From positions 1 to 56,817 of IMG/VR virus record IMGVR_UViG_3300046822_000346: DNA of 56,817 nt; one strand, given 5' to 3'. How positions within the stretch are numbered: the stretch's first letter is position 1; each line of letters opens with the position of its first letter. A program made the translations under genes and the position numbers. This document shows positions 1 through 56,817 of this stretch, piece after piece. The notes beneath the pieces were generated by a model that saw nothing but the letters and a program-made list of their open reading frames with translations, had not been told where the DNA came from and searched no databases. The stretch comes from a virus.

Positions 1-291
1 ACGTTCTTCGGTAAGCGCGTGGTGAGCTTTCTGAGCGGGCCAGACAACGGTTCCGATTACACCGGCTGCGCCTTCCTCGGCGACGATGGCAAAGCGCATC
101 TGTGGAAGCGGTTCCACGACGACGGGCGTCTTGCCGAGGCCGTGCGGGTGCTCGAGGATCCCGCCAAGGCCGCTGCGTTGGGTTTGGCGTACGCGCTCAA
201 GTCCAACAACTGCTGGAAGTGCGGGCGTGAGTTGACGGTACCGGCCTCGATCACGCGAGGCCTCGGGCCGATCTGCGCCGACAAGTTCTAA
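1..291 (+). CDS. Zinc-ribbon protein, DUF6011-like C-terminus (5' truncated)
   Basis: The reading frame is open from the first base, so the true start probably lies outside the window. A GTG at 19 would give 90 residues. The C-terminus has the layout CWKCGRELT, about 15 residues, then GPICADKF. This matches the short DUF6011-type zinc motif found at the ends of many phage and plasmid proteins, often attached to DNA-acting domains. The upstream part (VSFLSGPDN) is not recognised. The role is unknown; the motif suggests nucleic-acid or protein binding. Confidence 0.7.
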   Translation, partial: TFFGKRVVSFLSGPDNGSDYTGCAFLGDDGKAHLWKRFHDDGRLAEAVRVLEDPAKAAALGLAYALKSNNCWKCGRELTVPASITRGLGPICADKF

Positions 292-338
292 GGCGCAATG
301 CTGAGCTATCGGCAGGACGGGCAAGAAAGGTGGGCGCA

Positions 339-962
339 GTGCCCAAAGGCTCAAAGTACCACTGGGATCCGGTTTCGAAGACCTTGATTCCAGCGGTACT
401 AGAACAGGAAGAAAGCTCCGTGCAGCAACAACAGCAGCCGCAGATCGACAAGCCTCTGTATCACTGGGATCCTGACCTCCAGACTCTGGTCCCCATTCCG
501 GAAGGCGAGACGCGCAGGAAACAGCCGCCTCTCACCGAGACCACGTTCACTCTGATCCGCGCACTCTACGAACGGTACGGCACCGCCCGCGCCGTGTACC
601 TGACCACGAGTTATTCCGAGGGCCTGGTCTACGACGTCTTAAAGGTCCAGGACTTTGCAGCGTTCCGGAAGGCCCGTGAAGCCGCGCAGGATGCCCGTAC
701 TGCTCGCGATCAGCAGCAGCGGCAACAGGCGAGTCTGGCACAGGCTGAGAGAGCACTGTCTGCCATGCCAGATGCCGCCGAACTGGTGGAAGTCACATCC
801 GAAGATGTGACTCCATTGCAAACAGATGCGCTGGAGCGCATTATCAATGCACTCGAGGGCATCGACACCAGCCTCAAGGCGATCCGCGAGGACACGCGCC
901 AAAGTTTGGAGTTGACGCGACAGTTGTACGACATCTGGAAGCCGATGCCATCGGAGGACTAA
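339..962 (+). CDS. Hypothetical protein with two YHWDP repeats
   Basis: About 207 residues. GTG at 339 is preferred over GTG at 330 because AAGGTGGG lies about six bases ahead of it. Two copies of a short unit (KYHWDP..KTLIP and LYHWDP..QTLVP) lie about 37 residues apart near the N-terminus. A Gln-rich stretch follows, then a region predicted to be helical and possibly coiled coil, rich in Ala, Gln and Arg (RQQASLAQAERALSAM). The stop overlaps the next start (TAATG), so the two are probably translationally coupled. I do not recognise the family. Confidence 0.7.
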   Translation: MPKGSKYHWDPVSKTLIPAVLEQEESSVQQQQQPQIDKPLYHWDPDLQTLVPIPEGETRRKQPPLTETTFTLIRALYERYGTARAVYLTTSYSEGLVYDVLKVQDFAAFRKAREAAQDARTARDQQQRQQASLAQAERALSAMPDAAELVEVTSEDVTPLQTDALERIINALEGIDTSLKAIREDTRQSLELTRQLYDIWKPMPSED

Positions 963-1465
963 TGCTGAGACTCCTAACCTGGCTTGAGCATCGGGGTTGG
1001 ACTACCGCCCCGATGCCGCCACACCAACACACGTGGGATGAGCTACACGAGGCGCGGTGGATGACTGCACAGGAGGACAGTGTGAACAAAACCGAGGACC
1101 TACTGAATGCCACCAATGCGCACTCCGCCTGGGACTACTGGAACCTGTTTCTGGCGGAGCACGGCCCAGATAAGCTCCTGCGAGAACTGCGGCCTACCAC
1201 TCACATGATCCCGCGCAGTCCGGTGGACTTTCCCCGCTGGACGCGCCTACAACAGGTAGCCGAGGCTCTCTGCCTGCCCTTCCCCCAAGAGATGAGCCGG
1301 TGCGAACACCCTGGCCTAGTGACGGACATGCTCCAGTTGCTGTACGACTATGTCGACGGCGACACGATGCACGAGGCCTACGCAAAAGTGGCGTTCCGCG
1401 TGTACCTGACTCTGGCGCAGGATCAAGCGGTGCGCGGAGGGCTTAACCATGAAGGCTCCTGGTGA
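962..1465 (+). CDS. Hypothetical protein
   Basis: 167 residues, starting at an ATG that overlaps the previous stop. The protein is rich in Trp, His and Leu and looks globular and helical. No catalytic motif or membrane segment stands out. It overlaps the next gene by 17 bases. Position suggests it belongs to the same early operon as its neighbours, which is all that can be said. Confidence 0.65.
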   Translation: MLRLLTWLEHRGWTTAPMPPHQHTWDELHEARWMTAQEDSVNKTEDLLNATNAHSAWDYWNLFLAEHGPDKLLRELRPTTHMIPRSPVDFPRWTRLQQVAEALCLPFPQEMSRCEHPGLVTDMLQLLYDYVDGDTMHEAYAKVAFRVYLTLAQDQAVRGGLNHEGSW

Positions 1466-1877
1466 GACGTCAAAGTACACGGGCCCGTTGTTTAGTCGGG
1501 CTTTGCCCCCGCTCTCGTTGTCCTGGCGTAACGCCGTGCGGCTGTACAGCGTCTCGCTCGGCACCCTGATTCTAGGCCTGACACTCGGATACGGAGGTTT
1601 GGGGGATTACGGCGCGGCATTGACGATGTTGAGCATGACGCTGGTTTGGGCTTTTGACTGGAAACAGGCTAGCACGTTGTATAGCCTTTTCCCGGCTCCA
1701 GCCCGGCTTTGGCACGTCATTTTGCTCCTTGCATTCTTCTTGCCCTGGGGGTATACTATTTATATCTGCAGGGCCGGAATTGATTTGCATCGACGCGCCC
1801 GCGTTGAGCGTCAAGTCCAATACGAGCAACTCCTCACCACCATCAAACACCAAGAACACGACCTCTTCGGGAGCTAA
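1449..1877 (+). CDS. Small membrane protein
   Basis: 142 residues with three likely membrane segments: about residues 30-50 (VSLGTLILGLTLGYGG), 52-68 (GAALTMLSMTLVWAF) and 84-104 (LWHVILLLAFFLPWGY). A basic, charged, helical tail of about 35 residues follows. It overlaps the upstream gene by 17 bases, so it is co-translated with it. The family is not recognised. Possible roles include superinfection exclusion or membrane anchoring of early phage proteins, but nothing in the sequence decides this. Confidence 0.65.
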   Translation: MKAPGETSKYTGPLFSRALPPLSLSWRNAVRLYSVSLGTLILGLTLGYGGLGDYGAALTMLSMTLVWAFDWKQASTLYSLFPAPARLWHVILLLAFFLPWGYTIYICRAGIDLHRRARVERQVQYEQLLTTIKHQEHDLFGS

Positions 1878-1882
1878 CACGT

Positions 1883-2452
1883 GTGCCTAAACGAATCGTG
1901 CTGTACAACGATCAAGGCGAACATTGGTGCAGTCGTTGTTGCGCTCACCACCCTGTGGAAGCCTTCAGCGCCAACAAGTCCCGTGTCGACGGACTGGCCG
2001 ATGCCTGCAGGGAGTCTCTCAAAGCTTACCGCCGCCGGTGGTATCATGAGCACCTGGAACCTGAGCGGGAGCGGGCCCGGAATCACGCCCAAAGAAGGCG
2101 GCTTCGAGCTGGGATCTATCCGCGCGTATGGTGGAATGATCGCGGCGAACGGTATTGCTCGCGGTGCAAACAGTACATGTCCCCCGGGGCCTTTGTCACC
2201 CACCCTCACAGTAAGGGACGCCGAGAAGATGCTGGCCTTAGCCGCTGGTGTCGTCTCTGCGAGGGCGAGGTCCACAAACAGTACTACTGGGATCACCGGG
2301 ATTCCGAGATCCAGAAGGCCAATGCGTGGTGGGCCCGCCAACCGTTAAAGAAGCGGCGAGAAACTTGGCGCAAACGGGCACGTGCTCGGCGCCATACCAA
2401 ACAGATTCTTGTCGCACAGCAGATGGAGCGTCTGTATGATTTCGAGTGCTGA
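1883..2452 (+). CDS. Protein with two CxxC zinc-ribbon modules (endonuclease-associated type)
   Basis: 189 residues from a GTG start. It contains two similar modules of the form WCSRCCAHHPVEAFS...DGLADACRE and YCSRCKQYMSPGAF...AGLSRWCRLCEG. Paired Cys modules of this kind are common in phage proteins next to HNH or Vsr-like nucleases, but no HNH core is visible here. The second Cys pair of the first module is degenerate (ACRES instead of CRxC), so that module may have lost its metal. The C-terminus is strongly basic (KKRRETWRKRARARRHTK), which fits nucleic-acid binding. Confidence 0.65.
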   Translation: MPKRIVLYNDQGEHWCSRCCAHHPVEAFSANKSRVDGLADACRESLKAYRRRWYHEHLEPERERARNHAQRRRLRAGIYPRVWWNDRGERYCSRCKQYMSPGAFVTHPHSKGRREDAGLSRWCRLCEGEVHKQYYWDHRDSEIQKANAWWARQPLKKRRETWRKRARARRHTKQILVAQQMERLYDFEC

Positions 2453-2825
2453 CACAGTCTTGATCGTGATAGCGTTGCTCGCTTTCGTGGCCTTGGCCTG
2501 GAGCGGCATACTGCGTTTCGGGTCGCGTTCTGGAGCCGACACACTCACGCTCGAGTTCACTCAACTGGAATACCGCGAAGTGTACGGCCGTGCTTTCCGC
2601 ACGGCGTGTGAACTGTTTCAGCAAGCCGCCGAGCAACCGGATGGTCCGGCCATCGACTTCGACGCACTCGACGACGCTGCCTTCGAACGGCTCGCCGAGC
2701 TCATGAACCAATACTTCCAGTTGTACCACCTGAGCGTGCGGGTGACCGCGCAAGAGGCGAGGATTGTTCATGCAGAACGGGCTATTCGGGGGCCAGTATC
2801 GACCTGGCTCGAGTCTGTGTCCTGA
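2436..2825 (+). CDS. Single-pass membrane protein
   Basis: 129 residues starting with an ATG inside the end of the previous gene. One strong hydrophobic segment at residues 7-28 (VLIVIALLAFVALAWSGIL) would anchor the protein with a soluble, acidic, helical domain of about 100 residues. The family is unknown. The overlap of 17 bases suggests coupled translation. Confidence 0.6.
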   Translation: MISSADTVLIVIALLAFVALAWSGILRFGSRSGADTLTLEFTQLEYREVYGRAFRTACELFQQAAEQPDGPAIDFDALDDAAFERLAELMNQYFQLYHLSVRVTAQEARIVHAERAIRGPVSTWLESVS

Positions 2826-3066
2826 GGACATGCTGAAGCAATGTGCCTGGTGCGGTCTCCTCATGTCGGGGCCGCATCAAGGCGAGCGAGTCTCGATCCT
2901 GCGTTGGGGCGGGTATTGCAGCCACGGTATCTGCAAAGCTTGTGCAATACGCGTCCAACGCCGGGCTGCATACAAGCGCGTAGTGAGAAAGGCGGTGACA
3001 CAAGTTCGTGCAACACTTACGTTTGGAGTTCACCTCCGACATGCGTCCCATCCGCTTGGTTCTTGA
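2770..3066 (+). CDS. Small zinc-finger protein
   Basis: 98 residues, ATG preceded by GAGGA. The core CAWCGLLM...GYCSHGICKACA is a four-Cys, one-His arrangement typical of small phage zinc fingers. The C-terminus is basic. It overlaps the end of the upstream gene by 56 bases and the start of the SNF2 helicase by 59 bases, an unusually deep overlap on both sides. A shorter version from ATG 2830 (MLKQCAWCG) is possible. Confidence 0.55.
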   Translation: MQNGLFGGQYRPGSSLCPEDMLKQCAWCGLLMSGPHQGERVSILRWGGYCSHGICKACAIRVQRRAAYKRVVRKAVTQVRATLTFGVHLRHASHPLGS

Positions 3067-4735
3067 CCTGAACTCCCCCGAAGACAAGATCTTGATCGGG
3101 GGACTCGAGGGCGCTCGTGAGAACAAAGACGGCACGCAGATGTATCTGCCGCTAGAGCCGTTCTTGGTCGCCGACCTCAAAGAGCTGTATGGTGACGAGT
3201 TGTCACTGTCTAACGCCTGCGAACGGTGGTACGAGGACTACCAAGAGCGAGCACACCTCACCGCCGTGGTCGGAGAGTATGACGACAGCCCGTTGCCCGA
3301 GCGAGTTGCGTGGCGTGACCAGCTACACCCGTTTCAACGCGTCGGGGCACGGTGGCTGGCTACACTAGGTGGTGGTATTCTCGGCGATCAGCCGGGGCTC
3401 GGCAAGACGATCCAAGCCCTGACAGTAGCCGAGATACTCAAACCGGCTTCATTGCCCGTCTTGATCGTGTGTCCGGCCTACGTCATTGAGAGTGTATGGG
3501 CCGACGAGATCCAAAAGTGGCTACCAGGAGCTCGCGTTGCCGCTTGCGTGGGTTCACCAAAACGGCGGCACGAGGCTTTGGCCCAAGGGGCTCCCTACAC
3601 CATCATCAACTACGAGATGCTACGCCGTTCGCCGAGTGGTGAATGCCCGTACGAAGAGGTGTTTCAGCGCCAATGGGGCTTGGTGATCTTCGACGAGGGT
3701 CATCGCATTCACAATCGCAACGCCTCCCAGTCCAAAGGTGCCACAGAGCTACGCTACCGTTATCCGGTGATCTTGACCGGCACGCCTGTCTGGAACAAAC
3801 CAGACAGCTTGTGGCACTTGTTGCACTTGCTCGATCCGGCACGCTTCTCCTCGTACTGGCAATTCGTCAACACCTACTGCCTAGTGCGGGACACCCCGTG
3901 GGCCAAAGAGATTGTGGGACCCAAGGTCCGCGAACTGCCACGCCTACGTCGTGCTATCCAACCCTACCTGCTGCGACGGCTCAAGGCTCAGGTGGCCCCC
4001 CAGTTGCCACCCAAAATCTATCGACCACTGCCGTACACCCTCACCGTCGAACAAGCGAAAGCGTACAACACGGTCGAGAAAGATCTGCGGCTAACCTTGG
4101 AAGCACAGAACGCCGACCAAACGCCGACCTGGACCGAGATCCAGTTTACCAGCACTGCGGCGAGTTTAGCAACGTTACGCCGCATCTGTAATTCACCGGC
4201 GCTGGTGGATCCACGAGCCACGGTACAGTCCGCCAAGCTCCAAGTGATCCGCGACTTGCTACAAGACATTATCGAGACAGAACAAAAGGTCTTGATTTTC
4301 TTGTGGCACCGAGATTTTGGAAAACTCCTGCGGCAAGCGTTGCAGGGCCAAGGCTTCGAAATCTTTTACCTCGACGGCAACACACCGGCTCCGGCACGAG
4401 CGTCGCAGATCCTAGAGTTCAAGCTTTTTAAGGCGCCAGCAGTGTTGATCGGGACAATTGGGGCCCTGGGTACGGGACTTTCGATTCCTGAGGCTACCAG
4501 CGCGATCTTCGCCGAGATGGATTGGACTCCTGCGAACAACGAACAAGCAGAAGACCGTATCCACCGTATTGTTGGCACTACACAATCTCCCACGATCTAC
4601 CACGTATTCGCACGCGGTACTATCGAGGAAGATATCTACAAAGTAGCGCAGACCAAGGCTTCTATGGCCGACAAAGTCTTAGCCATTCAAGAGGTGGTCA
4701 AACGCTTGCTAGTACGTACGTCCTCGGGCACGTAG
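3008..4735 (+). CDS. SNF2-family DEAD/DEAH-like helicase
   Basis: 575 residues. It is a superfamily 2 ATP-dependent DNA translocase. Visible motifs: Q-like region HPFQRVGARWL, motif I GDQPGLGKT, motif II DEGH (IFDEGHRIHN), motif III LTGTP, a C-terminal helicase lobe with VLIFLWHRDFG, DGNTPAPAR, and motif VI-like QAEDRIHRI. The length equals a compact phage SNF2 protein without accessory domains. In phages these proteins are usually placed with replication and recombination genes, as here. The start is uncertain: GTG 3008 gives the fullest N-terminal strand, while ATG 3041 has a GGAG 13 bases upstream. Confidence 0.9.
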   Translation: MQHLRLEFTSDMRPIRLVLDLNSPEDKILIGGLEGARENKDGTQMYLPLEPFLVADLKELYGDELSLSNACERWYEDYQERAHLTAVVGEYDDSPLPERVAWRDQLHPFQRVGARWLATLGGGILGDQPGLGKTIQALTVAEILKPASLPVLIVCPAYVIESVWADEIQKWLPGARVAACVGSPKRRHEALAQGAPYTIINYEMLRRSPSGECPYEEVFQRQWGLVIFDEGHRIHNRNASQSKGATELRYRYPVILTGTPVWNKPDSLWHLLHLLDPARFSSYWQFVNTYCLVRDTPWAKEIVGPKVRELPRLRRAIQPYLLRRLKAQVAPQLPPKIYRPLPYTLTVEQAKAYNTVEKDLRLTLEAQNADQTPTWTEIQFTSTAASLATLRRICNSPALVDPRATVQSAKLQVIRDLLQDIIETEQKVLIFLWHRDFGKLLRQALQGQGFEIFYLDGNTPAPARASQILEFKLFKAPAVLIGTIGALGTGLSIPEATSAIFAEMDWTPANNEQAEDRIHRIVGTTQSPTIYHVFARGTIEEDIYKVAQTKASMADKVLAIQEVVKRLLVRTSSGT

Positions 4736-4742
4736 GCCACCC

Positions 4743-4772
4743 TTGCCCTTCGCGCAAGGCATTCGGTATAAT
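4743..4772 (+). promoter_or_regulatory. Promoter, TTGCCC-18-TATAAT
   Basis: -35 TTGCCC at 4743-4748 and a perfect -10 TATAAT at 4767-4772 with an 18-bp spacer. It sits in the gap after the helicase and about 40 bp before the next start. The -35 resembles the CGTGCC found in the accessory-region cassettes, with the same spacing. Confidence 0.7.
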
Positions 4773-4812
4773 TCCCCCTAGATTCCGCAGTGAATCGAAG
4801 GAGGATCCCGTT

Positions 4813-5346
4813 ATGCGTATGTGGAACGTTAACCCGCTGTGGATGTGCGACCGTCACCTGATGCAGGAGCATGCTGACATGCATGTCGCGGCTGAGATGC
4901 TCGTCAAAGGGCATCGCTTGGATCACTTAGTGGACCGCAACTTGCTCGAGGTTCACCATATTCGACATCGTCATGATCGCCTAGAAAACGAACTCGAAGC
5001 ACGAGGTTTGGGACACCGCACCTCGTTGCCGGGACGTTTTCCGGACCAGCCCGCCGGCATGCTCAATGTGCAGGCTAGTCGTCAAAAGTTGTTGCGTACG
5101 TGCTACGAATGCGCCCGGCGTCAACAGGCGCTTCGCACCGCTCGGGACATCGAGTACTTCCGGGCCACTGTCACACAGCTTCGAGACGCAGGTCTCTTGA
5201 CCAACCGTGCTGCTACCCAAGCTGTCAAGCGGGTAGATACCGTGGTGTCGCGGCCGCGCGGTAGCGACTCTAGTGGCAAGCACACGCGGCCACCGATCTG
5301 GATGGGTGACACGGATCCCGCAGCGGGGGAGCTGTCCCTGCGGTAA
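4813..5346 (+). CDS. Pyrimidine-dimer DNA glycosylase (T4 endonuclease V-like)
   Basis: 177 residues, ATG preceded by GGAGGA. The first 75 residues (MRMWNVNPLWMC, HLMQEHADMHV, RHDRLENELEARGL) resemble the phage pyrimidine-dimer glycosylase family related to T4 DenV, which uses the N-terminal amine and a conserved Glu for base removal and strand cleavage. The initiator Met would have to be removed to expose the amine. The C-terminal 90 residues (TCYECARRQQALRTARD) are not part of the classic enzyme and include a CxxC. I infer a DNA repair role from family resemblance. Confidence 0.6.
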   Translation: MRMWNVNPLWMCDRHLMQEHADMHVAAEMLVKGHRLDHLVDRNLLEVHHIRHRHDRLENELEARGLGHRTSLPGRFPDQPAGMLNVQASRQKLLRTCYECARRQQALRTARDIEYFRATVTQLRDAGLLTNRAATQAVKRVDTVVSRPRGSDSSGKHTRPPIWMGDTDPAAGELSLR

Positions 5347-5379
5347 AGGCAGCTCTTTCGACCCGACCCGAAATGCCCG

Positions 5380-5409
5380 TTGATTTACCCGGCTTTCCAG
5401 GGGTATAAT
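5380..5409 (+). promoter_or_regulatory. Promoter, TTGATT-18-TATAAT
   Basis: -35 TTGATT at 5380-5385 and -10 TATAAT at 5404-5409, spacer 18 bp. It lies just upstream of the Sak4-like gene and probably drives the whole recombination, deazaguanine and polymerase operon, whose genes overlap or are closely spaced to about 13.2 kb. Confidence 0.75.
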
Positions 5410-5432
5410 TAGTACATGAAAGGAGGGAAGCA

Positions 5433-6179
5433 ATGACAGCACCAAGCGCGCTCAAGTTGGTCAAACCAGACACCGCTTTGACGACGCTAAAAGTTCTGGT
5501 GTACGGGACCCCCGGCGTAGGCAAAACCTGGCTGGCTGGCACTGCCGAAGATGACGCCCGTTCTGCGCCTGTGCTGTTCTGCGACGTGGAAGCCGGAGTC
5601 CTTACCATTCGCAAGCGCGGAGCTCAGCTGGACGTGGTGCGCATCGAGAGTCTCGAAGACCTGCGCCTTGTCCACAAGGAGCTCCGCTCCGGCAAGCTCC
5701 CGCACCGCACGGTGGTCATCGATTCGCTTACCGAACTTCACAAGGTGACCCTGCGAGACATCTCGAGCGGTAAACCGATTCCATCTATCCAGGATTGGGG
5801 CGTTGCGGCCAAGAAGCTCGAAGAGATCATTTCCTACTTCCGCAACCTCCCAATCAACCTCGTATGCACAGCTCTGGAGATGGACTTCAAAGACGAGCAG
5901 ACCGGCGGTGTTTCGCTGCGTCCCTCGCTTCCCGGAAAGCTCTCGGCAAGCGTAGGTGGATACTTTGACGTTGTCGGACGTCTGACGGGAAAAGCCACCA
6001 AAGGTGCCGATGGCACGATTCGCGTAGAGCGCCAGTTGCAGGTGCAAAACCACAGCAACGTAACTGCTAAGGATCGATCGGACGCCCTTGGCACAAGTCT
6101 GGCAAATCCGACTATACCACACATGCTGGATGTTATTCTTGGCCCTGCTCCTGAGAAGCCGGCAACCAAGAAAGCTTAA
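5433..6179 (+). CDS. RecA-like ATPase, Sak4-type recombination protein
   Basis: 248 residues, ATG with GGAGGG upstream. It has Walker A GTPGVGKT at residues 25-32 and a Walker B-like strand RTVVIDSLTEL near residue 93. The arrangement matches phage Sak4 / AAA_24 ATPases, single-domain RecA relatives that promote single-strand annealing, usually with a phage ssDNA-binding protein. The next gene encodes a DUF669-like protein of the kind often paired with Sak4. It is the first gene after a strong promoter. Confidence 0.8.
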   Translation: MTAPSALKLVKPDTALTTLKVLVYGTPGVGKTWLAGTAEDDARSAPVLFCDVEAGVLTIRKRGAQLDVVRIESLEDLRLVHKELRSGKLPHRTVVIDSLTELHKVTLRDISSGKPIPSIQDWGVAAKKLEEIISYFRNLPINLVCTALEMDFKDEQTGGVSLRPSLPGKLSASVGGYFDVVGRLTGKATKGADGTIRVERQLQVQNHSNVTAKDRSDALGTSLANPTIPHMLDVILGPAPEKPATKKA

Positions 6180-6206
6180 CTACCCAGCTGGAAAACAGAG
6201 GGTCGC

Positions 6207-6641
6207 GTGAAACTCAACTTTGACCAGGTGTCCTCAGATCAGGGCACATTCGAACCACTCCCCGAGGGCGACTACGTAGCTACCGTGTTCGAGGTCAAGC
6301 TCGCCAAGTCCAAGACCTCCAACAACGAGTACTACAACTGGACGTTCCAGGTTCAGACGCCCAGCAGGTTCCGCAATCGTCGCCTGTTCCACATCACCAC
6401 GCTCGCGGAACAGTCGCTCTGGAACCTCAAGCAGACTATCGAAGCCGTCACCGGCGAGCCACTTGTCGGCGACTATGACCCCAGTGAGCACATTCGCGAG
6501 TATCTCGGTCGGCCGGTACTCCTCCGGGTTACCCAGGAAGAGTATCAGGGCACGATGCGCAACCGGGTCAAGCGCGTGTCTCCAGCTCCGGTCGCAGTAG
6601 CCGCGGGCGATGCTTCCGACGAGGACGACGACACCTTCTAG
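6207..6641 (+). CDS. DUF669-like ssDNA-binding protein
   Basis: 144 residues, GTG start with GAGG five bases upstream. The N-terminus MKLNFDQVSS..FEPLPEGDYVA and the strand FEVKLAKSKTSNNEYYNW match the DUF669 family. The C-terminus ends in an acidic tail (GDASDEDDDTF), as in many single-strand binding proteins. DUF669 proteins are regarded as likely phage SSBs and lie beside Sak4 in many genomes, as here. Confidence 0.75.
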   Translation: MKLNFDQVSSDQGTFEPLPEGDYVATVFEVKLAKSKTSNNEYYNWTFQVQTPSRFRNRRLFHITTLAEQSLWNLKQTIEAVTGEPLVGDYDPSEHIREYLGRPVLLRVTQEEYQGTMRNRVKRVSPAPVAVAAGDASDEDDDTF

Positions 6642-6649
6642 TTGTCGCG

Positions 6650-6677
6650 AGCCGGGTACGTACTCTCGTACCCGGCT
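6650..6677 (+). other. Strong hairpin just ahead of a ribosome binding site
   Basis: Perfect 11-bp inverted repeat (arms 6650-6660 and 6667-6677, six-base loop). It follows the DUF669 stop by 9 bases and lies three bases before GGAGG of the next gene. There is no T-run, so it is less likely a simple terminator than an mRNA stabiliser or translational control element. Confidence 0.6.
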
Positions 6678-6689
6678 CTGGAGGCCCTC

Positions 6690-6905
6690 ATGGATCAGAC
6701 TATGGCGCCCAGTCAGGTCAAGCCCAAGAAACGCCGCAACCGCGGCAAGCGTCAATTTACCGAAACCTTCAACGCTGACACGTTCGAACACGCTGCCATC
6801 CGAGCCGCGGCTAAGCGCGACGGTCGTACACTCGCCGGCTTCCTGCGCTACGCCGCCATCCGCACGGCACATGAGTTGGGTATTGAGGTGGCAAAAGATG
6901 CCTGA
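6690..6905 (+). CDS. Small basic, RHH-like protein
   Basis: 71 residues. ATG at 6690 is chosen because GGAGG lies five bases upstream. A Lys/Arg-rich N-terminus (KPKKRRNRGKRQ) is followed by FTETFNADTFEHAAIRAAAKRDGRTLAGFLRYAAIRTA, which has the strand-helix-helix look of small ribbon-helix-helix DNA-binding proteins. It overlaps the next gene by 8 bases. A transcriptional role is inferred. Confidence 0.6.
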   Translation: MDQTMAPSQVKPKKRRNRGKRQFTETFNADTFEHAAIRAAAKRDGRTLAGFLRYAAIRTAHELGIEVAKDA

Positions 6906-7170
6906 CCACAGCTTTCTCCTCACCGTGGCAATGCCGAGTGCGGGGGATGACCCAAACGACTTGGCCCTAGCCAAAGCTCTATTAGAGGCCCCCAAACCGA
7001 TCGATATCGTGCGGCCCGGTGGCGAAGTGATCGGCCAGTTGCTCGATGCCACGCCGACCGAGGGTGACAAGATTCACCTGCGCCTCGTATCTAATGAGGG
7101 CATGGATCCGTACGTGTTCCTAGAGCAGATGGGGGACGTACAGTTCCGCATCAATGGGGAACTCAGATGA
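6898..7170 (+). CDS. Hypothetical protein, first gene of the deazaguanine cluster
   Basis: 90 residues, ATG at 6898 overlapping the upstream gene; its TGA overlaps the queD ATG. Strands such as KPIDIVRPGGEVIGQLLDA and DKIHLRLVSNEG suggest a small beta-rich fold. I do not recognise it. Tight coupling to queD suggests a role in, or co-expression with, base modification. Confidence 0.6.
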   Translation: MPDHSFLLTVAMPSAGDDPNDLALAKALLEAPKPIDIVRPGGEVIGQLLDATPTEGDKIHLRLVSNEGMDPYVFLEQMGDVQFRINGELR

Positions 7171-7652
7171 TCACAGGACTCAAGACCAAGATCGTCAAAC
7201 AATTTTCGTTCGACGCGAGCCACCAACTCCCGCAGCATTCTGGGCAGTGTGCTCGTCTGCACGGCCACACCTACAAAGTGGAACTCGAGTTGACGGGCGA
7301 GGTGAAACCCGTCGACGGCCGCTCTGATGGCGGCATGATCGTGGACTTTGGGGACGTCAAGAAAGCCTTCGAGGCCACGTGCGGGTTCCTGGATCACCGT
7401 TTCCTCTGCCCGCTACGCAACCGGGATGTCAACGTGCTCCACGCCGAGAATGAGTTCGTCACCATCCAGTATCTCAACACCGGCCAAGAGCTGTGCCTGC
7501 CGCGGAGCAATGTGGCATTCGTAGACGTAGAGAACACCACCGCGGAACTTTTGGCCGCGTTCATCTACGAGCGGCTGATATTCCTAGTTCCCGAACTCAC
7601 CGCCGTGCGGGTCTGGGAAACGCCGACCGCCTTCGCGGAGGTGCGCCCATGA
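7167..7652 (+). CDS. queD: 6-carboxy-tetrahydropterin synthase
   Basis: 161 residues. It converts dihydroneopterin triphosphate to 6-carboxy-tetrahydropterin, the second step toward preQ0. Zinc-binding His residues are visible in FDASHQLP and LHGHTYKVELE; the catalytic Cys lies in GQCARLHGHT; GMIVDFGDVK and LDHRFL complete the family pattern. Its start overlaps the upstream stop (ATGA), and its stop overlaps queE the same way, so the cluster is translationally coupled. Confidence 0.9.
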   Translation: MITGLKTKIVKQFSFDASHQLPQHSGQCARLHGHTYKVELELTGEVKPVDGRSDGGMIVDFGDVKKAFEATCGFLDHRFLCPLRNRDVNVLHAENEFVTIQYLNTGQELCLPRSNVAFVDVENTTAELLAAFIYERLIFLVPELTAVRVWETPTAFAEVRP

Positions 7653-8425
7653 AGATCAACATGCCAGATGCAACCCAAGCGGTCGAGACCAAGATGCCGG
7701 TACTCGAAGTGTTCGGGCCGGTGGTACAAGGCGAGGGTGCGCTCATCGGGCGCCAGACATTCTTTGTACGCCTGGGGTATTGCGACTACCATTGTTCTTG
7801 GTGTGACACCCTGTACGCGGTAGATCCCAAGACGGTGCTAGAGCAGGCCAGATGGCTTACCACCACCCAGATCGTCAACCAGATCATGACCCTCGATATG
7901 TTCCGCGACAGCAGTTACCGCACGCCGTGGGTGACGATCTCGGGCGGCAACCCCGCGCTGCAGAAGAAGGGCCTAGGACCTCTGATCCACATGCTCCAGA
8001 TGCTCGGGTACCAAGTCGCGGTGGAGACGCAAGGCTCGTACTGGAACGATGCCCTGGAACTGGCGGACCTCGTGACGTGTTCGCCGAAACCCCCCAGCTC
8101 GGACATGATCACGAACTGGAAGATCTTGGACAAGTTCGCAGCCCGATTGGCGGGGCGTATCGCGTTCAAGGTAGTCGTGTTTGACGAGACAGACTACAAC
8201 TACGCCAAACAGGTGTACCAACGCTACCCACAGTTGGCGGCCCACGATTTCTACCTGCAGGCCGGAACTCCGGCCTTGGGCGATGATCCGGCCCCGTATG
8301 CTCAGGCCTTAGTTGAGCGGCTCACGTGGTTAGTGGATCGTGTGACAAGTGACCCGGACATGGCGTACGCCGTGCCGCTGTTCCAGATGCACACGCTGCT
8401 CTTCGGACAGCGGCGGGGGATCTGA
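7649..8425 (+). CDS. queE: 7-carboxy-7-deazaguanine synthase (radical SAM)
   Basis: 258 residues. It is the radical SAM enzyme that contracts carboxy-tetrahydropterin to 7-carboxy-7-deazaguanine. The iron-sulfur motif CxxxCxxC is seen in GYCDYHCSWCDT near residue 50. The substrate region FGPVVQGEGALIGRQTFFVR and SGGNPALQ are also typical of the family. The start ATG overlaps the queD stop. It belongs to the preQ0 pathway together with queD, folE and the distant queC. Confidence 0.92.
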   Translation: MKINMPDATQAVETKMPVLEVFGPVVQGEGALIGRQTFFVRLGYCDYHCSWCDTLYAVDPKTVLEQARWLTTTQIVNQIMTLDMFRDSSYRTPWVTISGGNPALQKKGLGPLIHMLQMLGYQVAVETQGSYWNDALELADLVTCSPKPPSSDMITNWKILDKFAARLAGRIAFKVVVFDETDYNYAKQVYQRYPQLAAHDFYLQAGTPALGDDPAPYAQALVERLTWLVDRVTSDPDMAYAVPLFQMHTLLFGQRRGI

Positions 8426-8426
8426 C

Positions 8427-8621
8427 ATGGTAGACGTTTCACCCAACGGACCATACGGGCGCGCCAAGCTCTCGGTGAACCTAGCCCCGCAAACACCCCT
8501 TGAGATACCATTGCCCGGTATTTCAAGCGGCCAGGATCAATGGAACGAGGTCTTCGCACGGCTGTTGGCCCAGATTGCTGAAGAGACGCATCGCATCGCG
8601 CGAGCGTTGGAGCGCAGATAA
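8427..8621 (+). CDS. Small hypothetical protein inside the preQ0 operon
   Basis: 64 residues between queE and folE, with one base to the former and a one-base stop/start overlap (TAATG) with the latter. The N-terminal half is Pro-rich (NLAPQTPLEIPLPGI); the C-terminal half is an amphipathic helix (EVFARLLAQIAEETHRIARAL). I do not recognise it. Its position suggests an accessory to deazaguanine synthesis or insertion. Confidence 0.6.
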   Translation: MVDVSPNGPYGRAKLSVNLAPQTPLEIPLPGISSGQDQWNEVFARLLAQIAEETHRIARALERR

Positions 8622-9310
8622 TGGACAGTGTACAAGATGCTCCGATCCAGGGGATCGCGGCCGCCATGCCCGAGGGGCGCATATTCAACGACGTTGCCCG
8701 GTTCTTGACGAGCAACCTGTCAGAGGAGGGCGCTACCTTAGACGAGCGATACAACGCCATCCACGCGGCTACCGCGATACTGCTAAAGGCTATCCGGGCG
8801 GATTGGGACCCAGGAACCAAAGACACTCCGGCACGCGTAGCCAAGATGTGGCTAGAAGAATTGGCCGCGGGTGTGGACTACGATCCAGCAGAACATCTGA
8901 GCAAGGTGTTCGACGAAGATTTTCGCGAGATGGTAGCGGTACATGACGTACCGTTTTACTCGACCTGCTGTCATCACCTTGTTCCCTTCTACGGGGTAGC
9001 CCATATTGGGTACATTCCGCAGGGCAAAGTGGTCGGACTCTCTAAGCTCGCCAGAGTCCTTGAAGGCTATTCTCGACAACCCTCTGTTCAGGAACGTATT
9101 ACGGCACAGGTGGCCGATGCGATCGAGGAGCACCTACAGCCCCTTGGTACGATCGTGGTGCTGCGAGCGACACACATGTGCATGTGCATGCGGGGTGTCC
9201 AGAAACCTGGCAGTCTCACCACTACCTCAGCAGTACGAGGCGTCTTCAAAGAGCGCGACAATCTCGCGCGCGAGGAGTTCTTCGCGTTGGTGGGTCGCGG
9301 CAATGGCTGA
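8621..9310 (+). CDS. folE: GTP cyclohydrolase I
   Basis: 229 residues. It opens GTP to dihydroneopterin triphosphate, the entry reaction for preQ0. Visible family motifs are FYSTCCHHLVPFYG (zinc Cys and His), GLSKLARVLEGYSRQPSVQERIT, and ATHMCMCMRGVQKPGS carrying the second zinc Cys. Encoding its own FolE lets the phage feed the pathway independently of the host. It overlaps the next gene by 8 bases. Confidence 0.93.
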   Translation: MDSVQDAPIQGIAAAMPEGRIFNDVARFLTSNLSEEGATLDERYNAIHAATAILLKAIRADWDPGTKDTPARVAKMWLEELAAGVDYDPAEHLSKVFDEDFREMVAVHDVPFYSTCCHHLVPFYGVAHIGYIPQGKVVGLSKLARVLEGYSRQPSVQERITAQVADAIEEHLQPLGTIVVLRATHMCMCMRGVQKPGSLTTTSAVRGVFKERDNLAREEFFALVGRGNG

Positions 9311-9632
9311 GACGCAGGGGTACAGAGATGAGCAGGTGGAGCGTTTCTGGGAGGAAGTGGCCCACACTATGAGCCTGGCACAAGACGTGTTCACCGCACG
9401 GGCTCAGGCCTATGATGGAGTCTCGGTGCTCGATAAGTTCCTGTACGGAGACAAGTCCATCTTTACTCTGGTGTGGATCAAGATCCAACGGTTACGCTCG
9501 TGCATGTTTCGCAAAGAGCAGGGCCAGAACGTAGAGGAGGCGCTTGAGGATTCGATTCTCGACGCTATCAACTATCTGGCCATGCTCCGAGCATGGTACG
9601 TGATTTACCGCGAGGACAAGGGCCATGACTGA
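9303..9632 (+). CDS. Nmad1/DUF1599-like nucleotide-modification-associated protein
   Basis: 109 residues, all-helical. The layout ARAQAYDG, then KSIFTLVWIKIQRLRS, then EEALEDSILDAINYLAMLRAW fits the DUF1599 domain (nucleotide modification associated domain 1), related to MazG-like folds and often found next to phage base-modification genes. It overlaps folE and dpdA, so co-translation with them is expected. The exact function is unknown; handling of nucleotide pools is a reasonable inference. Confidence 0.6.
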   Translation: MAETQGYRDEQVERFWEEVAHTMSLAQDVFTARAQAYDGVSVLDKFLYGDKSIFTLVWIKIQRLRSCMFRKEQGQNVEEALEDSILDAINYLAMLRAWYVIYREDKGHD

Positions 9633-10443
9633 CTTCATCCCGATCTTGCCCAACCAGCTCTTGGTACCAATTGCCAGCTTTCGGAAATGGCACTTGGTAT
9701 TGGCACAGATGCTAGAGTCCAACGAGGCGTACCGCGACTTCTATCTCAAGCTCAGCCAGAATAGCGAGACACGCATTATCCTGGACAACGGTGCCTACGA
9801 GCTCGGAACCAGTGTCAGCGACGAGCTACTGGCGTACTGGGCCGAGCGGCTGCGACCTTACGAGGTAGTGTTGCCCGATGTCATGAAGCGCGGGCCTGAG
9901 ACCTTGGATCGCACTGCCGGGTGGCTCAAACAGTACGGACAACGCAACCAACGGTACATGATTGTACCGCAATCCGACAATATCTTCGGGTGGTTTGTCA
10001 ACCTGCGTAAACTACTCGAAGGGCCTGCCGGGGAATATACGATCACGATCGGAGTGCCAAAACACATGGCGAGCCTAGATTCTGACGGCCTAGGACGCCT
10101 GGAGATTCTGAGCACCCTGCACAGACGGGGCTACTCTTCGCGGCACGCAGTGCATCTGCTCGGCACCGATGATCGGCTCCAAGAGCCACCGCACCTGGAC
10201 GAGTTCTCGTGGGTCCGCTCGTTTGACTCGGCCAAACCTGCGATCTGGGCGTACCGCTGTGCGATGCTGGATCCGCGCCGTGAACCGCTGGCCGCGTTGC
10301 CACCGTTCAACCGTCCCGACGGATTCTTTGACCTGGAGTTCCCGTTCACGTTCTTGTACATGTTGAATCTCACGCGTTGGAACATCAACGCGGTTGAGAC
10401 GTGGGTGCGCGCCGGTATTCCGGTCGCGTATGGAGTGTACTAA
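9625..10443 (+). CDS. dpdA: DNA 7-deazaguanine transglycosylase, DpdA-like
   Basis: 272 residues. It resembles the phage DpdA enzymes, DNA relatives of tRNA-guanine transglycosylase that swap guanine in DNA for preQ0 or a derivative. The signature ILDNGAYELG near residue 53 carries the Asp expected to bind the base. VVLPDVMKRG, YMIVPQSDN, YTITIGVPKHMAS and AVHLLGTDD follow, as expected for a TIM-barrel TGT fold. It is the last step encoded by the operon. The stop overlaps the polymerase ATG (TAATG). Confidence 0.82.
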   Translation: MTDFIPILPNQLLVPIASFRKWHLVLAQMLESNEAYRDFYLKLSQNSETRIILDNGAYELGTSVSDELLAYWAERLRPYEVVLPDVMKRGPETLDRTAGWLKQYGQRNQRYMIVPQSDNIFGWFVNLRKLLEGPAGEYTITIGVPKHMASLDSDGLGRLEILSTLHRRGYSSRHAVHLLGTDDRLQEPPHLDEFSWVRSFDSAKPAIWAYRCAMLDPRREPLAALPPFNRPDGFFDLEFPFTFLYMLNLTRWNINAVETWVRAGIPVAYGVY

Positions 10444-12980
10444 TGTCAACAGCGACTTTGCTCTTCCCACAGCCGCGCTGCCAGGAGTGTCTCATGCGGC
10501 CCGTACAAGGGTGCGCACCGGTCTCTTCCAACGGGAACTCTGATGCCAAGCTCCTGATCTTGACCGATCATCCCTCAGCCGCCGACATGCACAACGGACA
10601 ACTGCTTTCGGACCGTACTGGCTCGCTCCTGTACCAACTGTTGACCGAGCTTCATGTGCCCACGGCCAAGCTCTATTACCTGTCGGCATTGTGGTGCGCG
10701 CCTGAGGACTACGACTCCAAGCGGCCAGCAACGGTGACCAATTCACTCCCGGCGTGCCGCGATCGGCTATACTCCGAGATTCGCAGTCTGCCGAAACGTC
10801 GCGTGATCTTGGCCTTAGGTAACAACGCAGTACAGGCACTCACCGGTAAGCCAACCAATATCTCGCGTACCGCAGGGCGTGTCGAGTGGCACGAGGAGTT
10901 ACAGGTCTGGGTGGTCTACACCAGTCACCCCAAGTTTCTCTTGGTGCAGCCCGAAGCGATGCCCGAGTTTCGATTGTCGATTCAACGTGCGCGCCAATAC
11001 CTGATCGAAGGGCCGGGCCCTAGAGAGGCGATCCCGACCCGAAAGATCGTCGCTCAATCTGCTAGCGAAGCCGTGCGGTTACTCCGGGGCTTGGACAAGC
11101 CACTCATGGCCACGGACATTGAGACTGATGGCTTTGACTTCCTCACCCAGGACATTATCGGTATCGGGTTCTGCCAAGAAGTTGGCACTTCGATTCTCAT
11201 ACCAGGAGTGCTGTGTTACAACTCCAAGGTCAAGGCGGCGCTCAAAGCGCTCTACGAAGGGCCGACCAAGTTCATCTGGCACAACGGGAAGTTTGACGTT
11301 AAATTCATTCGGCACCAACTGGGGATCGCCGCACGGGTTGACATTGACACTATGTTGATGCACTACTTGCTCGACGAGCGTTCTGGCGACTCGGGCGGGT
11401 ACCACGACCTCAAGGGCTTGGCACAAAAGTACTGCGACGCGCCAGAGTGGGAAGCGGACATCAAGCAGTATCTGCCGAGTAAGGCTACCCCATACTCGGC
11501 GATCCCACACGCGGTGCGGATGACCTACCATGCCTACGACTGCGACTACACGTTGCGCCTCTACTACGAGCTAGACAAGCTCCACGCCCAGGAGCCGAAG
11601 AGTCGCCACGGATACCCGCAACCGATCGAGGCCGCGAATCTCTTGTATCGAGCCGCCAATGCCTTGGCGCGTGTAGAGATGCACGGCGCGTTGATCGATG
11701 TAGCGGCGCTCCACACTCACCGCACGCGCATGGAGGCGGAGCTCGACACGCTCCAAGCGCAGGTCAAAGCGAACATCCCCGACGGCGCGATGTACACGGG
11801 CCCGTTGTTCTCGATCAACTCGCCCAAGCAGATCTCGCACATCATGTACAATGTGCTGGGACTGCCGCCCTACGAGGATCCCAAGGTCAGCGATACCTCG
11901 ACCGCATCCAAGGTGTTACGCGCTTACGAGGATCGTCACCCGTTCATATACCACTTGGCGCGCTATCGTGAAATCTCGCACCTGTACAAGGTGTACATCA
12001 AAGGGTTTGAGGAGCGCTTAGATGACAGGGCTCGTTTACACACCGAATATAATCTCCACGGTACGACTACTGGTCGGCTTTCGTCGCGGAATCCCAATCT
12101 ACAGAATGTTCCACGTGATAGTATCATCAAGCAACTCTTCGTCGCACCTCCCGGGTATGTTTTCTGCAACGCAGACTACAAACAACTGGAGGTTCGCGTG
12201 GGTGCCTACTACTCCCACGACCACCAGCTTATCGCGGACCTTGGCAAGGATCTACACTGGGAGGTTGCAACCCAGGTGTTCGCGGATTTCGTGGGACGCT
12301 TTCTGGGACTGGTACAACGCGAAGACATTGACGGCCTCATTGCACTAGCTGACAGCTCGACCATCATGACCGATGTGGCGGCGCGTATCCATCACACGCC
12401 GCGCGAACAATTGAGTGTCCAGAAACTCCACGATTGGATCCGCGGACGCTTGCGGTTTGCGACCAAGTTCATTACCTTCGGGATCTTGTACGGTCGCGGG
12501 GCGGCATCGCTTGCCGACCCGTTTAACGGCCTAGGTTGCACGTTAGAGGAGGCCAAAGCGTTCTTGCATGCTTGGCACAAGCGCTACCCGAGCATGTCTA
12601 AGACGATGCTAGAACTCGAGACACAGGCCGAGACACGCGGTTGGGTGGAGACACCTCGCGGCAGGCGGCGCCGCTTCCCGCTCATCACAGATGTCAACCA
12701 ATGGGCGATCAAGCATCAAGCCGTGAACATGCCGATCCAGAGTCTGGCCTCGGATATGACACTGGCAAGCTTGACTACCTTGGAGCGCGAGCTTCCTGCA
12801 CGCGATCTCGGTTATGTGGTACTCACGGTGCATGACGCCATTGCCTTTGAGCTCAAGGAAGATCGCCTCGATGAGGCCACCACATTGATCCGTGACATCA
12901 TGGAGAATGCGTGGCCTAACGATATCATCCGGTTCGAGGTCGACTTGGCTACCGGCCCGAACTGGTATACCTGCAAATAG
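10443..12980 (+). CDS. Family-4 uracil-DNA glycosylase fused to DNA polymerase I
   Basis: 845 residues. Residues 1-195 look like a family-4 UDG: four iron-sulfur Cys at C13, C16, C85 and C105 (PRCQEC, LWCAPED, LPACRD) and the SHPKFLLVQP region. A 3'-5' exonuclease follows (DIETDG at about 225; HNGKFDVKFI; YDCDYTLRLY), then a family A polymerase palm with motif A DYKQLEVRVG, motif B KFITFGILYGRG and motif C TVHDAIAF. It is the replicative polymerase. The fused UDG domain would put uracil or deaminated-base recognition at the fork. The UDG active-site motif is divergent, so it may bind rather than cut. Confidence 0.9.
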   Translation: MSTATLLFPQPRCQECLMRPVQGCAPVSSNGNSDAKLLILTDHPSAADMHNGQLLSDRTGSLLYQLLTELHVPTAKLYYLSALWCAPEDYDSKRPATVTNSLPACRDRLYSEIRSLPKRRVILALGNNAVQALTGKPTNISRTAGRVEWHEELQVWVVYTSHPKFLLVQPEAMPEFRLSIQRARQYLIEGPGPREAIPTRKIVAQSASEAVRLLRGLDKPLMATDIETDGFDFLTQDIIGIGFCQEVGTSILIPGVLCYNSKVKAALKALYEGPTKFIWHNGKFDVKFIRHQLGIAARVDIDTMLMHYLLDERSGDSGGYHDLKGLAQKYCDAPEWEADIKQYLPSKATPYSAIPHAVRMTYHAYDCDYTLRLYYELDKLHAQEPKSRHGYPQPIEAANLLYRAANALARVEMHGALIDVAALHTHRTRMEAELDTLQAQVKANIPDGAMYTGPLFSINSPKQISHIMYNVLGLPPYEDPKVSDTSTASKVLRAYEDRHPFIYHLARYREISHLYKVYIKGFEERLDDRARLHTEYNLHGTTTGRLSSRNPNLQNVPRDSIIKQLFVAPPGYVFCNADYKQLEVRVGAYYSHDHQLIADLGKDLHWEVATQVFADFVGRFLGLVQREDIDGLIALADSSTIMTDVAARIHHTPREQLSVQKLHDWIRGRLRFATKFITFGILYGRGAASLADPFNGLGCTLEEAKAFLHAWHKRYPSMSKTMLELETQAETRGWVETPRGRRRRFPLITDVNQWAIKHQAVNMPIQSLASDMTLASLTTLERELPARDLGYVVLTVHDAIAFELKEDRLDEATTLIRDIMENAWPNDIIRFEVDLATGPNWYTCK

Positions 12981-13036
12981 CAGGCAGAGAGAGAGAGTAG
13001 CCTAGCAGAAGTAATACGCAAGGCGCAGGAGGTGAA

Positions 13037-13207
13037 ATGAGCGATTTCTTGTTCGCGATGGGTTGGGGCTTGTTCTGCGGATCGTTAGTAGCTTGCGCGG
13101 CACTGATGTATCTACTGCGCGCCAAGGACCAGGAGATCGCGATGCTGCGCCAACCACATCGCCTGCGGAAGTACGTCTTGGACAATGCGCCAAGCTTACA
13201 TCGGTAG
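13037..13207 (+). CDS. Small single-pass membrane protein
   Basis: 56 residues with an excellent ribosome binding site (AGGAGGTGAA directly before ATG). The N-terminal segment FAMGWGLFCGSLVACAALMYLL is a membrane helix, followed by a short basic tail. It is the last gene before the bidirectional terminator. Function unknown. Confidence 0.7.
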   Translation: MSDFLFAMGWGLFCGSLVACAALMYLLRAKDQEIAMLRQPHRLRKYVLDNAPSLHR

Positions 13208-13232
13208 GCTTGTACAATCGAACACGCAAACA

Positions 13233-13264
13233 GGAAGCCGCACATCCAGTGCGGCTTCCGTTTT
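13233..13264. terminator. Bidirectional rho-independent terminator
   Basis: Perfect 11-bp stem (13233-13243 with 13249-13259), five-base loop, then TTTT on the plus strand. It separates the plus-strand replication operon from the convergent minus-strand genes. Confidence 0.85.
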
Positions 13265-13298
13265 CCTTGCGCGTTGGCAACAGCGTAGCTCCCAGCCG

Positions 13299-13502
13299 CT
13301 ATTTTGTCTCGCTCGGTCCGCGTCTCGCGGGCATGGTGTGGCTGCTACGAATCGTAACGTTGTGACAGTTGTCGCACTTAACGAACACTGTCCGCACGCG
13401 CCCATGAAGTGGATCGTTGCGATCCTCGGTCTCGCAGATCGGCAACGCGGCGAGTTCGGCGTTACAATACGGACACTCTTCGATGTCGAAGTGGAGCGGC
13501 AT
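13299..13502 (-). CDS. Small four-cysteine zinc-ribbon protein
   Basis: 67 residues, ATG with AGGAGA at the right distance. It has CPYC near the N-terminus and CDNC about 35 residues later (EECPYCNAEL...FVKCDNCHNV), a clean zinc ribbon. It is the last gene of the minus-strand group before the terminator. Function unknown. Confidence 0.65.
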   Translation of the reverse strand: MPLHFDIEECPYCNAELAALPICETEDRNDPLHGRVRTVFVKCDNCHNVTIRSSHTMPARRGPSETK

Positions 13503-13520
13503 TCTTGTCTCCTGGAAGGT

Positions 13521-13546
13521 GTGCCAGGCTCTCTCGAGCCTGGCAC
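13521..13546 (-). other. Intergenic hairpin
   Basis: Perfect 11-bp inverted repeat (13521-13531 with 13536-13546) with a four-base loop. It lies between two minus-strand genes, about 20 bases ahead of the zinc-ribbon start. There is no U-run; partial termination or mRNA end protection is possible. Confidence 0.6.
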
Positions 13547-13555
13547 CTAATCGAA

Positions 13556-13810
13556 CTACTTCTTGTCTTGGCTGGCGCGCACGGCTGTGACGTACGTCTT
13601 GAACAGCTCGAACGCGTTGTCAGCGAAATACTGGTACATGTCCTCGACCATGTCTGGATCGTTCCAATACCCGTCCAGCATGTCAACTGCTTTTTCGGCG
13701 GTTTTGTCGAGCTCTTCGAGCATCGTGGCCTTGGCCTGGTCTACTGACTGTGGGATGGTAACCACCTCCGGAATCTGTTCGAGTGGCGCGACACTTGCGT
13801 GCCATCTCAT
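13556..13810 (-). CDS. Small acidic helical protein; start codon unclear
   Basis: 84 residues from ATG 13810, which falls at the predicted transcription start and would be leaderless. A strong GGAGGTG lies downstream, with ATC (13756-13754) at the usual spacing and in frame. From there the protein would be 66 residues (PQSVDQAKATMLEELDK). The body is helical and acidic. The family is not recognised. It is driven by its own copy of the accessory promoter cassette. Confidence 0.6.
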   Translation of the reverse strand: MRWHASVAPLEQIPEVVTIPQSVDQAKATMLEELDKTAEKAVDMLDGYWNDPDMVEDMYQYFADNAFELFKTYVTAVRASQDKK

Positions 13811-13816
13811 GTTTTA

Positions 13817-13848
13817 ATTATATGCCAGAAAACATGAGATGGCCCGCC
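13817..13848 (-). promoter_or_regulatory. Cassette promoter (minus strand)
   Basis: Reading on the minus strand: GGCGGGCC (plus 13841-13848), 18 bp, TATAAT (plus 13817-13822), then TAAAACAT. It is the same cassette as in the plus-strand accessory region, pointing left. Confidence 0.8.
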
Positions 13849-13853
13849 GGTTA

Positions 13854-13888
13854 CCAGCCAATTTTGAAGTCAATTCAAAATTGGCTGG
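13854..13888. promoter_or_regulatory. Perfect 15-bp dyad upstream of the cassette promoter
   Basis: Arms 13854-13868 and 13874-13888 around five bases. The core CCAATTTT/AAAATTGG is the same dyad seen, less perfectly, upstream of most cassette promoters at a fixed distance from the -35. It may be an operator or activator site, or part of a terminator for the gene upstream. Confidence 0.65.
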
Positions 13889-13894
13889 CAGCAC

Positions 13895-14194
13895 TTATTT
13901 GTCTAACTCTTTCACGAAGGTCGCGACCGCGGCGTCATCTTCGAGTGCCCTGACAACCTCACTTAGTTGTTCGACCATCAGATCCGCGAGCGTGACCTCT
14001 TGTGCCATCTCCGGAGCCTCTTTCCGGTAGTAGTCCATGTCTTCTTTCGCTGCTGCGAGGAGTGCCGCGGTGTTGATGTATGCGCGCAACATCGCGACAC
14101 GATCTTGCGTATCCTCGGCATTGAATTTGTCGCTGTTGGCACCAGTCCAAGTACCCACGTAAGTGTCCTCCACGAGGTCGCGGGACAAGTCCAT
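13895..14194 (-). CDS. Hypothetical helical protein
   Basis: About 99 residues from ATG 14194. The nearest ribosome binding site (AGGAG) overlaps the upstream stop about 20 bases away, so the start is uncertain. The sequence is helical and acidic (MLRAYINTAALLAAAKEDMDYYRKEAPEM). The family is unknown. It is co-transcribed with the gene upstream. Confidence 0.55.
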   Translation of the reverse strand: MDLSRDLVEDTYVGTWTGANSDKFNAEDTQDRVAMLRAYINTAALLAAAKEDMDYYRKEAPEMAQEVTLADLMVEQLSEVVRALEDDAAVATFVKELDK

Positions 14195-14217
14195 CGGAAC
14201 TTGTCCCGCTTGATCTC

Positions 14218-14517
14218 CTAGCTCTCCATCACCGTGATGGTGGGAAACACGTTCCAACCTTGGAGCTCGAATACGACGCGCGCCTCAGGAAACTCGTCGC
14301 ACAGTTGAAGTGCCAGCGGCGCGAGTTTGTCGCGCATCAGCTTCATCTTGTCCGGCGTCGTCATTCCCGGGACACTATACATGATCATCACGCGTCCCGG
14401 CACCGTGCGATAGATCGACAAGCCAAGGCTTGCGCGATCGTGAGGACGCGCTAGCGCGTCCACGGTGCCAGCGAAAGTGCTGACACGATCAAAGAAATCT
14501 TGGTTGATGCGAACCAC
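14218..14517 (-). CDS. Hypothetical protein; probable non-standard start
   Basis: About 99 residues from GTG 14517, which is too close to its GGAG to be convincing. An in-frame ATC (14508-14506) has the ideal spacing from GGAGGTG. TTG at 14523 is also in frame. The protein has alternating strands and helices (GRVMIMYSVPGM, ARVVFELQGWNVFPTITV) and no known motif. It is the first gene of the leftward operon behind the cassette promoter at about 14.57-14.60 kb. Confidence 0.55.
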   Translation of the reverse strand: MVRINQDFFDRVSTFAGTVDALARPHDRASLGLSIYRTVPGRVMIMYSVPGMTTPDKMKLMRDKLAPLALQLCDEFPEARVVFELQGWNVFPTITVMES

Positions 14518-14537
14518 CTCCAATACGTGGTTTGGAT

Positions 14538-14564
14538 CCAGATGACGTACTTCACATCATCTGG
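14538..14564 (-). other. 5' UTR hairpin of the leftward operon
   Basis: Perfect 8-bp inverted repeat (CCAGATGA at 14538-14545 pairs with 14557-14564), just downstream of the predicted start site of the minus-strand cassette promoter. Comparable hairpins occupy the same place in plus-strand cassettes. Confidence 0.6.
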
Positions 14565-14568
14565 TTCT

Positions 14569-14600
14569 ATTATATGCCAACCTGCGTTGAAAGGCACGCC
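14569..14600 (-). promoter_or_regulatory. Cassette promoter (minus strand)
   Basis: On the minus strand: GGCGTGCC (plus 14593-14600), 18 bp, TATAAT (plus 14569-14574). An AAAACTGG half-site lies upstream at the usual distance. It drives the leftward group ending at 13.3 kb. Confidence 0.8.
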
Positions 14601-14651
14601 GGTAAACTGCCAGTTTTGCGTTCTCATAAAAACTGAAGGCATCGCGTTTAT

Positions 14652-14715
14652 ATGCGAATCTACAAGCAGCTACGTAACTACGCGCTGGGAGGCGTTGCCG
14701 CGCGTAGATTCGCAT
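14652..14715. ncRNA. Possible structured RNA with competing stems
   Basis: A 12-bp perfect inverted repeat (14652-14663 with 14704-14715) encloses 40 bases. An alternative 8-bp stem (CTACGCGC with GCGCGTAG) inside would use part of the same right arm, so the two are mutually exclusive. The 400-base stretch between divergent genes contains no supported gene. A TATAAT at 14745-14750 may be a further promoter. Whether this region is transcribed is unknown. Confidence 0.35.
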
Positions 14716-14820
14716 TGTAGCGCGCTGTAGCACGCAGGCCTTATTATAATAGGTACAGCTACCGCGCAAGTATGAGAAACACCTTCAGTTTCGTGGAACC
14801 TGGAAAACTGGCGCAATCCC

Positions 14821-14852
14821 GGCGTGCCTTTCGTTGGCGGCTGGCATATAAT
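14821..14852 (+). promoter_or_regulatory. Cassette promoter
   Basis: GGCGTGCC at 14821-14828, 18-bp spacer, TATAAT at 14847-14852, followed by TAAAGCAGAGAT. AAAACTGG lies six bases before the CCC of the -35 element. Confidence 0.85.
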
Positions 14853-14930
14853 TAAAGCAGAGATAAGGGAAATGGAAGTACCAAGTCTCAAAGTTTTGGA
14901 GGTGTTGAAATCAACACTCAGAAGCCTCAG

Positions 14931-15113
14931 GTGTCGCGGGTTGTCTTCGAAGGTATCAAGGCTTGTCGGGATGCCGGCAAGTACAATATGTTCGAGGTCA
15001 ACAGTGTAATCCACTGGCTCGAGTCGCATGGGCACATCGAGGCGGCGGATTGGGTGGAGCGCAACCGCGGCGAGTACGCTCGCGGGATCATGTACGGGTT
15101 CGACGTGATCTAG
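14931..15113 (+). CDS. DUF5049-like small protein; start codon unclear
   Basis: 60 residues from GTG 14931, but the strong TTTGGAGG lies 28 bases upstream of it. At normal spacing the codon is ATC (14910), in frame, which would give 67 residues. The sequence GIKACRDAGKYNMFEVNSVIHWLESHGHIEAADWVERNRGEY resembles the DUF5049 family of small phage proteins. Function unknown. It is the first gene of the rightward accessory region. Confidence 0.6.
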   Translation: MSRVVFEGIKACRDAGKYNMFEVNSVIHWLESHGHIEAADWVERNRGEYARGIMYGFDVI

Positions 15114-15119
15114 CTCCAA

Positions 15120-15147
15120 GGTGGTACGGTCGCAAGACCGTACCACC
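15120..15147 (+). terminator. Hairpin with GCAA loop after the first accessory gene
   Basis: Perfect 12-bp stem (15120-15131 with 15136-15147) closed by a GNRA-type loop. It lies six bases after the stop at 15113. There is no T-run, so it may be a weak terminator or a 3' end stabiliser. Confidence 0.55.
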
Positions 15148-15197
15148 GAGCCCCACCTGAGGCAGTTCGAACCAATTTTGAAAACTGGCAGATTGCC

Positions 15198-15229
15198 GGC
15201 GTGCCATCCTACGCAGGCTGGCATATAAT
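15198..15229 (+). promoter_or_regulatory. Cassette promoter with UTR hairpin
   Basis: GGCGTGCC at 15198-15205, 18 bp, TATAAT at 15224-15229. A hairpin GGCGG/CCGCC (15244-15258) lies in the leader. Confidence 0.85.
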
Positions 15230-15283
15230 TAAAACATAAGAGCGGCGGGTGTTCCGCCACCAACAAATCAAAGGAGCCCAACA

Positions 15284-15583
15284 ATGGCCACTATGAAGAC
15301 CCGCATCATCAACAACCTCACCACCACCATCAACTACTACAACAATCCTACGGCCTGTGAGGCCACCATCAACCGGCTGCGGGAGCTGGGCGCTCCCCAA
15401 ACTACTATCAACTCCACCATCTCCTTCCAGGCGGAGATGCGGGCAGAGCTGCCCAAACTCCTCACCTTCATCAAAACTCTTTCTCACCATTCTTCCTTCT
15501 CTTCCATCCAGTCCGCCGCGCGAGCGGCCGGCTTCACCGGCGACACTTACATGGCCATCGACCTGCGAGATCCGGGGGTGTAA
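15284..15583 (+). CDS. Hypothetical protein
   Basis: 99 residues, Asn/Thr-rich, with AGGAG before the ATG. The N-terminal MKTRIINNLTTTINYYNN and the central helix RLRELGAPQTTINSTI show no known motif. The middle (FIKTLSHHSSFSSIQSAARAAGF) resembles a short helix-turn-helix but too weakly to claim. Driven by its own cassette promoter. Confidence 0.65.
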   Translation: MATMKTRIINNLTTTINYYNNPTACEATINRLRELGAPQTTINSTISFQAEMRAELPKLLTFIKTLSHHSSFSSIQSAARAAGFTGDTYMAIDLRDPGV

Positions 15584-15595
15584 CCCCCACCTCGC

Positions 15596-15699
15596 TGGTG
15601 TCCAAGCCTCGGCTCGCACCATGATTGCCAAACGCGCAAGCGGGCGGGCAGAGCAGCTCCGGCATAGTCTCCTTCGGGTACGAGTCGAGGCTTGGACAT
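15596..15699 (+). ncRNA. Possible structured RNA closed by an 18-bp stem
   Basis: TGTCCAAGCCTCGGCTCG (from about 15600) pairs with the end of the element (about 15681-15698), one mismatch, enclosing roughly 64 bases. No gene lies inside. It sits between a stop codon and the next cassette promoter. It may be the folded 3' end of the upstream mRNA or a small RNA. Confidence 0.4.
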
Positions 15700-15724
15700 C
15701 AGTTTTTGAAACTGGCATCTAACC

Positions 15725-15756
15725 GGCGTGCCTTTCCGAGCTCCCTGGCATATAAT
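15725..15756 (+). promoter_or_regulatory. Cassette promoter
   Basis: GGCGTGCC at 15725-15732, 18 bp, TATAAT at 15751-15756, followed by TGATACATAAGA. Confidence 0.85.
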
Positions 15757-15795
15757 TGATACATAAGATGGTTCGGGAGTTCGGAGGTACAAAGC

Positions 15796-15978
15796 ATGCG
15801 GAACGGGTACAGCATCAAGACCACGCAAGACCTGCAGGCCGAAGCACTCGAGGCGCAGGCACTGATGGACGAGTGCGAGCAGTACCGCACAGGCAGTGCG
15901 GATGACGATGACGCGATCGATGCCTGGATTACCAAGATGATGGAGGCCGGGATCGATCCCTTCGAGGAGGTGGCCTAG
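15796..15978 (+). CDS. Small acidic protein
   Basis: 60 residues, with TTCGGAGG before ATG. It is helical and very acidic (LQAEALEAQALMDECEQY; ADDDDAIDAW). Its TAG overlaps the GTG of the next gene by one base. A DNA-mimic role is conceivable from the charge, but there is no direct evidence. Confidence 0.65.
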   Translation: MRNGYSIKTTQDLQAEALEAQALMDECEQYRTGSADDDDAIDAWITKMMEAGIDPFEEVA

Positions 15979-16238
15979 TGAACTTCGATTTTCAGCGCGC
16001 TTGGAATGCGCGCATTGAGACTATCACGCATCTGATGTCGCTGGCCGGGAATAGCCCTTACGACTGGATGTTCACTACTGACAAGTTCGGCAATGTCGTG
16101 GCAGAGTTCATTGGCGGTGGCACACTCGACGATCAAATTCGTCGCGCGCGCTGGCTCGTGGACAGCTTGACTGGTAACGCCAGCATTCTCGGTGTTCGGC
16201 GTCGTGGCACTCAAGTGTGGATTGCCCTGATGCCGTAG
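15978..16238 (+). CDS. Hypothetical protein
   Basis: 86 residues from a GTG that overlaps the previous stop. It appears to be a small alpha/beta protein (WMFTTDKFGNVVAEFIGG; ILGVRRRGTQVWIALMP). The family is not recognised. Coupled to the upstream acidic protein. Confidence 0.6.
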   Translation: MNFDFQRAWNARIETITHLMSLAGNSPYDWMFTTDKFGNVVAEFIGGGTLDDQIRRARWLVDSLTGNASILGVRRRGTQVWIALMP

Positions 16239-16253
16239 AAAGGAACGATACCC

Positions 16254-16346
16254 GTGACACGTTTCGCTGCAGCCATCGTACTCCTGTTCCTCTTGTTTGT
16301 CATGATGGTGGGTGCCTACGTCGCGTTTGGCGTCATCATCCGGTAG
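16254..16346 (+). CDS. 30-residue membrane microprotein
   Basis: GTG start with AAAGGAACG upstream. Almost the whole product is one hydrophobic helix (AAAIVLLFLLFVMMVGAYVAFGVII) ending in Arg. It follows 15 bases after the upstream stop in the same transcript. The short length makes the call tentative, but ribosome binding site, spacing and composition agree. Confidence 0.5.
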   Translation: MTRFAAAIVLLFLLFVMMVGAYVAFGVIIR

Positions 16347-16358
16347 CTCCCGTACCAC

Positions 16359-16387
16359 GGTGTCCAAGCCAACCCGGCTTGGACACC
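16359..16387 (+). terminator. Hairpin after the microprotein gene
   Basis: Perfect 12-bp stem GGTGTCCAAGCC (16359-16370 with 16376-16387), five-base loop. The left arm is the same sequence found near 15.6 kb and 17.26 kb. It lies 12 bases after a stop and ahead of the next cassette. There is no clear T-run. Confidence 0.5.
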
Positions 16388-16411
16388 AATTTCCAAAATT
16401 GGTCGGAAACC

Positions 16412-16443
16412 GGCGTGCCATCGCGCGAGGTCTGGCATATAAT
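16412..16443 (+). promoter_or_regulatory. Cassette promoter with UTR hairpin
   Basis: GGCGTGCC at 16412-16419, 18 bp, TATAAT at 16438-16443. The leader carries CGCGG/CCGCG (16459-16473). The upstream dyad ACCAATTT/AAATTGGT is perfect here. Confidence 0.87.
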
Positions 16444-16495
16444 TAAAGCATAAGAGAGCGCGGGAGTTCCGCGACAAGGTTCGGAGGACAAAGCA

Positions 16496-16807
16496 ATGCA
16501 GCCATTCACGACCACCCGCGAACAGCAGATCAAAGCCTACCACAAGATCTACGCGCAACTCAAGCGCGCCGGCTTCATCGCCAGCACAGTGATGGCCTGG
16601 GAGGACAGCCACAGTTCGATCCTGCGCCTGGGCGCCAACAACGCCCAGATTCCCAAGAAAGAGGATCGCGAGGCGCGTGAGATGTTCTTGGCGCAGGTGT
16701 TCGCCTTCCTCGAGTCCAAAGGGTACCAGGTCACCTTCGAGCCGTTTCGTCAGATCAGTGACTACAGCTTCATGAACGCCCGCTTGACCATTTACTTCGA
16801 GTTCTAA
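16496..16807 (+). CDS. Hypothetical protein, 'LxxAGF' family
   Basis: 103 residues. It begins with a helix KAYHKIYAQLKRAGF, then alternating strands and a second helix EMFLAQVFAFLESKGY. The helix-L-x-x-A-G pattern recurs in the proteins starting at 17625, 18031 and 19246, suggesting paralogues. Function unknown. Starts at ATG with TTCGGAGG at standard spacing. Confidence 0.65.
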   Translation: MQPFTTTREQQIKAYHKIYAQLKRAGFIASTVMAWEDSHSSILRLGANNAQIPKKEDREAREMFLAQVFAFLESKGYQVTFEPFRQISDYSFMNARLTIYFEF

Positions 16808-16822
16808 AACTGGTGCCAGCCA

Positions 16823-16854
16823 GGCGTGCCATTTCAGCACGCCTGGCATATAAT
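16823..16854 (+). promoter_or_regulatory. Cassette promoter with palindromic spacer and UTR hairpin
   Basis: GGCGTGCC at 16823-16830, 18 bp, TATAAT at 16849-16854. The -35 and spacer form a near-perfect palindrome (CCAGGCGTGC with GCACGCCTGG). The leader has GAGATG/CATCTC (16862-16884). Confidence 0.85.
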
Positions 16855-16905
16855 TAAAGCAGAGATGGGGACGTACCGCATCTCACAGGTTTGGAGGACA
16901 CGCAC

Positions 16906-17250
16906 ATGGCCAAGAATCTTGCGGACATGACTGACGAGCAGATCATCGACAACATCGACCACGCGCAGGCGACCTACAACGATGTGTACAACACAGAGGC
17001 CGGCTTGACCGCGGGTATGAAAGAGGCCATCCTCGAACACCTCACTGCCTACCTCACCGAATTGCAAGTCGAACAGCGTCGCCGAGACGGCAAGACCGTG
17101 ACCATCACGTTGGGGTCCGAAGCTTGGGGTTACTGGAAGCTACTGGCACAGCGCGAGGGCATCGACCCTGAAACCTACTTGCAGACCTTCGTTGGGGACG
17201 TTGATTGGCTCGCAGACGAGTGGGCCAAAGTGACTTACATCGAAGACTAA
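16906..17250 (+). CDS. Hypothetical protein
   Basis: 114 residues, ATG with TTTGGAGG upstream. The first half is helical (MTDEQIIDNIDHAQATYNDVY); the second half has VTITLGSEAWGYWKLLAQREGIDPETYLQTF, similar in shape to small RHH-type or CopG-like segments but without enough support to claim this. Acidic C-terminus. Family unknown. Confidence 0.65.
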   Translation: MAKNLADMTDEQIIDNIDHAQATYNDVYNTEAGLTAGMKEAILEHLTAYLTELQVEQRRRDGKTVTITLGSEAWGYWKLLAQREGIDPETYLQTFVGDVDWLADEWAKVTYIED

Positions 17251-17267
17251 AAACTGGTGTCCAAGCC

Positions 17268-17299
17268 GGCGTGCCATTCCACCGGCTTGGGCATATAAT
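17268..17299 (+). promoter_or_regulatory. Cassette promoter
   Basis: GGCGTGCC at 17268-17275, 18 bp, TATAAT at 17294-17299. The region around the -35 is a palindrome (CAAGCCGG with CCGGCTTG). Confidence 0.85.
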
Positions 17300-17337
17300 T
17301 AAAACATAAGATAGTTCATTAGTTTGGGGGCAACGCA

Positions 17338-17628
17338 ATGTCCAACTTCAACACGCCACGCGTCTTCGTCGAGGCCAAGCCTCGCACGCGGCGAACCGCC
17401 AGCAACAAGCCTTCGATCGTAGTCAAGGCCAACAACGGCATCACAGTAGTGCGTTTCAACTACAAGCCAGATCCTACAATCCGCGCACGTCTGCTGGCGC
17501 ATGACTTCGCTTGGGATTATGCCTCCGGCAAGTGGACATTGTTGGGCGAAATGCCGCAAGCCGACGTCTTCGCCATCGTGCGCGGTGACTGCCAGTGCTC
17601 GCAGTGCAAAGGATGGTGGACGAAATGA
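17338..17628 (+). CDS. Small protein with C-terminal cysteine cluster
   Basis: 96 residues, start preceded by TTTGGGGG. The strand-rich middle (KPSIVVKANNGITVVRFNY, DYASGKWTLLGE) leads to GDCQCSQCKGWW, a CxCxxC cluster that could bind a metal. Its stop overlaps the next ATG (ATGA). Family unknown. Confidence 0.65.
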   Translation: MSNFNTPRVFVEAKPRTRRTASNKPSIVVKANNGITVVRFNYKPDPTIRARLLAHDFAWDYASGKWTLLGEMPQADVFAIVRGDCQCSQCKGWWTK

Positions 17629-17900
17629 TCACCAAGCAACAGCTCCGAGAACTCCTGCTAGCGGCCGGCGTTCCTGAGATGCAGGGCGGCATCATCCGCA
17701 CGCCTGGTTTCCACATCCTGTTCGCAGACAGCCCACTCACCATCACCTGGGACGACGGCAAGTCCTATTGGGATTCGTGGGAGCGCTTCGCTTCACAGCG
17801 TGGCGGCATCGAACAACATATCCTGCCTGTCCTGCAAGCAGCCGGCGTTACTAGCCGCCTCACCGACATTGCCTACGCGGTCGTCCTCGAAGTGCGCTAG
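17625..17900 (+). CDS. Hypothetical protein, 'LxxAGV' family
   Basis: 91 residues, coupled to the upstream gene through ATGA. It has the helix LRELLLAAGVPE, strands GFHILFADSPLTITWDDG, and a second helix HILPVLQAAGV, the same architecture as the proteins starting at 16496, 18031 and 19246. Function unknown. Confidence 0.62.
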   Translation: MITKQQLRELLLAAGVPEMQGGIIRTPGFHILFADSPLTITWDDGKSYWDSWERFASQRGGIEQHILPVLQAAGVTSRLTDIAYAVVLEVR

Positions 17901-17918
17901 GCGGCTTGTACGCCAGTT

Positions 17919-17947
17919 TTTGCCAGTTTTGGAAACTGGCAAAAACC
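17919..17947. promoter_or_regulatory. Dyad upstream of a cassette promoter
   Basis: TTTTTGCCAGTTT pairs with AAACTGGCAAAAA around three bases. It is flanked by T and A runs and could terminate transcription on either strand, or bind a regulator as part of the cassette. Confidence 0.6.
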
Positions 17948-17948
17948 C

Positions 17949-17980
17949 GGCGGGCCTTTCCTTGGTATCTGGCATATAAT
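17949..17980 (+). promoter_or_regulatory. Cassette promoter with UTR hairpin
   Basis: GGCGGGCC at 17949-17956, 18 bp, TATAAT at 17975-17980. The leader hairpin GCGG/CCGC spans 17995-18008. Confidence 0.85.
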
Positions 17981-18030
17981 TAAAACATAAGAGAGCGGGA
18001 CAGTCCGCACAAGGTTTGGAGGCAAGCACA

Positions 18031-18678
18031 ATGTCGTACACGAATCAAATGACCAGCCAGAAGATCATCGCAGTCCTCGGCAAGGCCGGCTTCACCAAGT
18101 CCACAAGCTCCACCACGTCAGTCCGCGGTTGGTACAACATCACTAAGGGCTTCGAAGTCCGCGAAGAAGCCGACACCGAGTACGGCGCGCATTCCTACAA
18201 CCACAAGATGTATATCCGTAGCAAGACCATCAACGGCTGGATCGTGTGTTTCACCAACGGCACCACGATCATGGGCGCAGTCAAAGAGGCCGAGAAGATC
18301 AACGCGCTAGTGCAGCGGTACCTCGAAGCACTGCAGGCGGCCGGGATCGAGTGCCTGTTGCGCCAGGACAATTACCACACATTCGTGTGGGTTCCGATGC
18401 AAGATAAGATCGCGCCAGTCAAGGCTGAGAAGTCCGCGACAAGCGACAACACAGACAGTGTCGAACTCCGCGCGCGAGTGTACCACAAGCTTCATGCGGC
18501 AGGGTACGCCAAGCAGGTTAAGATCGAGGTCACAAGTGGCGGCCTGTGGATCACCGCGCGCGAGGCTTCCGAGGCCGAAAGCGTTCTGCGCGATGTGTAC
18601 GGCGTCCTGAATGCCAGCTCCAAGTACGCAGCGTCCTACGCCGATGCAAGACAGGCGTTGTTGGTGGCGGCGATGTAA
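18031..18678 (+). CDS. Two-domain hypothetical protein, duplicated 'LxxAG' unit
   Basis: 215 residues from ATG 18031 (TTTGGAGG upstream). The N-terminal half (KIIAVLGKAGFTKS ... YLEALQAAGIECLL) and the C-terminal half (VYHKLHAAGYAKQV ... VLRDVYGVL) each carry the helix-LxxAG pattern and strands of the smaller proteins at 16496, 17625 and 19246. A Lys/Glu/Ser-rich linker (PVKAEKSATSDNTDS) separates them. It looks like an internal duplication or fusion. Function unknown. Confidence 0.65.
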   Translation: MSYTNQMTSQKIIAVLGKAGFTKSTSSTTSVRGWYNITKGFEVREEADTEYGAHSYNHKMYIRSKTINGWIVCFTNGTTIMGAVKEAEKINALVQRYLEALQAAGIECLLRQDNYHTFVWVPMQDKIAPVKAEKSATSDNTDSVELRARVYHKLHAAGYAKQVKIEVTSGGLWITAREASEAESVLRDVYGVLNASSKYAASYADARQALLVAAM

Positions 18679-18696
18679 CGCGCTACAACGCGATTT

Positions 18697-18744
18697 AAGC
18701 CGGCGCAGATTACCAACCTAGGTAATCATGCGCTGGCTTTGTTT
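18697..18744 (+). terminator. Terminator-like hairpin
   Basis: An imperfect 18-19 bp stem (AAGCCGGCGCA.. at 18697-18714 with 18721-18739), then TTTGTTTG. It is flanked by copies of a short repeat (18678-18696 and 18750-18777) in opposite orientation. Confidence 0.6.
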
Positions 18745-18749
18745 GACCC

Positions 18750-18777
18750 GCGTAAAATCGCTTTAGAACGCGATGCT
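18750..18777. repeat. Dispersed GCGTAAAATCGC repeat, copy
   Basis: Starts GCGTAAAATCGC and continues TTTAGAACGCGATG. A close relative lies at 21634-21661 (GCGTAAAATCGCATTGTAGC..). Partial copies are at 18678-18696 (reverse) and 14711-14729. The repeats occupy otherwise empty gaps between accessory units. Confidence 0.55.
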
Positions 18778-18849
18778 TGGATAACGCGACGTAGCTCCCT
18801 TTGGGCTTGTACACCAGTTTTGCCAATCTTAAAAACTGGCGGCTTACCC

Positions 18850-18880
18850 GGGTGCCAAACAACGTTGTTTGGCATATAAT
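18850..18880 (+). promoter_or_regulatory. Cassette promoter
   Basis: GGGTGCC variant -35 ending at 18856, 18 bp, TATAAT at 18875-18880. The upstream dyad CCAGTTTT/AAAACTGG is perfect. Confidence 0.83.
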
Positions 18881-18932
18881 TAAAACAGAGATGAGGAGGT
18901 ACCAAGTCTCAAAGAGTTTGGAGGCAAACACA

Positions 18933-19163
18933 ATGACACACTTCGACAACAGCTGGATGACACCGGCGGCGCGGAGGGTCTGGCAGCAGATCGAGGACGG
19001 CGCGGTGTTCGTAATTTGGAGCGATGCGATGGGCGTAGGCGCGTGTAGCATCGAAGTGAACGGTGTGGACGTGCCAGTGAAGAAGAATGTGGGACAGCAG
19101 ATTCCAGTGCAGCGCATGATCAAGATCAGCGACAAGCCGCAAAAGTTCGTAGTGCGTAAGTAA
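18933..19163 (+). CDS. Hypothetical protein
   Basis: 76 residues, ATG with TTTGGAGG upstream. A short helix (AARRVWQQIEDGAVFVIW) is followed by beta strands (ACSIEVNGVDVPVKK; RMIKISDKPQKFVVRK). It ends in a basic tail. Family unknown. Confidence 0.62.
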   Translation: MTHFDNSWMTPAARRVWQQIEDGAVFVIWSDAMGVGACSIEVNGVDVPVKKNVGQQIPVQRMIKISDKPQKFVVRK

Positions 19164-19178
19164 GCAGTTTATATGCCC

Positions 19179-19210
19179 GGCGTGCTTTTTCAGCACGCCG
19201 GGCATATAAT
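19179..19210 (+). promoter_or_regulatory. Cassette promoter with 11-bp palindrome between -35 and -10
   Basis: GGCGTGCT at 19179-19186, 18 bp, TATAAT at 19205-19210. GCCCGGCGTGC and GCACGCCGGGC form a perfect inverted repeat covering the -35 and most of the spacer. Confidence 0.85.
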
Positions 19211-19245
19211 TAAAACATAAGAGTTCGATAGTTTGGAGGCGCACG

Positions 19246-19548
19246 ATGTACAACGCGAAGCAGTCCAAGGCCACGATGCACAAAGTGTACAGCATCCTGC
19301 AACGCGCCGGCGTAGCCAATCAAGTCAGCCTGTATCGCAACGCCAACAACAGTCTCGCGGTCCTGTTCCGCGACGCGCGTCTGGCCGATGCCAGTCCGCT
19401 GCGCAACGAAGTCATGCACGCCGCACTGGCCGCGCTGACCGGCAAAGTCAATGTCATCGCGCGCGTCGATGGCTTCTATCACGCGCTCCATGTTCTGCCG
19501 GCGGACAGCACCGGCCTCGAGTATCGCATCGCAAAAAGCGCACTGTAG
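19246..19548 (+). CDS. Hypothetical protein, 'LxxAGV' family
   Basis: 100 residues, ATG with TTTGGAGG. The opening helix ATMHKVYSILQRAGVANQV, the strand LAVLFRDAR and the helix EVMHAALAALTGKV, then VDGFYHALHVLPA, parallel the proteins at 16496, 17625 and 18031. Function unknown. Confidence 0.63.
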   Translation: MYNAKQSKATMHKVYSILQRAGVANQVSLYRNANNSLAVLFRDARLADASPLRNEVMHAALAALTGKVNVIARVDGFYHALHVLPADSTGLEYRIAKSAL

Positions 19549-19561
19549 TTTGGAGAAGCCC

Positions 19562-19759
19562 ATGCCTGGCAAAGATGAGTTCAACGCAGTCGTCCTGTTC
19601 TTCGTCCGCGAACTGGCCAAAGGCAGTAACGGCGAGAACGTGATCAAGTTCCTACAAGCCGTTGAACAAGGACGGCTACAAGCCGCGCGCCTCGACTTCG
19701 AGCTTTATCACGACGCCGATCAAACGATCAACTGTTTCCTGCTAGACATGCTTGACTAG
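19562..19759 (+). CDS. Small helical protein
   Basis: 65 residues, ATG with TTGGAG upstream, 13 bases after the previous stop. It is largely helical (NAVVLFFVRELAKGSNGENVIKFLQAV). Family unknown. It shares the upstream promoter. Confidence 0.6.
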   Translation: MPGKDEFNAVVLFFVRELAKGSNGENVIKFLQAVEQGRLQAARLDFELYHDADQTINCFLLDMLD

Positions 19760-19768
19760 CATCTGCAA

Positions 19769-19805
19769 GGTAACGTTCAGAGCCATCCGCGCTCTGAACG
19801 TTACC
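19769..19805 (+). terminator. 15-bp hairpin after the 65-residue gene
   Basis: Perfect arms 19769-19783 and 19791-19805. The arm core CGTTCAGAGC occurs a third time directly downstream. There is no T-run. Confidence 0.55.
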
Positions 19806-19851
19806 GCGCACAAACGTTCAGAGCCAATAAAAGCCGCCGAGTCCCGAATCC

Positions 19852-19881
19852 CGTGCCTTCTCCGCAAATCCCAGGTACAAT
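19852..19881 (+). promoter_or_regulatory. Cassette-like promoter, TACAAT variant
   Basis: CGTGCC at 19852-19857, exactly 18 bp, TACAAT at 19876-19881. The AAAACTGG half-site is missing, so this is a reduced form. Confidence 0.7.
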
Positions 19882-19919
19882 ATCTACAGAGCCTAACGCA
19901 TTCCCCGAGGAGGCACCCG

Positions 19920-20150
19920 ATGCAGGGTCCAATCCAGATTACAGTGTACTCGACCGGCGACTACGCCGCGTTTGATCAGCCCGCATCGGTCGTTGTACAA
20001 GACGGCGAACGATGCCTAGTGTGCGGCCGCACGGTGGGGCCGCGCAGTGAAGTAGCCATTGGCTTCCAGGTGCTGACGCCGCACGGCGCTGGCGTCGTGT
20101 GTTTAGAGGATGCCGACGTACGCGAGTCGGCTGAGGAGTTCCACGCATGA
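19920..20150 (+). CDS. Small CxxC protein
   Basis: 76 residues, ATG with GAGGAGG. It is beta-rich, with RCLVCGRTVG (CxxC) in the middle and a lone VVCLED later, as in small zinc-binding phage proteins. Its stop overlaps the next ATG (ATGA). Family unknown. Confidence 0.62.
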   Translation: MQGPIQITVYSTGDYAAFDQPASVVVQDGERCLVCGRTVGPRSEVAIGFQVLTPHGAGVVCLEDADVRESAEEFHA

Positions 20151-20521
20151 GCAACAACGGCAACGGTTGGGATCCCGTCAAGTTTGATCAGTGGCTGACT
20201 ACGCCGCCGGATGAGGACGAGGATCTAGAGCAGCCGCCTGAACCGGGTATGACCTGGAATCCGGCGCGCGAAGAGTGGTCACACGAACCCCTGACCCACG
20301 ACGAGTGGGAGAGCTTGACGCCTAGCGAACAGGCGTTCTACGAGGAGCCGCTGCAGGACACGTTCGAGGTGGACCTCAAAGACCTCGCCAGGCTCCAGCC
20401 GGACTTCGCAGCCGGCCTACGCGACGAGATCAGCAAGGTATTCCAGGTGCCGGCGCAATTGCTGCAGCCGCGCAATGATAACCAAAGCGTATCCGAAGGA
20501 GGTGGAAGCAAACAAAACTGA
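20147..20521 (+). CDS. Acidic protein with tryptophan-rich segments
   Basis: 124 residues, coupled to the upstream gene. It is very acidic (PPDEDEDLEQPPEPGMTW) with repeated W/E pairs (ARE-EWSHEPLTHDEWESL). The C-terminal third is helical. Family unknown; a charge-mimic role is only a possibility. Confidence 0.62.
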   Translation: MSNNGNGWDPVKFDQWLTTPPDEDEDLEQPPEPGMTWNPAREEWSHEPLTHDEWESLTPSEQAFYEEPLQDTFEVDLKDLARLQPDFAAGLRDEISKVFQVPAQLLQPRNDNQSVSEGGGSKQN

Positions 20522-20542
20522 TTCCAAAATTGGCTTGAAACC

Positions 20543-20574
20543 GGCGTGCCGTATGCCGGTGGATGAGGTACAAT
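20543..20574 (+). promoter_or_regulatory. Cassette promoter, TACAAT variant
   Basis: GGCGTGCC at 20543-20550, 18 bp, TACAAT at 20569-20574. AAAATTGG lies six bases before the -35 element. Confidence 0.8.
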
Positions 20575-20637
20575 ATCAATAGAAGCCACGCAAAATGAGT
20601 GCGGGCAGCAGATCAAGCAGTTCGGAGGAACACAGCA

Positions 20638-21450
20638 ATGGCCAAGTCCAAGATTCAGAGCGACGAGATCCAGAGCGACGAGATCGCGGCTGAGAACGAG
20701 GAGCTCAGCGGCTTCGACGACGAGTCCGAGATCGAAGATGACGGCGAGGCGGACGAGGCTGACGACGAAGAGTCCGAAGGCGAAGAGTCCGAAGGCGAAG
20801 AGCCGGCCGAAGAGAGCACCGAGTCCGATGGCGATGAGCAGCCTAAGGCCGCCAAGCGCGGCGGGCGGCCTAAGTTGGAGCGCGACGAGAAGGAGTGCAA
20901 GACGCACCCGCACTACTTCCCAGCCGAGCCGAGCCTGCGGCCGATCGATGAATTCGCCAACGGCGGTAAGCACTCGTACTGCCGCCGCTGCATGAGCCTT
21001 CGCTCGAAGGACGTGCGCGACGCCAAGAACGCGGCCGAGGGCAAGGAGCCACGCGCTCCGAAACAGCCTAAGGCGGCGAAGGAGCCAAAGGAGGCGAAAG
21101 CCTCCACCAGCTCCAAGCGCGGTGGCAAGAAGGCCAAGGTCGAGCCGCAGAACAAGGCGGACCTGACACTCGGCGCCGATCCAGCCGAGAACACTCCGTT
21201 CCTGGTCATCGACAACCATACGCATCAGGCACTGCCCGGCGGCTTCGCATTCCGTGAGTACGAGCTCTTCGGCGACGAGTACGCCCGCGTCCGCGGCGTA
21301 CATTGGACCGACCGCGAAGATGTGACGGCGCAGATGGTCACCTTCCCGCTTGACGCGGTCGTGCCGGCCATGGAGCAGGACGTCGAGCGTGCCGAGTCCG
21401 CTCGCCTGATCCAGATCGCGGCGGCTGAGGCGGAGCCGGTCGAGGCGTAA
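20638..21450 (+). CDS. Acidic/basic bipartite protein with Cys/His motif
   Basis: 270 residues, ATG with TTCGGAGG. Residues 1-65 are extremely acidic with near-repeats (QSDEIQSDEI; SEGEESEGEE). Residues 75-120 hold a Cys/His set (KECKTHPHYFP ... GKHSYCRRCMSLR) suggesting a zinc site. A Lys/Ala/Pro-rich linker (KQPKAAKEPKEAKAS) follows, then an ordered C-terminal domain of about 100 residues. The layout suggests a nucleic-acid-associated scaffold. Family unknown. It ends just before a strong terminator. Confidence 0.68.
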   Translation: MAKSKIQSDEIQSDEIAAENEELSGFDDESEIEDDGEADEADDEESEGEESEGEEPAEESTESDGDEQPKAAKRGGRPKLERDEKECKTHPHYFPAEPSLRPIDEFANGGKHSYCRRCMSLRSKDVRDAKNAAEGKEPRAPKQPKAAKEPKEAKASTSSKRGGKKAKVEPQNKADLTLGADPAENTPFLVIDNHTHQALPGGFAFREYELFGDEYARVRGVHWTDREDVTAQMVTFPLDAVVPAMEQDVERAESARLIQIAAAEAEPVEA

Positions 21451-21474
21451 CACCGCACGCGGTTCGAGGCATCG

Positions 21475-21512
21475 AAGCAGCGTTGGATCGTTGGATCCAA
21501 CGCTGCTTTTGC
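21475..21512 (+). terminator. Rho-independent terminator
   Basis: Perfect 15-bp stem (21475-21489 with 21494-21508) followed by TTTTGCT. It ends the acidic-protein transcript. The next 170 bases hold only a dispersed repeat. Confidence 0.88.
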
Positions 21513-21633
21513 TCTCCCGGCTTGATGCGGGATCAAACCTGCACAGAACTGCGATCTGAGACCATAGCGGCATTCGCGCAGAGCTTTGAAAATACGCAGG
21601 TCAAACGGAAATGCAGGCAGATCTGACGGGGCA

Positions 21634-21661
21634 GCGTAAAATCGCATTGTAGCGCGATGTA
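21634..21661. repeat. Dispersed GCGTAAAATCGC repeat, copy
   Basis: Matches the copy at 18750-18777 in the first 12 bases and again at CGCGATG; the CGCATTGTAGCGCG part also occurs at 14711-14725. It lies in the 330-base gap 21451-21780, where I see no gene. Confidence 0.55.
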
Positions 21662-21695
21662 TTCCAATCCAAGAATATGTACGACCAGTTTTTCT

Positions 21696-21731
21696 GGCGG
21701 GCTGGATTTATCTGTTGGCTTGGCATATAAT
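21696..21731 (+). promoter_or_regulatory. Cassette promoter with 4-bp longer spacer and UTR hairpin
   Basis: GGCGGGCT at 21696-21703 and TATAAT at 21726-21731, 22 bp apart instead of 18. It may be a weakened copy. The leader hairpin GCGG/CCGC spans 21745-21758. Confidence 0.65.
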
Positions 21732-21780
21732 TAAAACAAGGGAAGCGGGATGGACCGCAACCCGATCGGAGGTAAGTAAC

Positions 21781-22077
21781 ATGCAACGCAACGATCTCAC
21801 GTGGCTCAGCATCGAGTTGGTCCAGGACTTCGAATTGTACGTGTCCATCTCCCACGAGGGCGAGGACATCAGCGCGCTGGATTGGTTGGACGAAGCGCTC
21901 GAGTACCTCAGCGAGACCTACCACCAAGAAGGTTGGCCGGTCAGCGTCGACGCCGAAGGTCAGATCCAGTTCGACCACGAGGTGGAAATCGCCAAGGAGA
22001 CCATACAGCAGTACGCCGCAGTGCTGGTAGGTGCGTACTTCATCCACCAGCAGTGGAGCGCGTTGTCGGGCGAGTAA
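21781..22077 (+). CDS. Acidic hypothetical protein
   Basis: 98 residues, ATG with TCGGAGGTAAG. A strand (FELYVSISHEGED), a helix (LDWLDEALEYLSETYHQEG) and VSVDAEGQIQFDHEVEIAKETIQQ suggest a compact alpha/beta fold with net negative charge. Family unknown. Confidence 0.65.
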   Translation: MQRNDLTWLSIELVQDFELYVSISHEGEDISALDWLDEALEYLSETYHQEGWPVSVDAEGQIQFDHEVEIAKETIQQYAAVLVGAYFIHQQWSALSGE

Positions 22078-22105
22078 AACCAATTTTGGAAACTGGTGGC
22101 TGCCC

Positions 22106-22137
22106 GGCGTGCCATCCACCAGTTTCTGGCATATAAT
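22106..22137 (+). promoter_or_regulatory. Cassette promoter
   Basis: GGCGTGCC at 22106-22113, 18 bp, TATAAT at 22132-22137. AACTGGTGG and CCACCAGTT form a palindrome around the -35. Confidence 0.85.
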
Positions 22138-22177
22138 TAATTCATAAGAAGGTTCGAGAGTTCAGGAGGCAAAGCAA

Positions 22178-22555
22178 ATGCGGCAGTTCATGAGCAACGA
22201 AGAAAAGCGAGCTTGGCGGGAAGCCGCGCGCACACAGCGCGACACGACTCCAAGCGAGTGGGTCCTGGCCGAAGTCGTTCGCAACAGACATCTGGACGCG
22301 ACGTTCGTGGAAGGCGCGATCGTGTACGCGCGGCGCGAGCAGGACGGTTGGTTGGTAGTACGCGTCACACCAAGCGTGGTACGGCCAACAGATCCAACGT
22401 ACGGAGTCGTAGTCCTGAGCACCGAGGCCAAGGCCAAGTGGAGCCTTAAGTCGATCACACGCAACGGCGAAGTATGGCATCTGGACAAGACTGATGCAGT
22501 GGCCGCAGAGCGCGTTGTCAAAGCGTGGAGAGAAGGAAAACTGGCGGACATGTAG
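22178..22555 (+). CDS. Hypothetical protein
   Basis: 125 residues, ATG with CAGGAGG. The N-terminal helix is basic (NEEKRAWREAARTQRD); strands follow (GAIVYARREQDGWLVVRVTPSVV; YGVVVLSTEAKAKWSLKSI). It is the last plus-strand gene before the late region. Family unknown. Confidence 0.65.
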   Translation: MRQFMSNEEKRAWREAARTQRDTTPSEWVLAEVVRNRHLDATFVEGAIVYARREQDGWLVVRVTPSVVRPTDPTYGVVVLSTEAKAKWSLKSITRNGEVWHLDKTDAVAAERVVKAWREGKLADM

Positions 22556-22568
22556 TCCGCCAGTTCCA

Positions 22569-22607
22569 GGACAAGACGCATTAGCCAAGCCATGACGCGT
22601 CTTGTCC
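22569..22607. terminator. Convergent hairpin
   Basis: 11-bp perfect arms GGACAAGACGC (22569-22579 with 22597-22607). It spans the end of the minus-strand late operon and follows the plus-strand accessory operon by 14 bases, so it is well placed to stop both. Confidence 0.55.
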
Positions 22608-23063
22608 GACCGCCGCAGTTTGTATCGTAGGTTGTTCAGTAGCCGAGGACACGATGTTGGATTTGGCAGCCGGATCGGCTTGTAGCGGTTGCTTTGCCAG
22701 CGTCTGACCGAGCGCACTTGCCGCGCTCTCGATGTCCTTAGCCAGTGGCGTGTCAGTGCTGATGGTCTTGCCGCTACCGCTACCTTTGACGAACAGAAAC
22801 ACAGTGTTGGCGCCAGCAGCTTGGAGCGCGGCTTGGATTCCGTAGCTTGGCAGGTCCTGCGGGTTGAACTGTCCGGTGAAAGCGACGTAGCTGCAGATCA
22901 GCCCCAGGTTGATCACCACGTTGAGCATGCGGATAGCGCTGTTGAGCTGATCGTTGTTCTGCTTGAGTGCTGGGATGTCGGCCAGAAACGGTTTGAGAAA
23001 TGCCAAGATCACGTTGGTGATCAGGATCATCGCCGCCCCGAGGCCGAGGCTGTCGATCGGCAT
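22581..23063 (-). CDS. Membrane protein, holin candidate
   Basis: 160 residues. It has two membrane segments, about residues 5-26 (LGLGAAMILITNVILAFLKPFLA) and 46-66 (LNVVINLGLICSYVAFTG), and a possible third weak one. A soluble Ala/Gln/Thr-rich tail follows. It is the last late gene and sits next to a Cys peptidase-like protein, which supports a holin role, but no holin family signature is certain. Confidence 0.6.
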   Translation of the reverse strand: MPIDSLGLGAAMILITNVILAFLKPFLADIPALKQNNDQLNSAIRMLNVVINLGLICSYVAFTGQFNPQDLPSYGIQAALQAAGANTVFLFVKGSGSGKTISTDTPLAKDIESAASALGQTLAKQPLQADPAAKSNIVSSATEQPTIQTAAVGQDASWLG

Positions 23064-23075
23064 GCCTGTGTCTTT

Positions 23076-24233
23076 CTAGGCCTTTGGAGCCATGTACTGG
23101 GCCAGGAGCTGCGCGATGTTCTCCAACGCAACTTTGGCATCTTCGGCCTGCTGATCCACCACAGGCGCTACCGGCGCAGGTGTCGGGGCATTAACCACTT
23201 GATCTTGTAGTTCCGACACTTGCGCCTCGAGCTTAGCCACCTGGTCCTGCAGGTTCTGGATGGTGGTCTGATCATCGCTGTGCTGCCGTGCCAACGTGGT
23301 CTTGTCGTTGTTGGCCTGCTGCAGTGCAGCGTTGACGCTCGCAAGCTGTTGCACAGCCGCGGCATCTTCCACCTTGTCCGCGTTGAGGCTGTTCTGCCAC
23401 TGGTCATACAACCAGTGGAGCACTGTCGGCCCATGCGTGTCATCGAGCGCGCCATTGGCCTTGTTGTAGTAGTAGCCGGTACCATCATCCAGCAGCGCAT
23501 AGGCCTCGGTGCTGTTGATGTACGTGTCACTGAACACCACGTTAGCAGACTTGCCATGCTGATGATACAGGTCCAAGAACCCTGATCCCAGCCCTGCGGT
23601 ATTGCCCACGACGACCCCCTGTTTGGGAAATATGGCCAGTAACGCTACTGGCTTGACCGCGGCAATAATGCCGTCCGGATAGTACACTAGCGGTCCCATA
23701 CCGCTAGTAGTGCCCGCGGTGGCGAAGTTGTCGCCATCCATCACCCAGCGGCCGACGGGTAAAGTGGTCTTAGTACGGCCTGAAGCCCCGCCAGGGTTCT
23801 TGCCGTACACCGTGACAATGTGGTAGGCCAGGTTGCGCGCGTTCTCGCCCTTGCCGGACAAGAAGTCTTTGAAGTTCTGGCCGATCGAGGTTTCCAAGAT
23901 CACCACTGCATTGCCGCACGCGTATTGATCCAGGAAAGCGTACACCTGCGAGATGGGCAGCGGGGCGGTGTTCGGGAGGTAGCCCAGTTGCTTGACCTGG
24001 AACTTGTCCGTAGCAAGCATGCTAGCGATCTTGTTGATGTTGGTGATACCATTGGCATCGCACAGGCCACGCGCGTACATGCGAGCGAACATGTCCAGTG
24101 AACGATTACCAGTAATGTTCTGCGTCAGCGTGGCTTCCGCCATAGCCGCTGCGTTGACGCCGCACATGCCGGTCTTGCCACCCTGAAACTCGGTCTCTGC
24201 GTACAAGCGGCCTGGGAAGATCAGATCGCCCAT
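23076..24233 (-). CDS. Papain-like (C39-type) cysteine peptidase with coiled coil, endolysin candidate
   Basis: 385 residues from ATG 24233. Cys24 in MCGVNAAAM, His138 in AYHIVTVYG and Asp166 in WVMDGDN have the order and spacing of C39-like peptidases. A second region of about 100 residues (LLAIFPKQGVVV..) follows, then a coiled coil at about residues 285-345 (LQQANNDKTTLARQHSDD; LQDQVAKLEAQVSELQDQ). Between a holin candidate and the fibres, lysis or a tail-associated peptidase role is likely. It has no signal peptide. Confidence 0.65.
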   Translation of the reverse strand: MGDLIFPGRLYAETEFQGGKTGMCGVNAAAMAEATLTQNITGNRSLDMFARMYARGLCDANGITNINKIASMLATDKFQVKQLGYLPNTAPLPISQVYAFLDQYACGNAVVILETSIGQNFKDFLSGKGENARNLAYHIVTVYGKNPGGASGRTKTTLPVGRWVMDGDNFATAGTTSGMGPLVYYPDGIIAAVKPVALLAIFPKQGVVVGNTAGLGSGFLDLYHQHGKSANVVFSDTYINSTEAYALLDDGTGYYYNKANGALDDTHGPTVLHWLYDQWQNSLNADKVEDAAAVQQLASVNAALQQANNDKTTLARQHSDDQTTIQNLQDQVAKLEAQVSELQDQVVNAPTPAPVAPVVDQQAEDAKVALENIAQLLAQYMAPKA

Positions 24234-24241
24234 GTTGCCTC

Positions 24242-24703
24242 CTACGGCCTCCAATGACCTATGAGGTATCCAAGCAGTACGCCCAAAGCGACGATACCAC
24301 CCTGGGCTACCCAGTTCTGAAACCGCACCGCGGCCTCTGTACTGCGCTCGTCTACCTTGTCTTTGACGCCACTGGTACTTTGTAGCATCAACACCTGGAG
24401 CTGTGAGATCTTGTCTAAGAGAGCCGAGTGGGCTGCCTCATTCTCTCGGACTAGTTTGAACCTCAACTCCTCCTGTGCCCGCAACGCTTCACTGTGCTGG
24501 TCAACAGCCGCCTTGATGTTAGTATCGTTGGTAGCTAGCACCTGAGTGGTCACGGCCAGCGCCTGTACCTGTTCGATTGTGCGACTCACCACCTCTGTGA
24601 GCGATTGTACGCTCGCATTGGTCCCCTCGATCATCTGGATCATGATGTCATTGCTGGGGGCTTTTCGAGGCATTGCAGTACTAGAGCGGGTAGCAGCTGG
24701 CAT
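24242..24703 (-). CDS. Coiled-coil protein with C-terminal membrane anchor
   Basis: 153 residues. A long helix with heptad character (QSLTEVVSRTIEQVQALAV through LRFKLVRENEAAHSALLDK) is followed by a C-terminal membrane segment (VAQGGIVALGVLLGYLIGHW). The topology suits a lysis accessory protein such as a holin partner, or a membrane tether. It sits between fibre genes and the peptidase. Confidence 0.6.
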   Translation of the reverse strand: MPAATRSSTAMPRKAPSNDIMIQMIEGTNASVQSLTEVVSRTIEQVQALAVTTQVLATNDTNIKAAVDQHSEALRAQEELRFKLVRENEAAHSALLDKISQLQVLMLQSTSGVKDKVDERSTEAAVRFQNWVAQGGIVALGVLLGYLIGHWRP

Positions 24704-24721
24704 GTCTCGTCAAAACCTCCT

Positions 24722-25009
24722 CTACAAGATACCAGACGTGTACACGAAAAACGAGCCTTCCGAGGCACCACCAATGGATGGCAAACTAGTGAAACCTGCC
24801 GCTGCCGCACGCCAGGTGTACAGGCCGGGTAACGTGGGCGTATAGTCCACATGATACTCACCCGTTGCATCATGCGCGACAGTAAGCGCGGTAATAGATC
24901 CATCGGGAGCCGCGAGTGTAAACGTAGCCGTGACCGGATCCTGCGACACGGCGTTGACAGCAAACACTGCCTGAAGCCGCACGGTAGTCCCGATCATGTA
25001 GGTATTCAT
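24722..25009 (-). CDS. Small Ig-like beta-sandwich protein
   Basis: 95 residues. Alternating strands with the pattern VRLQAVFAV..PVTATFTLAAPDGS..TGEYHVDYTPTLPGLYTWRAAA are typical of a bacterial Ig-like fold. It lies two bases after the large fibre gene. It is probably a fibre-tip or virion decoration protein. Confidence 0.65.
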   Translation of the reverse strand: MNTYMIGTTVRLQAVFAVNAVSQDPVTATFTLAAPDGSITALTVAHDATGEYHVDYTPTLPGLYTWRAAAAGFTSLPSIGGASEGSFFVYTSGIL

Positions 25010-25011
25010 GT

Positions 25012-28000
25012 CTACGACCCCTCGAGATCGCTGATGATGACAACAACGGGCGCACTGTCCGTTTGTATAATGGAGACAATGTACGAGGCGATAGGCGCGG
25101 TAGCCTGAGGACGCCCTAGACCCGGGAAGACGACTGAGGCGGTCTGGTGTGCAACAGCTCCCACAACCAAAAACCCGCGGCCGGGTAAGTGCGCTATTCT
25201 CAAGTATAGTACCACATCTGTTGCATGAAGTGCACCGTGCCCGGGAAGAGTGACACTCGCCACATTGACCAGCGACTGAGTCGCTGTTACTCGTGCCTGG
25301 GCCTTGAATGTTACCTGCCCGCGCTGTGCCAGGGTATTGACCGCTATTACGCGACCTTGGCTCTTAAATGTGGCGGCCCCAGCCAATACTTGGACGCCTG
25401 ATACCACTAGACCTGCTTGACCATGCAGCGTCGCAGCGCGATTCCACGTGCTCACACCGATCACGCTGAGTGAGCCATGCCCAATCAATGTAGCCGTGCG
25501 GTTGTAAGTCAAGAACACGGTCGCCGTAATACGGCCTTGGCCTACGACAGTGGCACTACGGAAGAGCCCCGCAATCGCTGTCGCCAAGACACGGCCTTGG
25601 CCTATCATTATGGCTGGTGCGTAGTTGATCAGCGATACGCCGGTAACCAAGAGCTTGCCTTGGCCATGCAGGGTTGCCGCGCGCGGGTAGGACGTGGCAC
25701 CTGTGGCGAGCAACTTGCCGTGCGACTGGAAGGGAGCCGAGGCAATATTGACCAGGGTCTCATGCGCCGTCATTGCGCCTTGGCCGTGTAGTGTTGCGGC
25801 TTTGTTCCAAGTTACCGCGCCACTGGCAACGAGCTTGCCTTGACCGTGAATAGTGACTGCGCCACTTAGTACGCCCGGCACTACGACCATGGACCCATTG
25901 TTACGCTGTCCGGTGATCGCGCCAGTCGCCACCACGTCGAAGTAGAGCTGTACGTACAACGTGGTATTGGCACTGTCGTTGTAGTAGCGGAAGTCTTGTC
26001 CGGCTACTAGCTGCGCGCCGTTGAACTTGATGATTGGGAAGCCGCCGGTCCAATTGGTAATCTTGAACCGCGGCTTATATCGCGCGGTCACGTGGGTCGG
26101 CGTCAGGTCCAGAGTCGTCGTCAGCAGACTGCCTGCAGCCGCGGCGTACACGTACGAGATTTCATCGTAGGAGAACGCGATGAACGTTCCGGTTGCCGCA
26201 CTCGGCGTACCTGGGGCAATATAGTCTGCAGCAATGGCGCGAGCGTCGGCGGCTACCAGATTGCGGCGCATCGCGCGCAACAGATACACAGTCTGCGTGA
26301 CCGAGGCTGGCCAGGTATTCGAGGCAACAGAGGCCTGTACCTTAAGCTTGAGGCGCGTCGCGTTTTGTAGGTATTGGACCTGAGCACTCGACCAGACCGG
26401 CGCGGAATACGCCGAGACAGCCTTCTGTTTTGCTGTCACCCAGCCGATCGCAATGCCACTCCCGGCCGCGGGTACCATGTAGGCATAGTCGGGGTCGATG
26501 GTAGTGAGGCCGGATGGCCAGGGGGTCTGATCGGTTCCAGCCAACGTACCGTAGCCGCCGTTAGCTGTTTGCCACGTAGCGTCAACTTGCTGCAGACTCC
26601 CGATCAGCGCAATCTCGATTGCATCGCTCGAGGCCATACTTACTGGCGATGCACTTGGGTTGACCATGTCGAAGCGATACGCTATCAGACCCGGATCGCC
26701 TGGATAGATACAGGCGTAACCAACCCAGTTGAACCCGTCCTCGTCAGGGCCGAAGGAGCACTGATAGTAGCGGCGATAGCCGGTACCGGTTGGGCCGAGT
26801 TCCGTCATGGTGAACGGAAAGTCTTCGGAGCCACCGAATGTACCATTGGCAATCTGCTCGTGCAGATGGATACCGCCGCCAGAAAGCGTAGTAGCCAACG
26901 TATGCTGGTTATTGGAGAACGCGTTCCCGTCTACCTCGTACCAGGACGAGATCGGCATACCGCCGTACGTCGGGATCAAACCCATCGACCAGCCGCCGCC
27001 AGAACCGTCGGTATAAATGACATCGGTCTCTGTACCCGAGCCTGCACCGTTGGTGCTGTTAGCCCAAGTCTGGGAACGTGTCGAGACAGCTAAGTCGCCA
27101 ATACCCGTGCCGGGCAAATACATGATGGCTTCGAAGTTACCGTGACCGCGTATAGTTGCCGCGCCGGCAATAATTTGGATGCCGGCTCCGCTAATCTTAC
27201 CGTGTCCGGGAATGATACCGCCGCCGATACCGCTAATACTTCCCGCTGCCGTGATATCGCCTTGGCCAGTAATGGTCGCAGCGCCGGTATAGGTGGAAGC
27301 AAGCGTAATAGTGTTGTCGAACTCTAGGGCGTACGGACTGGAGGCGCTACGTTGGTAGAGCAGGGGCACATATCCCGACAACGCATCGTTCACCACCACG
27401 TGCGGAAAAGCGTTATCGTTAGCCGTATTACCGGTGAGATTGGTGACGCCACTAGCCGATGTGTAGGGACTAACTAACGTGACATACTCCACGTCGCTCG
27501 CGGCGCCTTGTACACCCGTAGCCCAAAATATGTAGACTTTGGGAGTCGCCTGGGAATCTAGAGCAATGGCAGGCTGCAGCGCTGCAGCCGCGCCGCTGTC
27601 CAGTGACAATGGGGTGCTCGGGGTGCCCAGGGTGGTCGTAGTATAAGTCACTGTCACGTAGTAAGGATTAGTGCTGACCAGAGCATTCGCATACACCACG
27701 TGGATACGTTTATTGGCTGTATCTATAGCGGCCGATAATATCGCGCTGCCTACGTTGATAGCCGTCGCACCTGTGAGGTTGGTAGCGGCACTCCAGTTGG
27801 CTATCGCAGGAGACGAGCTATCCGGCAATACGCGTGCGTACAGAGTATCGTTGTGCAGCGAGTACACGGCGATAGTGCACCCATTGACATCGTCGTGGCG
27901 TAAGAGCGGGTAGCAGTGCGAGCCGAGATTGCCGCCATCGAGTATGGCTAAAGCTGTCCAACCAGAGTTTCCGGCTTTGGTGGTAGTGTAGGAAACGATG

Positions 28001-28476
28001 ACACCGTAGTTCGTAGAATTGGCACGCATTGCCACAATCAGATATGTGCCAGTCCAGACAATCGAGCCTAGCATGAAACCGCCATTGAAGCTGCCTAACG
28101 AGATGGCGGTACCGGTATTGTCCCAGGACCAGGAGGATCCACTGGCAGTATAGGTTGCATGCGCGACGTTGATCGAGGCTGTGCTATCGTTAGACGCGTA
28201 GACCACCCAGACGTCATCAGATGTGGTGCCATTATGCTTGACATAGATATCGGCTACGACACTGGAGGAGGACCCGATCGACAGGGCCTGAGATAGCGCC
28301 GTCATGGTAGGCGAGCCGCCAGACGGATTGGTAATTTGAACCAGCTTAGCGGACGTACTGCCGTCGTAGTACGCTGTGATCATGGATCCATCGCAGAGCT
28401 TGGCAATATGACGTTGCGCGCCGTAACCGAGAGCGGTCAGGGAGGTGGACGTTGCCACTTGAAACGGTGCGGGCAT
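25012..28476 (-). CDS. Large repetitive tail fibre / adhesin
   Basis: 1154 residues. Residues 1-390 look like a beta-propeller (repeated strands such as DVWVVYASNDST, TYLIVAMRAN, KVYIFWATG). Residues 395-445 hold short repeats (ATITGQGDITAAG; PGHGKISGAG). A globular domain spans about 450-850. From about 855 to 1125 there are roughly a dozen repeats of 22-24 residues of the form A-x-h-x-G-x-G-x-h-x-A (ATLHGQGKL, AIMIGQGRV, ATVVGQGRI), likely a beta-solenoid. It is probably the receptor-binding fibre. Confidence 0.75.
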   Translation of the reverse strand: MPAPFQVATSTSLTALGYGAQRHIAKLCDGSMITAYYDGSTSAKLVQITNPSGGSPTMTALSQALSIGSSSSVVADIYVKHNGTTSDDVWVVYASNDSTASINVAHATYTASGSSWSWDNTGTAISLGSFNGGFMLGSIVWTGTYLIVAMRANSTNYGVIVSYTTTKAGNSGWTALAILDGGNLGSHCYPLLRHDDVNGCTIAVYSLHNDTLYARVLPDSSSPAIANWSAATNLTGATAINVGSAILSAAIDTANKRIHVVYANALVSTNPYYVTVTYTTTTLGTPSTPLSLDSGAAAALQPAIALDSQATPKVYIFWATGVQGAASDVEYVTLVSPYTSASGVTNLTGNTANDNAFPHVVVNDALSGYVPLLYQRSASSPYALEFDNTITLASTYTGAATITGQGDITAAGSISGIGGGIIPGHGKISGAGIQIIAGAATIRGHGNFEAIMYLPGTGIGDLAVSTRSQTWANSTNGAGSGTETDVIYTDGSGGGWSMGLIPTYGGMPISSWYEVDGNAFSNNQHTLATTLSGGGIHLHEQIANGTFGGSEDFPFTMTELGPTGTGYRRYYQCSFGPDEDGFNWVGYACIYPGDPGLIAYRFDMVNPSASPVSMASSDAIEIALIGSLQQVDATWQTANGGYGTLAGTDQTPWPSGLTTIDPDYAYMVPAAGSGIAIGWVTAKQKAVSAYSAPVWSSAQVQYLQNATRLKLKVQASVASNTWPASVTQTVYLLRAMRRNLVAADARAIAADYIAPGTPSAATGTFIAFSYDEISYVYAAAAGSLLTTTLDLTPTHVTARYKPRFKITNWTGGFPIIKFNGAQLVAGQDFRYYNDSANTTLYVQLYFDVVATGAITGQRNNGSMVVVPGVLSGAVTIHGQGKLVASGAVTWNKAATLHGQGAMTAHETLVNIASAPFQSHGKLLATGATSYPRAATLHGQGKLLVTGVSLINYAPAIMIGQGRVLATAIAGLFRSATVVGQGRITATVFLTYNRTATLIGHGSLSVIGVSTWNRAATLHGQAGLVVSGVQVLAGAATFKSQGRVIAVNTLAQRGQVTFKAQARVTATQSLVNVASVTLPGHGALHATDVVLYLRIAHLPGRGFLVVGAVAHQTASVVFPGLGRPQATAPIASYIVSIIQTDSAPVVVIISDLEGS

Positions 28477-28527
28477 CGCAGTACTCCTAACAACTCTCGA
28501 TTACGACACGCCTGTGAACGCGCGAGA

Positions 28528-28953
28528 CTAAAGCTCTTGGATCACCAGGTTAGACGCTGGCAGGTTGAACGTCGCACCTGCTGCTACCACCTGCGAGCCG
28601 CCGGTCAAGTCGGCGTAAGCCAAGAGGTTTCCGACAGTCGCGGCATCGTACAGTGCCACACCCACCACGGTGCAAGATGGCATATTGTTGAAGGAGATCT
28701 GGCTGCTGTTGTTGGTCTGCTCAATCGCCGAGAGACCCGAGCCGGACGTGGACGCTGCTGGTAGCCCCGCATTGGCAACTGCCTGGCGCGCATAGGAGCC
28801 GCCTGTGCACTCGACCAGCGAGGTGCCGTCACGCGCCGTCGGAGCCGTGGTCACCAATGCCACGTACACATTGGCGAGCGCGGTCGGATACGCCACTCCG
28901 CGAAACCAGTTGACCCGGGCGTCCTGGAGATACTTGGATACGAAAGCTGACAT
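28528..28953 (-). CDS. Tail fibre-associated protein
   Basis: 141 residues. It begins MSAFVSKYLQDARVNWF and contains LANVYVALVTTAPTARDG and SYARQAV, a pattern common in small phage tail-fibre proteins, with a beta-rich C-terminus (VVAAGATFNLPASNLVIQEL). It lies between the large fibre and an IPT/TIG protein. Confidence 0.7.
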   Translation of the reverse strand: MSAFVSKYLQDARVNWFRGVAYPTALANVYVALVTTAPTARDGTSLVECTGGSYARQAVANAGLPAASTSGSGLSAIEQTNNSSQISFNNMPSCTVVGVALYDAATVGNLLAYADLTGGSQVVAAGATFNLPASNLVIQEL

Positions 28954-28962
28954 CTAACACTC

Positions 28963-30036
28963 CTAGCTAGGCTGCGTCCACGATCCTGCGCGCTCGTACT
29001 CATTTTGGGTTTGTTGTACCCAATGGCCCAAACGCCAGGTGAAGCTGCCTTGGGCAAACGCCCAACCCGGCCCTGCGGCCGCACGCCAGATACGGCGTGT
29101 TACTACGGTCAAGGCAAACGAAGCGGATCCGTGGTTAGTACTAACTACCACGGGACCGGTTGTAGCACCCGCGGGCACGACAGCGGTCACAGTATTGTTA
29201 TTGATAACGTTGTACGACGTTGCGGTGACGCCGTTGAACGTGACACTGGTCACGGTACCATCAGTGAACCCGCTACCACCAAGGGTAACCGTTTGGCTGA
29301 CCCCAGCCGTCGAAGGACTGATACTCGAGATGCTCGGCGGACCCTCGGTGAACCCGATAGACGCCGTGCCATGATCAGAGGTCACTACAATGTTGCCAGT
29401 AGTGAACCCATTGGGAATGACGACGTTCATGTGTCCGTCGTCGACAGGTACAAAGGAGGCGCCGATACCGTTGACAGTGACGCCGGTAATGTTGCCGCCA
29501 GTAAAACCTACGCCGACAAGTGTGACTGTTTGGCCTGCAACTGCTGGATTAGGTGATACACTGCTAATCGAGAGCGGATCGAGCCACTGCAGATAATAGC
29601 CGATACCGCCTTGAATGAACGGAGAGCCGGGAGTGGCGAACCCTGTCGAGTCTGTCGGGATACCACCAACCGAGCCGCCTTTCCAATTGCCCCCACTGTA
29701 CACGCCGAAGTGCTGTGTACCCCCACCGAAAATCCAGCCCCCACCGACTGATTGGCCCGCGGAACGGAACACCGGCGTGATAAGATTCTGGCCATACCAG
29801 GTAAGTCCGCCGACGGTGGCAACGTTGCTATACCCCAGTACATGCCCGCCGTTGTCAAACAAGATCCAACGCGCCGGACCCGTACCGCTATTAGCTCCGA
29901 ACCAAGCCGCTACCCACGAGACATACCCGTTGGCCGGCATTGCCAAATAGCCAGTTGGGGCGATCTCGTCGTGGGCTGCATCCACGTTTGATCCAAACGT
30001 GGGCGCGGCTTGGTTGCCCAGAGTGTGTACGGCCAT
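28963..30036 (-). CDS. Virion protein with IPT/TIG repeats
   Basis: 357 residues. Two IPT/TIG-type Ig repeats are clear: ISSVSPNPAVAGQTVTLVGVGF and ISSISPSTAGVSQTVTLGGSGF. The N-terminal 150 residues are Gly/Trp-rich, probably a separate beta domain. TIG repeats are common in phage tail spikes that contact surface sugars or proteins. The C-terminus is short and unassigned. Confidence 0.78.
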   Translation of the reverse strand: MAVHTLGNQAAPTFGSNVDAAHDEIAPTGYLAMPANGYVSWVAAWFGANSGTGPARWILFDNGGHVLGYSNVATVGGLTWYGQNLITPVFRSAGQSVGGGWIFGGGTQHFGVYSGGNWKGGSVGGIPTDSTGFATPGSPFIQGGIGYYLQWLDPLSISSVSPNPAVAGQTVTLVGVGFTGGNITGVTVNGIGASFVPVDDGHMNVVIPNGFTTGNIVVTSDHGTASIGFTEGPPSISSISPSTAGVSQTVTLGGSGFTDGTVTSVTFNGVTATSYNVINNNTVTAVVPAGATTGPVVVSTNHGSASFALTVVTRRIWRAAAGPGWAFAQGSFTWRLGHWVQQTQNEYERAGSWTQPS

Positions 30037-30465
30037 TTATACCTTCACCCATTCGTCACACTCTTGCATTGTGGCGTACGTCGAAGGATCGGCAGTTCCG
30101 AAGAACCGCCGCACTTCCCGGATGGTTCCAAGACCGCCGTCGTAGACAAGGTTGGTCGAGATCCCCGCCGGATACCAAAGTGCTACGTTACGACTATCAG
30201 TCGCGTCCCACAGCACGATGGCTCCATCAGTACGGATGAGGAACTGGTAATGCTTGCCGTCAGTGGCATTGAGATCTAGCACCACCTTATTCGCTCCGCC
30301 CAACGCCAACGCAGTCTTCAACGCTGCAGTCATAGTGCTAGTGCCGTCGTTGGCAACAGCATTGGAGATGCCAAGATCCATCTGGTTCAGGTTTGCGGCA
30401 TCGAGTGGAGTGTCACCACCCGGGTTGCCCGAGCCATCTTTCCAGTTGACTCGTGTGTAGCCCAT
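30037..30465 (-). CDS. Tail fibre-like structural protein
   Basis: 142 residues. The N-terminus MGYTRVNWKDG..GNPGGDTPLDAANLNQMD is the typical opening of phage fibre-attachment proteins (YTRxxWKDG, TPLxAxNLN). The remainder is beta-rich. Its stop is adjacent to the TIG protein start. Confidence 0.75.
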   Translation of the reverse strand: MGYTRVNWKDGSGNPGGDTPLDAANLNQMDLGISNAVANDGTSTMTAALKTALALGGANKVVLDLNATDGKHYQFLIRTDGAIVLWDATDSRNVALWYPAGISTNLVYDGGLGTIREVRRFFGTADPSTYATMQECDEWVKV

Positions 30466-30478
30466 GGAACACTCCTAC

Positions 30479-31096
30479 TCAACTAAAGGTGTCAGTGCGG
30501 TCGATCTCTAGACTCTCCAGCGCGGTCTTCGCATGATTGTATAATACATGCGCAACCAGCGTACCGGAACCGGGAGTAGCAGAAGCATTTGGCCCGGCAA
30601 ACCATCCGATTTCCTGAATAGTAAAGTTTGTCCCGGTACCCCCGGAAGAACAGGCCTCAGACGGCGCAATGTACGTGGTGGTAGTCAGCCCATTGGCGCC
30701 CACTGCGAACTGGGTGGTAATCTGTTTGCGAAACTGTTCGGTGGTTAAGATCGTGTCGCTGGTAGCCGGAGTAGTAGCGCCACTACCCAGGGCGCCGTAC
30801 CCAATGGCTCCGTCCGCGGTGTTCCCCGCCAGCACGTCGCGAATCATGGTTCGCGCCACATCGCAGATCGTGTTGGGGAACTCCTCGACAGCTATCACCG
30901 CGCCGGCGAGGTCCCGATGGGTCACCTTGATCTGACCGCGCCAGCGCCACGTCTCTGCAAAGTGTATGACCTCGGCAATGAGTTTCTCTTCGTCCGGAAA
31001 GGCTTTGAGATCTCGCAGTGTGGGCCCTAGCTCTGGGAAGGCCTGTCCTAGATAGTGACGCAGAAAACTGCGTAGGGTAGGTGGTTCGTCCGTCAT
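30479..31096 (-). CDS. Tail protein
   Basis: 205 residues from ATG 31096. The helical N-terminus (LRSFLRHYLGQAFPELG) and the beta-rich C-terminal region (GALGSGATTPATSDT, NFTIQEIGWFAG) resemble phage proteins found between the tail hub and fibres. No exact family is assigned. Confidence 0.65.
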   Translation of the reverse strand: MTDEPPTLRSFLRHYLGQAFPELGPTLRDLKAFPDEEKLIAEVIHFAETWRWRGQIKVTHRDLAGAVIAVEEFPNTICDVARTMIRDVLAGNTADGAIGYGALGSGATTPATSDTILTTEQFRKQITTQFAVGANGLTTTTYIAPSEACSSGGTGTNFTIQEIGWFAGPNASATPGSGTLVAHVLYNHAKTALESLEIDRTDTFS

Positions 31097-31106
31097 CTGA
31101 ATTCTC

Positions 31107-33083
31107 CTAGCACGGATACACTGTAGCACCGGGATACAACGTTGCGCCGGGGAAGTGACAAGCCTGGACAGTCACCGTAAAGCTATCTGTCCAGGTCCAA
31201 GTCTCCGGAAAAGTTTGTAGCAGTGCCACCGTGTTCGTCCCTGTGGTGACGACGTTATCGGAAGCCGCGCTTGCCACCATCTGGGACATGACATCAAAGA
31301 TCTTAGCCCATGAACCGTCTACCGGCCCGAGAATAGCGGTTACCGCGAAATAAGCGGTGTTATCCACTTCCGTGGTGATCACGGTCTCGATGAGCATCTG
31401 GACGTTGTTGAGCCCGTGCTCGACTATGGTCACAGTTAGTACTTGCCCGGCGGCCAAGCCATCTGTGGTGGTGCTAAACTCCAACTTTTTGGCTATCATA
31501 CCATACTTGTTGAGCTGCGCATTACAGAGTTCGAAGGCCGCAGTGGAGCTACTCACCTGGCGGGACGTGATCACCGCCTCAACGATGCCGGTGCCAAAAC
31601 CTTCGACGGATTGGCGCGAGGAAATCTCGGACTGGTTGTTTACCACGGCGACTGTCGGGAACTCACCTTGGTACTGTACCTGGAGCGTGTCAGTGTTGAT
31701 AAGTTTGGTGGCACTGATGTCCTGGGAGATGACTGCATCCCCTTTGCTCCAGTAGAAGTCTTTGCCAGTACTGACACCTTTGATTCCGACGGTTTTGGTT
31801 ACGCCGTTCACCTTGATCGTAGGTACCTTCGCCAGCGGAAACGCCATAGCCCAAGCTTGCGTGTTTCCATCGCCGACACGCGTCTCGGTCTGCGTGGCAG
31901 TGGTATTGACCCCGCCCAGCGCGTACTGCGTATTACGATAAGTTGGGTTACCATCGGTAACCTTAATGGTCGCTTCTAGTAAGTTTAGGTAAGTCTGGGT
32001 GGTGACATCTTTGGAGATGCTCCAGGGAGCAGCTCGCAGGGTGTACTGCTGGAAGTAGAGTATGCGCCAGGCATCGATCCACCAAGTGAACCCTGTCTTA
32101 GCGGAAATCTGGTCCAACGATACTGCCACGGTAATGTAGTTGCACACTTGCTCCGTGAGTAGATTACCCTGTTGTACCGTGGTATTGGTTACCCCATGTT
32201 GTCCAAGCTGCCAAGCCGATGCAGCCGCATCGGTTTCGATCTGGACGGCTCCGATCCAGATGGTGGTTGTCTGGCCGGTCACCGTGCCAGTCTCGACCAT
32301 GACCCCATAGCCCGTGGCCGTAATGGTGCCAGGTGTGGTAAACGTGGCTGAGACTCGTTGCCATTTATTAGTAAGGGTAATAGCCTGTTGCGTGGTAACT
32401 GTCTGAGAGGGTCCCGACTGCCACGCGGAGAACTTCACGGCCAAGTTGCCCGCTGCCGTGAGCGGGCCGCGGATATAAGCGCTGACCGTGTACTGAGTAC
32501 TAGCCGAAAAAACGCCCGAGATCGGCACAATCATCTGCACGCCTTGGTGATTAGTCGACCCGCTGCAGAACGCCTTACACGCCGCACGCCCGACGATAGA
32601 GGTGGCCGTGTCCTGAGTCAGGGTAGCAGTACCAAAGGTTGCAAAGGCGCTAATGTCTACATCGGGATTGGATTGGTTAGGGGTACAACGATTAGTGGTA
32701 TCGAAGCTGGCCTCAACCCCTTCGCCGAACAGATACGTGTTGTACAGATCCTGCACCATGGCCCCAGCGGTCAAGCTGACATAAGACTTGGCCGCAGTGC
32801 GTTTGTCGGCACGATAGTGATTATCGGAACACGTGCACGTGGTGAGCAATACCCCTGAACCGGGCACCTTCTGTTCCGCGGGCTGCTCCAGTTGGCCGCT
32901 AAAGCGCAGTACGCTGTTGACCCAGACCTCGACAGGTTGCCCTTTGAGATAGTGGGACGTGCCGGCAGTATCTACAATCACAAAGTTAGCCGTCGTCCGC
33001 TCCTCAACCCGATCTTCGATGCGGAGGGAGGCGCTGGCGAAGCCCACTGAGGCGTTGGAGATCAATACCGAAGCCGTTGACAC
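31107..33083 (-). CDS. Minor tail / tail-hub protein
   Basis: 658 residues. The N-terminus (LRIEDRVEERTTANFVIVD, GQPVEVWVNSVLRFSGQLE) and the C-terminal part (FELCNAQLNKYG, GLAAGQVLTVTIVEHG, AVTAILGPVDGSW) match hub-type tail proteins downstream of the tape measure. The middle (about residues 160-300) looks like an inserted carbohydrate-binding domain (VSAYIRGPLTAAGN, GVMVETGTVTGQ). The order tape measure, hub, fibres supports the call. Confidence 0.75.
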   Translation of the reverse strand: MSTASVLISNASVGFASASLRIEDRVEERTTANFVIVDTAGTSHYLKGQPVEVWVNSVLRFSGQLEQPAEQKVPGSGVLLTTCTCSDNHYRADKRTAAKSYVSLTAGAMVQDLYNTYLFGEGVEASFDTTNRCTPNQSNPDVDISAFATFGTATLTQDTATSIVGRAACKAFCSGSTNHQGVQMIVPISGVFSASTQYTVSAYIRGPLTAAGNLAVKFSAWQSGPSQTVTTQQAITLTNKWQRVSATFTTPGTITATGYGVMVETGTVTGQTTTIWIGAVQIETDAAASAWQLGQHGVTNTTVQQGNLLTEQVCNYITVAVSLDQISAKTGFTWWIDAWRILYFQQYTLRAAPWSISKDVTTQTYLNLLEATIKVTDGNPTYRNTQYALGGVNTTATQTETRVGDGNTQAWAMAFPLAKVPTIKVNGVTKTVGIKGVSTGKDFYWSKGDAVISQDISATKLINTDTLQVQYQGEFPTVAVVNNQSEISSRQSVEGFGTGIVEAVITSRQVSSSTAAFELCNAQLNKYGMIAKKLEFSTTTDGLAAGQVLTVTIVEHGLNNVQMLIETVITTEVDNTAYFAVTAILGPVDGSWAKIFDVMSQMVASAASDNVVTTGTNTVALLQTFPETWTWTDSFTVTVQACHFPGATLYPGATVYPC

Positions 33084-33092
33084 GCTGTGCTC

Positions 33093-35315
33093 CTAGAACT
33101 TGAGACCGAGTCTCACGCGCAACTCATCCGCCAGAGGTTGCCCAAGATACTGTACCATCTGTTGTCCATCAGGCATCTGGAAGATAATGGTCAGCGGGCG
33201 CCCTCCACCACTGCCACTGCCGCTCAACGCGTCTCCGCTCGGTACAGCTCCCGTGATGGTAGGACTGCCCATGGCCGTAATGGCCCCTGCCATGTGGTCG
33301 GAGACCTGACTTGCCACGTCCACCCCTTGTACGCCTTGGATCAGGCCCAACGAGATATTGGTACCGATAGCCGCAAATTCCGTAGAGGGCGAATGGATCC
33401 CGAAGACGCCCTTCACCGCCGAGAGAGCGTTGGAGGCCATGCTCTTGAGACTGCTGAGGAACTTGGAAGCACCTTCGGTAACAGCACTGGTAAGCGCGTT
33501 CATGATATTGCTTCCTGCGCCCTTAAAACCATTGAACATAGTCCCGAACCACTCTTGCACGGAGCCCCAGATAATTTGGAGCACTCCGCCTAGGATCTTT
33601 TCTATACCCTGCCAGATACCAGAAAACATATTCTGCATATCTTGCCAAGCACCGCTCCAGTTGCCCGAGATAATGTCGAGCCAGAAGAGAAACGTGTTCG
33701 AAAGGATCGACCAGGCGATCTGGATAATGCCCTGGATGATCGACCATACACCTGCGAATACCTCTTCCATGCCGGGCCACACAGCATTCCACAGAGGCTG
33801 AATAAACGCCACCATGGTCTGAATGGCGGCGCCTACTCTTTTCATCGCGGGTTCAAGTTTCTCGGACAGCTGTCCCGAGAACTTATTGACGCCATCCGAG
33901 GCTTGCTGCACCACCGGAGCCATCGCCTTGAGAGCGGCTCCGACTTGGTCGGCGATCCAGCCATAGAGTTGGGTCAGGATCGGGATCAGCACCTGTAGCA
34001 CTGGAGCCAAGCCAGTGGCGATTCCCACTGCCACCGACAAGATAGCATTGGCGAGACTCAACACTGGCGGCAAGATCTGCGCCACTCCATCGTACAAGTT
34101 GATGATATGCGGTAGCAGGGCTATGAAGGCCGGGATAATTGTCCCCGTAAATAAACCACCGAGCGTGGAGATAAGCGGGGCCAGCGTGCCTAGAGCCTGG
34201 TTCAACCCGTCCATGATCGCCGCCGCAATGTTCGCCACGATCGGGGCTAATTGATTGAAGTCATTCTGGAGGTCAGTTACAATCCCGGATATCTGGTTTC
34301 CCGAAGGTATGAAAGCCTCCAAAGCTGGCACTACTTGGTTCATGAACGTGGAGCCGATACCGTCCGCGTGGGCCTCTAGGTTGGACAGGATACCGGCAAA
34401 GGGGCCTACGGTGAGTGAGACCTGCGAGAACAGAGGTCCGATCTGCTTGAGCCACCCACCTACCACATCGAACGCATCCGCCAGGCCCGTACCTATAATC
34501 CCCACCAGCGGCATGGCAGCAGTCACTAGTTGCGTGAAGACGGGGATGACCGCATTGCCTATTTTCTCTTCGACAATAGACAGGTTGTTGTGCAGGATAG
34601 CTAAGGCACCTGCCATAGTCTTACCGGCGCCCTGCGCACTATTGCCAAACTCCTTGTTCAGCTCTTTGAGGATGATGGCCTGCGCTCCGGCCATATTGCC
34701 CGACTTCTCGAAGTTGGCGATCTGCTTCTTCTGGGTGGCATCGAACGTGACGCCAATACGCTGCAGCGCCGACATGCCCTTTTGCGGATCGTTCAGCGCC
34801 TTGCCCAATTGGATAGCCGCGGACTTGGTATCCTCTCCCATCGCTTGCGCCACGTTGAGCACGGCAGTAGTGGCCTGGGGAAATACGTTGCCCTTGATAT
34901 TGGTAAACGTGAGGAGCATGTTCTCGGTGCTTGCAATCGTGTCATCGGAGAACATGGTGAGGCGCGAGTACTTCTCGGCAAGATCGTCGATCGAGGTAGC
35001 TGTCTGGCCCGCCGCACCGCCTGTGGACTTGATCACATCCGCGGTTTGCTGCTGGACCAGCTCGTGCTGTTTGGTAACGTCGATCGTATCCTTGATCGCG
35101 TTCTGGATACCGACAAAAGCATAACTGACGGCTTGGGAGACCAAGGTAAACTTGGCCATACCCATCATGCCGCCCATGAGCCCACTCTGCGTATCGTGTG
35201 CCGCGGCCGCCTCGGCTCCGAACTCTTCGGTCTTAGTGGCTGCCGATGCCATCTGGGCCGCGTATGCCGTTGCGTCGGCGGAGATCCGCACGAGCAGCTC
35301 GCCTAGCAGCGGCAT
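33093..35315 (-). CDS. Tape measure protein
   Basis: 740 residues. N-terminal MPLLGELLVRISADATAYAAQM is a standard tape-measure opening. The body has long helical stretches, several hydrophobic segments (about residues 370-450, ILSVAVGIATGLAPVLQVL) and Trp-rich repeats (IWQGIEKILGGVLQIIW, WSIIQGIIQIAW). The C-terminal FGIHSPSTEF region is typical. It would set tail length, roughly 110 nm at 1.5 angstrom per residue. It directly follows the frameshifted chaperone. Confidence 0.88.
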   Translation of the reverse strand: MPLLGELLVRISADATAYAAQMASAATKTEEFGAEAAAAHDTQSGLMGGMMGMAKFTLVSQAVSYAFVGIQNAIKDTIDVTKQHELVQQQTADVIKSTGGAAGQTATSIDDLAEKYSRLTMFSDDTIASTENMLLTFTNIKGNVFPQATTAVLNVAQAMGEDTKSAAIQLGKALNDPQKGMSALQRIGVTFDATQKKQIANFEKSGNMAGAQAIILKELNKEFGNSAQGAGKTMAGALAILHNNLSIVEEKIGNAVIPVFTQLVTAAMPLVGIIGTGLADAFDVVGGWLKQIGPLFSQVSLTVGPFAGILSNLEAHADGIGSTFMNQVVPALEAFIPSGNQISGIVTDLQNDFNQLAPIVANIAAAIMDGLNQALGTLAPLISTLGGLFTGTIIPAFIALLPHIINLYDGVAQILPPVLSLANAILSVAVGIATGLAPVLQVLIPILTQLYGWIADQVGAALKAMAPVVQQASDGVNKFSGQLSEKLEPAMKRVGAAIQTMVAFIQPLWNAVWPGMEEVFAGVWSIIQGIIQIAWSILSNTFLFWLDIISGNWSGAWQDMQNMFSGIWQGIEKILGGVLQIIWGSVQEWFGTMFNGFKGAGSNIMNALTSAVTEGASKFLSSLKSMASNALSAVKGVFGIHSPSTEFAAIGTNISLGLIQGVQGVDVASQVSDHMAGAITAMGSPTITGAVPSGDALSGSGSGGGRPLTIIFQMPDGQQMVQYLGQPLADELRVRLGLKF

Positions 35316-35318
35316 ACA

Positions 35319-35869
35319 TCACCTACCCTTGTTGGCATCTTTGCGCTCTTGGGCCCAGATTTCCCAGAGAGCCATCCACTCGACAACATCCTCGCCAGAC
35401 ATTTCTCGGAGCATGTCACGCCAATTGGCATATCCGAGTTTCGCCGCCAACTCTAGATAGAAGCGGTGGGTTCCGTCGGCGAGGATTCGTCTTTTGCATC
35501 TTTGAGCGAGTCCTCGGACAGCCCGTTGAGCCGCACGCCGACTTGAGCGACGCGCTCCAACGCCTTACCCGAGAGCTTGTTCAATGCATCAACATCCGAG
35601 CGCGTGAAGATCGGCTCACGTGTTTCCGGGTGCCTGGCGCACTCCACCATGATCAGCGGATACATGCGGACCGAGTCCATCTTGCCCGTGAGTTTGTTCA
35701 GGCTCGCGTTGAGCAGTTGAGATCGGTCGTAGGCGTTGAGACCCACCATCAGAAATGTGATCCCGCCCCATTCGGGGACAGTGACCAATTCCTCGGGCAT
35801 GTTCTGCTGTTCCAGAATCATGCGCCGCAGGTCGGCTGCGGACGGCCCTACCGGCTGGGGCGAAGACAT
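35319..35869 (-). CDS. Tail assembly chaperone, long form by -1 frameshift
   Basis: A -1 shift at or near GCAAAAG (plus 35491-35497) joins the 35453-35869 frame to a downstream frame reading RRILADGTHRFYLELAAKLGY..WRDMLREMSGEDVVEWMALW and ending at 35319. The extension has clear chaperone-like sequence and no start of its own. This is the G/GT arrangement of lambda and many siphoviruses; the long form recruits the tape measure, which starts four bases later. Confidence 0.8.
35453..35869 (-). CDS. Tail assembly chaperone, short form
   Basis: 138 residues, helical. The core RRMILEQQNMPEELVTVPEWGGITFLMVGLNAYDRSQL resembles siphovirus gpG-type chaperones. It ends at a stop just after the frameshift site. 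Its position between tail tube genes and the tape measure is diagnostic. Confidence 0.8.
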   Translation of the reverse strand: MSSPQPVGPSAADLRRMILEQQNMPEELVTVPEWGGITFLMVGLNAYDRSQLLNASLNKLTGKMDSVRMYPLIMVECARHPETREPIFTRSDVDALNKLSGKALERVAQVGVRLNGLSEDSLKDAKDESSPTEPTASI

Positions 35870-35878
35870 GTTGCACTC

Positions 35879-36505
35879 CTAGAGATAGTAGAGAGCAGAG
35901 TCCAGATCGAGATCTACATCCTCGGTCGGGATCGCCTCTTCCGAGTTCTTGATCTGGTCCTGCTTAAAGCGGACGTATCCCTCGTAGCGGTGACCAGAAA
36001 CAGTGTCCACATAGAGGGACGCGATAAAGGGCACCCCCATACTCTGGACGAAATACAGGTCTAGGTACAGGCGGCTGAACTTGACACTCGCGTCGTGAAT
36101 TCCGGGGCGCTGCTGTTTCCACAACCCGCCGAACACCGTAGCCTTGTTTAAACTGGTGGTGGTAGTTAACTCCCAATCCACGCCCGAGCCGCATTGGCTG
36201 ACTGTGAAGTAGGCGCCGACAGAAGCCCGTACTTGAGTGCCGCCTGCTTGAGCTGCAGTGAACGTTACCTTGCCGCCCACGTACTGGAGCGTGTAGTTAC
36301 TAGTTGCCACTGTAGACCATGTGACGCCGTCGGGGCTGGTCTGGATCGTGACGGCAGTATTTTCGTCCCAGTACCTATGCGTGTCTGAACTCGAGAGACC
36401 ATACGTGGCATGATCCCCCGAGTCCGTCAGCGCGAGATTGGTGAATGGAACAGGACTACCAGTTGCCACGTAAAAGTCGGCAGTAGCTCCTTTGAAGGTC
36501 GTCAC
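35879..36505 (-). CDS. Second tail-tube-like protein
   Basis: 208 residues. The C-terminal half (GSGVDWELTTTTSLNKATVFGGLWKQQRPGIHDASVKF, HRYEGYVRFKQDQIKNSEEAIPTEDVDLDLD) aligns by eye with the 130-residue tail protein next door. An extra N-terminal domain of about 90 residues contains TIQTSPDGVTWSTVATSNYTL, an F5/8- or fibronectin-like stretch. It may be a tube paralogue, a terminator, or a decorated tube subunit. Confidence 0.7.
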   Translation of the reverse strand: MTTFKGATADFYVATGSPVPFTNLALTDSGDHATYGLSSSDTHRYWDENTAVTIQTSPDGVTWSTVATSNYTLQYVGGKVTFTAAQAGGTQVRASVGAYFTVSQCGSGVDWELTTTTSLNKATVFGGLWKQQRPGIHDASVKFSRLYLDLYFVQSMGVPFIASLYVDTVSGHRYEGYVRFKQDQIKNSEEAIPTEDVDLDLDSALYYL

Positions 36506-36516
36506 GCGCGCCTACC

Positions 36517-36909
36517 TTACACGGCTGTGAGAGTGCCGTCACCATCGAAATCGAAGTCTGCAGTGGCCACACCTTCGACTACCTGCTTGATCTGGATCTG
36601 CTTGATCCAGACCGAGCCGCTGTAGTGGTGGGTGCCGTCGATATCCAACTCCACCTGGACTAGCGCAGGTGTGCCGGTCATGACGGTCTGCAGAGTAGCC
36701 TGACCGTTGACATCGGTCATATCCCAGCGGCCGCCGAACTTTCCGGACCACTCACGAATACCGGAGGTTTGCGTCTTCCAAGCCTGTCCGAACTTGGTGA
36801 TCTTGTTGAGATTGTCAACAACCGTCAGTTCCCACTGGTCCATTTCGGCCACGGGAGTGGGGCTGGCCCCAACCTTGACGTTGCCGCTTGTGCCCACGAA
36901 CGTCGACAT
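36517..36909 (-). CDS. Major tail protein (tube subunit)
   Basis: 130 residues. TSGNVKVGASPTPVAEMDQWELTVV..KITKFGQAW..IREWSGKFGGRWD and GTHHYSGSVWIKQIQIKQVV fit the tail-tube fold. Its start overlaps the end of the upstream completion protein by one base. Confidence 0.82.
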   Translation of the reverse strand: MSTFVGTSGNVKVGASPTPVAEMDQWELTVVDNLNKITKFGQAWKTQTSGIREWSGKFGGRWDMTDVNGQATLQTVMTGTPALVQVELDIDGTHHYSGSVWIKQIQIKQVVEGVATADFDFDGDGTLTAV

Positions 36910-37352
36910 TAGAGCTCCTCCGCCCAGTACTGATACCGCACTTGCACGTGCCGTGATATACCATCTGGATCACGTGCTTGTACCATGTTGTCATACCGGA
37001 TGCCGATCAAAGACCACACACCGCCCGGTAATGGTAATGTGGCTTGAGTCTGCCGATGCAAGAGTGCATTGAGGCGCCCGAGAATAGCAAGACTTTCTTG
37101 CCAGCTTAACTGGCGCGACCAGATATCAATCGTGAACGTGCCCTGGACAGATTGTCCATCGAACGTATCGTCCACCTTCTCCGTGGTCTGATCATTGAGC
37201 ACTACGTACGGGAATGTGGCATTCTCCGGTACCTCGTCATACACTCCAACCAGCCCGGCGGTTGTCCCAAGCAGGCTAACCAGGTTTGTGTCCGTCGTAA
37301 GAGTGGCAAATACTGTCTCCTGCAGAACCCACGCCGCCGTATCGTATGCCAT
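36909..37352 (-). CDS. Tail completion protein, DUF3168-like
   Basis: 147 residues. The pattern LTTDTNLVSLLG..VYDEVPENATFPYVVLNDQT..FDGQSVQGTFTIDIWSRQ..ILGRLNALLH is the DUF3168 tail-completion family. Order after the HK97 gp10-like protein agrees. Confidence 0.82.
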   Translation of the reverse strand: MAYDTAAWVLQETVFATLTTDTNLVSLLGTTAGLVGVYDEVPENATFPYVVLNDQTTEKVDDTFDGQSVQGTFTIDIWSRQLSWQESLAILGRLNALLHRQTQATLPLPGGVWSLIGIRYDNMVQARDPDGISRHVQVRYQYWAEEL

Positions 37353-37353
37353 C

Positions 37354-37707
37354 TTACACCCCGAACTCTAGGTTAATCTCGCTCGCCAAGGCATTAAGAC
37401 AAGCCTGAAAGTTCTTGTTCAAAGACGGGTAGATAAAAGGTTGTGCCCGCATCCGCAGCGTACCCATCTCTACATAGATAGCATATTCCACATCTGAGTA
37501 GATTTCACGGCTAAGCGGAGTGTCCCCGGCCCGAATGGCGATGCTTGCCCGTAAACGCCCGGTGAGTACCGGGGCCGCTTGTTTTGCGTCCTTTTGCACC
37601 AGGAGCGCGGCTCGATCCAACCCGCGCTGTGTGGCCGTAGTCATGCGCACCGAGGCTAGCTTAAAAGCCGCAGTTACCTCTGCGATACCTGCCACCAATA
37701 TGCTCAT
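37354..37707 (-). CDS. HK97 gp10-like tail/head completion protein
   Basis: 117 residues from ATG 37707, which overlaps the upstream stop. LDRAALLVQKDAKQAAPVLTGRLRASIAIR and VEYAIYVEMGTLRMRAQPFIYPSL are typical of the gp10-like family of neck/tail completion proteins. Confidence 0.85.
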   Translation of the reverse strand: MSILVAGIAEVTAAFKLASVRMTTATQRGLDRAALLVQKDAKQAAPVLTGRLRASIAIRAGDTPLSREIYSDVEYAIYVEMGTLRMRAQPFIYPSLNKNFQACLNALASEINLEFGV

Positions 37708-38069
37708 TGGCCGTTGAGCTCCTCGACGAACAGGTTGATCTCGCGATGTCGCTCTGCGATATCGTCCACCGAGCGAATGTTGAATATTCGCACGCCGGTG
37801 GGCGTGGTGTACTTGATGCGCATGTCCGGTGTGACTCCGGGGCGCCACCAGATGTTGACGTAGTAGAAAGTGTGGCCGGCTACTTGACCTTGTACGTATT
37901 GCTCGACGCCTTTGTACATGGTCAGACTGGCCCATACCTTCCACATAGTCACCCAGTTCTCGGCCAATCGACCTCCGGCTTGTTGCCGCGGCTGATTGGC
38001 CTGTATCTCGATCCGGCGGTTCTTAGGTCCCGCGCCGACCGGCTTAAACTGGAATTTATCTACTGGCAT
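37704..38069 (-). CDS. Head closure (head-tail adaptor) protein
   Basis: 121 residues. IEIQANQPRQQAGGRLAENWVTMWKVWASL and IKYTTPTGVRIFNIRSVDDIAERHREINLFVEEL match the SPP1 gp16-like head closure family. Gene order portal-capsid-connector-closure supports it. Confidence 0.83.
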   Translation of the reverse strand: MPVDKFQFKPVGAGPKNRRIEIQANQPRQQAGGRLAENWVTMWKVWASLTMYKGVEQYVQGQVAGHTFYYVNIWWRPGVTPDMRIKYTTPTGVRIFNIRSVDDIAERHREINLFVEELNGQ

Positions 38070-38732
38070 TTAGAACCACGCCTGGTACACTGCTGGCCAC
38101 GGCCGGTAGGATTGCTGTAGCGGTCCGCGCAGGCGGAACGTGTCGAGATCCTGATAGATATCGTTGGGCACGTTTTGGCCCTCGCGGTTGAGGTACCAAA
38201 ACGCGATCAACTCGTAGATGACCTGGATAAATGGATCTGGCACGGCCAACGCAAGGCTCCCATATCCGGCAGTGTACGTGATCTTGAACGAAGCAAAACC
38301 ACGCATGGTAGGCCATACAGGCCAGACCTGTCCGGGGTTGAGGATAATGCGTCCAGGCGTCGATACCGTATCCACTACGAACACAGTCGGATCTACTTGC
38401 GTGGCGGTACCATCAAAGCCCGTGACCTCAATCTTGGTCACGGACTGTAACGGCGGCCGAGCAATCTCAGTCATGAATGGGCCATAGTCCATCAGCTGTT
38501 GCCAGGTCTGAGTTAGCAACGCGCGCCGTGTGTACTCCTCCACCCCACGCCGTGCCCGAGAGATGAGTCCCGCGAGCATAGCGTCTTCATCGGTGAAGTC
38601 AACTTTCAGGTACGCTTTTACCTGGTCGAGCGTCACTGGTTCGACGCTTGGGGCGGTGAGGAGCTGCGGGGAGATCCTGTTGCGCCTCTTCAGGTCGCGT
38701 ATCAGGAAGTTGTCCGGGTCCAGTTTCGACAT
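38070..38732 (-). CDS. Head-tail connector protein (gp6/gp15-like)
   Basis: 220 residues from ATG 38732, preceded by GGAG at eight bases. PVTLDQVKAYLKVDFTDEDAMLAGLISRARRGVEEYTRRAL is the characteristic start of phage gp6-like head-tail connectors. A beta region and a helical end follow (DPFIQVIYELIAFWYLNREG). Confidence 0.87.
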   Translation of the reverse strand: MSKLDPDNFLIRDLKRRNRISPQLLTAPSVEPVTLDQVKAYLKVDFTDEDAMLAGLISRARRGVEEYTRRALLTQTWQQLMDYGPFMTEIARPPLQSVTKIEVTGFDGTATQVDPTVFVVDTVSTPGRIILNPGQVWPVWPTMRGFASFKITYTAGYGSLALAVPDPFIQVIYELIAFWYLNREGQNVPNDIYQDLDTFRLRGPLQQSYRPWPAVYQAWF

Positions 38733-38895
38733 CTGCCCACTCCGCAACATCAACGTGCCGATGTACAAAACTTTCCGCGAGTTCTCGAGACAGTGGCGGG
38801 AAAGTTGTCTCGTCGTATTCCTCGCCCGCCACATACTCGTGCACGTCGGTACCGTTCGGGGACCCCAAGCGCGTCTGAAGCATGCGTATCCGCAT
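38599..38895 (-). CDS. Small head-module protein overlapping the connector
   Basis: 98 residues from ATG 38895, two bases after the upstream stop. The front part (RMLQTRLGSPNGTDVHEYVAGEEYD..LSRELAESFV) resembles small proteins often found between capsid and connector genes. The last 134 bases overlap the connector in another frame and encode a Pro/Arg-rich tail (PHRPKRRTSDARPG) of lower quality. Confidence 0.6.
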   Translation of the reverse strand: MRIRMLQTRLGSPNGTDVHEYVAGEEYDETTFPPLSRELAESFVHRHVDVAEWADVETGPGQLPDTRPEEAQQDLPAAPHRPKRRTSDARPGKSVPES

Positions 38896-38896
38896 A

Positions 38897-39301
38897 CTAG
38901 ACGATCGTGGATCCCGACGGCGCATAGCGCAGGTAGCCGAGGAAGGCGACCGCGGAAGTCACCGCACCTGTCGTACCGGACGCGATCAGCTGCACGATAC
39001 GCACATAGCGCAGCGAGCCGATATACGCCACAGCTTGCACCGCCGTGCCGCCACCACCAGAAGTCGCGCTCGTGAAGACACCCAGCTGGTCAGACGCCGC
39101 CACGTCCGTGAACGTGGCATTGTCGCTCGACTCCTGGAGCTTGAACGTGTGCGTGCCGTCTGTCACCACGCCGATCGCCAAGATGAAGGTCAGCGCTTCG
39201 CCCAGTTGGCGGTCGATCCCAAGGCCATTGTTAGTTGCCCCAGACCGAGCCGCAGGCGCGAGGGCCAGTGAAGGCGCAATCTCGCGAAGTTGGTCTCGCA
39301 T
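38897..39301 (-). CDS. Capsid-associated protein, decoration candidate
   Basis: 134 residues, beta-rich, with FILAIGVVTDGTHTFKLQESSDNATFTDV and YIGSLRYVRIVQLIASG. Directly downstream of the capsid gene, where decoration or head-stabilising proteins usually lie. The family assignment is tentative. Confidence 0.65.
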   Translation of the reverse strand: MRDQLREIAPSLALAPAARSGATNNGLGIDRQLGEALTFILAIGVVTDGTHTFKLQESSDNATFTDVAASDQLGVFTSATSGGGGTAVQAVAYIGSLRYVRIVQLIASGTTGAVTSAVAFLGYLRYAPSGSTIV

Positions 39302-39313
39302 CTCACACTCCTG

Positions 39314-39335
39314 GGGCTACACCGAAGTGTAGCCC
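39314..39335 (-). terminator. UUCG-tetraloop hairpin after the capsid gene
   Basis: On the minus strand, GGGCTACAC, TTCG, GTGTAGCCC, a 9-bp stem closed by C-UUCG-G, the extra-stable tetraloop. It ends 12 bases before the next start and directly precedes AGGAG. No U-run; it probably stabilises the abundant capsid mRNA end or attenuates read-through. Confidence 0.6.
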
Positions 39336-39363
39336 ACCAGACTCGTGATCCTTGGGCCGTAGC

Positions 39364-40572
39364 CTACTGGATCTTGATGATCCGCATCGCCTCGGGCAGC
39401 ACCACCTGGCCGCCGACACGCTTGCGCGTCAGATACGCCAGCTGGCCCGACTCGGCATATTTCTCGGTCAAAACCTTGACGACCATCTGTACACGATCGA
39501 TGATTGTGTACGCGCGTTTGAAGTCGCCGAACATCACCGCGAACGCGCCGGTTGCCACGAGCGGCATGTCCGGCACTTCCATGTACGGACGACCCAGGAT
39601 CGTCGCCGGTTGCGCGCCACCCAGGCCATCGGGGTAGCTCGGCTCCCACAGATAGCGGTTCTGGGTATCTTTGAGGCCTCGGATGTAGCCGATGGTCTCA
39701 CGGCGCATCAGCCACTGCGCGTTGCCCGCGTAGGCCGACTTCAGGTTGTACATGGACGTGATGAGGTCGTCGAACTTCAGGGTCCCCACCGTACCCGAGG
39801 TATCCTGCGCCACACCGGTGTTGGCGCCCAGTAGGCCGAACGGCTGACCTACACCCGTGCCATTGACGAACGCCTTGCCTTCGGCCACCGCGAACTGCTC
39901 CGCGGTCTCCGTCTGGATCTCAGCGTCCAGATCGAACGCGCTGTCCTCGAGATCCTGCTGCGAGATAATCACCTCGGCATACATCTCGTGGTTCGGGATT
40001 TCCTGGCGGCCGAACTGGAGACCAGTCGTCTCGGTGCGGGTCGTGATCTCATTGACCCACCTGGCCGCGAACAGCCCTGTGCGGACCGGCATGATGACCG
40101 ATCGCATCGTGGTGGACCGCACGTTGGCGATCTGCCGGATCGGGGAGATCAGCACGACACCCTTGATGATGTCTTTGACCCATTCGTCCGGAGCCAAGAA
40201 GCCGCCGGTCGTGTCGTCTGACAGCGACAGCGCCTTCGCATCTTCCGGACCCGCCAGCTTCATGGCCTGCTGATACGCGGGCTCCATGTTGCTGAACTTG
40301 GCGGCGCGCACGAACTTCGAGAACGCTTTGCGCTCGGCGGACATGTCCGCGATCTGCGCATTGCTGCCGACATACGGGCGCCGCATCAGGGTCTCGACCA
40401 CGTCGATGCGCGAGCTGATCTCGGTAAGGGCGTTCTTGGTCTCCTGGAACGAAGCACCAACCGTCTTGATTTCTTGATCTTGGCGATCCGCCTTCTCGCG
40501 AAGAGCGGCAGTAAGCTCTCGGAGCTGGTCGCCAAGCGCCTTCTGGTCGTCTGGCACTTGTGTGCCTCCCAT
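39364..40572 (-). CDS. Major capsid protein, HK97 fold
   Basis: 402 residues. An N-terminal coiled coil of about 65 residues (LRELTAALREKADRQDQEIK) fits a delta/scaffold domain removed on maturation. The mature shell begins near FSKFVRAAKF and shows the HK97 pattern GGFLAPDEWVKDII, ISPIRQIANVRST, GRQEIPNHEMYAEVIISQQDLED, FVNGTGVGQPFGLL and DTQNRYLWEPSYPDG. Confidence 0.93.
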   Translation of the reverse strand: MGGTQVPDDQKALGDQLRELTAALREKADRQDQEIKTVGASFQETKNALTEISSRIDVVETLMRRPYVGSNAQIADMSAERKAFSKFVRAAKFSNMEPAYQQAMKLAGPEDAKALSLSDDTTGGFLAPDEWVKDIIKGVVLISPIRQIANVRSTTMRSVIMPVRTGLFAARWVNEITTRTETTGLQFGRQEIPNHEMYAEVIISQQDLEDSAFDLDAEIQTETAEQFAVAEGKAFVNGTGVGQPFGLLGANTGVAQDTSGTVGTLKFDDLITSMYNLKSAYAGNAQWLMRRETIGYIRGLKDTQNRYLWEPSYPDGLGGAQPATILGRPYMEVPDMPLVATGAFAVMFGDFKRAYTIIDRVQMVVKVLTEKYAESGQLAYLTRKRVGGQVVLPEAMRIIKIQ

Positions 40573-41751
40573 TCAGTTCGCTAGGGCGCGAAGTTGCGCC
40601 AGGACGTCACTGTAGTCGCTGTCCTGAGTGGCTTGGGCCGGCTCAGAGGGCGCGGCAGTGGTGGCCTTATGCTCCGGCTGCTCGCGGGGCGTGTCAGTTG
40701 ACGGCTTAGTCTCATCCTGTACAGCGCCTTTGCTGTCACCAGAGTCGTAAGTGCCGCCCAACATGCCCTTCATCGATGTCGCGTGTCCCGCGAGGCTATC
40801 GGCAATATCCCCCAACGCTTTTTCGTTGGCGGCAGAGAACGTGCGGCCGACCTTTGCCTCATCGGGTGCACCTGCGGACATATATCCGCCATAGTAACCA
40901 TAGGAATAATCAGAGTCATCGTCGTCCGCGATACCCAGTGCGGCGAGAAGATTATCAGCCGCAGTAGCTACCACGTCCGATTCCGTATCCAGCTGTCGGG
41001 CTAGATCTTGTACACCTTCTGCCCCGGCCACAGCCGCCACTGCAGCCGAGACAGTCTGGAGGGCGGCATTATCCATGCCATCTGGATCCGGGATACCGAG
41101 CAGCTGCACCAACATGTCACAGTACTGCACCAAGGCATCGGTAGCATCATCGATGTACTGCGCCAGACACGCGACTGCCGCAATGCCGCCATCATTGACG
41201 GACTTTTGCAGGCGCGGGGGAATCGGGCGCTGCTTTCCGGCGCCACGTCGTTTCACCGTAGTCACATCCGCCTCCGCGTTCATTGGAAAGGTAACAATGG
41301 ACCCTTCCCACAGGCGCAGCTCGATCAGATTGCGTACGCCCTTCTCCCAACGCTCTTTGACCGTATCATAGCCAATGGACATGCCCCGAATGTACTTCTT
41401 CTTGAGCCCGCTATACGCCCGCTGGCCTTGTGGGATATCCATATCGAGTTCACCCTCGACATAGAGTCCCTTGGCATCCTCCGCCATATTGACAAAGCCG
41501 CCGATCGGCTCGTTGGGGTTGTGCTGCCAGAGGATCGGAAAAAGATACGGCGAATCACTTGCCGACTGCGTACTTTTGGCTTCGCGGATAGTCTTGACAA
41601 ACGCTCCGGGCTGCACCGAGTCATTACCATAGTCAACATTGCCGAACGTGGACAGATACCCGGAAAACTTGCCCGTGGTATCATCCAAGGCCTTGAAGTC
41701 GTGCAGGACCAGAGTTTTGTGCGAAGGGGCCGTTTTCATACGGACTGGCAT
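40573..41751 (-). CDS. HK97-type prohead protease with long C-terminal extension
   Basis: 392 residues from ATG 41751 (GGAGGAGA upstream). The first 170 residues form the protease: FSGYLSTFGNVDYGNDSVQPGAF, LWQHNPNEPIGG (catalytic His), IRGMSIGYDTVKE (catalytic Ser), WEGSIVTFPMN. The extra 200 residues include helical Ala-rich and Asp/Tyr-rich parts (DDDDSDYSYGYYGGYMS), possibly extra scaffold cleaved away later. Preceded by its own promoter. Confidence 0.9.
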   Translation of the reverse strand: MPVRMKTAPSHKTLVLHDFKALDDTTGKFSGYLSTFGNVDYGNDSVQPGAFVKTIREAKSTQSASDSPYLFPILWQHNPNEPIGGFVNMAEDAKGLYVEGELDMDIPQGQRAYSGLKKKYIRGMSIGYDTVKERWEKGVRNLIELRLWEGSIVTFPMNAEADVTTVKRRGAGKQRPIPPRLQKSVNDGGIAAVACLAQYIDDATDALVQYCDMLVQLLGIPDPDGMDNAALQTVSAAVAAVAGAEGVQDLARQLDTESDVVATAADNLLAALGIADDDDSDYSYGYYGGYMSAGAPDEAKVGRTFSAANEKALGDIADSLAGHATSMKGMLGGTYDSGDSKGAVQDETKPSTDTPREQPEHKATTAAPSEPAQATQDSDYSDVLAQLRALAN

Positions 41752-41796
41752 GTCTATCTCCTCCCGGGTGCACATCCGGGGTATAGTTCTATGGTT

Positions 41797-41826
41797 ATGA
41801 TACCGCGCCAACGCGCAAACTGCACG
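41797..41826 (-). promoter_or_regulatory. Late promoter before the prohead protease
   Basis: On the minus strand: CGTGCA (plus 41821-41826), exactly 18 bp, TATCAT (plus 41797-41802). It matches the genome-wide 18-bp-spaced design and would boost protease and capsid transcription. Confidence 0.6.
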
Positions 41827-41866
41827 ACCCCGTCACGCTCAGTTTGTAAAATTGACCCAAATGGCT

Positions 41867-42316
41867 TTAGTGCTGGTAGCCGCACGCTCGCGCTAGATCA
41901 CCCGGCGTCACCGTTTCGAAGTGCTGAAACTTGGACACCGCCGGATCACCCCACTTGGCCAGGAATGCCGCGGCCAGGTGGCTACAGTCGAAAGCCTTGC
42001 GGCCGATCAGGAGTGCTCTGCCACTCAACTTGAGTATATCGTCGTAGATATCTTCGTACGAGTACTCGTCCCCTACCTGAGCATGCAACCAGTCCCGCAC
42101 ACTGTCCTGTTTGGGCAAGGAGATCAGGGGTCGCGGCCGATAGACCAGCCCTGTGCGCTGGTACTCCATCAGTACCACGCCGTTGTTCATAGCCGCTACC
42201 TGCGTCGTATCGTCCCAACGGATCGCCACATGCACCACGTCTGATTGAGTGCGCCACTCAATCAAGTGGGACGTGAACGATCCGTCACTGCGGTAGAACA
42301 AAATATCTCCGAACAT
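41867..42316 (-). CDS. Permuted NlpC/P60-type (YiiX-like) papain-fold protein
   Basis: 149 residues. GDILFYRSDGSFTSHLIEWRT followed by DVVHVAIRWDD gives a His-containing front part; FDCSHLAAAFL supplies the Cys at about residue 110. This circularly permuted order is that of YiiX/YebB-like amidases. Its place between the MuF-like protein and protease is unusual; it may be a virion-associated enzyme for cell-wall entry. Confidence 0.68.
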   Translation of the reverse strand: MFGDILFYRSDGSFTSHLIEWRTQSDVVHVAIRWDDTTQVAAMNNGVVLMEYQRTGLVYRPRPLISLPKQDSVRDWLHAQVGDEYSYEDIYDDILKLSGRALLIGRKAFDCSHLAAAFLAKWGDPAVSKFQHFETVTPGDLARACGYQH

Positions 42317-42324
42317 GTCTCCCC

Positions 42325-42999
42325 CTACGCCGGATCGTATGTCTCGGTACAGCGGCAGTTCACAATCTCTCCTGCATCTGCCCCCAAAGAACTATCCCCC
42401 GGGAACATCAGCTGAGAGCCACCGACATCATACGGATCCGTGAGTGCTTGCTGCTGCCCATCTGCGGCAGCGTGGGTCTCGCGAGTACGTAATCCCCCGG
42501 TTGCCAGCCATGTATGCACCAGAGTGAGTCCCGTGCCCAACGCATACTGCTGACTGGCGCAGTTACTCGCCGCCACAGTCTCGGTCCGCGCGATCATAGT
42601 AGCGCGCGATCCCAGGCCCACATATAGACTCGATATACTCGCGGCAATGTCGTCCATACCCAGGCCGGCCTCAACAGCCGCAGCCACCACTTGGGCAACC
42701 TGATCGCGGGTGGTATCGGTGATATCGGATACCTTCGAGAGACCCACAGGGCCAAGAATATAATCCACCACATCTTCCAGCCACGGATCCTCGTCATAGA
42801 GATCCTCCAGGTCTGGATCCATATCAACATCGTAGTCATCTTTGCGCTTTGACGGCACCCACAGTTTGGCACTGGTGTACGGATCCAACTCTTTGGCCGT
42901 AATAGTACCAAAGTCCTGTCCCACGGCCACATAGGTTGCAACCAATAGTTGCTGCCAGGCCTGTTTGGCTGGGTCCGACATCAGATAGGCCGACACCAC
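42325..42999 (-). CDS. SPP1 gp7/MuF-like head morphogenesis protein
   Basis: 224 residues. The C-terminal half has RATMIARTETVAASNCASQQYAL and CRCTETY, the MuF minor head core. An acidic N-terminal segment (DVDMDPDLEDLYDEDPW) is unusual. Start is GTG 42999 or ATG 42981; neither has a strong ribosome binding site. Follows portal by two bases. Confidence 0.8.
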   Translation of the reverse strand: MVSAYLMSDPAKQAWQQLLVATYVAVGQDFGTITAKELDPYTSAKLWVPSKRKDDYDVDMDPDLEDLYDEDPWLEDVVDYILGPVGLSKVSDITDTTRDQVAQVVAAAVEAGLGMDDIAASISSLYVGLGSRATMIARTETVAASNCASQQYALGTGLTLVHTWLATGGLRTRETHAAADGQQQALTDPYDVGGSQLMFPGDSSLGADAGEIVNCRCTETYDPA

Positions 43000-43001
43000 G
43001 C

Positions 43002-44606
43002 TCAGTCCGTGTTGTGCGTCAACGCTGCTGCGAAAGGCTTCGAGGACGGCGCGCTTCTCTTTGCCGAACTGCTTGTCGACAACAGTCTCGATCGCTGTGT
43101 ACCACGAGGTGCGGGCACGCTCTTTTTCTTGCCCGAGGCGTACTCGATCGTCATCACTCCGCGCTTTGAGACGAAAGGGCGGCGCTTCTCATCCCCCGCA
43201 GGTGCCACAGGTGCAGCGGGCGTCGTTGGTTCTGCCCCAGGAACCGCCGGTTCTGCACCGGTTGGGGCAGGACCTGTGTTTGGATCGGGCGGGTTGGGGT
43301 TCTCGACCGTTTGGCCCGGCAGCAAGGACACCGGCGGTACCACAGGTGGCTCGGCGGCCTGCTCGATCGGGAGTTGCTCGGTGGTCATGTACAAGAGATC
43401 TGCGGCCTCATTCTCGTAGAGCTCGTAGCCCAGTTCCTCACGAGCCTCGTTAGGCGTCAGGACCCCCGCCTTGACCGCGTTGAGTACATTGGTCCATACT
43501 ACCTGGCGATCTTCTTGTAGCGCCTCGATCGAGTCTTTGTCGTACATAAGCACGTACTGGTCGCCATACCGCACGGTCAGCCACTCGTTGAGTTCGGCCT
43601 GGAGCCAATCCATCAACGGCAGGATCTTTTCCTCGTAATAGGCCTTGCGTGCTTCTTGGTAATTGGAGTACGTCTTGTTGGAGTTATCTCCGATCAGCTC
43701 CGGCGGGACCCCGAAGGCAATCGCGATCTCACGCGCAGAGAGCTTCTGGCCCTCAAGCCAGTCCATATCCTTGGGGCTCACGCCCATCTCTTGCCACGTC
43801 ATGCCGCCCTCAAGCAGCAGCGGAGTCCCGGCGTTGGTAGTGCCCGTCCACTCATCGTTCAGAAGCCGCCGTAATCGGTCATACTCGTCATCGGAAATGC
43901 TGCCTGTCGAGGACAGCGCCCCAGTGGGCTTAGCTCCATTTTGCAGCATCGCCACATTCCACGCTTTGGCCTCATTATTCTGGTCGATGGAACGCGCGGC
44001 CGCTTGGATCGGCGAGAGACCGTACCAGTCGTTGGTAGGGTGAAAGGTCTTAAGATGCCGCGTATTGATGGTGTCCATACCCCCAACCGTGACGTTATTG
44101 GCGGTGTACTCGTATCCCCGAACCAATGTCACCGCATCGCCCGGAACCACCTTGACCCGATCGGGCCGTAGCGTCCACAGTTCTAGCGGCGGTTTGTTGC
44201 CCGAGGGCCCGGCGGTGGTGATATAGCTGTTCCCGGCCAACTGCAGGTAGGCGACCACTGCCTCAATGAACTTGGGTCCGGCCTGAAAGGGGTTGGGTTT
44301 GTCCAGCAAGTCCAGCAGCGGGTGGTCTTCGATCTCGGTCAACTTGGAACGTGACTTGCTGAACATCAGCCACGGAATACCGGCGCAGGTGGTGGAGACG
44401 TAATCGATGCAACGATACACGTAAATATTGCGGTTGAATCCTTCCTCGGCAAGCTTCTGATACTCCACCGGCGTCCACACCGGCCTGCCAGGAGTGGAGA
44501 TAGCTACCAGGGATCGCCCGACTGGATTATCCTTCCGCATTTCGGGTCCTAGCAAACGCACGCCCCACCGCACGGCTTGTTTGCCGACCCAGTCACGCAT
44601 TGCCAT
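43002..44606 (-). CDS. Portal protein
   Basis: 534 residues. It forms the dodecameric DNA entry ring. VYRCIDYVSTTCAGIPW, HPLLDLLDKPNPFQAGPKFIEAV, LQLAGNSYI, LRPDRVKVVPGD, GLSPIQAAARSID and DWLEGQKLSAREIAIAFGVPPELIG are characteristic of HK97-type portals. The C-terminal 100 residues are Pro/Ala-rich and disordered, followed by a basic end. Confidence 0.93.
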   Translation of the reverse strand: MAMRDWVGKQAVRWGVRLLGPEMRKDNPVGRSLVAISTPGRPVWTPVEYQKLAEEGFNRNIYVYRCIDYVSTTCAGIPWLMFSKSRSKLTEIEDHPLLDLLDKPNPFQAGPKFIEAVVAYLQLAGNSYITTAGPSGNKPPLELWTLRPDRVKVVPGDAVTLVRGYEYTANNVTVGGMDTINTRHLKTFHPTNDWYGLSPIQAAARSIDQNNEAKAWNVAMLQNGAKPTGALSSTGSISDDEYDRLRRLLNDEWTGTTNAGTPLLLEGGMTWQEMGVSPKDMDWLEGQKLSAREIAIAFGVPPELIGDNSNKTYSNYQEARKAYYEEKILPLMDWLQAELNEWLTVRYGDQYVLMYDKDSIEALQEDRQVVWTNVLNAVKAGVLTPNEAREELGYELYENEAADLLYMTTEQLPIEQAAEPPVVPPVSLLPGQTVENPNPPDPNTGPAPTGAEPAVPGAEPTTPAAPVAPAGDEKRRPFVSKRGVMTIEYASGKKKSVPAPRGTQRSRLLSTSSSAKRSAPSSKPFAAALTHNTD

Positions 44607-44609
44607 GAA

Positions 44610-45899
44610 TCACCTCAGGCTCCGTATATTCGGGCGCGGTGCCAAGTTCAGCACAGTGAACGCGCCAGAAGTTGCATCGATCTGGTCTTTAAACGCGTGC
44701 GGGAACGCGAGGGCCTCTTCGAGCCAAGTATTGATCCAGTTGCCTCGTACCAGAAACAGGTTGCCGGCCCGAGCTGCAGAGCTCAGCGGGCCGGCGCGTG
44801 AGACTTTGTCCCGATCGGGGCGGTACGGATTCACATTGTAGCCTCGCAGTATATTGCGCTGATAATGTGAGATGGTATTAATACCACCAGAGCCAGGTTC
44901 TTGTTCAATATACACCGGCGTATTCGTACCGTCCAGCTCTGCAGCCAAACGGACCGTATTCTCAACCGCCAGAGGATCGCCGCGAAAGCGCACCATGTCG
45001 AGTAACCAATACTGCCCTTGGTGTGTTGCCAGTTTCGCACCCGCTGTGAACGCGCTAGTAGTATTGCGCGTTGCTGCAAAGTCCCAGAACCGTACAATCT
45101 TAGAGTGCATCGGGTAGTCGTCGACAATCTGGAAGTATTCGCGCTTGAACAGTTCGCCGTCGGGGATCACGTTCCAGTCGCCATTAAGCAACTGCGCCCG
45201 CGTGATCGGATCCAGGTTCTCCAACGAGCGTTGATAGTCCTCTTGGTCCAGGTGCGGGTTATCGGTCAGTTTGGCCGGAACGAACACGCGCCCGAACTTG
45301 CGCCCATCAATCAAGAATCGCTGGCGCACCCATTCGTGGCCTAGGCCGCCCGGGTTGCTGGCGCTCCGCACGCGTGTCGGGATACCGAGCTCGATGCGGC
45401 GCCGTTTGCGCGAGAACAGATACAAGTACCACGGCTCGTAGAACTGCGTCAGCTCGTCGAAGCCAATAAATTGGAACGCGGCGCCCTGGTACTGGTAGAT
45501 ATCATTCTTGGAATCGAGGTAGCCAAACGAGATGGTAGCGCCGCTGGGGAATTGCCACTGATGTAACGCGCTATCGTACTTGACATCGTTGCGCGAACCC
45601 CACCATTCCATGGAGAGTGGAATCAGCGCGCCCGGTTTCGAGAGATCGGCAAACGTGCGGCGCAAGATCAGGGCGTTGTATCCTGGTACGTCAACATACT
45701 GCGCTGCAGCGGCCAACATACCGTACGACTTGCCGCCGCCCGCTGCGCCCCCGTAGAAAACTTCCTCGACATCATTACAGAGCAAAAAAGCAAGTTGGCG
45801 AGTGGTAGGCTCCCCAACTATAAACTCATTCCAATGAAGCGACACCCGTTCCCGGATATTCTCGAGAACCGGACCCGTCCATTTAGGTATCGCCGCCAT
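44610..45899 (-). CDS. Terminase large subunit
   Basis: 429 residues from ATG 45899. ATPase: Walker A-like GGAAGGGKSYG, Walker B GFDELTQF. Nuclease: RFWDFAATRNT, LDMVRFRGDP, EQEPGSGG and KDQIDATSGAF. It pumps DNA into proheads and cuts it. Overlaps the small coiled-coil gene upstream by 17 bases. Confidence 0.93.
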   Translation of the reverse strand: MAAIPKWTGPVLENIRERVSLHWNEFIVGEPTTRQLAFLLCNDVEEVFYGGAAGGGKSYGMLAAAAQYVDVPGYNALILRRTFADLSKPGALIPLSMEWWGSRNDVKYDSALHQWQFPSGATISFGYLDSKNDIYQYQGAAFQFIGFDELTQFYEPWYLYLFSRKRRRIELGIPTRVRSASNPGGLGHEWVRQRFLIDGRKFGRVFVPAKLTDNPHLDQEDYQRSLENLDPITRAQLLNGDWNVIPDGELFKREYFQIVDDYPMHSKIVRFWDFAATRNTTSAFTAGAKLATHQGQYWLLDMVRFRGDPLAVENTVRLAAELDGTNTPVYIEQEPGSGGINTISHYQRNILRGYNVNPYRPDRDKVSRAGPLSSAARAGNLFLVRGNWINTWLEEALAFPHAFKDQIDATSGAFTVLNLAPRPNIRSLR

Positions 45900-46155
45900 A
45901 CTCTGTATCCTCTCCCCTGAGAATACCAGACCCGCTATGCCTGGTACCCTCAGAGTCAGGAGAGTCCCACATATGGCCAAATAACGAGCGTGCCGGCGCG
46001 TGCTCGTCTCTCGTAGTATAGAACACGAGCGTTCGCAACGGCACGATGGGCCGAATGGTTAGGGCCGAAAGGGTCGCCTGCAGCGCGGAAATCTGCAGTT
46101 GCAGAATATCCAACTGTGCGTGAAGCTTCTGAATGGCTTCAAGCGACCCCACCAT
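45883..46155 (-). CDS. Small coiled-coil protein between queC and terminase
   Basis: About 90 residues from ATG 46155 (GTG 46152 has better spacing from AGGAG). The N-terminal 40 residues are a leucine-rich helix (LEAIQKLHAQLDILQLQISALQATL), the rest is probably disordered and ends in an acidic tail. It lies six bases after queC. Function unknown. Confidence 0.6.
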   Translation of the reverse strand: MVGSLEAIQKLHAQLDILQLQISALQATLSALTIRPIVPLRTLVFYTTRDEHAPARSLFGHMWDSPDSEGTRHSGSGILRGEDTEYGGDT

Positions 46156-46160
46156 GTCTC

Positions 46161-46895
46161 CTACAGATCTCCGCCAGTGTGCAGATCGAGACGTGCCACT
46201 TCGCAGGTCTCTTCCCAGGTGCAAGCATACGGCGTCGTATCGTACACGTGCGCCTGATACAGGGCCTGGCGCCGCTCCGAACACGTGCCACACTTGCCGC
46301 AGTGAATATCGCCACCCTCGTAACAGGACCACGTCTCCTGCACCGGCACACTATAAATCTCAGCCATACGCGCGATGTTCGTCTTGGACAACATCACGAA
46401 CGGCGCCCGCAGGATCGGCAGTGGGTCCGCCCATTCATTGCCCAATCGCAACGCGGTATTGAGTGCTGCGATGAACTCCGGCCGACAGTCGGGGTAGATC
46501 GCATGATCCCCTGCATGTACCCCAGTATACACCCTGGAGGCATGTTCCGCCACCGCAATCCCATAGGCGATGGAGAGCATGATCGCGTTGCGGTTCGGCA
46601 CAACCGTTGCCTTCATGTTGTCGGCAGCATAGTGGCCCATAGGCACTGCGCCGCCGTGAGCTGTCAGCGCCGAGCCGTGGAGCAGTTCGGCCATGAAGTC
46701 CATCTCGATCACGATGTGCTCGGCATGTAGCCGTCTGGCAGTTTGTGCCGCGAACTGGAGCTCTTTGCGATGCCGCTGGCCGTAGTCAAAACTCAGCAGG
46801 AGCAGGTCATCCTGCACGGTCCCATTGCCGCTCACCACATGAGCAAGCGTGACGCTGTCCAAGCCGCCGCTACAGATCACAATAGACTTCGCCAA
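46161..46895 (-). CDS. queC: 7-cyano-7-deazaguanine (preQ0) synthase
   Basis: 244 residues from TTG 46895 (AGGAG upstream). It converts carboxy-deazaguanine to preQ0 with ATP and ammonia. PP-loop motif CSGGLDSVT near the N-terminus; C-terminal zinc site CYEGGDIHCGKCGTC. No fused amidotransferase domain. It lies about 36 kb from dpdA and on the opposite strand, inside the terminase region, with its own promoter. Confidence 0.93.
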   Translation of the reverse strand: MAKSIVICSGGLDSVTLAHVVSGNGTVQDDLLLLSFDYGQRHRKELQFAAQTARRLHAEHIVIEMDFMAELLHGSALTAHGGAVPMGHYAADNMKATVVPNRNAIMLSIAYGIAVAEHASRVYTGVHAGDHAIYPDCRPEFIAALNTALRLGNEWADPLPILRAPFVMLSKTNIARMAEIYSVPVQETWSCYEGGDIHCGKCGTCSERRQALYQAHVYDTTPYACTWEETCEVARLDLHTGGDL

Positions 46896-46969
46896 GGTCT
46901 TTCTCCTACGGCGTTTTACGTCAGTCCGCCGACGCTTCCGGATTGCCCTGTGCGCTCCGGTATGTTAAT

Positions 46970-46998
46970 AATATACCCTATTTCGGGCATATCATCAA
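46970..46998 (-). promoter_or_regulatory. Promoter before queC
   Basis: On the minus strand: TTGATG (plus 46993-46998), 17 bp, TATATT (plus 46970-46975). It could drive queC, the small coiled-coil gene and the terminase-portal genes. About 70 bases of leader follow. Confidence 0.65.
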
Positions 46999-47016
46999 CG
47001 CCCCATTTGGGCCGGC

Positions 47017-47631
47017 TCACTCGTCGGCTTCCACCACTTCTACCAACGTGTTCGGATCGCGCGTGTGGATCGCGGCCTCAAACGCGCCGACTTCGTCGAG
47101 AATCTGCAACACTTGCGCCAACTGGTTATCGGGGAGCCTCTTGACCGGCGACTCAATCTGCGGCCGCTCTTCTTGCTGCCCAGGAATACGGAACTCGACC
47201 GCGTCCGACCAGTTGCCCGACAGACCGCCCTTGGTGAGCCAGATCTCGGGCTTCTCGTACCACACGCGCTGTTCCGCCGCCGAACGGGCTACCCCGATAG
47301 CTGCCATCACCGCGACATAGAAAAGCGCGTAGGTGGTCAGCGCCTCCTCATCCGGCAACACGTCGTATTCCTGCTTGCCCCAGTTGAGCCAGTTCCAGAG
47401 GCGATTGCCGACCAGCCCGCACGAGGCAGCAGCCGCCTGGGGTGAGGCGCCTTGGCAAATCTGTTGGCAGATCTCCAGGGTTAATTCCGGCGATAGCTTG
47501 GTACGTGCCCCAGCGCGTGAAACAAGTTCCCGCACGGCATCGGTCTCGACAGTATCGTCGATGTCCTCTGGCGCCGGCCGGTTACCGCGACGCTTCATGT
47601 TGATATCGAGCTTGGCCAATTTCTTCCTCAC
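47017..47631 (-). CDS. Terminase small subunit candidate
   Basis: 204 residues from GTG 47631, or about 193 from ATG 47598. KLSPELTLEICQQICQGASPQAAAASCGLVGNRLWNWLNWGKQE is a helix-turn-helix typical of small terminases that recognise the packaging site. The following helix and position upstream of the large subunit support this. Overlaps the upstream small gene by 50 bases if the longer start is used. Confidence 0.75.
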   Translation of the reverse strand: MRKKLAKLDINMKRRGNRPAPEDIDDTVETDAVRELVSRAGARTKLSPELTLEICQQICQGASPQAAAASCGLVGNRLWNWLNWGKQEYDVLPDEEALTTYALFYVAVMAAIGVARSAAEQRVWYEKPEIWLTKGGLSGNWSDAVEFRIPGQQEERPQIESPVKRLPDNQLAQVLQILDEVGAFEAAIHTRDPNTLVEVVEADE

Positions 47632-47800
47632 TTGCCTGGCGGAGCGTGGTGATTAAGAACCACTGCTGCCCGGAGCCACGACCGCACAGCGCATAGGTGC
47701 CATGCGGCATACTATTAATCTGGCGAATGGCAGTGACCATATTGGTGTGCGTAGTCAACTCGACTACCACGATATCTCCCACATGAAATTCTTCGTTCAT
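47582..47800 (-). CDS. Small beta-rich protein
   Basis: 72 residues, ATG with AGGGGC upstream. FHVGDIVVVELTTHTNMVTAIRQIN..GTYALCGRGSGQQWFLI suggests an SH3-like barrel. Family unknown. Its 3' end overlaps the small terminase gene. Confidence 0.55.
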   Translation of the reverse strand: MNEEFHVGDIVVVELTTHTNMVTAIRQINSMPHGTYALCGRGSGQQWFLITTLRQASEEEIGQARYQHEASR

Positions 47801-47940
47801 ATGCGCCCCTAAAAGAAAGGCGACGTACCCGCCTTGAGGTCTAGGCCCCGTGGAGCCCTTTCCCGTGCCGCAGTACGTCGCACCGGTGAGTTGGCCGATG
47901 TCTATGGCGCGTGCCGACGATGTTCATGCGCGCTTCATCG
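47801..47940. other. Intergenic stretch without supported gene
   Basis: About 140 bases between small minus-strand genes. A 28-codon frame (MNIVGTRHRHRP..) could be read, but lacks a convincing ribosome binding site. No hairpin or promoter is clear. Confidence 0.4.
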
Positions 47941-48057
47941 CTAGCCTGCCAAAGCCCCTGACCGTTTAACGCTACGAAGCCCTTCTGCAGCGACCAACTC
48001 ACAAAGGTGGGCCTGGGGGGACTCGTTATGCACAACACCCGCCCCATCAAGCTGCAT
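47941..48057 (-). CDS. 38-residue hypothetical protein
   Basis: ATG 48057 with GGAG 11 bases upstream. Reads MQLDGAGVVHNESPQAHL and then an amphipathic basic stretch. Short and unrecognised, so tentative; the alternative frame in this region has no ribosome binding site. Confidence 0.35.
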   Translation of the reverse strand: MQLDGAGVVHNESPQAHLCELVAAEGLRSVKRSGALAG

Positions 48058-48084
48058 GGTTAAGACAGCTCCAAGCCCACAGAC

Positions 48085-48432
48085 CTAGTCCTCGGTACCC
48101 GTCGCCCCCGTCGTGTCCTCGGAGGCCAATACCACCGAGGCGTTGACAACCGGCGGATCTGCAACCTGCACCGTACAGGAGACGAAGTCGTTGGCCCAGC
48201 CTGGCGTCTTCTCGTGCTTGAGATTGGCATGACCACCCATGTAGCCCGAGACCCAAGTCTCTGGTGTCACCGCACCCAGTGCGCCGGAGTTGACAGCCGC
48301 CAGCAGGCAAGCTTTTGCCGCTTCGAGCTGCTCCAACGCTTCCGGGAAATCCTGGCCCGCCGGCTTGAGCGTATCGAGTACGGCCTCAAGCTGTCCCACC
48401 TGGGTTGGTGGCACATTTACACTCCAACTCAT
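48085..48432 (-). CDS. Hypothetical protein
   Basis: 115 residues from ATG 48432 (GGAGGAGAGAGG upstream). A helical middle (LEAVLDTLKPAGQDFPEALEQLEAAKACLLAAV) and an acidic C-terminus (SEDTTGATGTED). No known motif. Confidence 0.6.
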   Translation of the reverse strand: MSWSVNVPPTQVGQLEAVLDTLKPAGQDFPEALEQLEAAKACLLAAVNSGALGAVTPETWVSGYMGGHANLKHEKTPGWANDFVSCTVQVADPPVVNASVVLASEDTTGATGTED

Positions 48433-48472
48433 ACCTGTCCTCTCTCCTCCACTTGGAGGGGCGCCTGTACGG

Positions 48473-48988
48473 CTATACCCTGGCACCCTTTATCATGTTG
48501 CAGCCCAGATGTGTCAGCTGGACATTTGAACGATCATGAGTACCACCTTTTGACAGTGGTAAGATGTGATCCAGTGACGGCATCATTGGATCCGGCCAAG
48601 CAATGTTCGGATCTACGGGATCTCCGCATAGTTGGCAAACCCACTTGTTCGCCTCGAACACCTCGAGAATATTAACATATTCGCCCGCCTCAAGTTGGGC
48701 TCGGCGAATAGCGTTGCGCATTCGATACCGGCTGGGATCCGCTTTGTAACGGTCTCGGCCGTACTGACGATAGTACTCCCGGTTGGCTTCACGCCGAACA
48801 GCTTTTCTGGTCAGATCTTGAGTGCGAAAGTCCTCGTCGGCGTGATAACGCTTTCTCGCTGACGCGTTCTGCGTTTCCCGGACTTTCTCAGGATTCCTCT
48901 CGCGATAGCCCGCATTAATGGCCTTCACCTTTTCTCGGTTTTTAGCCTTCCAGCGTGCTACCGCGGCCCCTCTTGTTGCTGTCGTCAT
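48473..48988 (-). CDS. HNH endonuclease
   Basis: 171 residues from ATG 48988 (AGGAG upstream). Basic helical N-terminus (ARWKAKNREKVKAINAGYRERNPEKVRET), then a zinc HNH core: CQLCGDPVDP, SLDHILPLSKGGTHDRSNVQLTHLGCN. HNH enzymes of this size next to terminase genes either aid packaging or are free-standing homing enzymes. The long basic front and structured leader fit the second possibility. Confidence 0.85.
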   Translation of the reverse strand: MTTATRGAAVARWKAKNREKVKAINAGYRERNPEKVRETQNASARKRYHADEDFRTQDLTRKAVRREANREYYRQYGRDRYKADPSRYRMRNAIRRAQLEAGEYVNILEVFEANKWVCQLCGDPVDPNIAWPDPMMPSLDHILPLSKGGTHDRSNVQLTHLGCNMIKGARV

Positions 48989-49177
48989 TTTAGTCTCCTG
49001 GAGGACGCTGGGCGAGTTGAACGCCCGCGCCATGCACGCTCCCCTTCCAAAACGTGCATAACTGCCGCCTTCTCAGCAGCGCCCAGAGTACGAAACACCT
49101 TCAAGATGCTACAGGTCGTTCCCACGCGTTGCCAGACCCAGCCACTTGTGTTTGGAGGTGTGGGTGCTTCGTACTCT
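48989..49177 (-). ncRNA. Structured leader of the HNH gene
   Basis: The predicted transcript begins near 49174. Its first bases pair with 49085-49099 in a 15-bp stem with one mismatch (49163-49177), enclosing 63 bases. Further stems: ATGCACG/CGTGCAT (49032-49059) and GGGCG/CGCCC just before the ribosome binding site. The leader is about 185 nt. It may be an attenuator, riboswitch-like element or intron relic. Confidence 0.45.
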
Positions 49178-49180
49178 TGA

Positions 49181-49209
49181 ATTATACCCCACTTACGCTG
49201 GCATTTCAA
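49181..49209 (-). promoter_or_regulatory. Promoter before the HNH leader
   Basis: On the minus strand: TTGAAA (plus 49204-49209), 17 bp, TATAAT (plus 49181-49186). It overlaps the last codons of the winged-helix-like gene. Confidence 0.72.
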
Positions 49210-49690
49210 CGGGATCTTCCGGGCTCTTTGGGGCAGGTAATCGATCCGGTGTGTAGTAACGCAAGCGATGCGGGTCTTCTTTGACCACGACAATGCGGCC
49301 CTGAGCTTCGAGCCACGCTAAAATCTGGCGCCCTTCGGCTGCGGCCACCACGTGTGCCAGCTGCGTGCCCGTGAGGCCGGGAAAGCTCCGTATATAAGCA
49401 TACAATCGCGCAGCGTTGCGATTGAGGCCTTCCGGATACGTGACCTCCGGCAAGTTGAGCTCACTGATGGCCCAGACCTCACTGGGTGAGCCGGTGATGT
49501 ACCACTTGGAGCGTTGCACCTTGCCTTCGAGGGCCAGTTCCTGCAAGAGATACCGCACGGCGCGGCGCGATTCTTTGGGCAAGATCAAGAACACCGGCAA
49601 GACGCGGTGTTCGGCTAGTTCAGCGAGAATACCCTGTTTGAGCTTCTCGCGGTTGTCTCCGGGAGCTTCGGGAATCAAAATACGAGGCAT
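49193..49690 (-). CDS. Winged-helix-like DNA-binding protein
   Basis: 165 residues. LPKESRRAVRYLLQELALEGKVQRSKWYITGSP and YIRSFPGLTGTQLAHVVAAAEGRQILAWLEAQGRIVVVKED each look like a winged-helix module ending in a beta hairpin, suggesting a tandem. First gene of the leftward late transcript and hence a possible late-gene regulator. Family unproven. Confidence 0.6.
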   Translation of the reverse strand: MPRILIPEAPGDNREKLKQGILAELAEHRVLPVFLILPKESRRAVRYLLQELALEGKVQRSKWYITGSPSEVWAISELNLPEVTYPEGLNRNAARLYAYIRSFPGLTGTQLAHVVAAAEGRQILAWLEAQGRIVVVKEDPHRLRYYTPDRLPAPKSPEDPVEMPA

Positions 49691-49716
49691 GGAACAGTTC
49701 CCCCCTTTCTGCTCTT

Positions 49717-49746
49717 ATTATACCATCACCCGCGTGCCCCGTGCAC
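49717..49746 (-). promoter_or_regulatory. Leftward promoter at the early/late divide
   Basis: On the minus strand: GTGCAC (plus 49741-49746), 18 bp, TATAAT (plus 49717-49722). Its -35 is shared with the rightward promoter because GTGCAC is self-complementary. Confidence 0.7.
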
Positions 49747-49769
49747 CGATCGATCTGCCGGACTATACT
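49740..49769 (+). promoter_or_regulatory. Rightward promoter at the early/late divide
   Basis: CGTGCA at 49740-49745, 18 bp, TATACT at 49764-49769. Drives the small RHH-like gene at 49814. Confidence 0.72.
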
Positions 49770-49772
49770 TAT

Positions 49773-49797
49773 AGCAGATGTAATACTTGCATCTGCT
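49773..49797. promoter_or_regulatory. Operator candidate
   Basis: Perfect dyad AGCAGATG (49773-49780) and CATCTGCT (49790-49797), nine bases apart, covering the predicted start site of the rightward transcript. Well placed for feedback by the first gene product. Confidence 0.6.
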
Positions 49798-49813
49798 GAA
49801 AGGAGACCGAACC

Positions 49814-50080
49814 ATGTCACCGAGCACTCCGGCACCAAACAGTCGGCCACTTGAGCCGCGCGTCCAAGTCACGCTCCAGATGCCGCAAACCTTGTACCAG
49901 GCCGTCGAACGGCTCACACGCCAAGGCGAGCGCCACGCTTTCCTGTTGAACATTATCCAACAGGATCCAGCAGTCGCCAAAACCGTCCTCGCGCTCCAAG
50001 CAGAGGCGGCAGAACGGGCCCGCTTTGAGGAGCTGGGCCGCAAGGCTGCGGAGCAAGGACTCCTGACCCCTGGCACGTAA
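49814..50080 (+). CDS. Small RHH-like protein, possible autorepressor
   Basis: 88 residues, ATG with AAAGGAGA. PRVQVTLQMPQTLYQAVERLTRQGERHAFLLNIIQQDP has the strand-helix-helix outline of ribbon-helix-helix proteins, followed by a long helix (VLALQAEAAERARFEELGRKAAEQG). The dyad at its own promoter supports autoregulation. Confidence 0.62.
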   Translation: MSPSTPAPNSRPLEPRVQVTLQMPQTLYQAVERLTRQGERHAFLLNIIQQDPAVAKTVLALQAEAAERARFEELGRKAAEQGLLTPGT

Positions 50081-50117
50081 ATGGCCATTTGGCGCCATCA
50101 GGGCATATGACGTACAT

Positions 50118-50157
50118 TCCCTGTGCTTGCTGTGACCAGCGGCACAGGGAGTTTTTT
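50118..50157 (+). terminator. Rho-independent terminator
   Basis: TCCCTGTGC pairs with GCACAGGGA, then a run of six T. Closes the short transcript of the RHH-like gene. Confidence 0.85.
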
Positions 50158-50175
50158 GCGCGAAATCCGAGCCAC

Positions 50176-50460
50176 GATTCCCGATCGCTGATCGATCATG
50201 AGCGATATTTCCCTATCGGGAATCGCGGCGAATGCACACTAGCTATACGCTGCCATGCCCTCATGACCGATATGACCGTTCCATGAGGGGGTAATTATAT
50301 ATAATGAGAGAAAGTGTTGGATTTGTATATATGGATCACAGTTTTATCGATCATATCGATCATCTCTTATTGTCAACCCACATAAATTGTGCAGGGGCCA
50401 CATTACCGATCGCATTTGGCTCGCTCATTATCGCTCATCGATCGGGAATCATGTTCACTT
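50176..50460. other. AT-rich inverted-repeat region, origin candidate
   Basis: No convincing gene. GATTCCCGAT (50176-50185) and its complement ATCGGGAATC (50215-50224 and 50441-50450) form local and long-range inverted repeats. CCCTCATG/CATGAGGG pairs across 50258-50289. An AT stretch (AATTATATATAAT) and many GATC/CGAT elements follow. It lies just upstream of the primase-helicase. An origin is inferred, not shown. Confidence 0.45.
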
Positions 50461-50504
50461 CTCTCTGTGGCACGAATAGTATCCAGATAATCCAAAAAGC
50501 CCGG

Positions 50505-50533
50505 TTGCAGTTTTGATCGTGCCGATATATACT
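50505..50533 (+). promoter_or_regulatory. Promoter before the primase operon
   Basis: TTGCAG at 50505-50510, 17 bp, TATACT at 50528-50533. A second TATACT lies at 50568-50573. Confidence 0.65.
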
Positions 50534-50661
50534 AAGAGAGTACGCACGCACTGCAGGTCAATCAGCGTATACTAACTCCCATATCCTCACTGCAGTACGT
50601 GCTGTACCTTCCTCGCGCGTTACACCAGGCGTTCACACCACAGGAAAGGAACGGACATACC

Positions 50662-50865
50662 ATGTCCATCAGCAACCCGGTCGGCCGGCCTCGTAAGCCG
50701 TGGGACCAGAAGCGCACCAGTATCAGCATCACGTTGCCGATTCGTGTCCTACGCGCTATTGACGCGTTGGCCGACAATCGCTCCGGGTTCGTGTCAGAGC
50801 TGGTGATCAACGACCCGCGTATCCAGGTCGCTGTGAACCAGTTGGATCAGCCCGCCGAGGAGTAG
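50662..50865 (+). CDS. Ribbon-helix-helix DNA-binding protein
   Basis: 67 residues from ATG 50662. A basic N-terminus (GRPRKPWDQKR) leads to the strand TSISITLP and the helices IRVLRAIDALADNRSGFVSELVIND, a clear CopG/MetJ-like pattern. It is four bases ahead of the primase start and may regulate replication gene expression. Confidence 0.72.
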   Translation: MSISNPVGRPRKPWDQKRTSISITLPIRVLRAIDALADNRSGFVSELVINDPRIQVAVNQLDQPAEE

Positions 50866-50869
50866 GACG

Positions 50870-52990
50870 ATGCACGAGGCCAACAACCCCTTTCTGGCCG
50901 CTGCATTGGAATACGCCACATGTTTCGGGTGGCATGTGTTCCCGGTACAACCGGGCCGCAAAGAACCCGCGACAGCTAACGGATTTCTCAATGCGACCAC
51001 CGATCCAGACCAGATCCGTGCCTGGTGGCGTTCCAACCCCAATGCCAACGTGGGAGTAGTGCCAGGCCCCAGTAATCTGGTAATCCTGGATCTTGATAAG
51101 CCGGTTGCCAAACGCCTGATCGAGGAATACGACATTCCGGACCAGTTCGCGTGGGCAGCTACTGGCAAAGGCGACCACCTGTACCTGGGACGTGGCCAGT
51201 ATGAGGTCAAGTCCCACAACTGGGCCGACATCTTCGGCCTCGACATACGCGCGGAGACCGGGTACGTGGTAGCGCCTCCCAGCTTGCATCCAGAGGGCGG
51301 CACCTATAGTTGGGTACACGAGCCAAGTAATGTACTCGACACGATCCCGCAGCGGCTGCGGGATCTGTTGACCACGCTGGAGAAGATCCAAACCTGGTAC
51401 CGGCGCTACCTCAACGAAGGCAAGGTCGGCAACCGCAACGATATTGGCTCCTATGTAGTACAGCAATTGCTGGACAATCGGGTACCCGAGAACGTGGCCT
51501 TAATCTTGGCGCTACACTACCAGCAGACCGTGCGGTACCAAGAGGGCAAGGGCGAGTATACCGAAGACGAGATACTAGCCACGTTCCGCAGTACCAAACT
51601 GAAGCCGCGCCGCGTAGCCGCGTTTACCTCTGAAGACGTGGGCGGATTTACGCCCACCGATATGGGCAATGCGCGGCGCTTCATAGCACGCTACGGCCAG
51701 CAAGTACGGTACAACGCGGTGTGGGCCAAGTGGATGTACTGGACCGGCTACAACTGGGTGATTGACGAGCATCAGCGTGCCCGCCACATGATGCAGCAGA
51801 TACCCAAAGATATTAAAGCCGAGATGGAGAAAGCCCAGACCGATGAGATCCGCGACATGCTCCGTAAGTGGCTGATGCGCAGCGAGATGCATGCCACCCA
51901 AGAGAGCTCGTTGTTGGAGGCCGCTAAGTTTCCGGCAGTGGTGGCACACCCCGACGACTTCGATCGTGACCCGTGGCTGCTCAATACCTTGTCGGGAGTG
52001 GTGGATCTGCATACTGGCCAAACGCGTGCGGCCAACCCGGCAGACATGTTGCATCGCGTGACCAACACGGTGTACGATCCAACCGCGACGTGTCCAACAT
52101 TCGAGCGATTCCTGGAAACCATATTCAAAGGCAATCAGCGGGTGATTGCCTTTCTGCAGCGGTTTCTGGGATACTGTCTCACCGGACTCACCACCGAGCA
52201 GGCCTGGGTGCTCTTTATCGGGCCCGGGTCGAATGGCAAGAGCACGCTGTCGGAGGCCACCGCATACAGCTTGGGCGATTATGCGTTGACGGCACCGAGC
52301 TCGCTGTTCTTGGAACGCCAAGGTGAGACCATCCCCAACGATATCGCCAAGCTCCCTGGTCGGCGTTTGGTCTATGCCAAAGAGCCGGACAAGAACAAAC
52401 GGCTTGCCACCGGACGTATTAAAGAACTGACCGGCGGCGATACCATTTCGGCGCGTTTCATGCGCGGTGAGTTCTTCGAGTTCAAGCCGGTGGCGAAGCT
52501 GATTTTGTCGGCAAACCACTTTCCCCCGGTACGCGACCAAAGTCACGGATTCTGGCGGCGTATCTTTGTCCTGCTATTCGAGGTCCAGATTGATGAGCAG
52601 GACAAAGAGCTCCCCGAGAAACTGCGTGCCGAGGCTGCGGGCATCTTGAACTGGCTGATCGCCGGGTGCCTCGAATGGCAGCAACAAGGCCTCAACCCGC
52701 CCCAGGAGGTCTTGGGCGCCACCAAGAACTACCGCACCGAGTCGGACCTACTGGGCGAGTGGATCAACGAGTGCTGCGAGTTGGACAAAGGGGTCGAGAC
52801 CGCTTTCACGCCGCTCTACGAATCGTGGAAAGCGTTCCTCGAGGAGTACGGCGAGATCGAGGATCGCTCACGGCGTGCGTTTGCCAATCGTTTGGTCGAG
52901 CGCGGCCTGCAGCGGCGCAAGACCATGAACGGGCCCATGTACAAGGGGATTCGTATCCAGCCCAACTTCAAGCTTACTGGTCACAACTAA
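50870..52990 (+). CDS. Prim-pol / SF3 (D5-like) primase-helicase
   Basis: 706 residues. N-terminal prim-pol: GWHVFPVQPGRKEPATANGF, NVGVVPGPSNLVILDLD (catalytic acids), GDHLYLGRG. A D5_N-like linker (NTVYDPTATCPTFERFLETI) follows, then the SF3 helicase with Walker A FIGPGSNGKSTL, KLPGRRLVYAKEPD and LILSANHFPPV. It primes and unwinds at the fork together with the UDG-Pol fusion. Confidence 0.92.
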   Translation: MHEANNPFLAAALEYATCFGWHVFPVQPGRKEPATANGFLNATTDPDQIRAWWRSNPNANVGVVPGPSNLVILDLDKPVAKRLIEEYDIPDQFAWAATGKGDHLYLGRGQYEVKSHNWADIFGLDIRAETGYVVAPPSLHPEGGTYSWVHEPSNVLDTIPQRLRDLLTTLEKIQTWYRRYLNEGKVGNRNDIGSYVVQQLLDNRVPENVALILALHYQQTVRYQEGKGEYTEDEILATFRSTKLKPRRVAAFTSEDVGGFTPTDMGNARRFIARYGQQVRYNAVWAKWMYWTGYNWVIDEHQRARHMMQQIPKDIKAEMEKAQTDEIRDMLRKWLMRSEMHATQESSLLEAAKFPAVVAHPDDFDRDPWLLNTLSGVVDLHTGQTRAANPADMLHRVTNTVYDPTATCPTFERFLETIFKGNQRVIAFLQRFLGYCLTGLTTEQAWVLFIGPGSNGKSTLSEATAYSLGDYALTAPSSLFLERQGETIPNDIAKLPGRRLVYAKEPDKNKRLATGRIKELTGGDTISARFMRGEFFEFKPVAKLILSANHFPPVRDQSHGFWRRIFVLLFEVQIDEQDKELPEKLRAEAAGILNWLIAGCLEWQQQGLNPPQEVLGATKNYRTESDLLGEWINECCELDKGVETAFTPLYESWKAFLEEYGEIEDRSRRAFANRLVERGLQRRKTMNGPMYKGIRIQPNFKLTGHN

Positions 52991-52995
52991 GCGTC

Positions 52996-53026
52996 GAGCC
53001 TGTCCTCCTCTGGACAGGCTCTTTTA
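52996..53026 (+). terminator. Rho-independent terminator
   Basis: GAGCCTGTCC (52996-53005) pairs with GGACAGGCTC (53012-53021), followed by TTTT. Ends the primase transcript. Confidence 0.88.
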
Positions 53027-53081
53027 CTGCTACCGGGAATCCCCCATTCGGGTCAATTTTCAGCCCGGCGGGTAAAAGCTA

Positions 53082-53111
53082 CGTGCCTTCTCAGCGGGTC
53101 GGGAGTATACT
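53082..53111 (+). promoter_or_regulatory. Promoter, CGTGCC-18-TATACT
   Basis: CGTGCC at 53082-53087, 18 bp, TATACT at 53106-53111. Immediately downstream is a dyad GGTACT/AGTACC (53122-53138) within a larger inverted repeat CGGGTC/GACCCG (53095-53155), a likely operator or leader hairpin. Confidence 0.75.
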
Positions 53112-53177
53112 CAATCATGTAGGTACTGATGTAGTACCAAGAGAGGTGCGACCCGAGTAAACAAAGGAGACCGTATC

Positions 53178-54104
53178 ATGGCCCACCGGTTCATCGAGCG
53201 CTTCGAGGTTTTCATGTCGAACAACATCTTGTTCGTCTACCTCGTGTCGCTGTTTCTGGGCACCGCGGCATTCTTCACTGGCCAGGCGCTTGGCCTCAAC
53301 GCGAACGTGATCTATGTGGTCGGCATTGCTACAGCGCTGGCTGTTGAGGTGCACAGCTTCCTCTCGCAGCGCTTGGCGCGCGGCCTGAAGGAGGAGCGTG
53401 ATAGCCACCCTTTCAAGGGCCCGCTGTGGGTGGCGGCGGATCGCAAGTTCCAGTTCCACCTCCGGATTACGGTCGGGCTGGTGCTGTTCTCGATGTTCAA
53501 CAGTGTAGCGTTCTGGATCTCGATCGATCGACCAGTAACAGCCGGCGACTGGATCGCTTCCGTTTCGCGGGGCATGGCACTCCCAGCCTTCTTCTTGTTG
53601 GCAGGGTTCTTGACGCCACTACGCACCAATACGGCCGAAGTGGTGCAAGCGGCCCATGCCGACATGATTCGCACAACCATGAAGGTGACGCTGCGCCAGT
53701 TCGAGAAACGGCTCAAGGCGGTGCAGAAGGCTGGCGCGAACTTGGTGCCAGTGGTAGCGACCCTCTTGGACAATCACGGCGACACGCAATCGGCGACACA
53801 GATTCGCTTGGTAGACGCGGCGCTAACGCTCGCCGAGGGGCGTGGCTCGCCGATGAACTTCCCGATGGCGATTTCCGCCGGGCTACCGCAAGTGGTTTCG
53901 GAGCCAGAAGCGCCCAGCGCGTCTACTTCCAGCGGGTTTGGAGTCCGCGCGGCGAACAGTGGTATGCTCAGGCAGGCCGCACGGGAGTGCTGGCACCTTG
54001 GCATGACGCCCGCTGAGGTCGCCGCTCAGGTCGGATGCTCCACGGCCTACGCCAGCAAGTTGGTCAAAGAGTTCGAAGCCGAGCTCACCTCGGTGTATGC
54101 CTAG
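53178..54104 (+). CDS. Membrane protein with C-terminal helix-turn-helix
   Basis: 308 residues. Four likely membrane segments: about 16-38 (ILFVYLVSLFLGTAAFFTGQ), 42-60 (NVIYVVGIATALAV), 93-113 (ITVGLVLFSMFNSVAFWI), 125-148 (GMALPAFFLLAGFL). A helical linker (MKVTLRQFEKRLKAVQKAG) follows, then GMTPAEVAAQVGCSTAYASKLVKEF, a clear HTH of the sigma/recombinase-like type. A membrane-tethered DNA-binding protein is unusual; roles in anchoring replication or in sensing are possible. Confidence 0.7.
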   Translation: MAHRFIERFEVFMSNNILFVYLVSLFLGTAAFFTGQALGLNANVIYVVGIATALAVEVHSFLSQRLARGLKEERDSHPFKGPLWVAADRKFQFHLRITVGLVLFSMFNSVAFWISIDRPVTAGDWIASVSRGMALPAFFLLAGFLTPLRTNTAEVVQAAHADMIRTTMKVTLRQFEKRLKAVQKAGANLVPVVATLLDNHGDTQSATQIRLVDAALTLAEGRGSPMNFPMAISAGLPQVVSEPEAPSASTSSGFGVRAANSGMLRQAARECWHLGMTPAEVAAQVGCSTAYASKLVKEFEAELTSVYA

Positions 54105-54118
54105 TGCCACGCTATCGA

Positions 54119-54150
54119 AGAGCCTGCTATCTCATGATGGCAGGCTTTTC
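54119..54150 (+). terminator. Rho-independent terminator
   Basis: AGCCTGCTATC pairs with GATGGCAGGCT, one mismatch, four-base loop, followed by TTTCTT. Confidence 0.82.
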
Positions 54151-54164
54151 TTGTGGAGAGTAAT

Positions 54165-54599
54165 ATGGAACTTTTAGCCATCGACCCTGGGCCGCATTGC
54201 GGCTATGTCTGGTGTAACCTGTACAACAACCAACTAGAGATCCTGCTCGCCGGCACCTACGTTCCGCAGAATCTCGAGATGGTGTGGACGTTCTTCAAAC
54301 GCTACATTGAAAGCGCCGATGTCGTGATTGTTGAAGACTACCGCACCGTGCGCCAGCTGAGCAAGGACGGACTGTTTACCATTGAAGCGCTGGGGGTGCT
54401 GATTGCCGAGAGCCAGCTGCTCTGTACCCATCGGGTCGACGAGCCAGTCGTGCTCCAACTACCCTCGGCCAAAAAGCCCTTCGCCAAGCAGGCTGCAAGC
54501 CGCATGCCGCGGCAAGGCCCGCATGCGCAAGATGCTTTGGCGCACGTGTTAGCCTATCTTCATCTGCGCAAATTAGTGCCGGTCAATTGGACTCCCTAG
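54165..54599 (+). CDS. RuvC-like Holliday junction resolvase
   Basis: 144 residues from ATG 54165 with GGAGAGTAAT. RNase H-type fold: AIDPGPHCGY with the first Asp, VVIVEDYRT with the Glu, FTIEALGVLIAESQ, and HAQDALAHVLAYL with the last Asp. It would resolve branched DNA before packaging. The start follows the terminator of the upstream gene by only 15 bases, so its transcription source is unclear. Confidence 0.85.
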   Translation: MELLAIDPGPHCGYVWCNLYNNQLEILLAGTYVPQNLEMVWTFFKRYIESADVVIVEDYRTVRQLSKDGLFTIEALGVLIAESQLLCTHRVDEPVVLQLPSAKKPFAKQAASRMPRQGPHAQDALAHVLAYLHLRKLVPVNWTP

Positions 54600-54600
54600 G

Positions 54601-54630
54601 CGGGCATTTCCCTGAGTCCGCGGGTATACT
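54601..54630 (+). promoter_or_regulatory. Promoter, CGGGCA-18-TATACT
   Basis: CGGGCA at 54601-54606, 18 bp, TATACT at 54625-54630. The leader has CCCGC/GCGGG (54639-54652) before AAGGAGG. Confidence 0.72.
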
Positions 54631-54668
54631 TAAGACAGCCCGCGCTTGCGGGTGTAAGGAGGTGTCCC

Positions 54669-55130
54669 GTGAAACTAAGCGACATGTCACCGCAAGAACG
54701 TTTGCACCGTTGCCTAGAGATCGCCGAAGAACGGCACTTGTACATCTTGGCAAAAGACCCCGTGTCGATGTTCATCTCGGATGGACACGGCAGCACCCAC
54801 GAGGTGCGCTATCGCGGCGAACACATTGTTTCCTGCCACAATGCTGCCGGCGCGGTCTGCACCAGTTTTGCGTACAACGGCATGTGCTCGCACGCGGCCC
54901 TGGCGTTGCTTAACCTACGGTACGAGGCCGATCTGGAATACGCGATCGCTCTTGGCACGCGCGACGTATTCGAGACCGATCTGGCCGCGGACGAACGGTG
55001 GCGATCGTACGTCGAGCAACTCGCGCTGTTGCCACAGATCGCGTTTGAAGCCACGGAAGAGCGTTTGGCGCAGCCTCTGTTGCATCGTGCCAGCGCCAGA
55101 CCTTTCTCACTCTGGAGGGCCGACGAATGA
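54669..55130 (+). CDS. SWIM-like zinc protein
   Basis: 153 residues from GTG 54669 (AAGGAGG upstream). SCHNAAGAVCTSFAYNGMCSHAALALLNL has Cys...Cys-x-His in the order of a SWIM zinc finger, used in protein or DNA contacts. The N-terminal strands (LYILAKDPVSMFISDG) are also SWIM-like. Overlaps the next gene by four bases (ATGA). Confidence 0.65.
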   Translation: MKLSDMSPQERLHRCLEIAEERHLYILAKDPVSMFISDGHGSTHEVRYRGEHIVSCHNAAGAVCTSFAYNGMCSHAALALLNLRYEADLEYAIALGTRDVFETDLAADERWRSYVEQLALLPQIAFEATEERLAQPLLHRASARPFSLWRADE

Positions 55131-55480
55131 CGTATACCGAGGACGAGATCAAACGTATGCGAGCGACACTGACCTCTGAGGGTTTCTTCACCGAGGTCCC
55201 AGAAGTGATCCACGTCGAGGACGAGCCGCCGCACGAGATCGCCCACTATCCAGACAACCCGCTCAAGACCGCGTTCCAGATACCGGTACCGGCATCGCTC
55301 GTACCCAGGAAGGGCCTGTTCCCCGGAGTGCGCTTGGCCCTCTACACGGTCCAGACCATTCAGTGGCAGGCGTGGCACACTATCAAGGTGGAGTTTCAGC
55401 CCAAGAACAATCGCGTAGTGCTCCACGGGTACAAGGAGATTGTGGCCATTCGTTTCCCGGTACTGGAGCCAGAGGTCTAA
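55127..55480 (+). CDS. Hypothetical protein
   Basis: 117 residues, ATG overlapping the previous stop. Acidic N-terminal half, beta-rich C-terminal half (VRLALYTVQTIQWQAWHTIKVEF, NRVVLHGYKEIVAIRFP). Family unknown. Confidence 0.62.
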   Translation: MTYTEDEIKRMRATLTSEGFFTEVPEVIHVEDEPPHEIAHYPDNPLKTAFQIPVPASLVPRKGLFPGVRLALYTVQTIQWQAWHTIKVEFQPKNNRVVLHGYKEIVAIRFPVLEPEV

Positions 55481-55481
55481 C

Positions 55482-55796
55482 ATGAGTTTAGACGACGCTG
55501 CCCACCAATCACCCCAACAGCGGGCTCGTGCCCAGCGCCGAGCACGCGAAACAAAACACCGCGCGGAGTACCGGGAAGCGCTAGGTCAGGAAATGGCAGA
55601 GTTCAACTGGGCCATCCAAGCCGGAACCACCGTGACATACCAGGATCGTTTTGGCGACCATCTGGTGGAGAAAGTCGACGCCTTTTTCACGCTACATTGT
55701 GTCGACGGATACCGTGCCCGTATCGCCGACGGACCAGTTTGGACTGATCTCTTGGTACAAGCCGGCATAGCGCGGCATACCCGGTTACTGGAATGA
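55482..55796 (+). CDS. Hypothetical protein with basic N-terminus
   Basis: 104 residues from ATG 55482, one base after the upstream stop. Arg/Gln-rich helix (QQRARAQRRARETKHRAEY), then strands (TVTYQDRFGDHLVEKVDAFFTLHCVDGYRARIADG). Family unknown. Confidence 0.6.
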   Translation: MSLDDAAHQSPQQRARAQRRARETKHRAEYREALGQEMAEFNWAIQAGTTVTYQDRFGDHLVEKVDAFFTLHCVDGYRARIADGPVWTDLLVQAGIARHTRLLE

Positions 55797-55843
55797 GTGC
55801 CGGTCAACTGCATGGTGTCTCCCCGGGCATCCTGGGGGATGCA

Positions 55844-55874
55844 CGTGAGGACCCGCCCCTTGCTCTCCTATACT
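55844..55874 (+). promoter_or_regulatory. Possible promoter before the secreted CHAP gene
   Basis: TATACT at 55869-55874 with CGTGAG at 55844-55849 (19 bp). CTAGG/CCTAG forms a small dyad across 55873-55886. Confidence 0.5.
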
Positions 55875-55909
55875 AGGAATACCTAGAGTACGCCCAGAGG
55901 AGGGCAAGT

Positions 55910-56632
55910 ATGCGACAGCAGCAGCGCGTGTTCCTGGTCCTAATGTGTTTCGTCGGCATAGTGTGGTTTAGCAGCGCTCCGGCGGCGCACGCACAAGGGT
56001 TGACCCCTTCAGGAGGCATTTACTTGTCACACGGACAAGCTTGTGTTACCTGGAAATCCGGGTCGTGGACCTACACGCATTGCACGACGCACTGGCACAT
56101 CTCAAACGGGCGCATCATTAGTGACAACCCGTCCTGGGTGCCTAACAACGGAGTGCCGACACACTCCACCGCCTCGGCTCCAACTCGTCCTGCATCCGTC
56201 ACCGTGACCTCGTCTCGCGCGGGACGTACCGGGCCCTGCACTTCCGCGGCTATGTTCGGCGCACGTATTACCCAGTGGACGCCACCGCCAGGGTGCTACG
56301 CGAACATCTATTACCCGCGCTTGTCAGACTATGTCTCGCGACCTTCGTTTGGTTGGTGCAACTGGTTGCCAGAGGTCATGCAACCTCAGTATACTGGCAA
56401 CGTCGCACTGCACCTACCAAGTCATGCTACTCCGCGCGTAGGGTCCACGGTGTTCTTCGCACCCGGGGTACAAGGTGCAAGCTCGGCTGGACACTATGCG
56501 TACCTAGTTGGTATTGGTCCCAACGGGTGGTTGCTGGTGGAGGAGATGAACTTCTACTTCAGGGGCGGCGGCTGGGCCAAGATCGACTACCGGTACGTTC
56601 ATGTGGGAGCTGGAATCCAGTTCCGCTACTAA
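55910..56632 (+). CDS. Secreted CHAP-domain hydrolase
   Basis: 240 residues, ATG with AGAGGAGG. Signal peptide at residues 1-28 (VFLVLMCFVGIVWFSSAPAAHA, cut after AHA). A Ser/Thr/Pro-rich linker to about 115, then a CHAP domain: Cys150 in FGWCNWLPE, PRVGSTVFFAPG, and His195 in SAGHYAYLVGI, with VEEMNF. It would cut peptidoglycan outside the membrane. Its place away from the late lysis cassette and its export signal are unusual. Confidence 0.8.
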   Translation: MRQQQRVFLVLMCFVGIVWFSSAPAAHAQGLTPSGGIYLSHGQACVTWKSGSWTYTHCTTHWHISNGRIISDNPSWVPNNGVPTHSTASAPTRPASVTVTSSRAGRTGPCTSAAMFGARITQWTPPPGCYANIYYPRLSDYVSRPSFGWCNWLPEVMQPQYTGNVALHLPSHATPRVGSTVFFAPGVQGASSAGHYAYLVGIGPNGWLLVEEMNFYFRGGGWAKIDYRYVHVGAGIQFRY

Positions 56633-56661
56633 ACACCACGCGTGCTCTAGGTATGCCAATA

Positions 56662-56692
56662 AACTGCGCAGGATTGACTCCTGCGCAGTTTT
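56662..56692 (+). terminator. Rho-independent terminator
   Basis: AACTGCGCAGGA pairs with TCCTGCGCAGTT around five bases, then TT. Follows the CHAP gene. Confidence 0.85.
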
Positions 56693-56711
56693 GCATATTG
56701 GGCAGGTACCC

Positions 56712-56743
56712 GGCGTGCCTTTTCCATCTGCCTGATTTATAAT
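56712..56743 (+). promoter_or_regulatory. Cassette promoter at the right end
   Basis: GGCGTGCC at 56712-56719, 18 bp, TATAAT at 56738-56743. The -10 context differs (TGATTTATAAT). It shows the cassette family extends beyond the window. Confidence 0.78.
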
Positions 56744-56806
56744 GAGATCATGGAAGGCGGACCGGCATGACGGCCGCCAAGCGCAGCAGTTTTGGAGGTA
56801 CCACGC

Positions 56807-56817
56807 ATGGCAAGCAC
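56807..56817 (+). CDS. Start of a further accessory gene (partial)
   Basis: TTTTGGAGG at standard spacing before ATG 56807, reading MAS before the window ends. It follows a cassette promoter, so it is very likely another small accessory gene. Confidence 0.55.

Follow-up and report, generated by a model that had tools for sequence, protein, structure and literature searches.

A viral operon and a distant queC gene predict preQ0 synthesis and insertion into DNA

The window, meaning the whole stretch of 56,817 nucleotides analysed here (positions 1 to 56,817 of IMG/VR virus record IMGVR_UViG_3300046822_000346), encodes five enzymes with intact active-site motifs. As the sequence-only reading had proposed, their genes form a complete predicted set for making 7-cyano-7-deazaguanine (preQ0) from GTP and inserting it into DNA. 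PreQ0 in phage DNA is a known defense against host restriction enzymes. Based on these genes, we think it probable that the virus synthesizes preQ0 itself and inserts it into its own DNA after replication, with 2'-deoxy-7-cyano-7-deazaguanosine (dPreQ0) as the most likely product and protection from restriction as the benefit. The relevant features are as follows.

7167..7652, + strand: queD, 6-carboxytetrahydropterin synthase, 161 aa (Pfam PTPS PF01242, 4.9e-30; PHROG QueD-like, 8.4e-21)
7649..8425, + strand: queE, 7-carboxy-7-deazaguanine synthase, 258 aa (PHROG QueE-like, 9.9e-41; radical-SAM CxxxCxxC)
8427..8621, + strand: 64-aa ORF with no assigned function, which by its sequence junctions keeps the operon contiguous
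8621..9310, + strand: folE, GTP cyclohydrolase I, 229 aa (GTP_cyclohydroI PF01227, 1.4e-62; zinc-site motifs present)
9303..9632, + strand: 109-aa protein overlapping folE and dpdA (phrog_1485, 1.1e-7; weak DUF1599)
9625..10443, + strand: dpdA, predicted CP220-type (DpdA3-like) DNA guanine transglycosylase, 272 aa (fold, invariant residues, match to CP220 CPT_0056)
10443..12980, + strand: polA, family A DNA polymerase with an N-terminal UDG-superfamily domain (DNA_pol_A, 9e-74; UDG, 3.5e-15)
44613..45899, - strand: terminase large subunit (terL), downstream of queC (phrog_979, 1.1e-93)
46161..46895, - strand: queC, preQ0 synthase, 244 aa (PF06508, 5.3e-60; full canonical signature)
47017..47619, - strand: probable small terminase subunit (terS-like), helix-turn-helix (HTH)-like, directly upstream of queC (position and HTH-like translation)

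The queD, queE, folE, and dpdA-like genes form a single overlapping operon (7167-10443, all on the + strand) adjoined by polA, whose start at 10443 is set by a TAATG overlap with dpdA. On inspection of the sequence, the junctions are overlaps of 1-8 bases or nearly abutting ORFs, the queE-folE gap being filled by the 64-aa ORF and the folE-dpdA gap by the 109-aa ORF. The parent ORF of the former (8349-8621) had no match in Pfam or PHROG. The earlier description of one overlapping operon with queC elsewhere is borne out by correct coordinates, family matches, and overlapping junctions.

In the predicted pathway, FolE would convert GTP to dihydroneopterin triphosphate, QueD would make carboxytetrahydropterin, QueE would make 7-carboxy-7-deazaguanine (CDG), and QueC would convert CDG via an amide to preQ0. 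The CP220-type DpdA would then put preQ0 in place of guanine in replicated DNA, forming a covalent intermediate with the DNA at D201 and most likely leaving dPreQ0, possibly at most or all guanines, and shielding the virus DNA from host restriction. QueD contains the C28-ARLHGH motif, and its best PDB match is the CPH4 synthase 4ntm (4.8e-19). The best solved match of QueE is the CDG synthase 5tgs (3.6e-49), aligned through to the 5tgs C-terminus, and FolE matches 4uqf (2.9e-53). The 109-aa protein, possibly a nucleotide pyrophosphohydrolase-like helper, scores below the family cut-off against DUF1599 (nucleotide modification associated domain 1; E 0.0017) and has homologues immediately 5' of dpdA in viral loci L003 and L008. 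A fixed partner gene directly 5' of dpdA was rejected, as this slot varies among relatives (HTH, HNH, MazG, DUF1599, DUF3310, kinases).

The 272-aa DpdA receives no family name from the Pfam or PHROGs libraries; nevertheless its assignment as a predicted transglycosylase stands because fold and motifs agree. An AlphaFold2 model, built from an alignment of the window sequence and viral loci only, has the tRNA-guanine transglycosylase (TGT) fold (pLDDT 93), and the best 50 re-aligned entries among solved structures are all TGTs, with Z of 16.9-17.4 (VIA Z 17.4). In the alignment, D54, D85, H177, G180, and D201 are invariant across 45 relatives, and D201 aligns with the SIDST motif of the solved bacterial DpdA 7ui4. 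The DpdA profile matches CPT_0056 of Campylobacter phage CP220 (4.2e-35; hhalign probability 99.5), which we take to be the published "DpdA3". In the DpdA tree the window falls within the same supported half as CP220, where it is loosely placed (86/92 with L004), while CP220 and Flavobacterium phage vB_FspM_immuto form a separate pair. By these comparisons, the window DpdA belongs with the CP220-type (DpdA3-like) enzymes. Two other types were rejected: for DpdA1, the 9g/CAjan type, the profile matched nothing in either 9g or CAjan at E<=10 (hhalign probability 6 to the 9g DpdA), and for DpdA2, the nt-1 type, nothing in nt-1 at E<=10 (hhalign probability 4). Cui et al. 2023 reportedly linked the DpdA3 type to complete replacement of dG.

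By its genes, the window falls into 'group 2' of Hutinet 2019, having FolE, QueD, QueE, QueC, and a DpdA-type protein but no amidotransferase (Gat-QueC, ArcS, QueF-L) or QueF. This gene content leads to dPreQ0 in CAjan and Rosebush (PMC6884629). The sequence-only reading, which had named dPreQ0 as the likely product, is largely right, but the end product is less certain: the gene list alone leaves dPreQ0 unproven because CP220, the nearest relative by DpdA family with a measured base, does not carry dPreQ0. It has queC and no clear QueF, yet its DNA contains dADG (7-amido) according to PMC8306585 (citing Crippen 2019) and PMC6884629. The same pathway could therefore end in dADG in the window virus, with QueC freeing its amide intermediate or an unrecognized enzyme hydrating preQ0. 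The window DpdA is of the CP220 type, and the QueC reaction passes through an ADG intermediate (PMC13329287), both of which speak for this alternative; CPt10 is likewise a dADG Campylobacter phage, and PMC8306585 reports dADG at 100% of dG in CP220/CPt10.

QueC itself argues against it. The gene has a TTG start and a Shine-Dalgarno sequence containing GGAG, and its product contains SGGLDS, YGQRHRKE, VPNRN, YPDC, and a Cys4 zinc motif. All motifs of the canonical cluster 1 QueC signature of Libby et al. 2026 (SGGxDS, YxQxHxxE, VPxRN, YPDC, and a Cys4 zinc motif with CY; PMC13329287) are thus present, although the zinc spacing is C-x7-C rather than C-x8-C, as in L003 and Gordonia phage Sour. The canonical motif forms are common to the window, CAjan, and Rosebush-type phages, whereas the QueCs of CP220, CPt10, and WX1 deviate at two motifs, replacing YxQxHxxE and YPDC with YGSNHQDKE/QDRE and FPDC. 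Identity is 49% to the QueC of Sour and 44% to that of Lars, which stands in for Rosebush as the Rosebush-type relative. We favor dPreQ0 because the window QueC has the full canonical signature and is nearest to those of the Rosebush-type dPreQ0 phages, while the CP220 type deviates. From this motif contrast between dADG and dPreQ0 phages one can also derive a simple, testable rule for predicting the end base from sequence.

No enzyme known to act later on preQ0 was found either. Searches of the record, which contains no terminal repeats and may be incomplete, found no QueF, glutamine-amidotransferase, ArcS, or formyltransferase, and the scanned ORFs contain no amidotransferase, formyltransferase, or methyltransferase Pfam domains. 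The only match of the QueF model is sub-threshold and lies inside FolE, reflecting the T-fold of FolE, and QueC is a single-domain protein of 244 aa with no Gat fusion, so that the earlier claim that both queF and an amidotransferase fusion are missing holds. Nor did the scanned ORFs yield a nitrile hydratase or other candidate preQ0-converting domain, which counts against dADG. Many ORFs of the record are without an assigned family, and an unrecognized gene could convert preQ0 further. On balance, we regard dADG as an unlikely end base.

It is improbable that the genes instead raise the preQ0/queuosine supply for translation with host tRNA, the DpdA-like protein being tRNA-acting or inactive. 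The modeled fold is indeed that of a TGT, and boosting of Q has been proposed for phages that have preQ0 genes but no DpdA (PMC6884629). However, DpdA falls short of the TGT length by about 100 aa, and with C212 as its sole cysteine it has no TGT zinc site; its best solved match by sequence profile is the bacterial DNA-guanine transglycosylase 7ui4 (6.1e-4), not a TGT. In addition, dpdA shares an operon with a DNA polymerase in the window and in relatives, and CP220, with the same enzyme type, has modified DNA.

The queC gene is found 36 kb from the operon on the opposite strand, flanked by terL and the terS-like gene; the latter has no family-library match and is named from its position and HTH-like sequence. 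Because of these neighbors, the last preQ0 step may be timed with packaging, and the arrangement points to a possible coupling of the two processes, modification and packaging. The distance and the packaging location, along with Cellulophaga phage phiST, which encodes a DpdA of this family alongside queD, queE, and folE but lacks a detectable queC, would also fit early insertion of CDG to give a dCDG and dPreQ0 mixture or regional differences, but this is very improbable, as the time at which each of the two modules is transcribed is only inferred and queC adjoins other preQ0 genes in Bacillus phage BSP7, in Weizmannia phage Youna2, and in several uncultured relatives. The extent of replacement may approach completeness instead of about 30%. 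A CP220-type transglycosylase paired with a canonical QueC might convert nearly all guanines to dPreQ0, the last step being switched on from the packaging operon, a combination that we put forward tentatively. If true, replacement would far exceed the roughly 30% found in CAjan and Rosebush (in Rosebush, dPreQ0 at about 28% of G).

Among 51 IMG/VR loci found by DpdA alone, 33 have folE within about 6 kb of dpdA, yet a FolE match is present in just 392 of 50,697 phage records; a chance association of dpdA with folE is therefore excluded. Megablast found no near relative among phages, the record contains no tRNA genes, and searching bacterial and archaeal genomes with the DpdA alignment turned up no relatives, so DpdA gives no hint of the host. 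The window adds a well-supported case of predicted phage DNA hypermodification, and such phages are likely under-counted because Pfam and PHROGs miss the key enzyme.

BSP7 and Youna2 share with the window the order queD-queE-folE-(small genes)-dpdA-polA, a homologous DpdA of ~260 aa, annotated merely as hypothetical, and a replication neighborhood with DUF669. In these phages, however, the cluster includes queC, which in the window belongs to the packaging module, and the gene before dpdA encodes a P-loop protein instead of a DUF1599-like one. CP220 and CPt10 have the homologous transglycosylase (CPT_0056), queC, and queD, but their genes are scattered and their QueC carries the YGS and FPDC motifs. 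The Mycobacterium phage Rosebush group and Sour, all dPreQ0 phages, have the same gene set, the closest QueC among isolates, and preQ0 genes adjoining terminase, but their DpdA is longer (385 and 357 aa) and a single cassette holds all the genes. Enterobacteria phage 9g and Escherichia phage CAjan (DpdA1) likewise combine FolE, QueD, QueE, and QueC-type enzymes with a TGT-superfamily inserter, although the window DpdA profile matches nothing in either genome, and 9g uses Gat-QueC and makes dG+. Finally, immuto, with an annotated DpdA of the same family and the order queD-queE-folE-pyrophosphohydrolase-dpdA, differs in having a QueC without the cysteine cluster and in additionally encoding QueF and a formyltransferase, and is therefore expected to carry a more elaborate base.

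The single 56,817-base IMG/VR virus record encodes a major head protein, a portal, a terminase, and a tape-measure protein, and therefore belongs to a tailed phage. Its genes of interest here are as follows.

7167-7652, + strand: queD, operon gene
7649-8425, + strand: queE, operon gene
8427-8621, + strand: 64-aa ORF between queE and folE
8621-9310, + strand: folE, operon gene
9303-9632, + strand: 109-aa ORF overlapping folE and dpdA
9625-10443, + strand: dpdA, 272 aa
10443-12980, + strand: polA, family A DNA polymerase adjoining dpdA
46161-46895, - strand: queC, TTG start with a GGAG-containing Shine-Dalgarno upstream
47017-47619, - strand: helix-turn-helix gene resembling a small terminase subunit, on one flank of queC

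The sequence-only reading placed queD, queE, folE, and dpdA in an operon at 7167-10443 with queC elsewhere, and coordinates, strand, and overlapping junctions bear this out: from queD to polA all genes lie on the + strand and overlap by 1-8 bases or nearly abut. The observation is confirmed, and its novelty is modest. The polymerase carries an N-terminal domain of the uracil-DNA-glycosylase superfamily (PF03167, 3.5e-15). The 109-aa protein, which weakly matches DUF1599 (nucleotide modification associated domain 1), has counterparts in two other IMG/VR loci (L003:5209-5517 and L008:5684-6001); elsewhere MazG, DUF3310, PRA-PH, or kinase-like genes occupy the slot before dpdA, so a helper in nucleotide metabolism may recur at this position.

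The preQ0 enzymes are readily assigned. QueD matches Pfam PTPS (4.9e-30), and its top solved-structure match is a 6-carboxytetrahydropterin synthase. QueE contains CxxxCxxC and matches the PHROG QueE-like family (9.9e-41) and, across residues 15-258, the solved CDG synthase 5tgs (3.6e-49). FolE (1.4e-62) matches the solved GTP cyclohydrolase 4uqf (2.9e-53), and QueC scores 5.3e-60.

For the 272-aa DpdA, Pfam gave no match and PHROG only a weak one, to a family of unknown function. Its relatives number 51 in IMG/VR and 17 among phage records; D54, N55, D85, H177, G180, and D201 are invariant in 45 aligned sequences. An AlphaFold2 model built from the window and fetched relatives (pLDDT 93, pTM 0.91) has tRNA-guanine transglycosylases as its best four Foldseek matches in the PDB, as are all 50 of the re-aligned structure entries listed (Z 16.9-17.4). 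Among solved chains, the bacterial DNA-guanine transglycosylase 7ui4 gives the best profile match, with D201 aligning to its SIDST motif. Because the protein has a single cysteine, the TGT zinc site is missing. The profile search found CPT_0056 of Campylobacter phage CP220 (4.2e-35) and nothing in 9g, nt-1, CAjan, or Dp-1. In the tree the window falls, loosely placed, in a supported half shared with CP220, immuto, phiST, BSP7, and Youna2. We take this family to be the published DpdA3, which Cui and colleagues reportedly described in 2023 as permitting complete guanine replacement.

BSP7 and Youna2 share the window's order, queD-queE-folE-(small genes)-dpdA-polA, and immuto and phiST share part of it. 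Among the 51 IMG/VR loci found by DpdA alone, which are non-independent and in some cases short, folE lies within about 6 kb in 33, a family A polymerase in 44, queE in 21, and queD and queC in 11 each. As only 392 of 50,697 phage records contain a FolE match, the dpdA-folE association is not due to chance. A second well-supported DpdA group (L009, L011, L013, L014, and similar IMG/VR loci) is arranged folE-polA-(about 480-aa protein)-small genes-dpdA, with the complete preQ0 set absent nearby within the stretches examined.

The preQ0-to-DNA interpretation is supported; the proposed end product, dPreQ0, is refined and less certain. QueF and amidotransferases are absent from everything present in the record, which may be incomplete, and a further modifying enzyme could hide among its many small unassigned ORFs. 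Phages with exactly this gene set contain dPreQ0, at about 32% of G in CAjan and about 28% in Rosebush (Hutinet et al. 2019; PMC6884629). However, queC is also carried by CP220 and CPt10, in which dADG is reported to replace all dG (PMC8306585), and no QueF above cut-off was found for CP220; with a DpdA of this type, the gene list therefore does not settle the base by itself.

The QueC motifs and identities favor dPreQ0, though the motif rule is drawn from few independent phages. The window's QueC has the canonical signature (SGGLDS, YGQRHRKE, VPNRN, YPDC, CY...CxxCxxC) defined by Libby et al. 2026, several motifs via mutagenesis (PMC13329287); YGQ and YPDC are common to CAjan, the Rosebush relative Lars, and the window. 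QueC of the Campylobacter phages CP220, CPt10, and WX1 departs from canonical YxQxHxxE and YPDC, with YGSNHQDKE (or QDRE) and FPDC, and Gat-QueC of the dG+ phage 9g has YGC and YPDN. In E. coli QueC, the Y131A change abolishes activity and Y131F leaves only part of it (PMC13329287). Identity to the window's QueC is 53% for L003, 49% for Sour, 44% for Lars, and 30% for CP220. The reaction of the CP220, CPt10, and WX1 enzymes may end at the amide, and no additional enzyme would then be needed to account for dADG. YGS also occurs in L015 and L025, and the homologue in Flavobacterium phage immuto, which also encodes QueF, keeps the substrate motifs and has no zinc cysteine cluster.

The window's queC is flanked by the small-terminase-like gene and the large terminase. 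In Rosebush-type phages and Sour the entire preQ0 cassette adjoins the terminase, whereas here only queC does, the replication module holding the other pathway genes. Should the - strand module be expressed late, preQ0 would appear only at that stage, in keeping with post-replicative insertion before packaging. Aeromonas phage Ahp1_CNU-2021 has the window's DpdA type and folE, with QueC not detected; its base may be CDG-derived or host-reliant.

Follow-up and report, generated by a model that had tools for sequence, protein, structure and literature searches.

A viral promoter family with a box at fixed 18-bp spacing, an upstream split dyad and predicted leader hairpins

The window analysed here (the whole stretch of 56,817 nucleotides of the virus record IMGVR_UViG_3300046822_000346) carries about 20 related promoter-like sites, 13 core cassettes and 8 looser sites. 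As a whole they are best explained as a sigma-70-type promoter class at which a phage activator would bind an upstream dyad and whose transcripts would be stabilised by 5´ hairpins, a reading to which we give a probability of about one half. The coherent phage promoter regulon of the original prediction is well supported by the conservation, the enrichment of the 18-bp spacing and the motif scores, and it is strengthened by the leader hairpins. New here are the inverted partner of the upstream half-site at a distance of 1 or 11 bp, the stem-loops in the leaders and the hairpins in the intergenic gaps.

The core cassettes span 13.8–22.2 kb and consist of a half-site AAAAYTGG at -55, CCGG CGTGCC between -40 and -31 and TGGCATATAATTAAAACATAAGA between -17 and +5. 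Positions are given as the lowest window coordinate of TATAAT: two copies point leftward (13817, 14569) and 11 rightward (14847–22132), as had been described, and the copy noted at the right edge (56738) is a related site. All 13 contain TATAAT, the perfect sigma-70 -10 hexamer, by which the copies were partly chosen; aligned with each other, they have variable spacers and flanks and fixed functional columns, including an invariant CA at the predicted start. The CGTGCC-like box, the spacing of exactly 18 bp and TATAAT, usually followed by TAAAACATAAGA, were recovered where they had been reported, and leave-one-out motif scoring over -40 to +5 gave 29–60 bits, compared with 0.1 bits for the best genic position, far more than chance would give and showing that the motif is not equally frequent inside genes. 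The claim of at least 14 copies sharing all parts was overstated: 13 share (T/G)GGCATATAAT, but only 11 of these have the half-site (AAAAYTGG or GAAACTGG at -55/-56), the copy at 21726 has no recognisable CGTGCC box and that at 19205 is without AAAAYTGG. The six bases said to separate AAAACTGG and CCGGCGTGCC have to be corrected, since the literal pattern finds nothing even with three mismatches and the gap between AAAAYTGG and CCGG is 7 in most copies and 8 in one. Likewise, the cassette is not genome-wide in its strict form, as TGGCATATAAT is confined to 13.8–22.2 kb.

An inverted partner of the half-site lies at a distance of either 1 or 11 bp, so that one helical turn lies between the two settings. 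Among dyads matching in at least 14 of 16 positions, gap 1 occurs six times, gap 11 five times and gaps 0, 10 and 12 once each; gaps 2–9 and 13–15 do not occur. All but one of the strong dyads are intergenic, and no more than 90 bp separate 16 of the window's 18 exact AAAAYTGG from a cassette -10. The arms are 8 bp long and the dyad, between -64 and -48, stays clear of the -35/-10 region. The centre of the gap-1 form is at about -56, which differs from the classical position of class I activators and counts against the activator reading. A second dyad, TGCCA...TGGCA across the spacer, was dropped because TGGCA is conserved even where its partner is lost and because CGTGCC occurs without TGGCA at 20569, 53106 and 56738.

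The distal half-site is found at gap 11 in the two minus-strand cassettes, 13783–13874 (TATAAT 13817–13822), the spacer of which is one arm of a 16–19 bp inverted repeat with the leader, and 14535–14626 (TATAAT 14569–14574), which has a strong 5´ leader hairpin. All further cassettes lie on the plus strand, beginning with 14795–14886 (TATAAT 14847), where the gap-11 partner is weak and a leader hairpin is present. The dyad of 15172–15263 (TATAAT 15224; leader hairpin) is perfect, CCAATTTT-G-AAAACTGG. Gap-1 dyads are also seen in 15699–15790 (TATAAT 15751), where the 5´ leader pairs with the spacer, in 16386–16477 (TATAAT 16438), with a leader hairpin and a separate upstream hairpin at 16359–16387, in 18823–18914 (TATAAT 18875), with a self-palindromic spacer and a leader hairpin, and in 22080–22171 (TATAAT 22132), where the operator half-site pairs with the spacer. 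Both gaps, 1 and 11, are represented by half-sites in 17923–18014 (TATAAT 17975), together with an operator hairpin at 17916–17946 and a leader hairpin. In 16797–16888 (TATAAT 16849; leader hairpin) the spacer pairs with the -35 box as the 3´ arm of an 11-bp hairpin, and in 17242–17333 (TATAAT 17294) it is the 3´ arm of a 9-bp hairpin. Cassette 19153–19244 (TATAAT 19205), the one lacking AAAAYTGG, is spanned by an 18-bp inverted repeat and has a mirror site at 19168 on the minus strand, and 21674–21765 (TATAAT 21726) combines a canonical TGGCATATAATTAAAACA with its degenerate -35 box and a leader hairpin.

Outside the core, a search for the CGTGCC/TATAAT pair with one mismatch in each gave seven matches at spacing 18, all intergenic, and 0–3 matches at each of the other spacings from 8 to 32 except spacing 9 (seven, mostly genic). 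The 8 looser sites all keep a CGTGC-like box, at 18 bp (19 in one), and are all intergenic; those predicted earlier at 49740, 53082, 54601 and, on the minus strand, 41797 are real. On the plus strand, CGTGCC-18-TACAAT (19824–19915) precedes the gene at 19920, CCGGCGTGCC-18-TACAAT (20517–20608), with AAAATTGG at -55, the gene at 20638, and CGTGCA-18-TATACT (49712–49803), with a strong leader hairpin, a ribbon-helix-helix-like gene at 49814. Leader hairpins also accompany CGTGCC-18-TATACT (53054–53145), which has the half-site TCAATTTT and lies before the gene at 53178, and CGGGCA-18-TATACT (54573–54664) before the gene at 54669. The right-edge site, CCGGCGTGCC-18-TATAAT at 56686–56777 (TATAAT 56738), has an imperfect gap-1 dyad and would drive the replication operon across the contig join. 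Another imperfect gap-1 dyad belongs to the minus-strand site CGTGCA-18-TATCAT (41763–41854) upstream of the genes for prohead protease and capsid, and a weaker minus-strand site, CGTGCC-19-TATACT (45981–46072), lies with a leader hairpin before the terminase gene.

The predicted RNAs start with a stem-loop in nucleotides 1–28 (z = -9.4 for 21 leaders). This signal is sharply positioned, as it is gone once the folding window starts at +10 or later, and it is present in the core alone (z = -6.1, 0 of 200 shuffles) and in the pattern-selected non-core sites (z = -4.7, 0 of 200 shuffles), compared with z = -1.2 for the TTG-type promoters of the same genome. That the structure sets in so sharply at the predicted +1 lends indirect support to the predicted transcription starts. 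Four core leaders (15751, 17294, 19205 and 22132) show no strong hairpin. Strong hairpins are also found in 12 of the 15 intergenic gaps of the cluster, several of them formed by the variable spacer of the promoter itself. A search against Rfam gave no match. In E. coli, 5´ structure is an established stabiliser of mRNA (PMC3997798), and the leader hairpins might have a similar role here.

Taken together, the cassettes would be read by the host RNA polymerase with its main sigma factor, which would find a perfect -10 and, in place of a -35, the weak box CGTGC[C/A] at a constant distance of 18 bp. A putative phage-encoded dimeric activator would bind the inverted half-sites CCARTTTT...AAAAYTGG, the proximal one held at -55 and the distal one beyond it at a gap of 1 or 11 bp on the same helix face, and would bring the polymerase to the poor -35. 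Transcription would start at the conserved CA, and the first ~28 nucleotides would fold into a stem-loop shielding the 5´ end from decay enzymes. Between 13.8 and 22.2 kb, most small accessory genes would have their own promoter of this type and an intergenic hairpin, the replication and structural operons would be driven by the looser versions, and the sites may share their timing. More tentatively, it is possible that a dimeric activator, accepting half-sites in two settings separated by one helical turn, takes the place of the -35, that a 5´-terminal stem-loop on nearly all transcripts couples promoter class to mRNA stability, and that the spacer doubles as a hairpin arm in compact gaps. 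A candidate regulator is encoded at 49193–49690 on the minus strand; that it is a winged-helix protein is a guess only, as the low-confidence structure model (mean pLDDT 56) is usable only as a hint of secondary structure.

It is somewhat unlikely, yet deserves attention, that these are ordinary constitutive promoters whose GTGCC[A/T] is tolerated at -35 by the main host sigma factor, the A/T-rich dyad being a UP-like element or a host factor site, with no phage activator involved. The original prediction called the -10 ideal, which holds, and the -35 far from TTGACA, which depends on the register: with a spacer of 17 bp the box becomes GTGCCA, and 4 of its 6 positions match TTGACA. With hexamers 16–18 bp apart and at least 9 of 12 matches required, six of the 13 cassettes reach 10/12 with the 17-bp spacer, measured against a consensus that may not be that of the host, so that an activator may not be needed; the other seven stay below the threshold. 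The perfect -10, the presence of the same box in looser sites before most operon types and the fact that the searches identified no phage regulator fit such promoters as well. However, TTG-type promoters (TTGATT-18, TTGAAA-17) coexist in the genome, therefore the host seems to read a normal -35 box, and a UP element would not be as specific as the CTGG-containing half-site and its dyad with gaps of 1 or 11 bp. The constant upstream distance of this split dyad makes a dedicated activator the best reading. Of the two drivers proposed originally, the putative activator is retained, whereas a modified polymerase or sigma factor is unsupported: Sigma70_r2 (PF04542) and Sigma70_r4 (PF04545) had no match in this virus although controls matched, and with the perfect sigma-70 -10 a phage sigma factor was rejected as driver. 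For a T7-like single-subunit polymerase, the phage RNA polymerase domain (PF00940) matched neither here nor in any control genome.

Phage-wide promoter classes are known from several systems. The middle promoters of T4 similarly combine a strong sigma-70 -10 with a phage-specific replacement of the -35 before many operons, through sigma appropriation by MotA/AsiA, but the MotA box has another sequence and a distance of 12 ± 1 bp to the -10 (PMC2988021), whereas the box here is at 18 bp and a split dyad is present upstream in addition; general PHROGs and Pfam scans of the proteins examined yielded no MotA or AsiA. The promoters of phiEco32 and 7-11 also have their own consensus before several operons and depend on a phage sigma factor (PMC8948821); their consensus differs, and no sigma domain was found here. 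The 17-bp dyad of Corndog (Cluster O) is likewise repeated through the genome, but 10 of its 34 sites are located within genes, in their middle or 3´ portions, and no orientation relative to transcription was seen (PMC4351075), in contrast to the dyad described here, which is phased to -35 and -10. P2-type late promoters, activated by Ogr/Delta, have a dyad centred near -55, which fits the centre of the gap-1 dyads seen here; Ogr_Delta (PF04606) had no match in this virus although the E. coli control matched, and a P2-type activator was rejected.

The dyad could also be the operator of a phage repressor, as in the dispersed operators of temperate phages, with the cassettes repressed in the lysogen, but we consider this improbable. 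Precedents exist in stoperators and in the Cluster K mycobacteriophages, where a conserved repeat (SAS) stands before many genes, about half of the copies with an adjoining inverted repeat (ESAS); the SAS are tied to translation starts and the ESAS have 17-bp arms with variable spacers (PMC3203893), unlike the arms found here, which are 8 bp long, separated by 1 or 11 bp and placed ahead of a full promoter. Dispersed operator-promoters seem to be present in phages with related capsid proteins as well: TTGACAAATTTG is repeated at many promoters of Rhizobium phage RHph_X2_25 and its relatives (loci L064 and L070). There the repeat overlaps the -35 TTGACA, as expected of a repressor operator, whereas here the dyad is upstream of a different -35. 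In addition, integrase (PF00589) and HTH_3 (PF01381) had no match in this virus, with controls matching and other repressor types possible. Least probable is that a promoter-leader module was copied during gene shuffling and the likeness reflects recent common descent instead of one regulator. The leaders do group into a few similar types in the core alignment and three small proteins (16496, 19246, 18031) are weakly similar to each other, but the downstream proteins are mostly unrelated (gene duplication as sole cause was rejected for this), spacers and flanks vary around fixed functional columns, and the leader stems differ in sequence and keep their position.

Pattern scans of IMG/VR and GTDB contigs revealed no cassette-bearing relative; L010 and L011 were rejected as carriers, their matches being taken as chance because they fall within what looks like coding sequence and have no promoter. 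The capsid relatives (alphaproteobacterial in GTDB, 41–49% identity; up to 52% in IMG/VR) showed no excess at 18-bp spacing, and one of their three matches, L001, is the same virus. For one protein of the cluster, a search of viral contigs and phage records yielded no relative.

About 20 sites that share their parts and distances, most of them with a predicted hairpin at the start of the RNA, suggest that one viral control protein may run most of the genes of this virus. If this is right, a single regulator would control most operons of a phage seemingly without its own sigma factor, and an RNA hairpin linked to the start site would mark its transcripts. Both predictions, the dyad with its two settings and the hairpins in the leaders, can be tested on reporters without culturing the host.

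Thirteen core cassettes, predicted promoters that are named here by the lowest window coordinate of their TATAAT, lie between 13.8 and 22.2 kb. Two are on the minus strand (13817 and 14569) and the others on the plus strand (14847, 15224, 15751, 16438, 16849, 17294, 17975, 18875, 19205, 21726 and 22132), and TGGCATATAAT or GGGCATATAAT is common to all of them. Counting the first T of TATAAT as -12 (the tool output calls the start base 0), the cassette contains AAAAYTGG at -55 to -48, CCGG CGTGCC at -40 to -31 and TGGCATATAAT at -17 to -7, followed by TAAAACATAAGA; CA is invariant at the predicted start, and positions -28 to -19 are variable. The gap described initially as six bases is seven in most copies. 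The motif is not equally frequent inside genes, since leave-one-out scores for -40 to +5 were 29 to 60 bits, whereas the top genic position reached 0.1 bits. Outside the thirteen sites, seven CGTGCC/TATAAT pairs with an 18-bp spacing were found when one mismatch was allowed in each element, and every one of them is intergenic. Among them is the minus-strand site 19168, which mirrors cassette 19205; an 18-bp inverted repeat (19168-19210) makes this promoter nearly symmetric, and the mirror site, CGTGCT-18-TATAAA, is possibly a divergent or antisense start. The other six, together with 54625 (CGGGCA, 18 bp) and 46015 (CGTGCC, 19 bp), make up eight looser promoters. The promoter regulon of the original prediction is real and better defined than before, but its strict form is confined to the 13.8-22.2 kb cluster.

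The half-site AAAAYTGG is paired with an inverted CCARTTTT. Scanning every gap from 0 to 15 with a threshold of at least 14/16 revealed six dyads with gap 1, five with gap 11 and one each with gaps 0, 10 and 12, and none with gaps 2-9 or 13-15; all lie between genes except the one with gap 0. Two entries, the gap-12 dyad and one of the gap-11 dyads, begin at 17923, within cassette 17975, and re-use its half-sites, therefore the independent gap-11 cases number four. The proximal half-site is fixed at -55 (-56 in one copy), and the distal one shifts by 10 bp, which is one helical turn. In two of the looser promoters, 41797 and 56738, the gap-1 dyad is imperfect and lies one more base upstream. 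Such a geometry is what a dimer contacting the polymerase via its proximal half would need, and our best inference, with a probability of about one half, is that the regulon is activator-driven. The -35 region had been considered far from sigma-70, which depends on the register: GTGCCA with a 17-bp spacer gives 10/12 in six copies, and for this reason it is conceivable, if rather unlikely, that the host reads the cassettes as normal sigma-70 promoters.

For a regulator, a possible candidate is the protein encoded at 49193-49690, perhaps a winged-helix protein according to a low-confidence model only. Further candidates, at 49814, 50662 and 6690, are small, look ribbon-helix-helix-like in our reading and have weak library matches. 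A profile search of the phage proteins gave no match to sigma region 2 or 4, integrase, HTH_3 or Ogr_Delta. The 580-bp noncoding stretch at 50080-50662, rich in CGATCG/GATCGATC and TATATA motifs and flanked by two small ribbon-helix-helix-like genes, is possibly a replication origin or partition site.

The 56,817-base virus record has the gene set of a tailed phage. Its minus strand carries the terminase, portal, protease, capsid and tape-measure genes; primase, helicase, Sak4-like protein and DNA polymerase are encoded on the plus strand. No long repeats were found at the window ends; read by eye, the ends (56806-56817 and 1-60) join with a 2-base overlap to an open frame starting MASTFFGKRVV, so that a circular or circularly permuted, nearly complete genome is probable. 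Two metagenome records, L001 (the same virus) and L102, are 100% identical to the window across the aligned bases, apart from a single 8-base gap in L001; the sequence is therefore no assembly accident, at least across the aligned stretches (41.4-46.6 and 38.5-44.7 kb), outside which the cassette cluster lies. The eight window bases missing from L001 at 42516 are the sole difference across 6.2 kb and reflect either natural variation or an assembly error. QueD-like (PF01242), QueE-like, GTP cyclohydrolase and QueC-like genes (7167-9310 and 46161-46895) likely form a 7-deazaguanine pathway, perhaps with a role in DNA modification, and a pyrimidine dimer DNA glycosylase domain (PF03013, above the curated cut-off) is encoded at 4813-5346.

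Scans with exact patterns did not find the cassette in the IMG/VR and GTDB contigs, among which records close to the window may be missing. The top capsid relatives beyond this virus have 50-52% identity, and the CGTGCC-like box showed no excess in the capsid relatives compared. Instead of this cassette, Rhizobium phage RHph_X2_25 has repeats TTGACAAATTTG over the -35. In this phage and its relatives, TTGACAAATTT(G) is repeated over -35-like boxes (L008 at 5029, 6247, 26015, 26673, 36264 and 36404, L009 at 6729, and L064 and L070, loci of capsid-related phages) and is likely a dispersed operator.

Stem scores of at least 9 were found in 12 of the 15 intergenic gaps of the cluster, compared to 5 of 24 elsewhere. 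The variable spacer forms an arm of an inverted repeat in seven cassettes, sequence and partner differing each time; four of them (16849, 17294, 19205 and 22132) are located where the cassette-bearing gaps are shortest (82-100 bp). Standard intrinsic terminators were rejected because most of the intergenic hairpins lack a T run; insulation or RNase processing are our guesses for their function.

Summed over 21 leaders, the folding energy of nucleotides 1-28 was 9.4 SD below dinucleotide shuffles, a signal absent in windows whose first base is at +10 or later or anywhere from -30 to -10. Since some hairpins had first been seen by eye, the test was repeated on sites picked by DNA pattern alone, resulting in z = -6.1 for core and z = -4.7 for seven non-core sites (0 of 200 shuffles each). 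Control windows before 58 other genes were not entirely clean (z from -4.0 to +1.5, depending on the offset), with a folding excess per site of at most about 0.9 kcal/mol versus about 3 at the promoters. TTG-type promoters, only five sites, gave z = -1.2, and four core leaders (15751, 17294, 19205 and 22132) have no strong stem. The leader stems vary in sequence, which favours an RNA structure over a DNA site. Structure at the 5' end of an mRNA shields it from RppH and RNase E in E. coli (PMC3997798). By analogy, the leader hairpins may likewise protect the phage mRNA.
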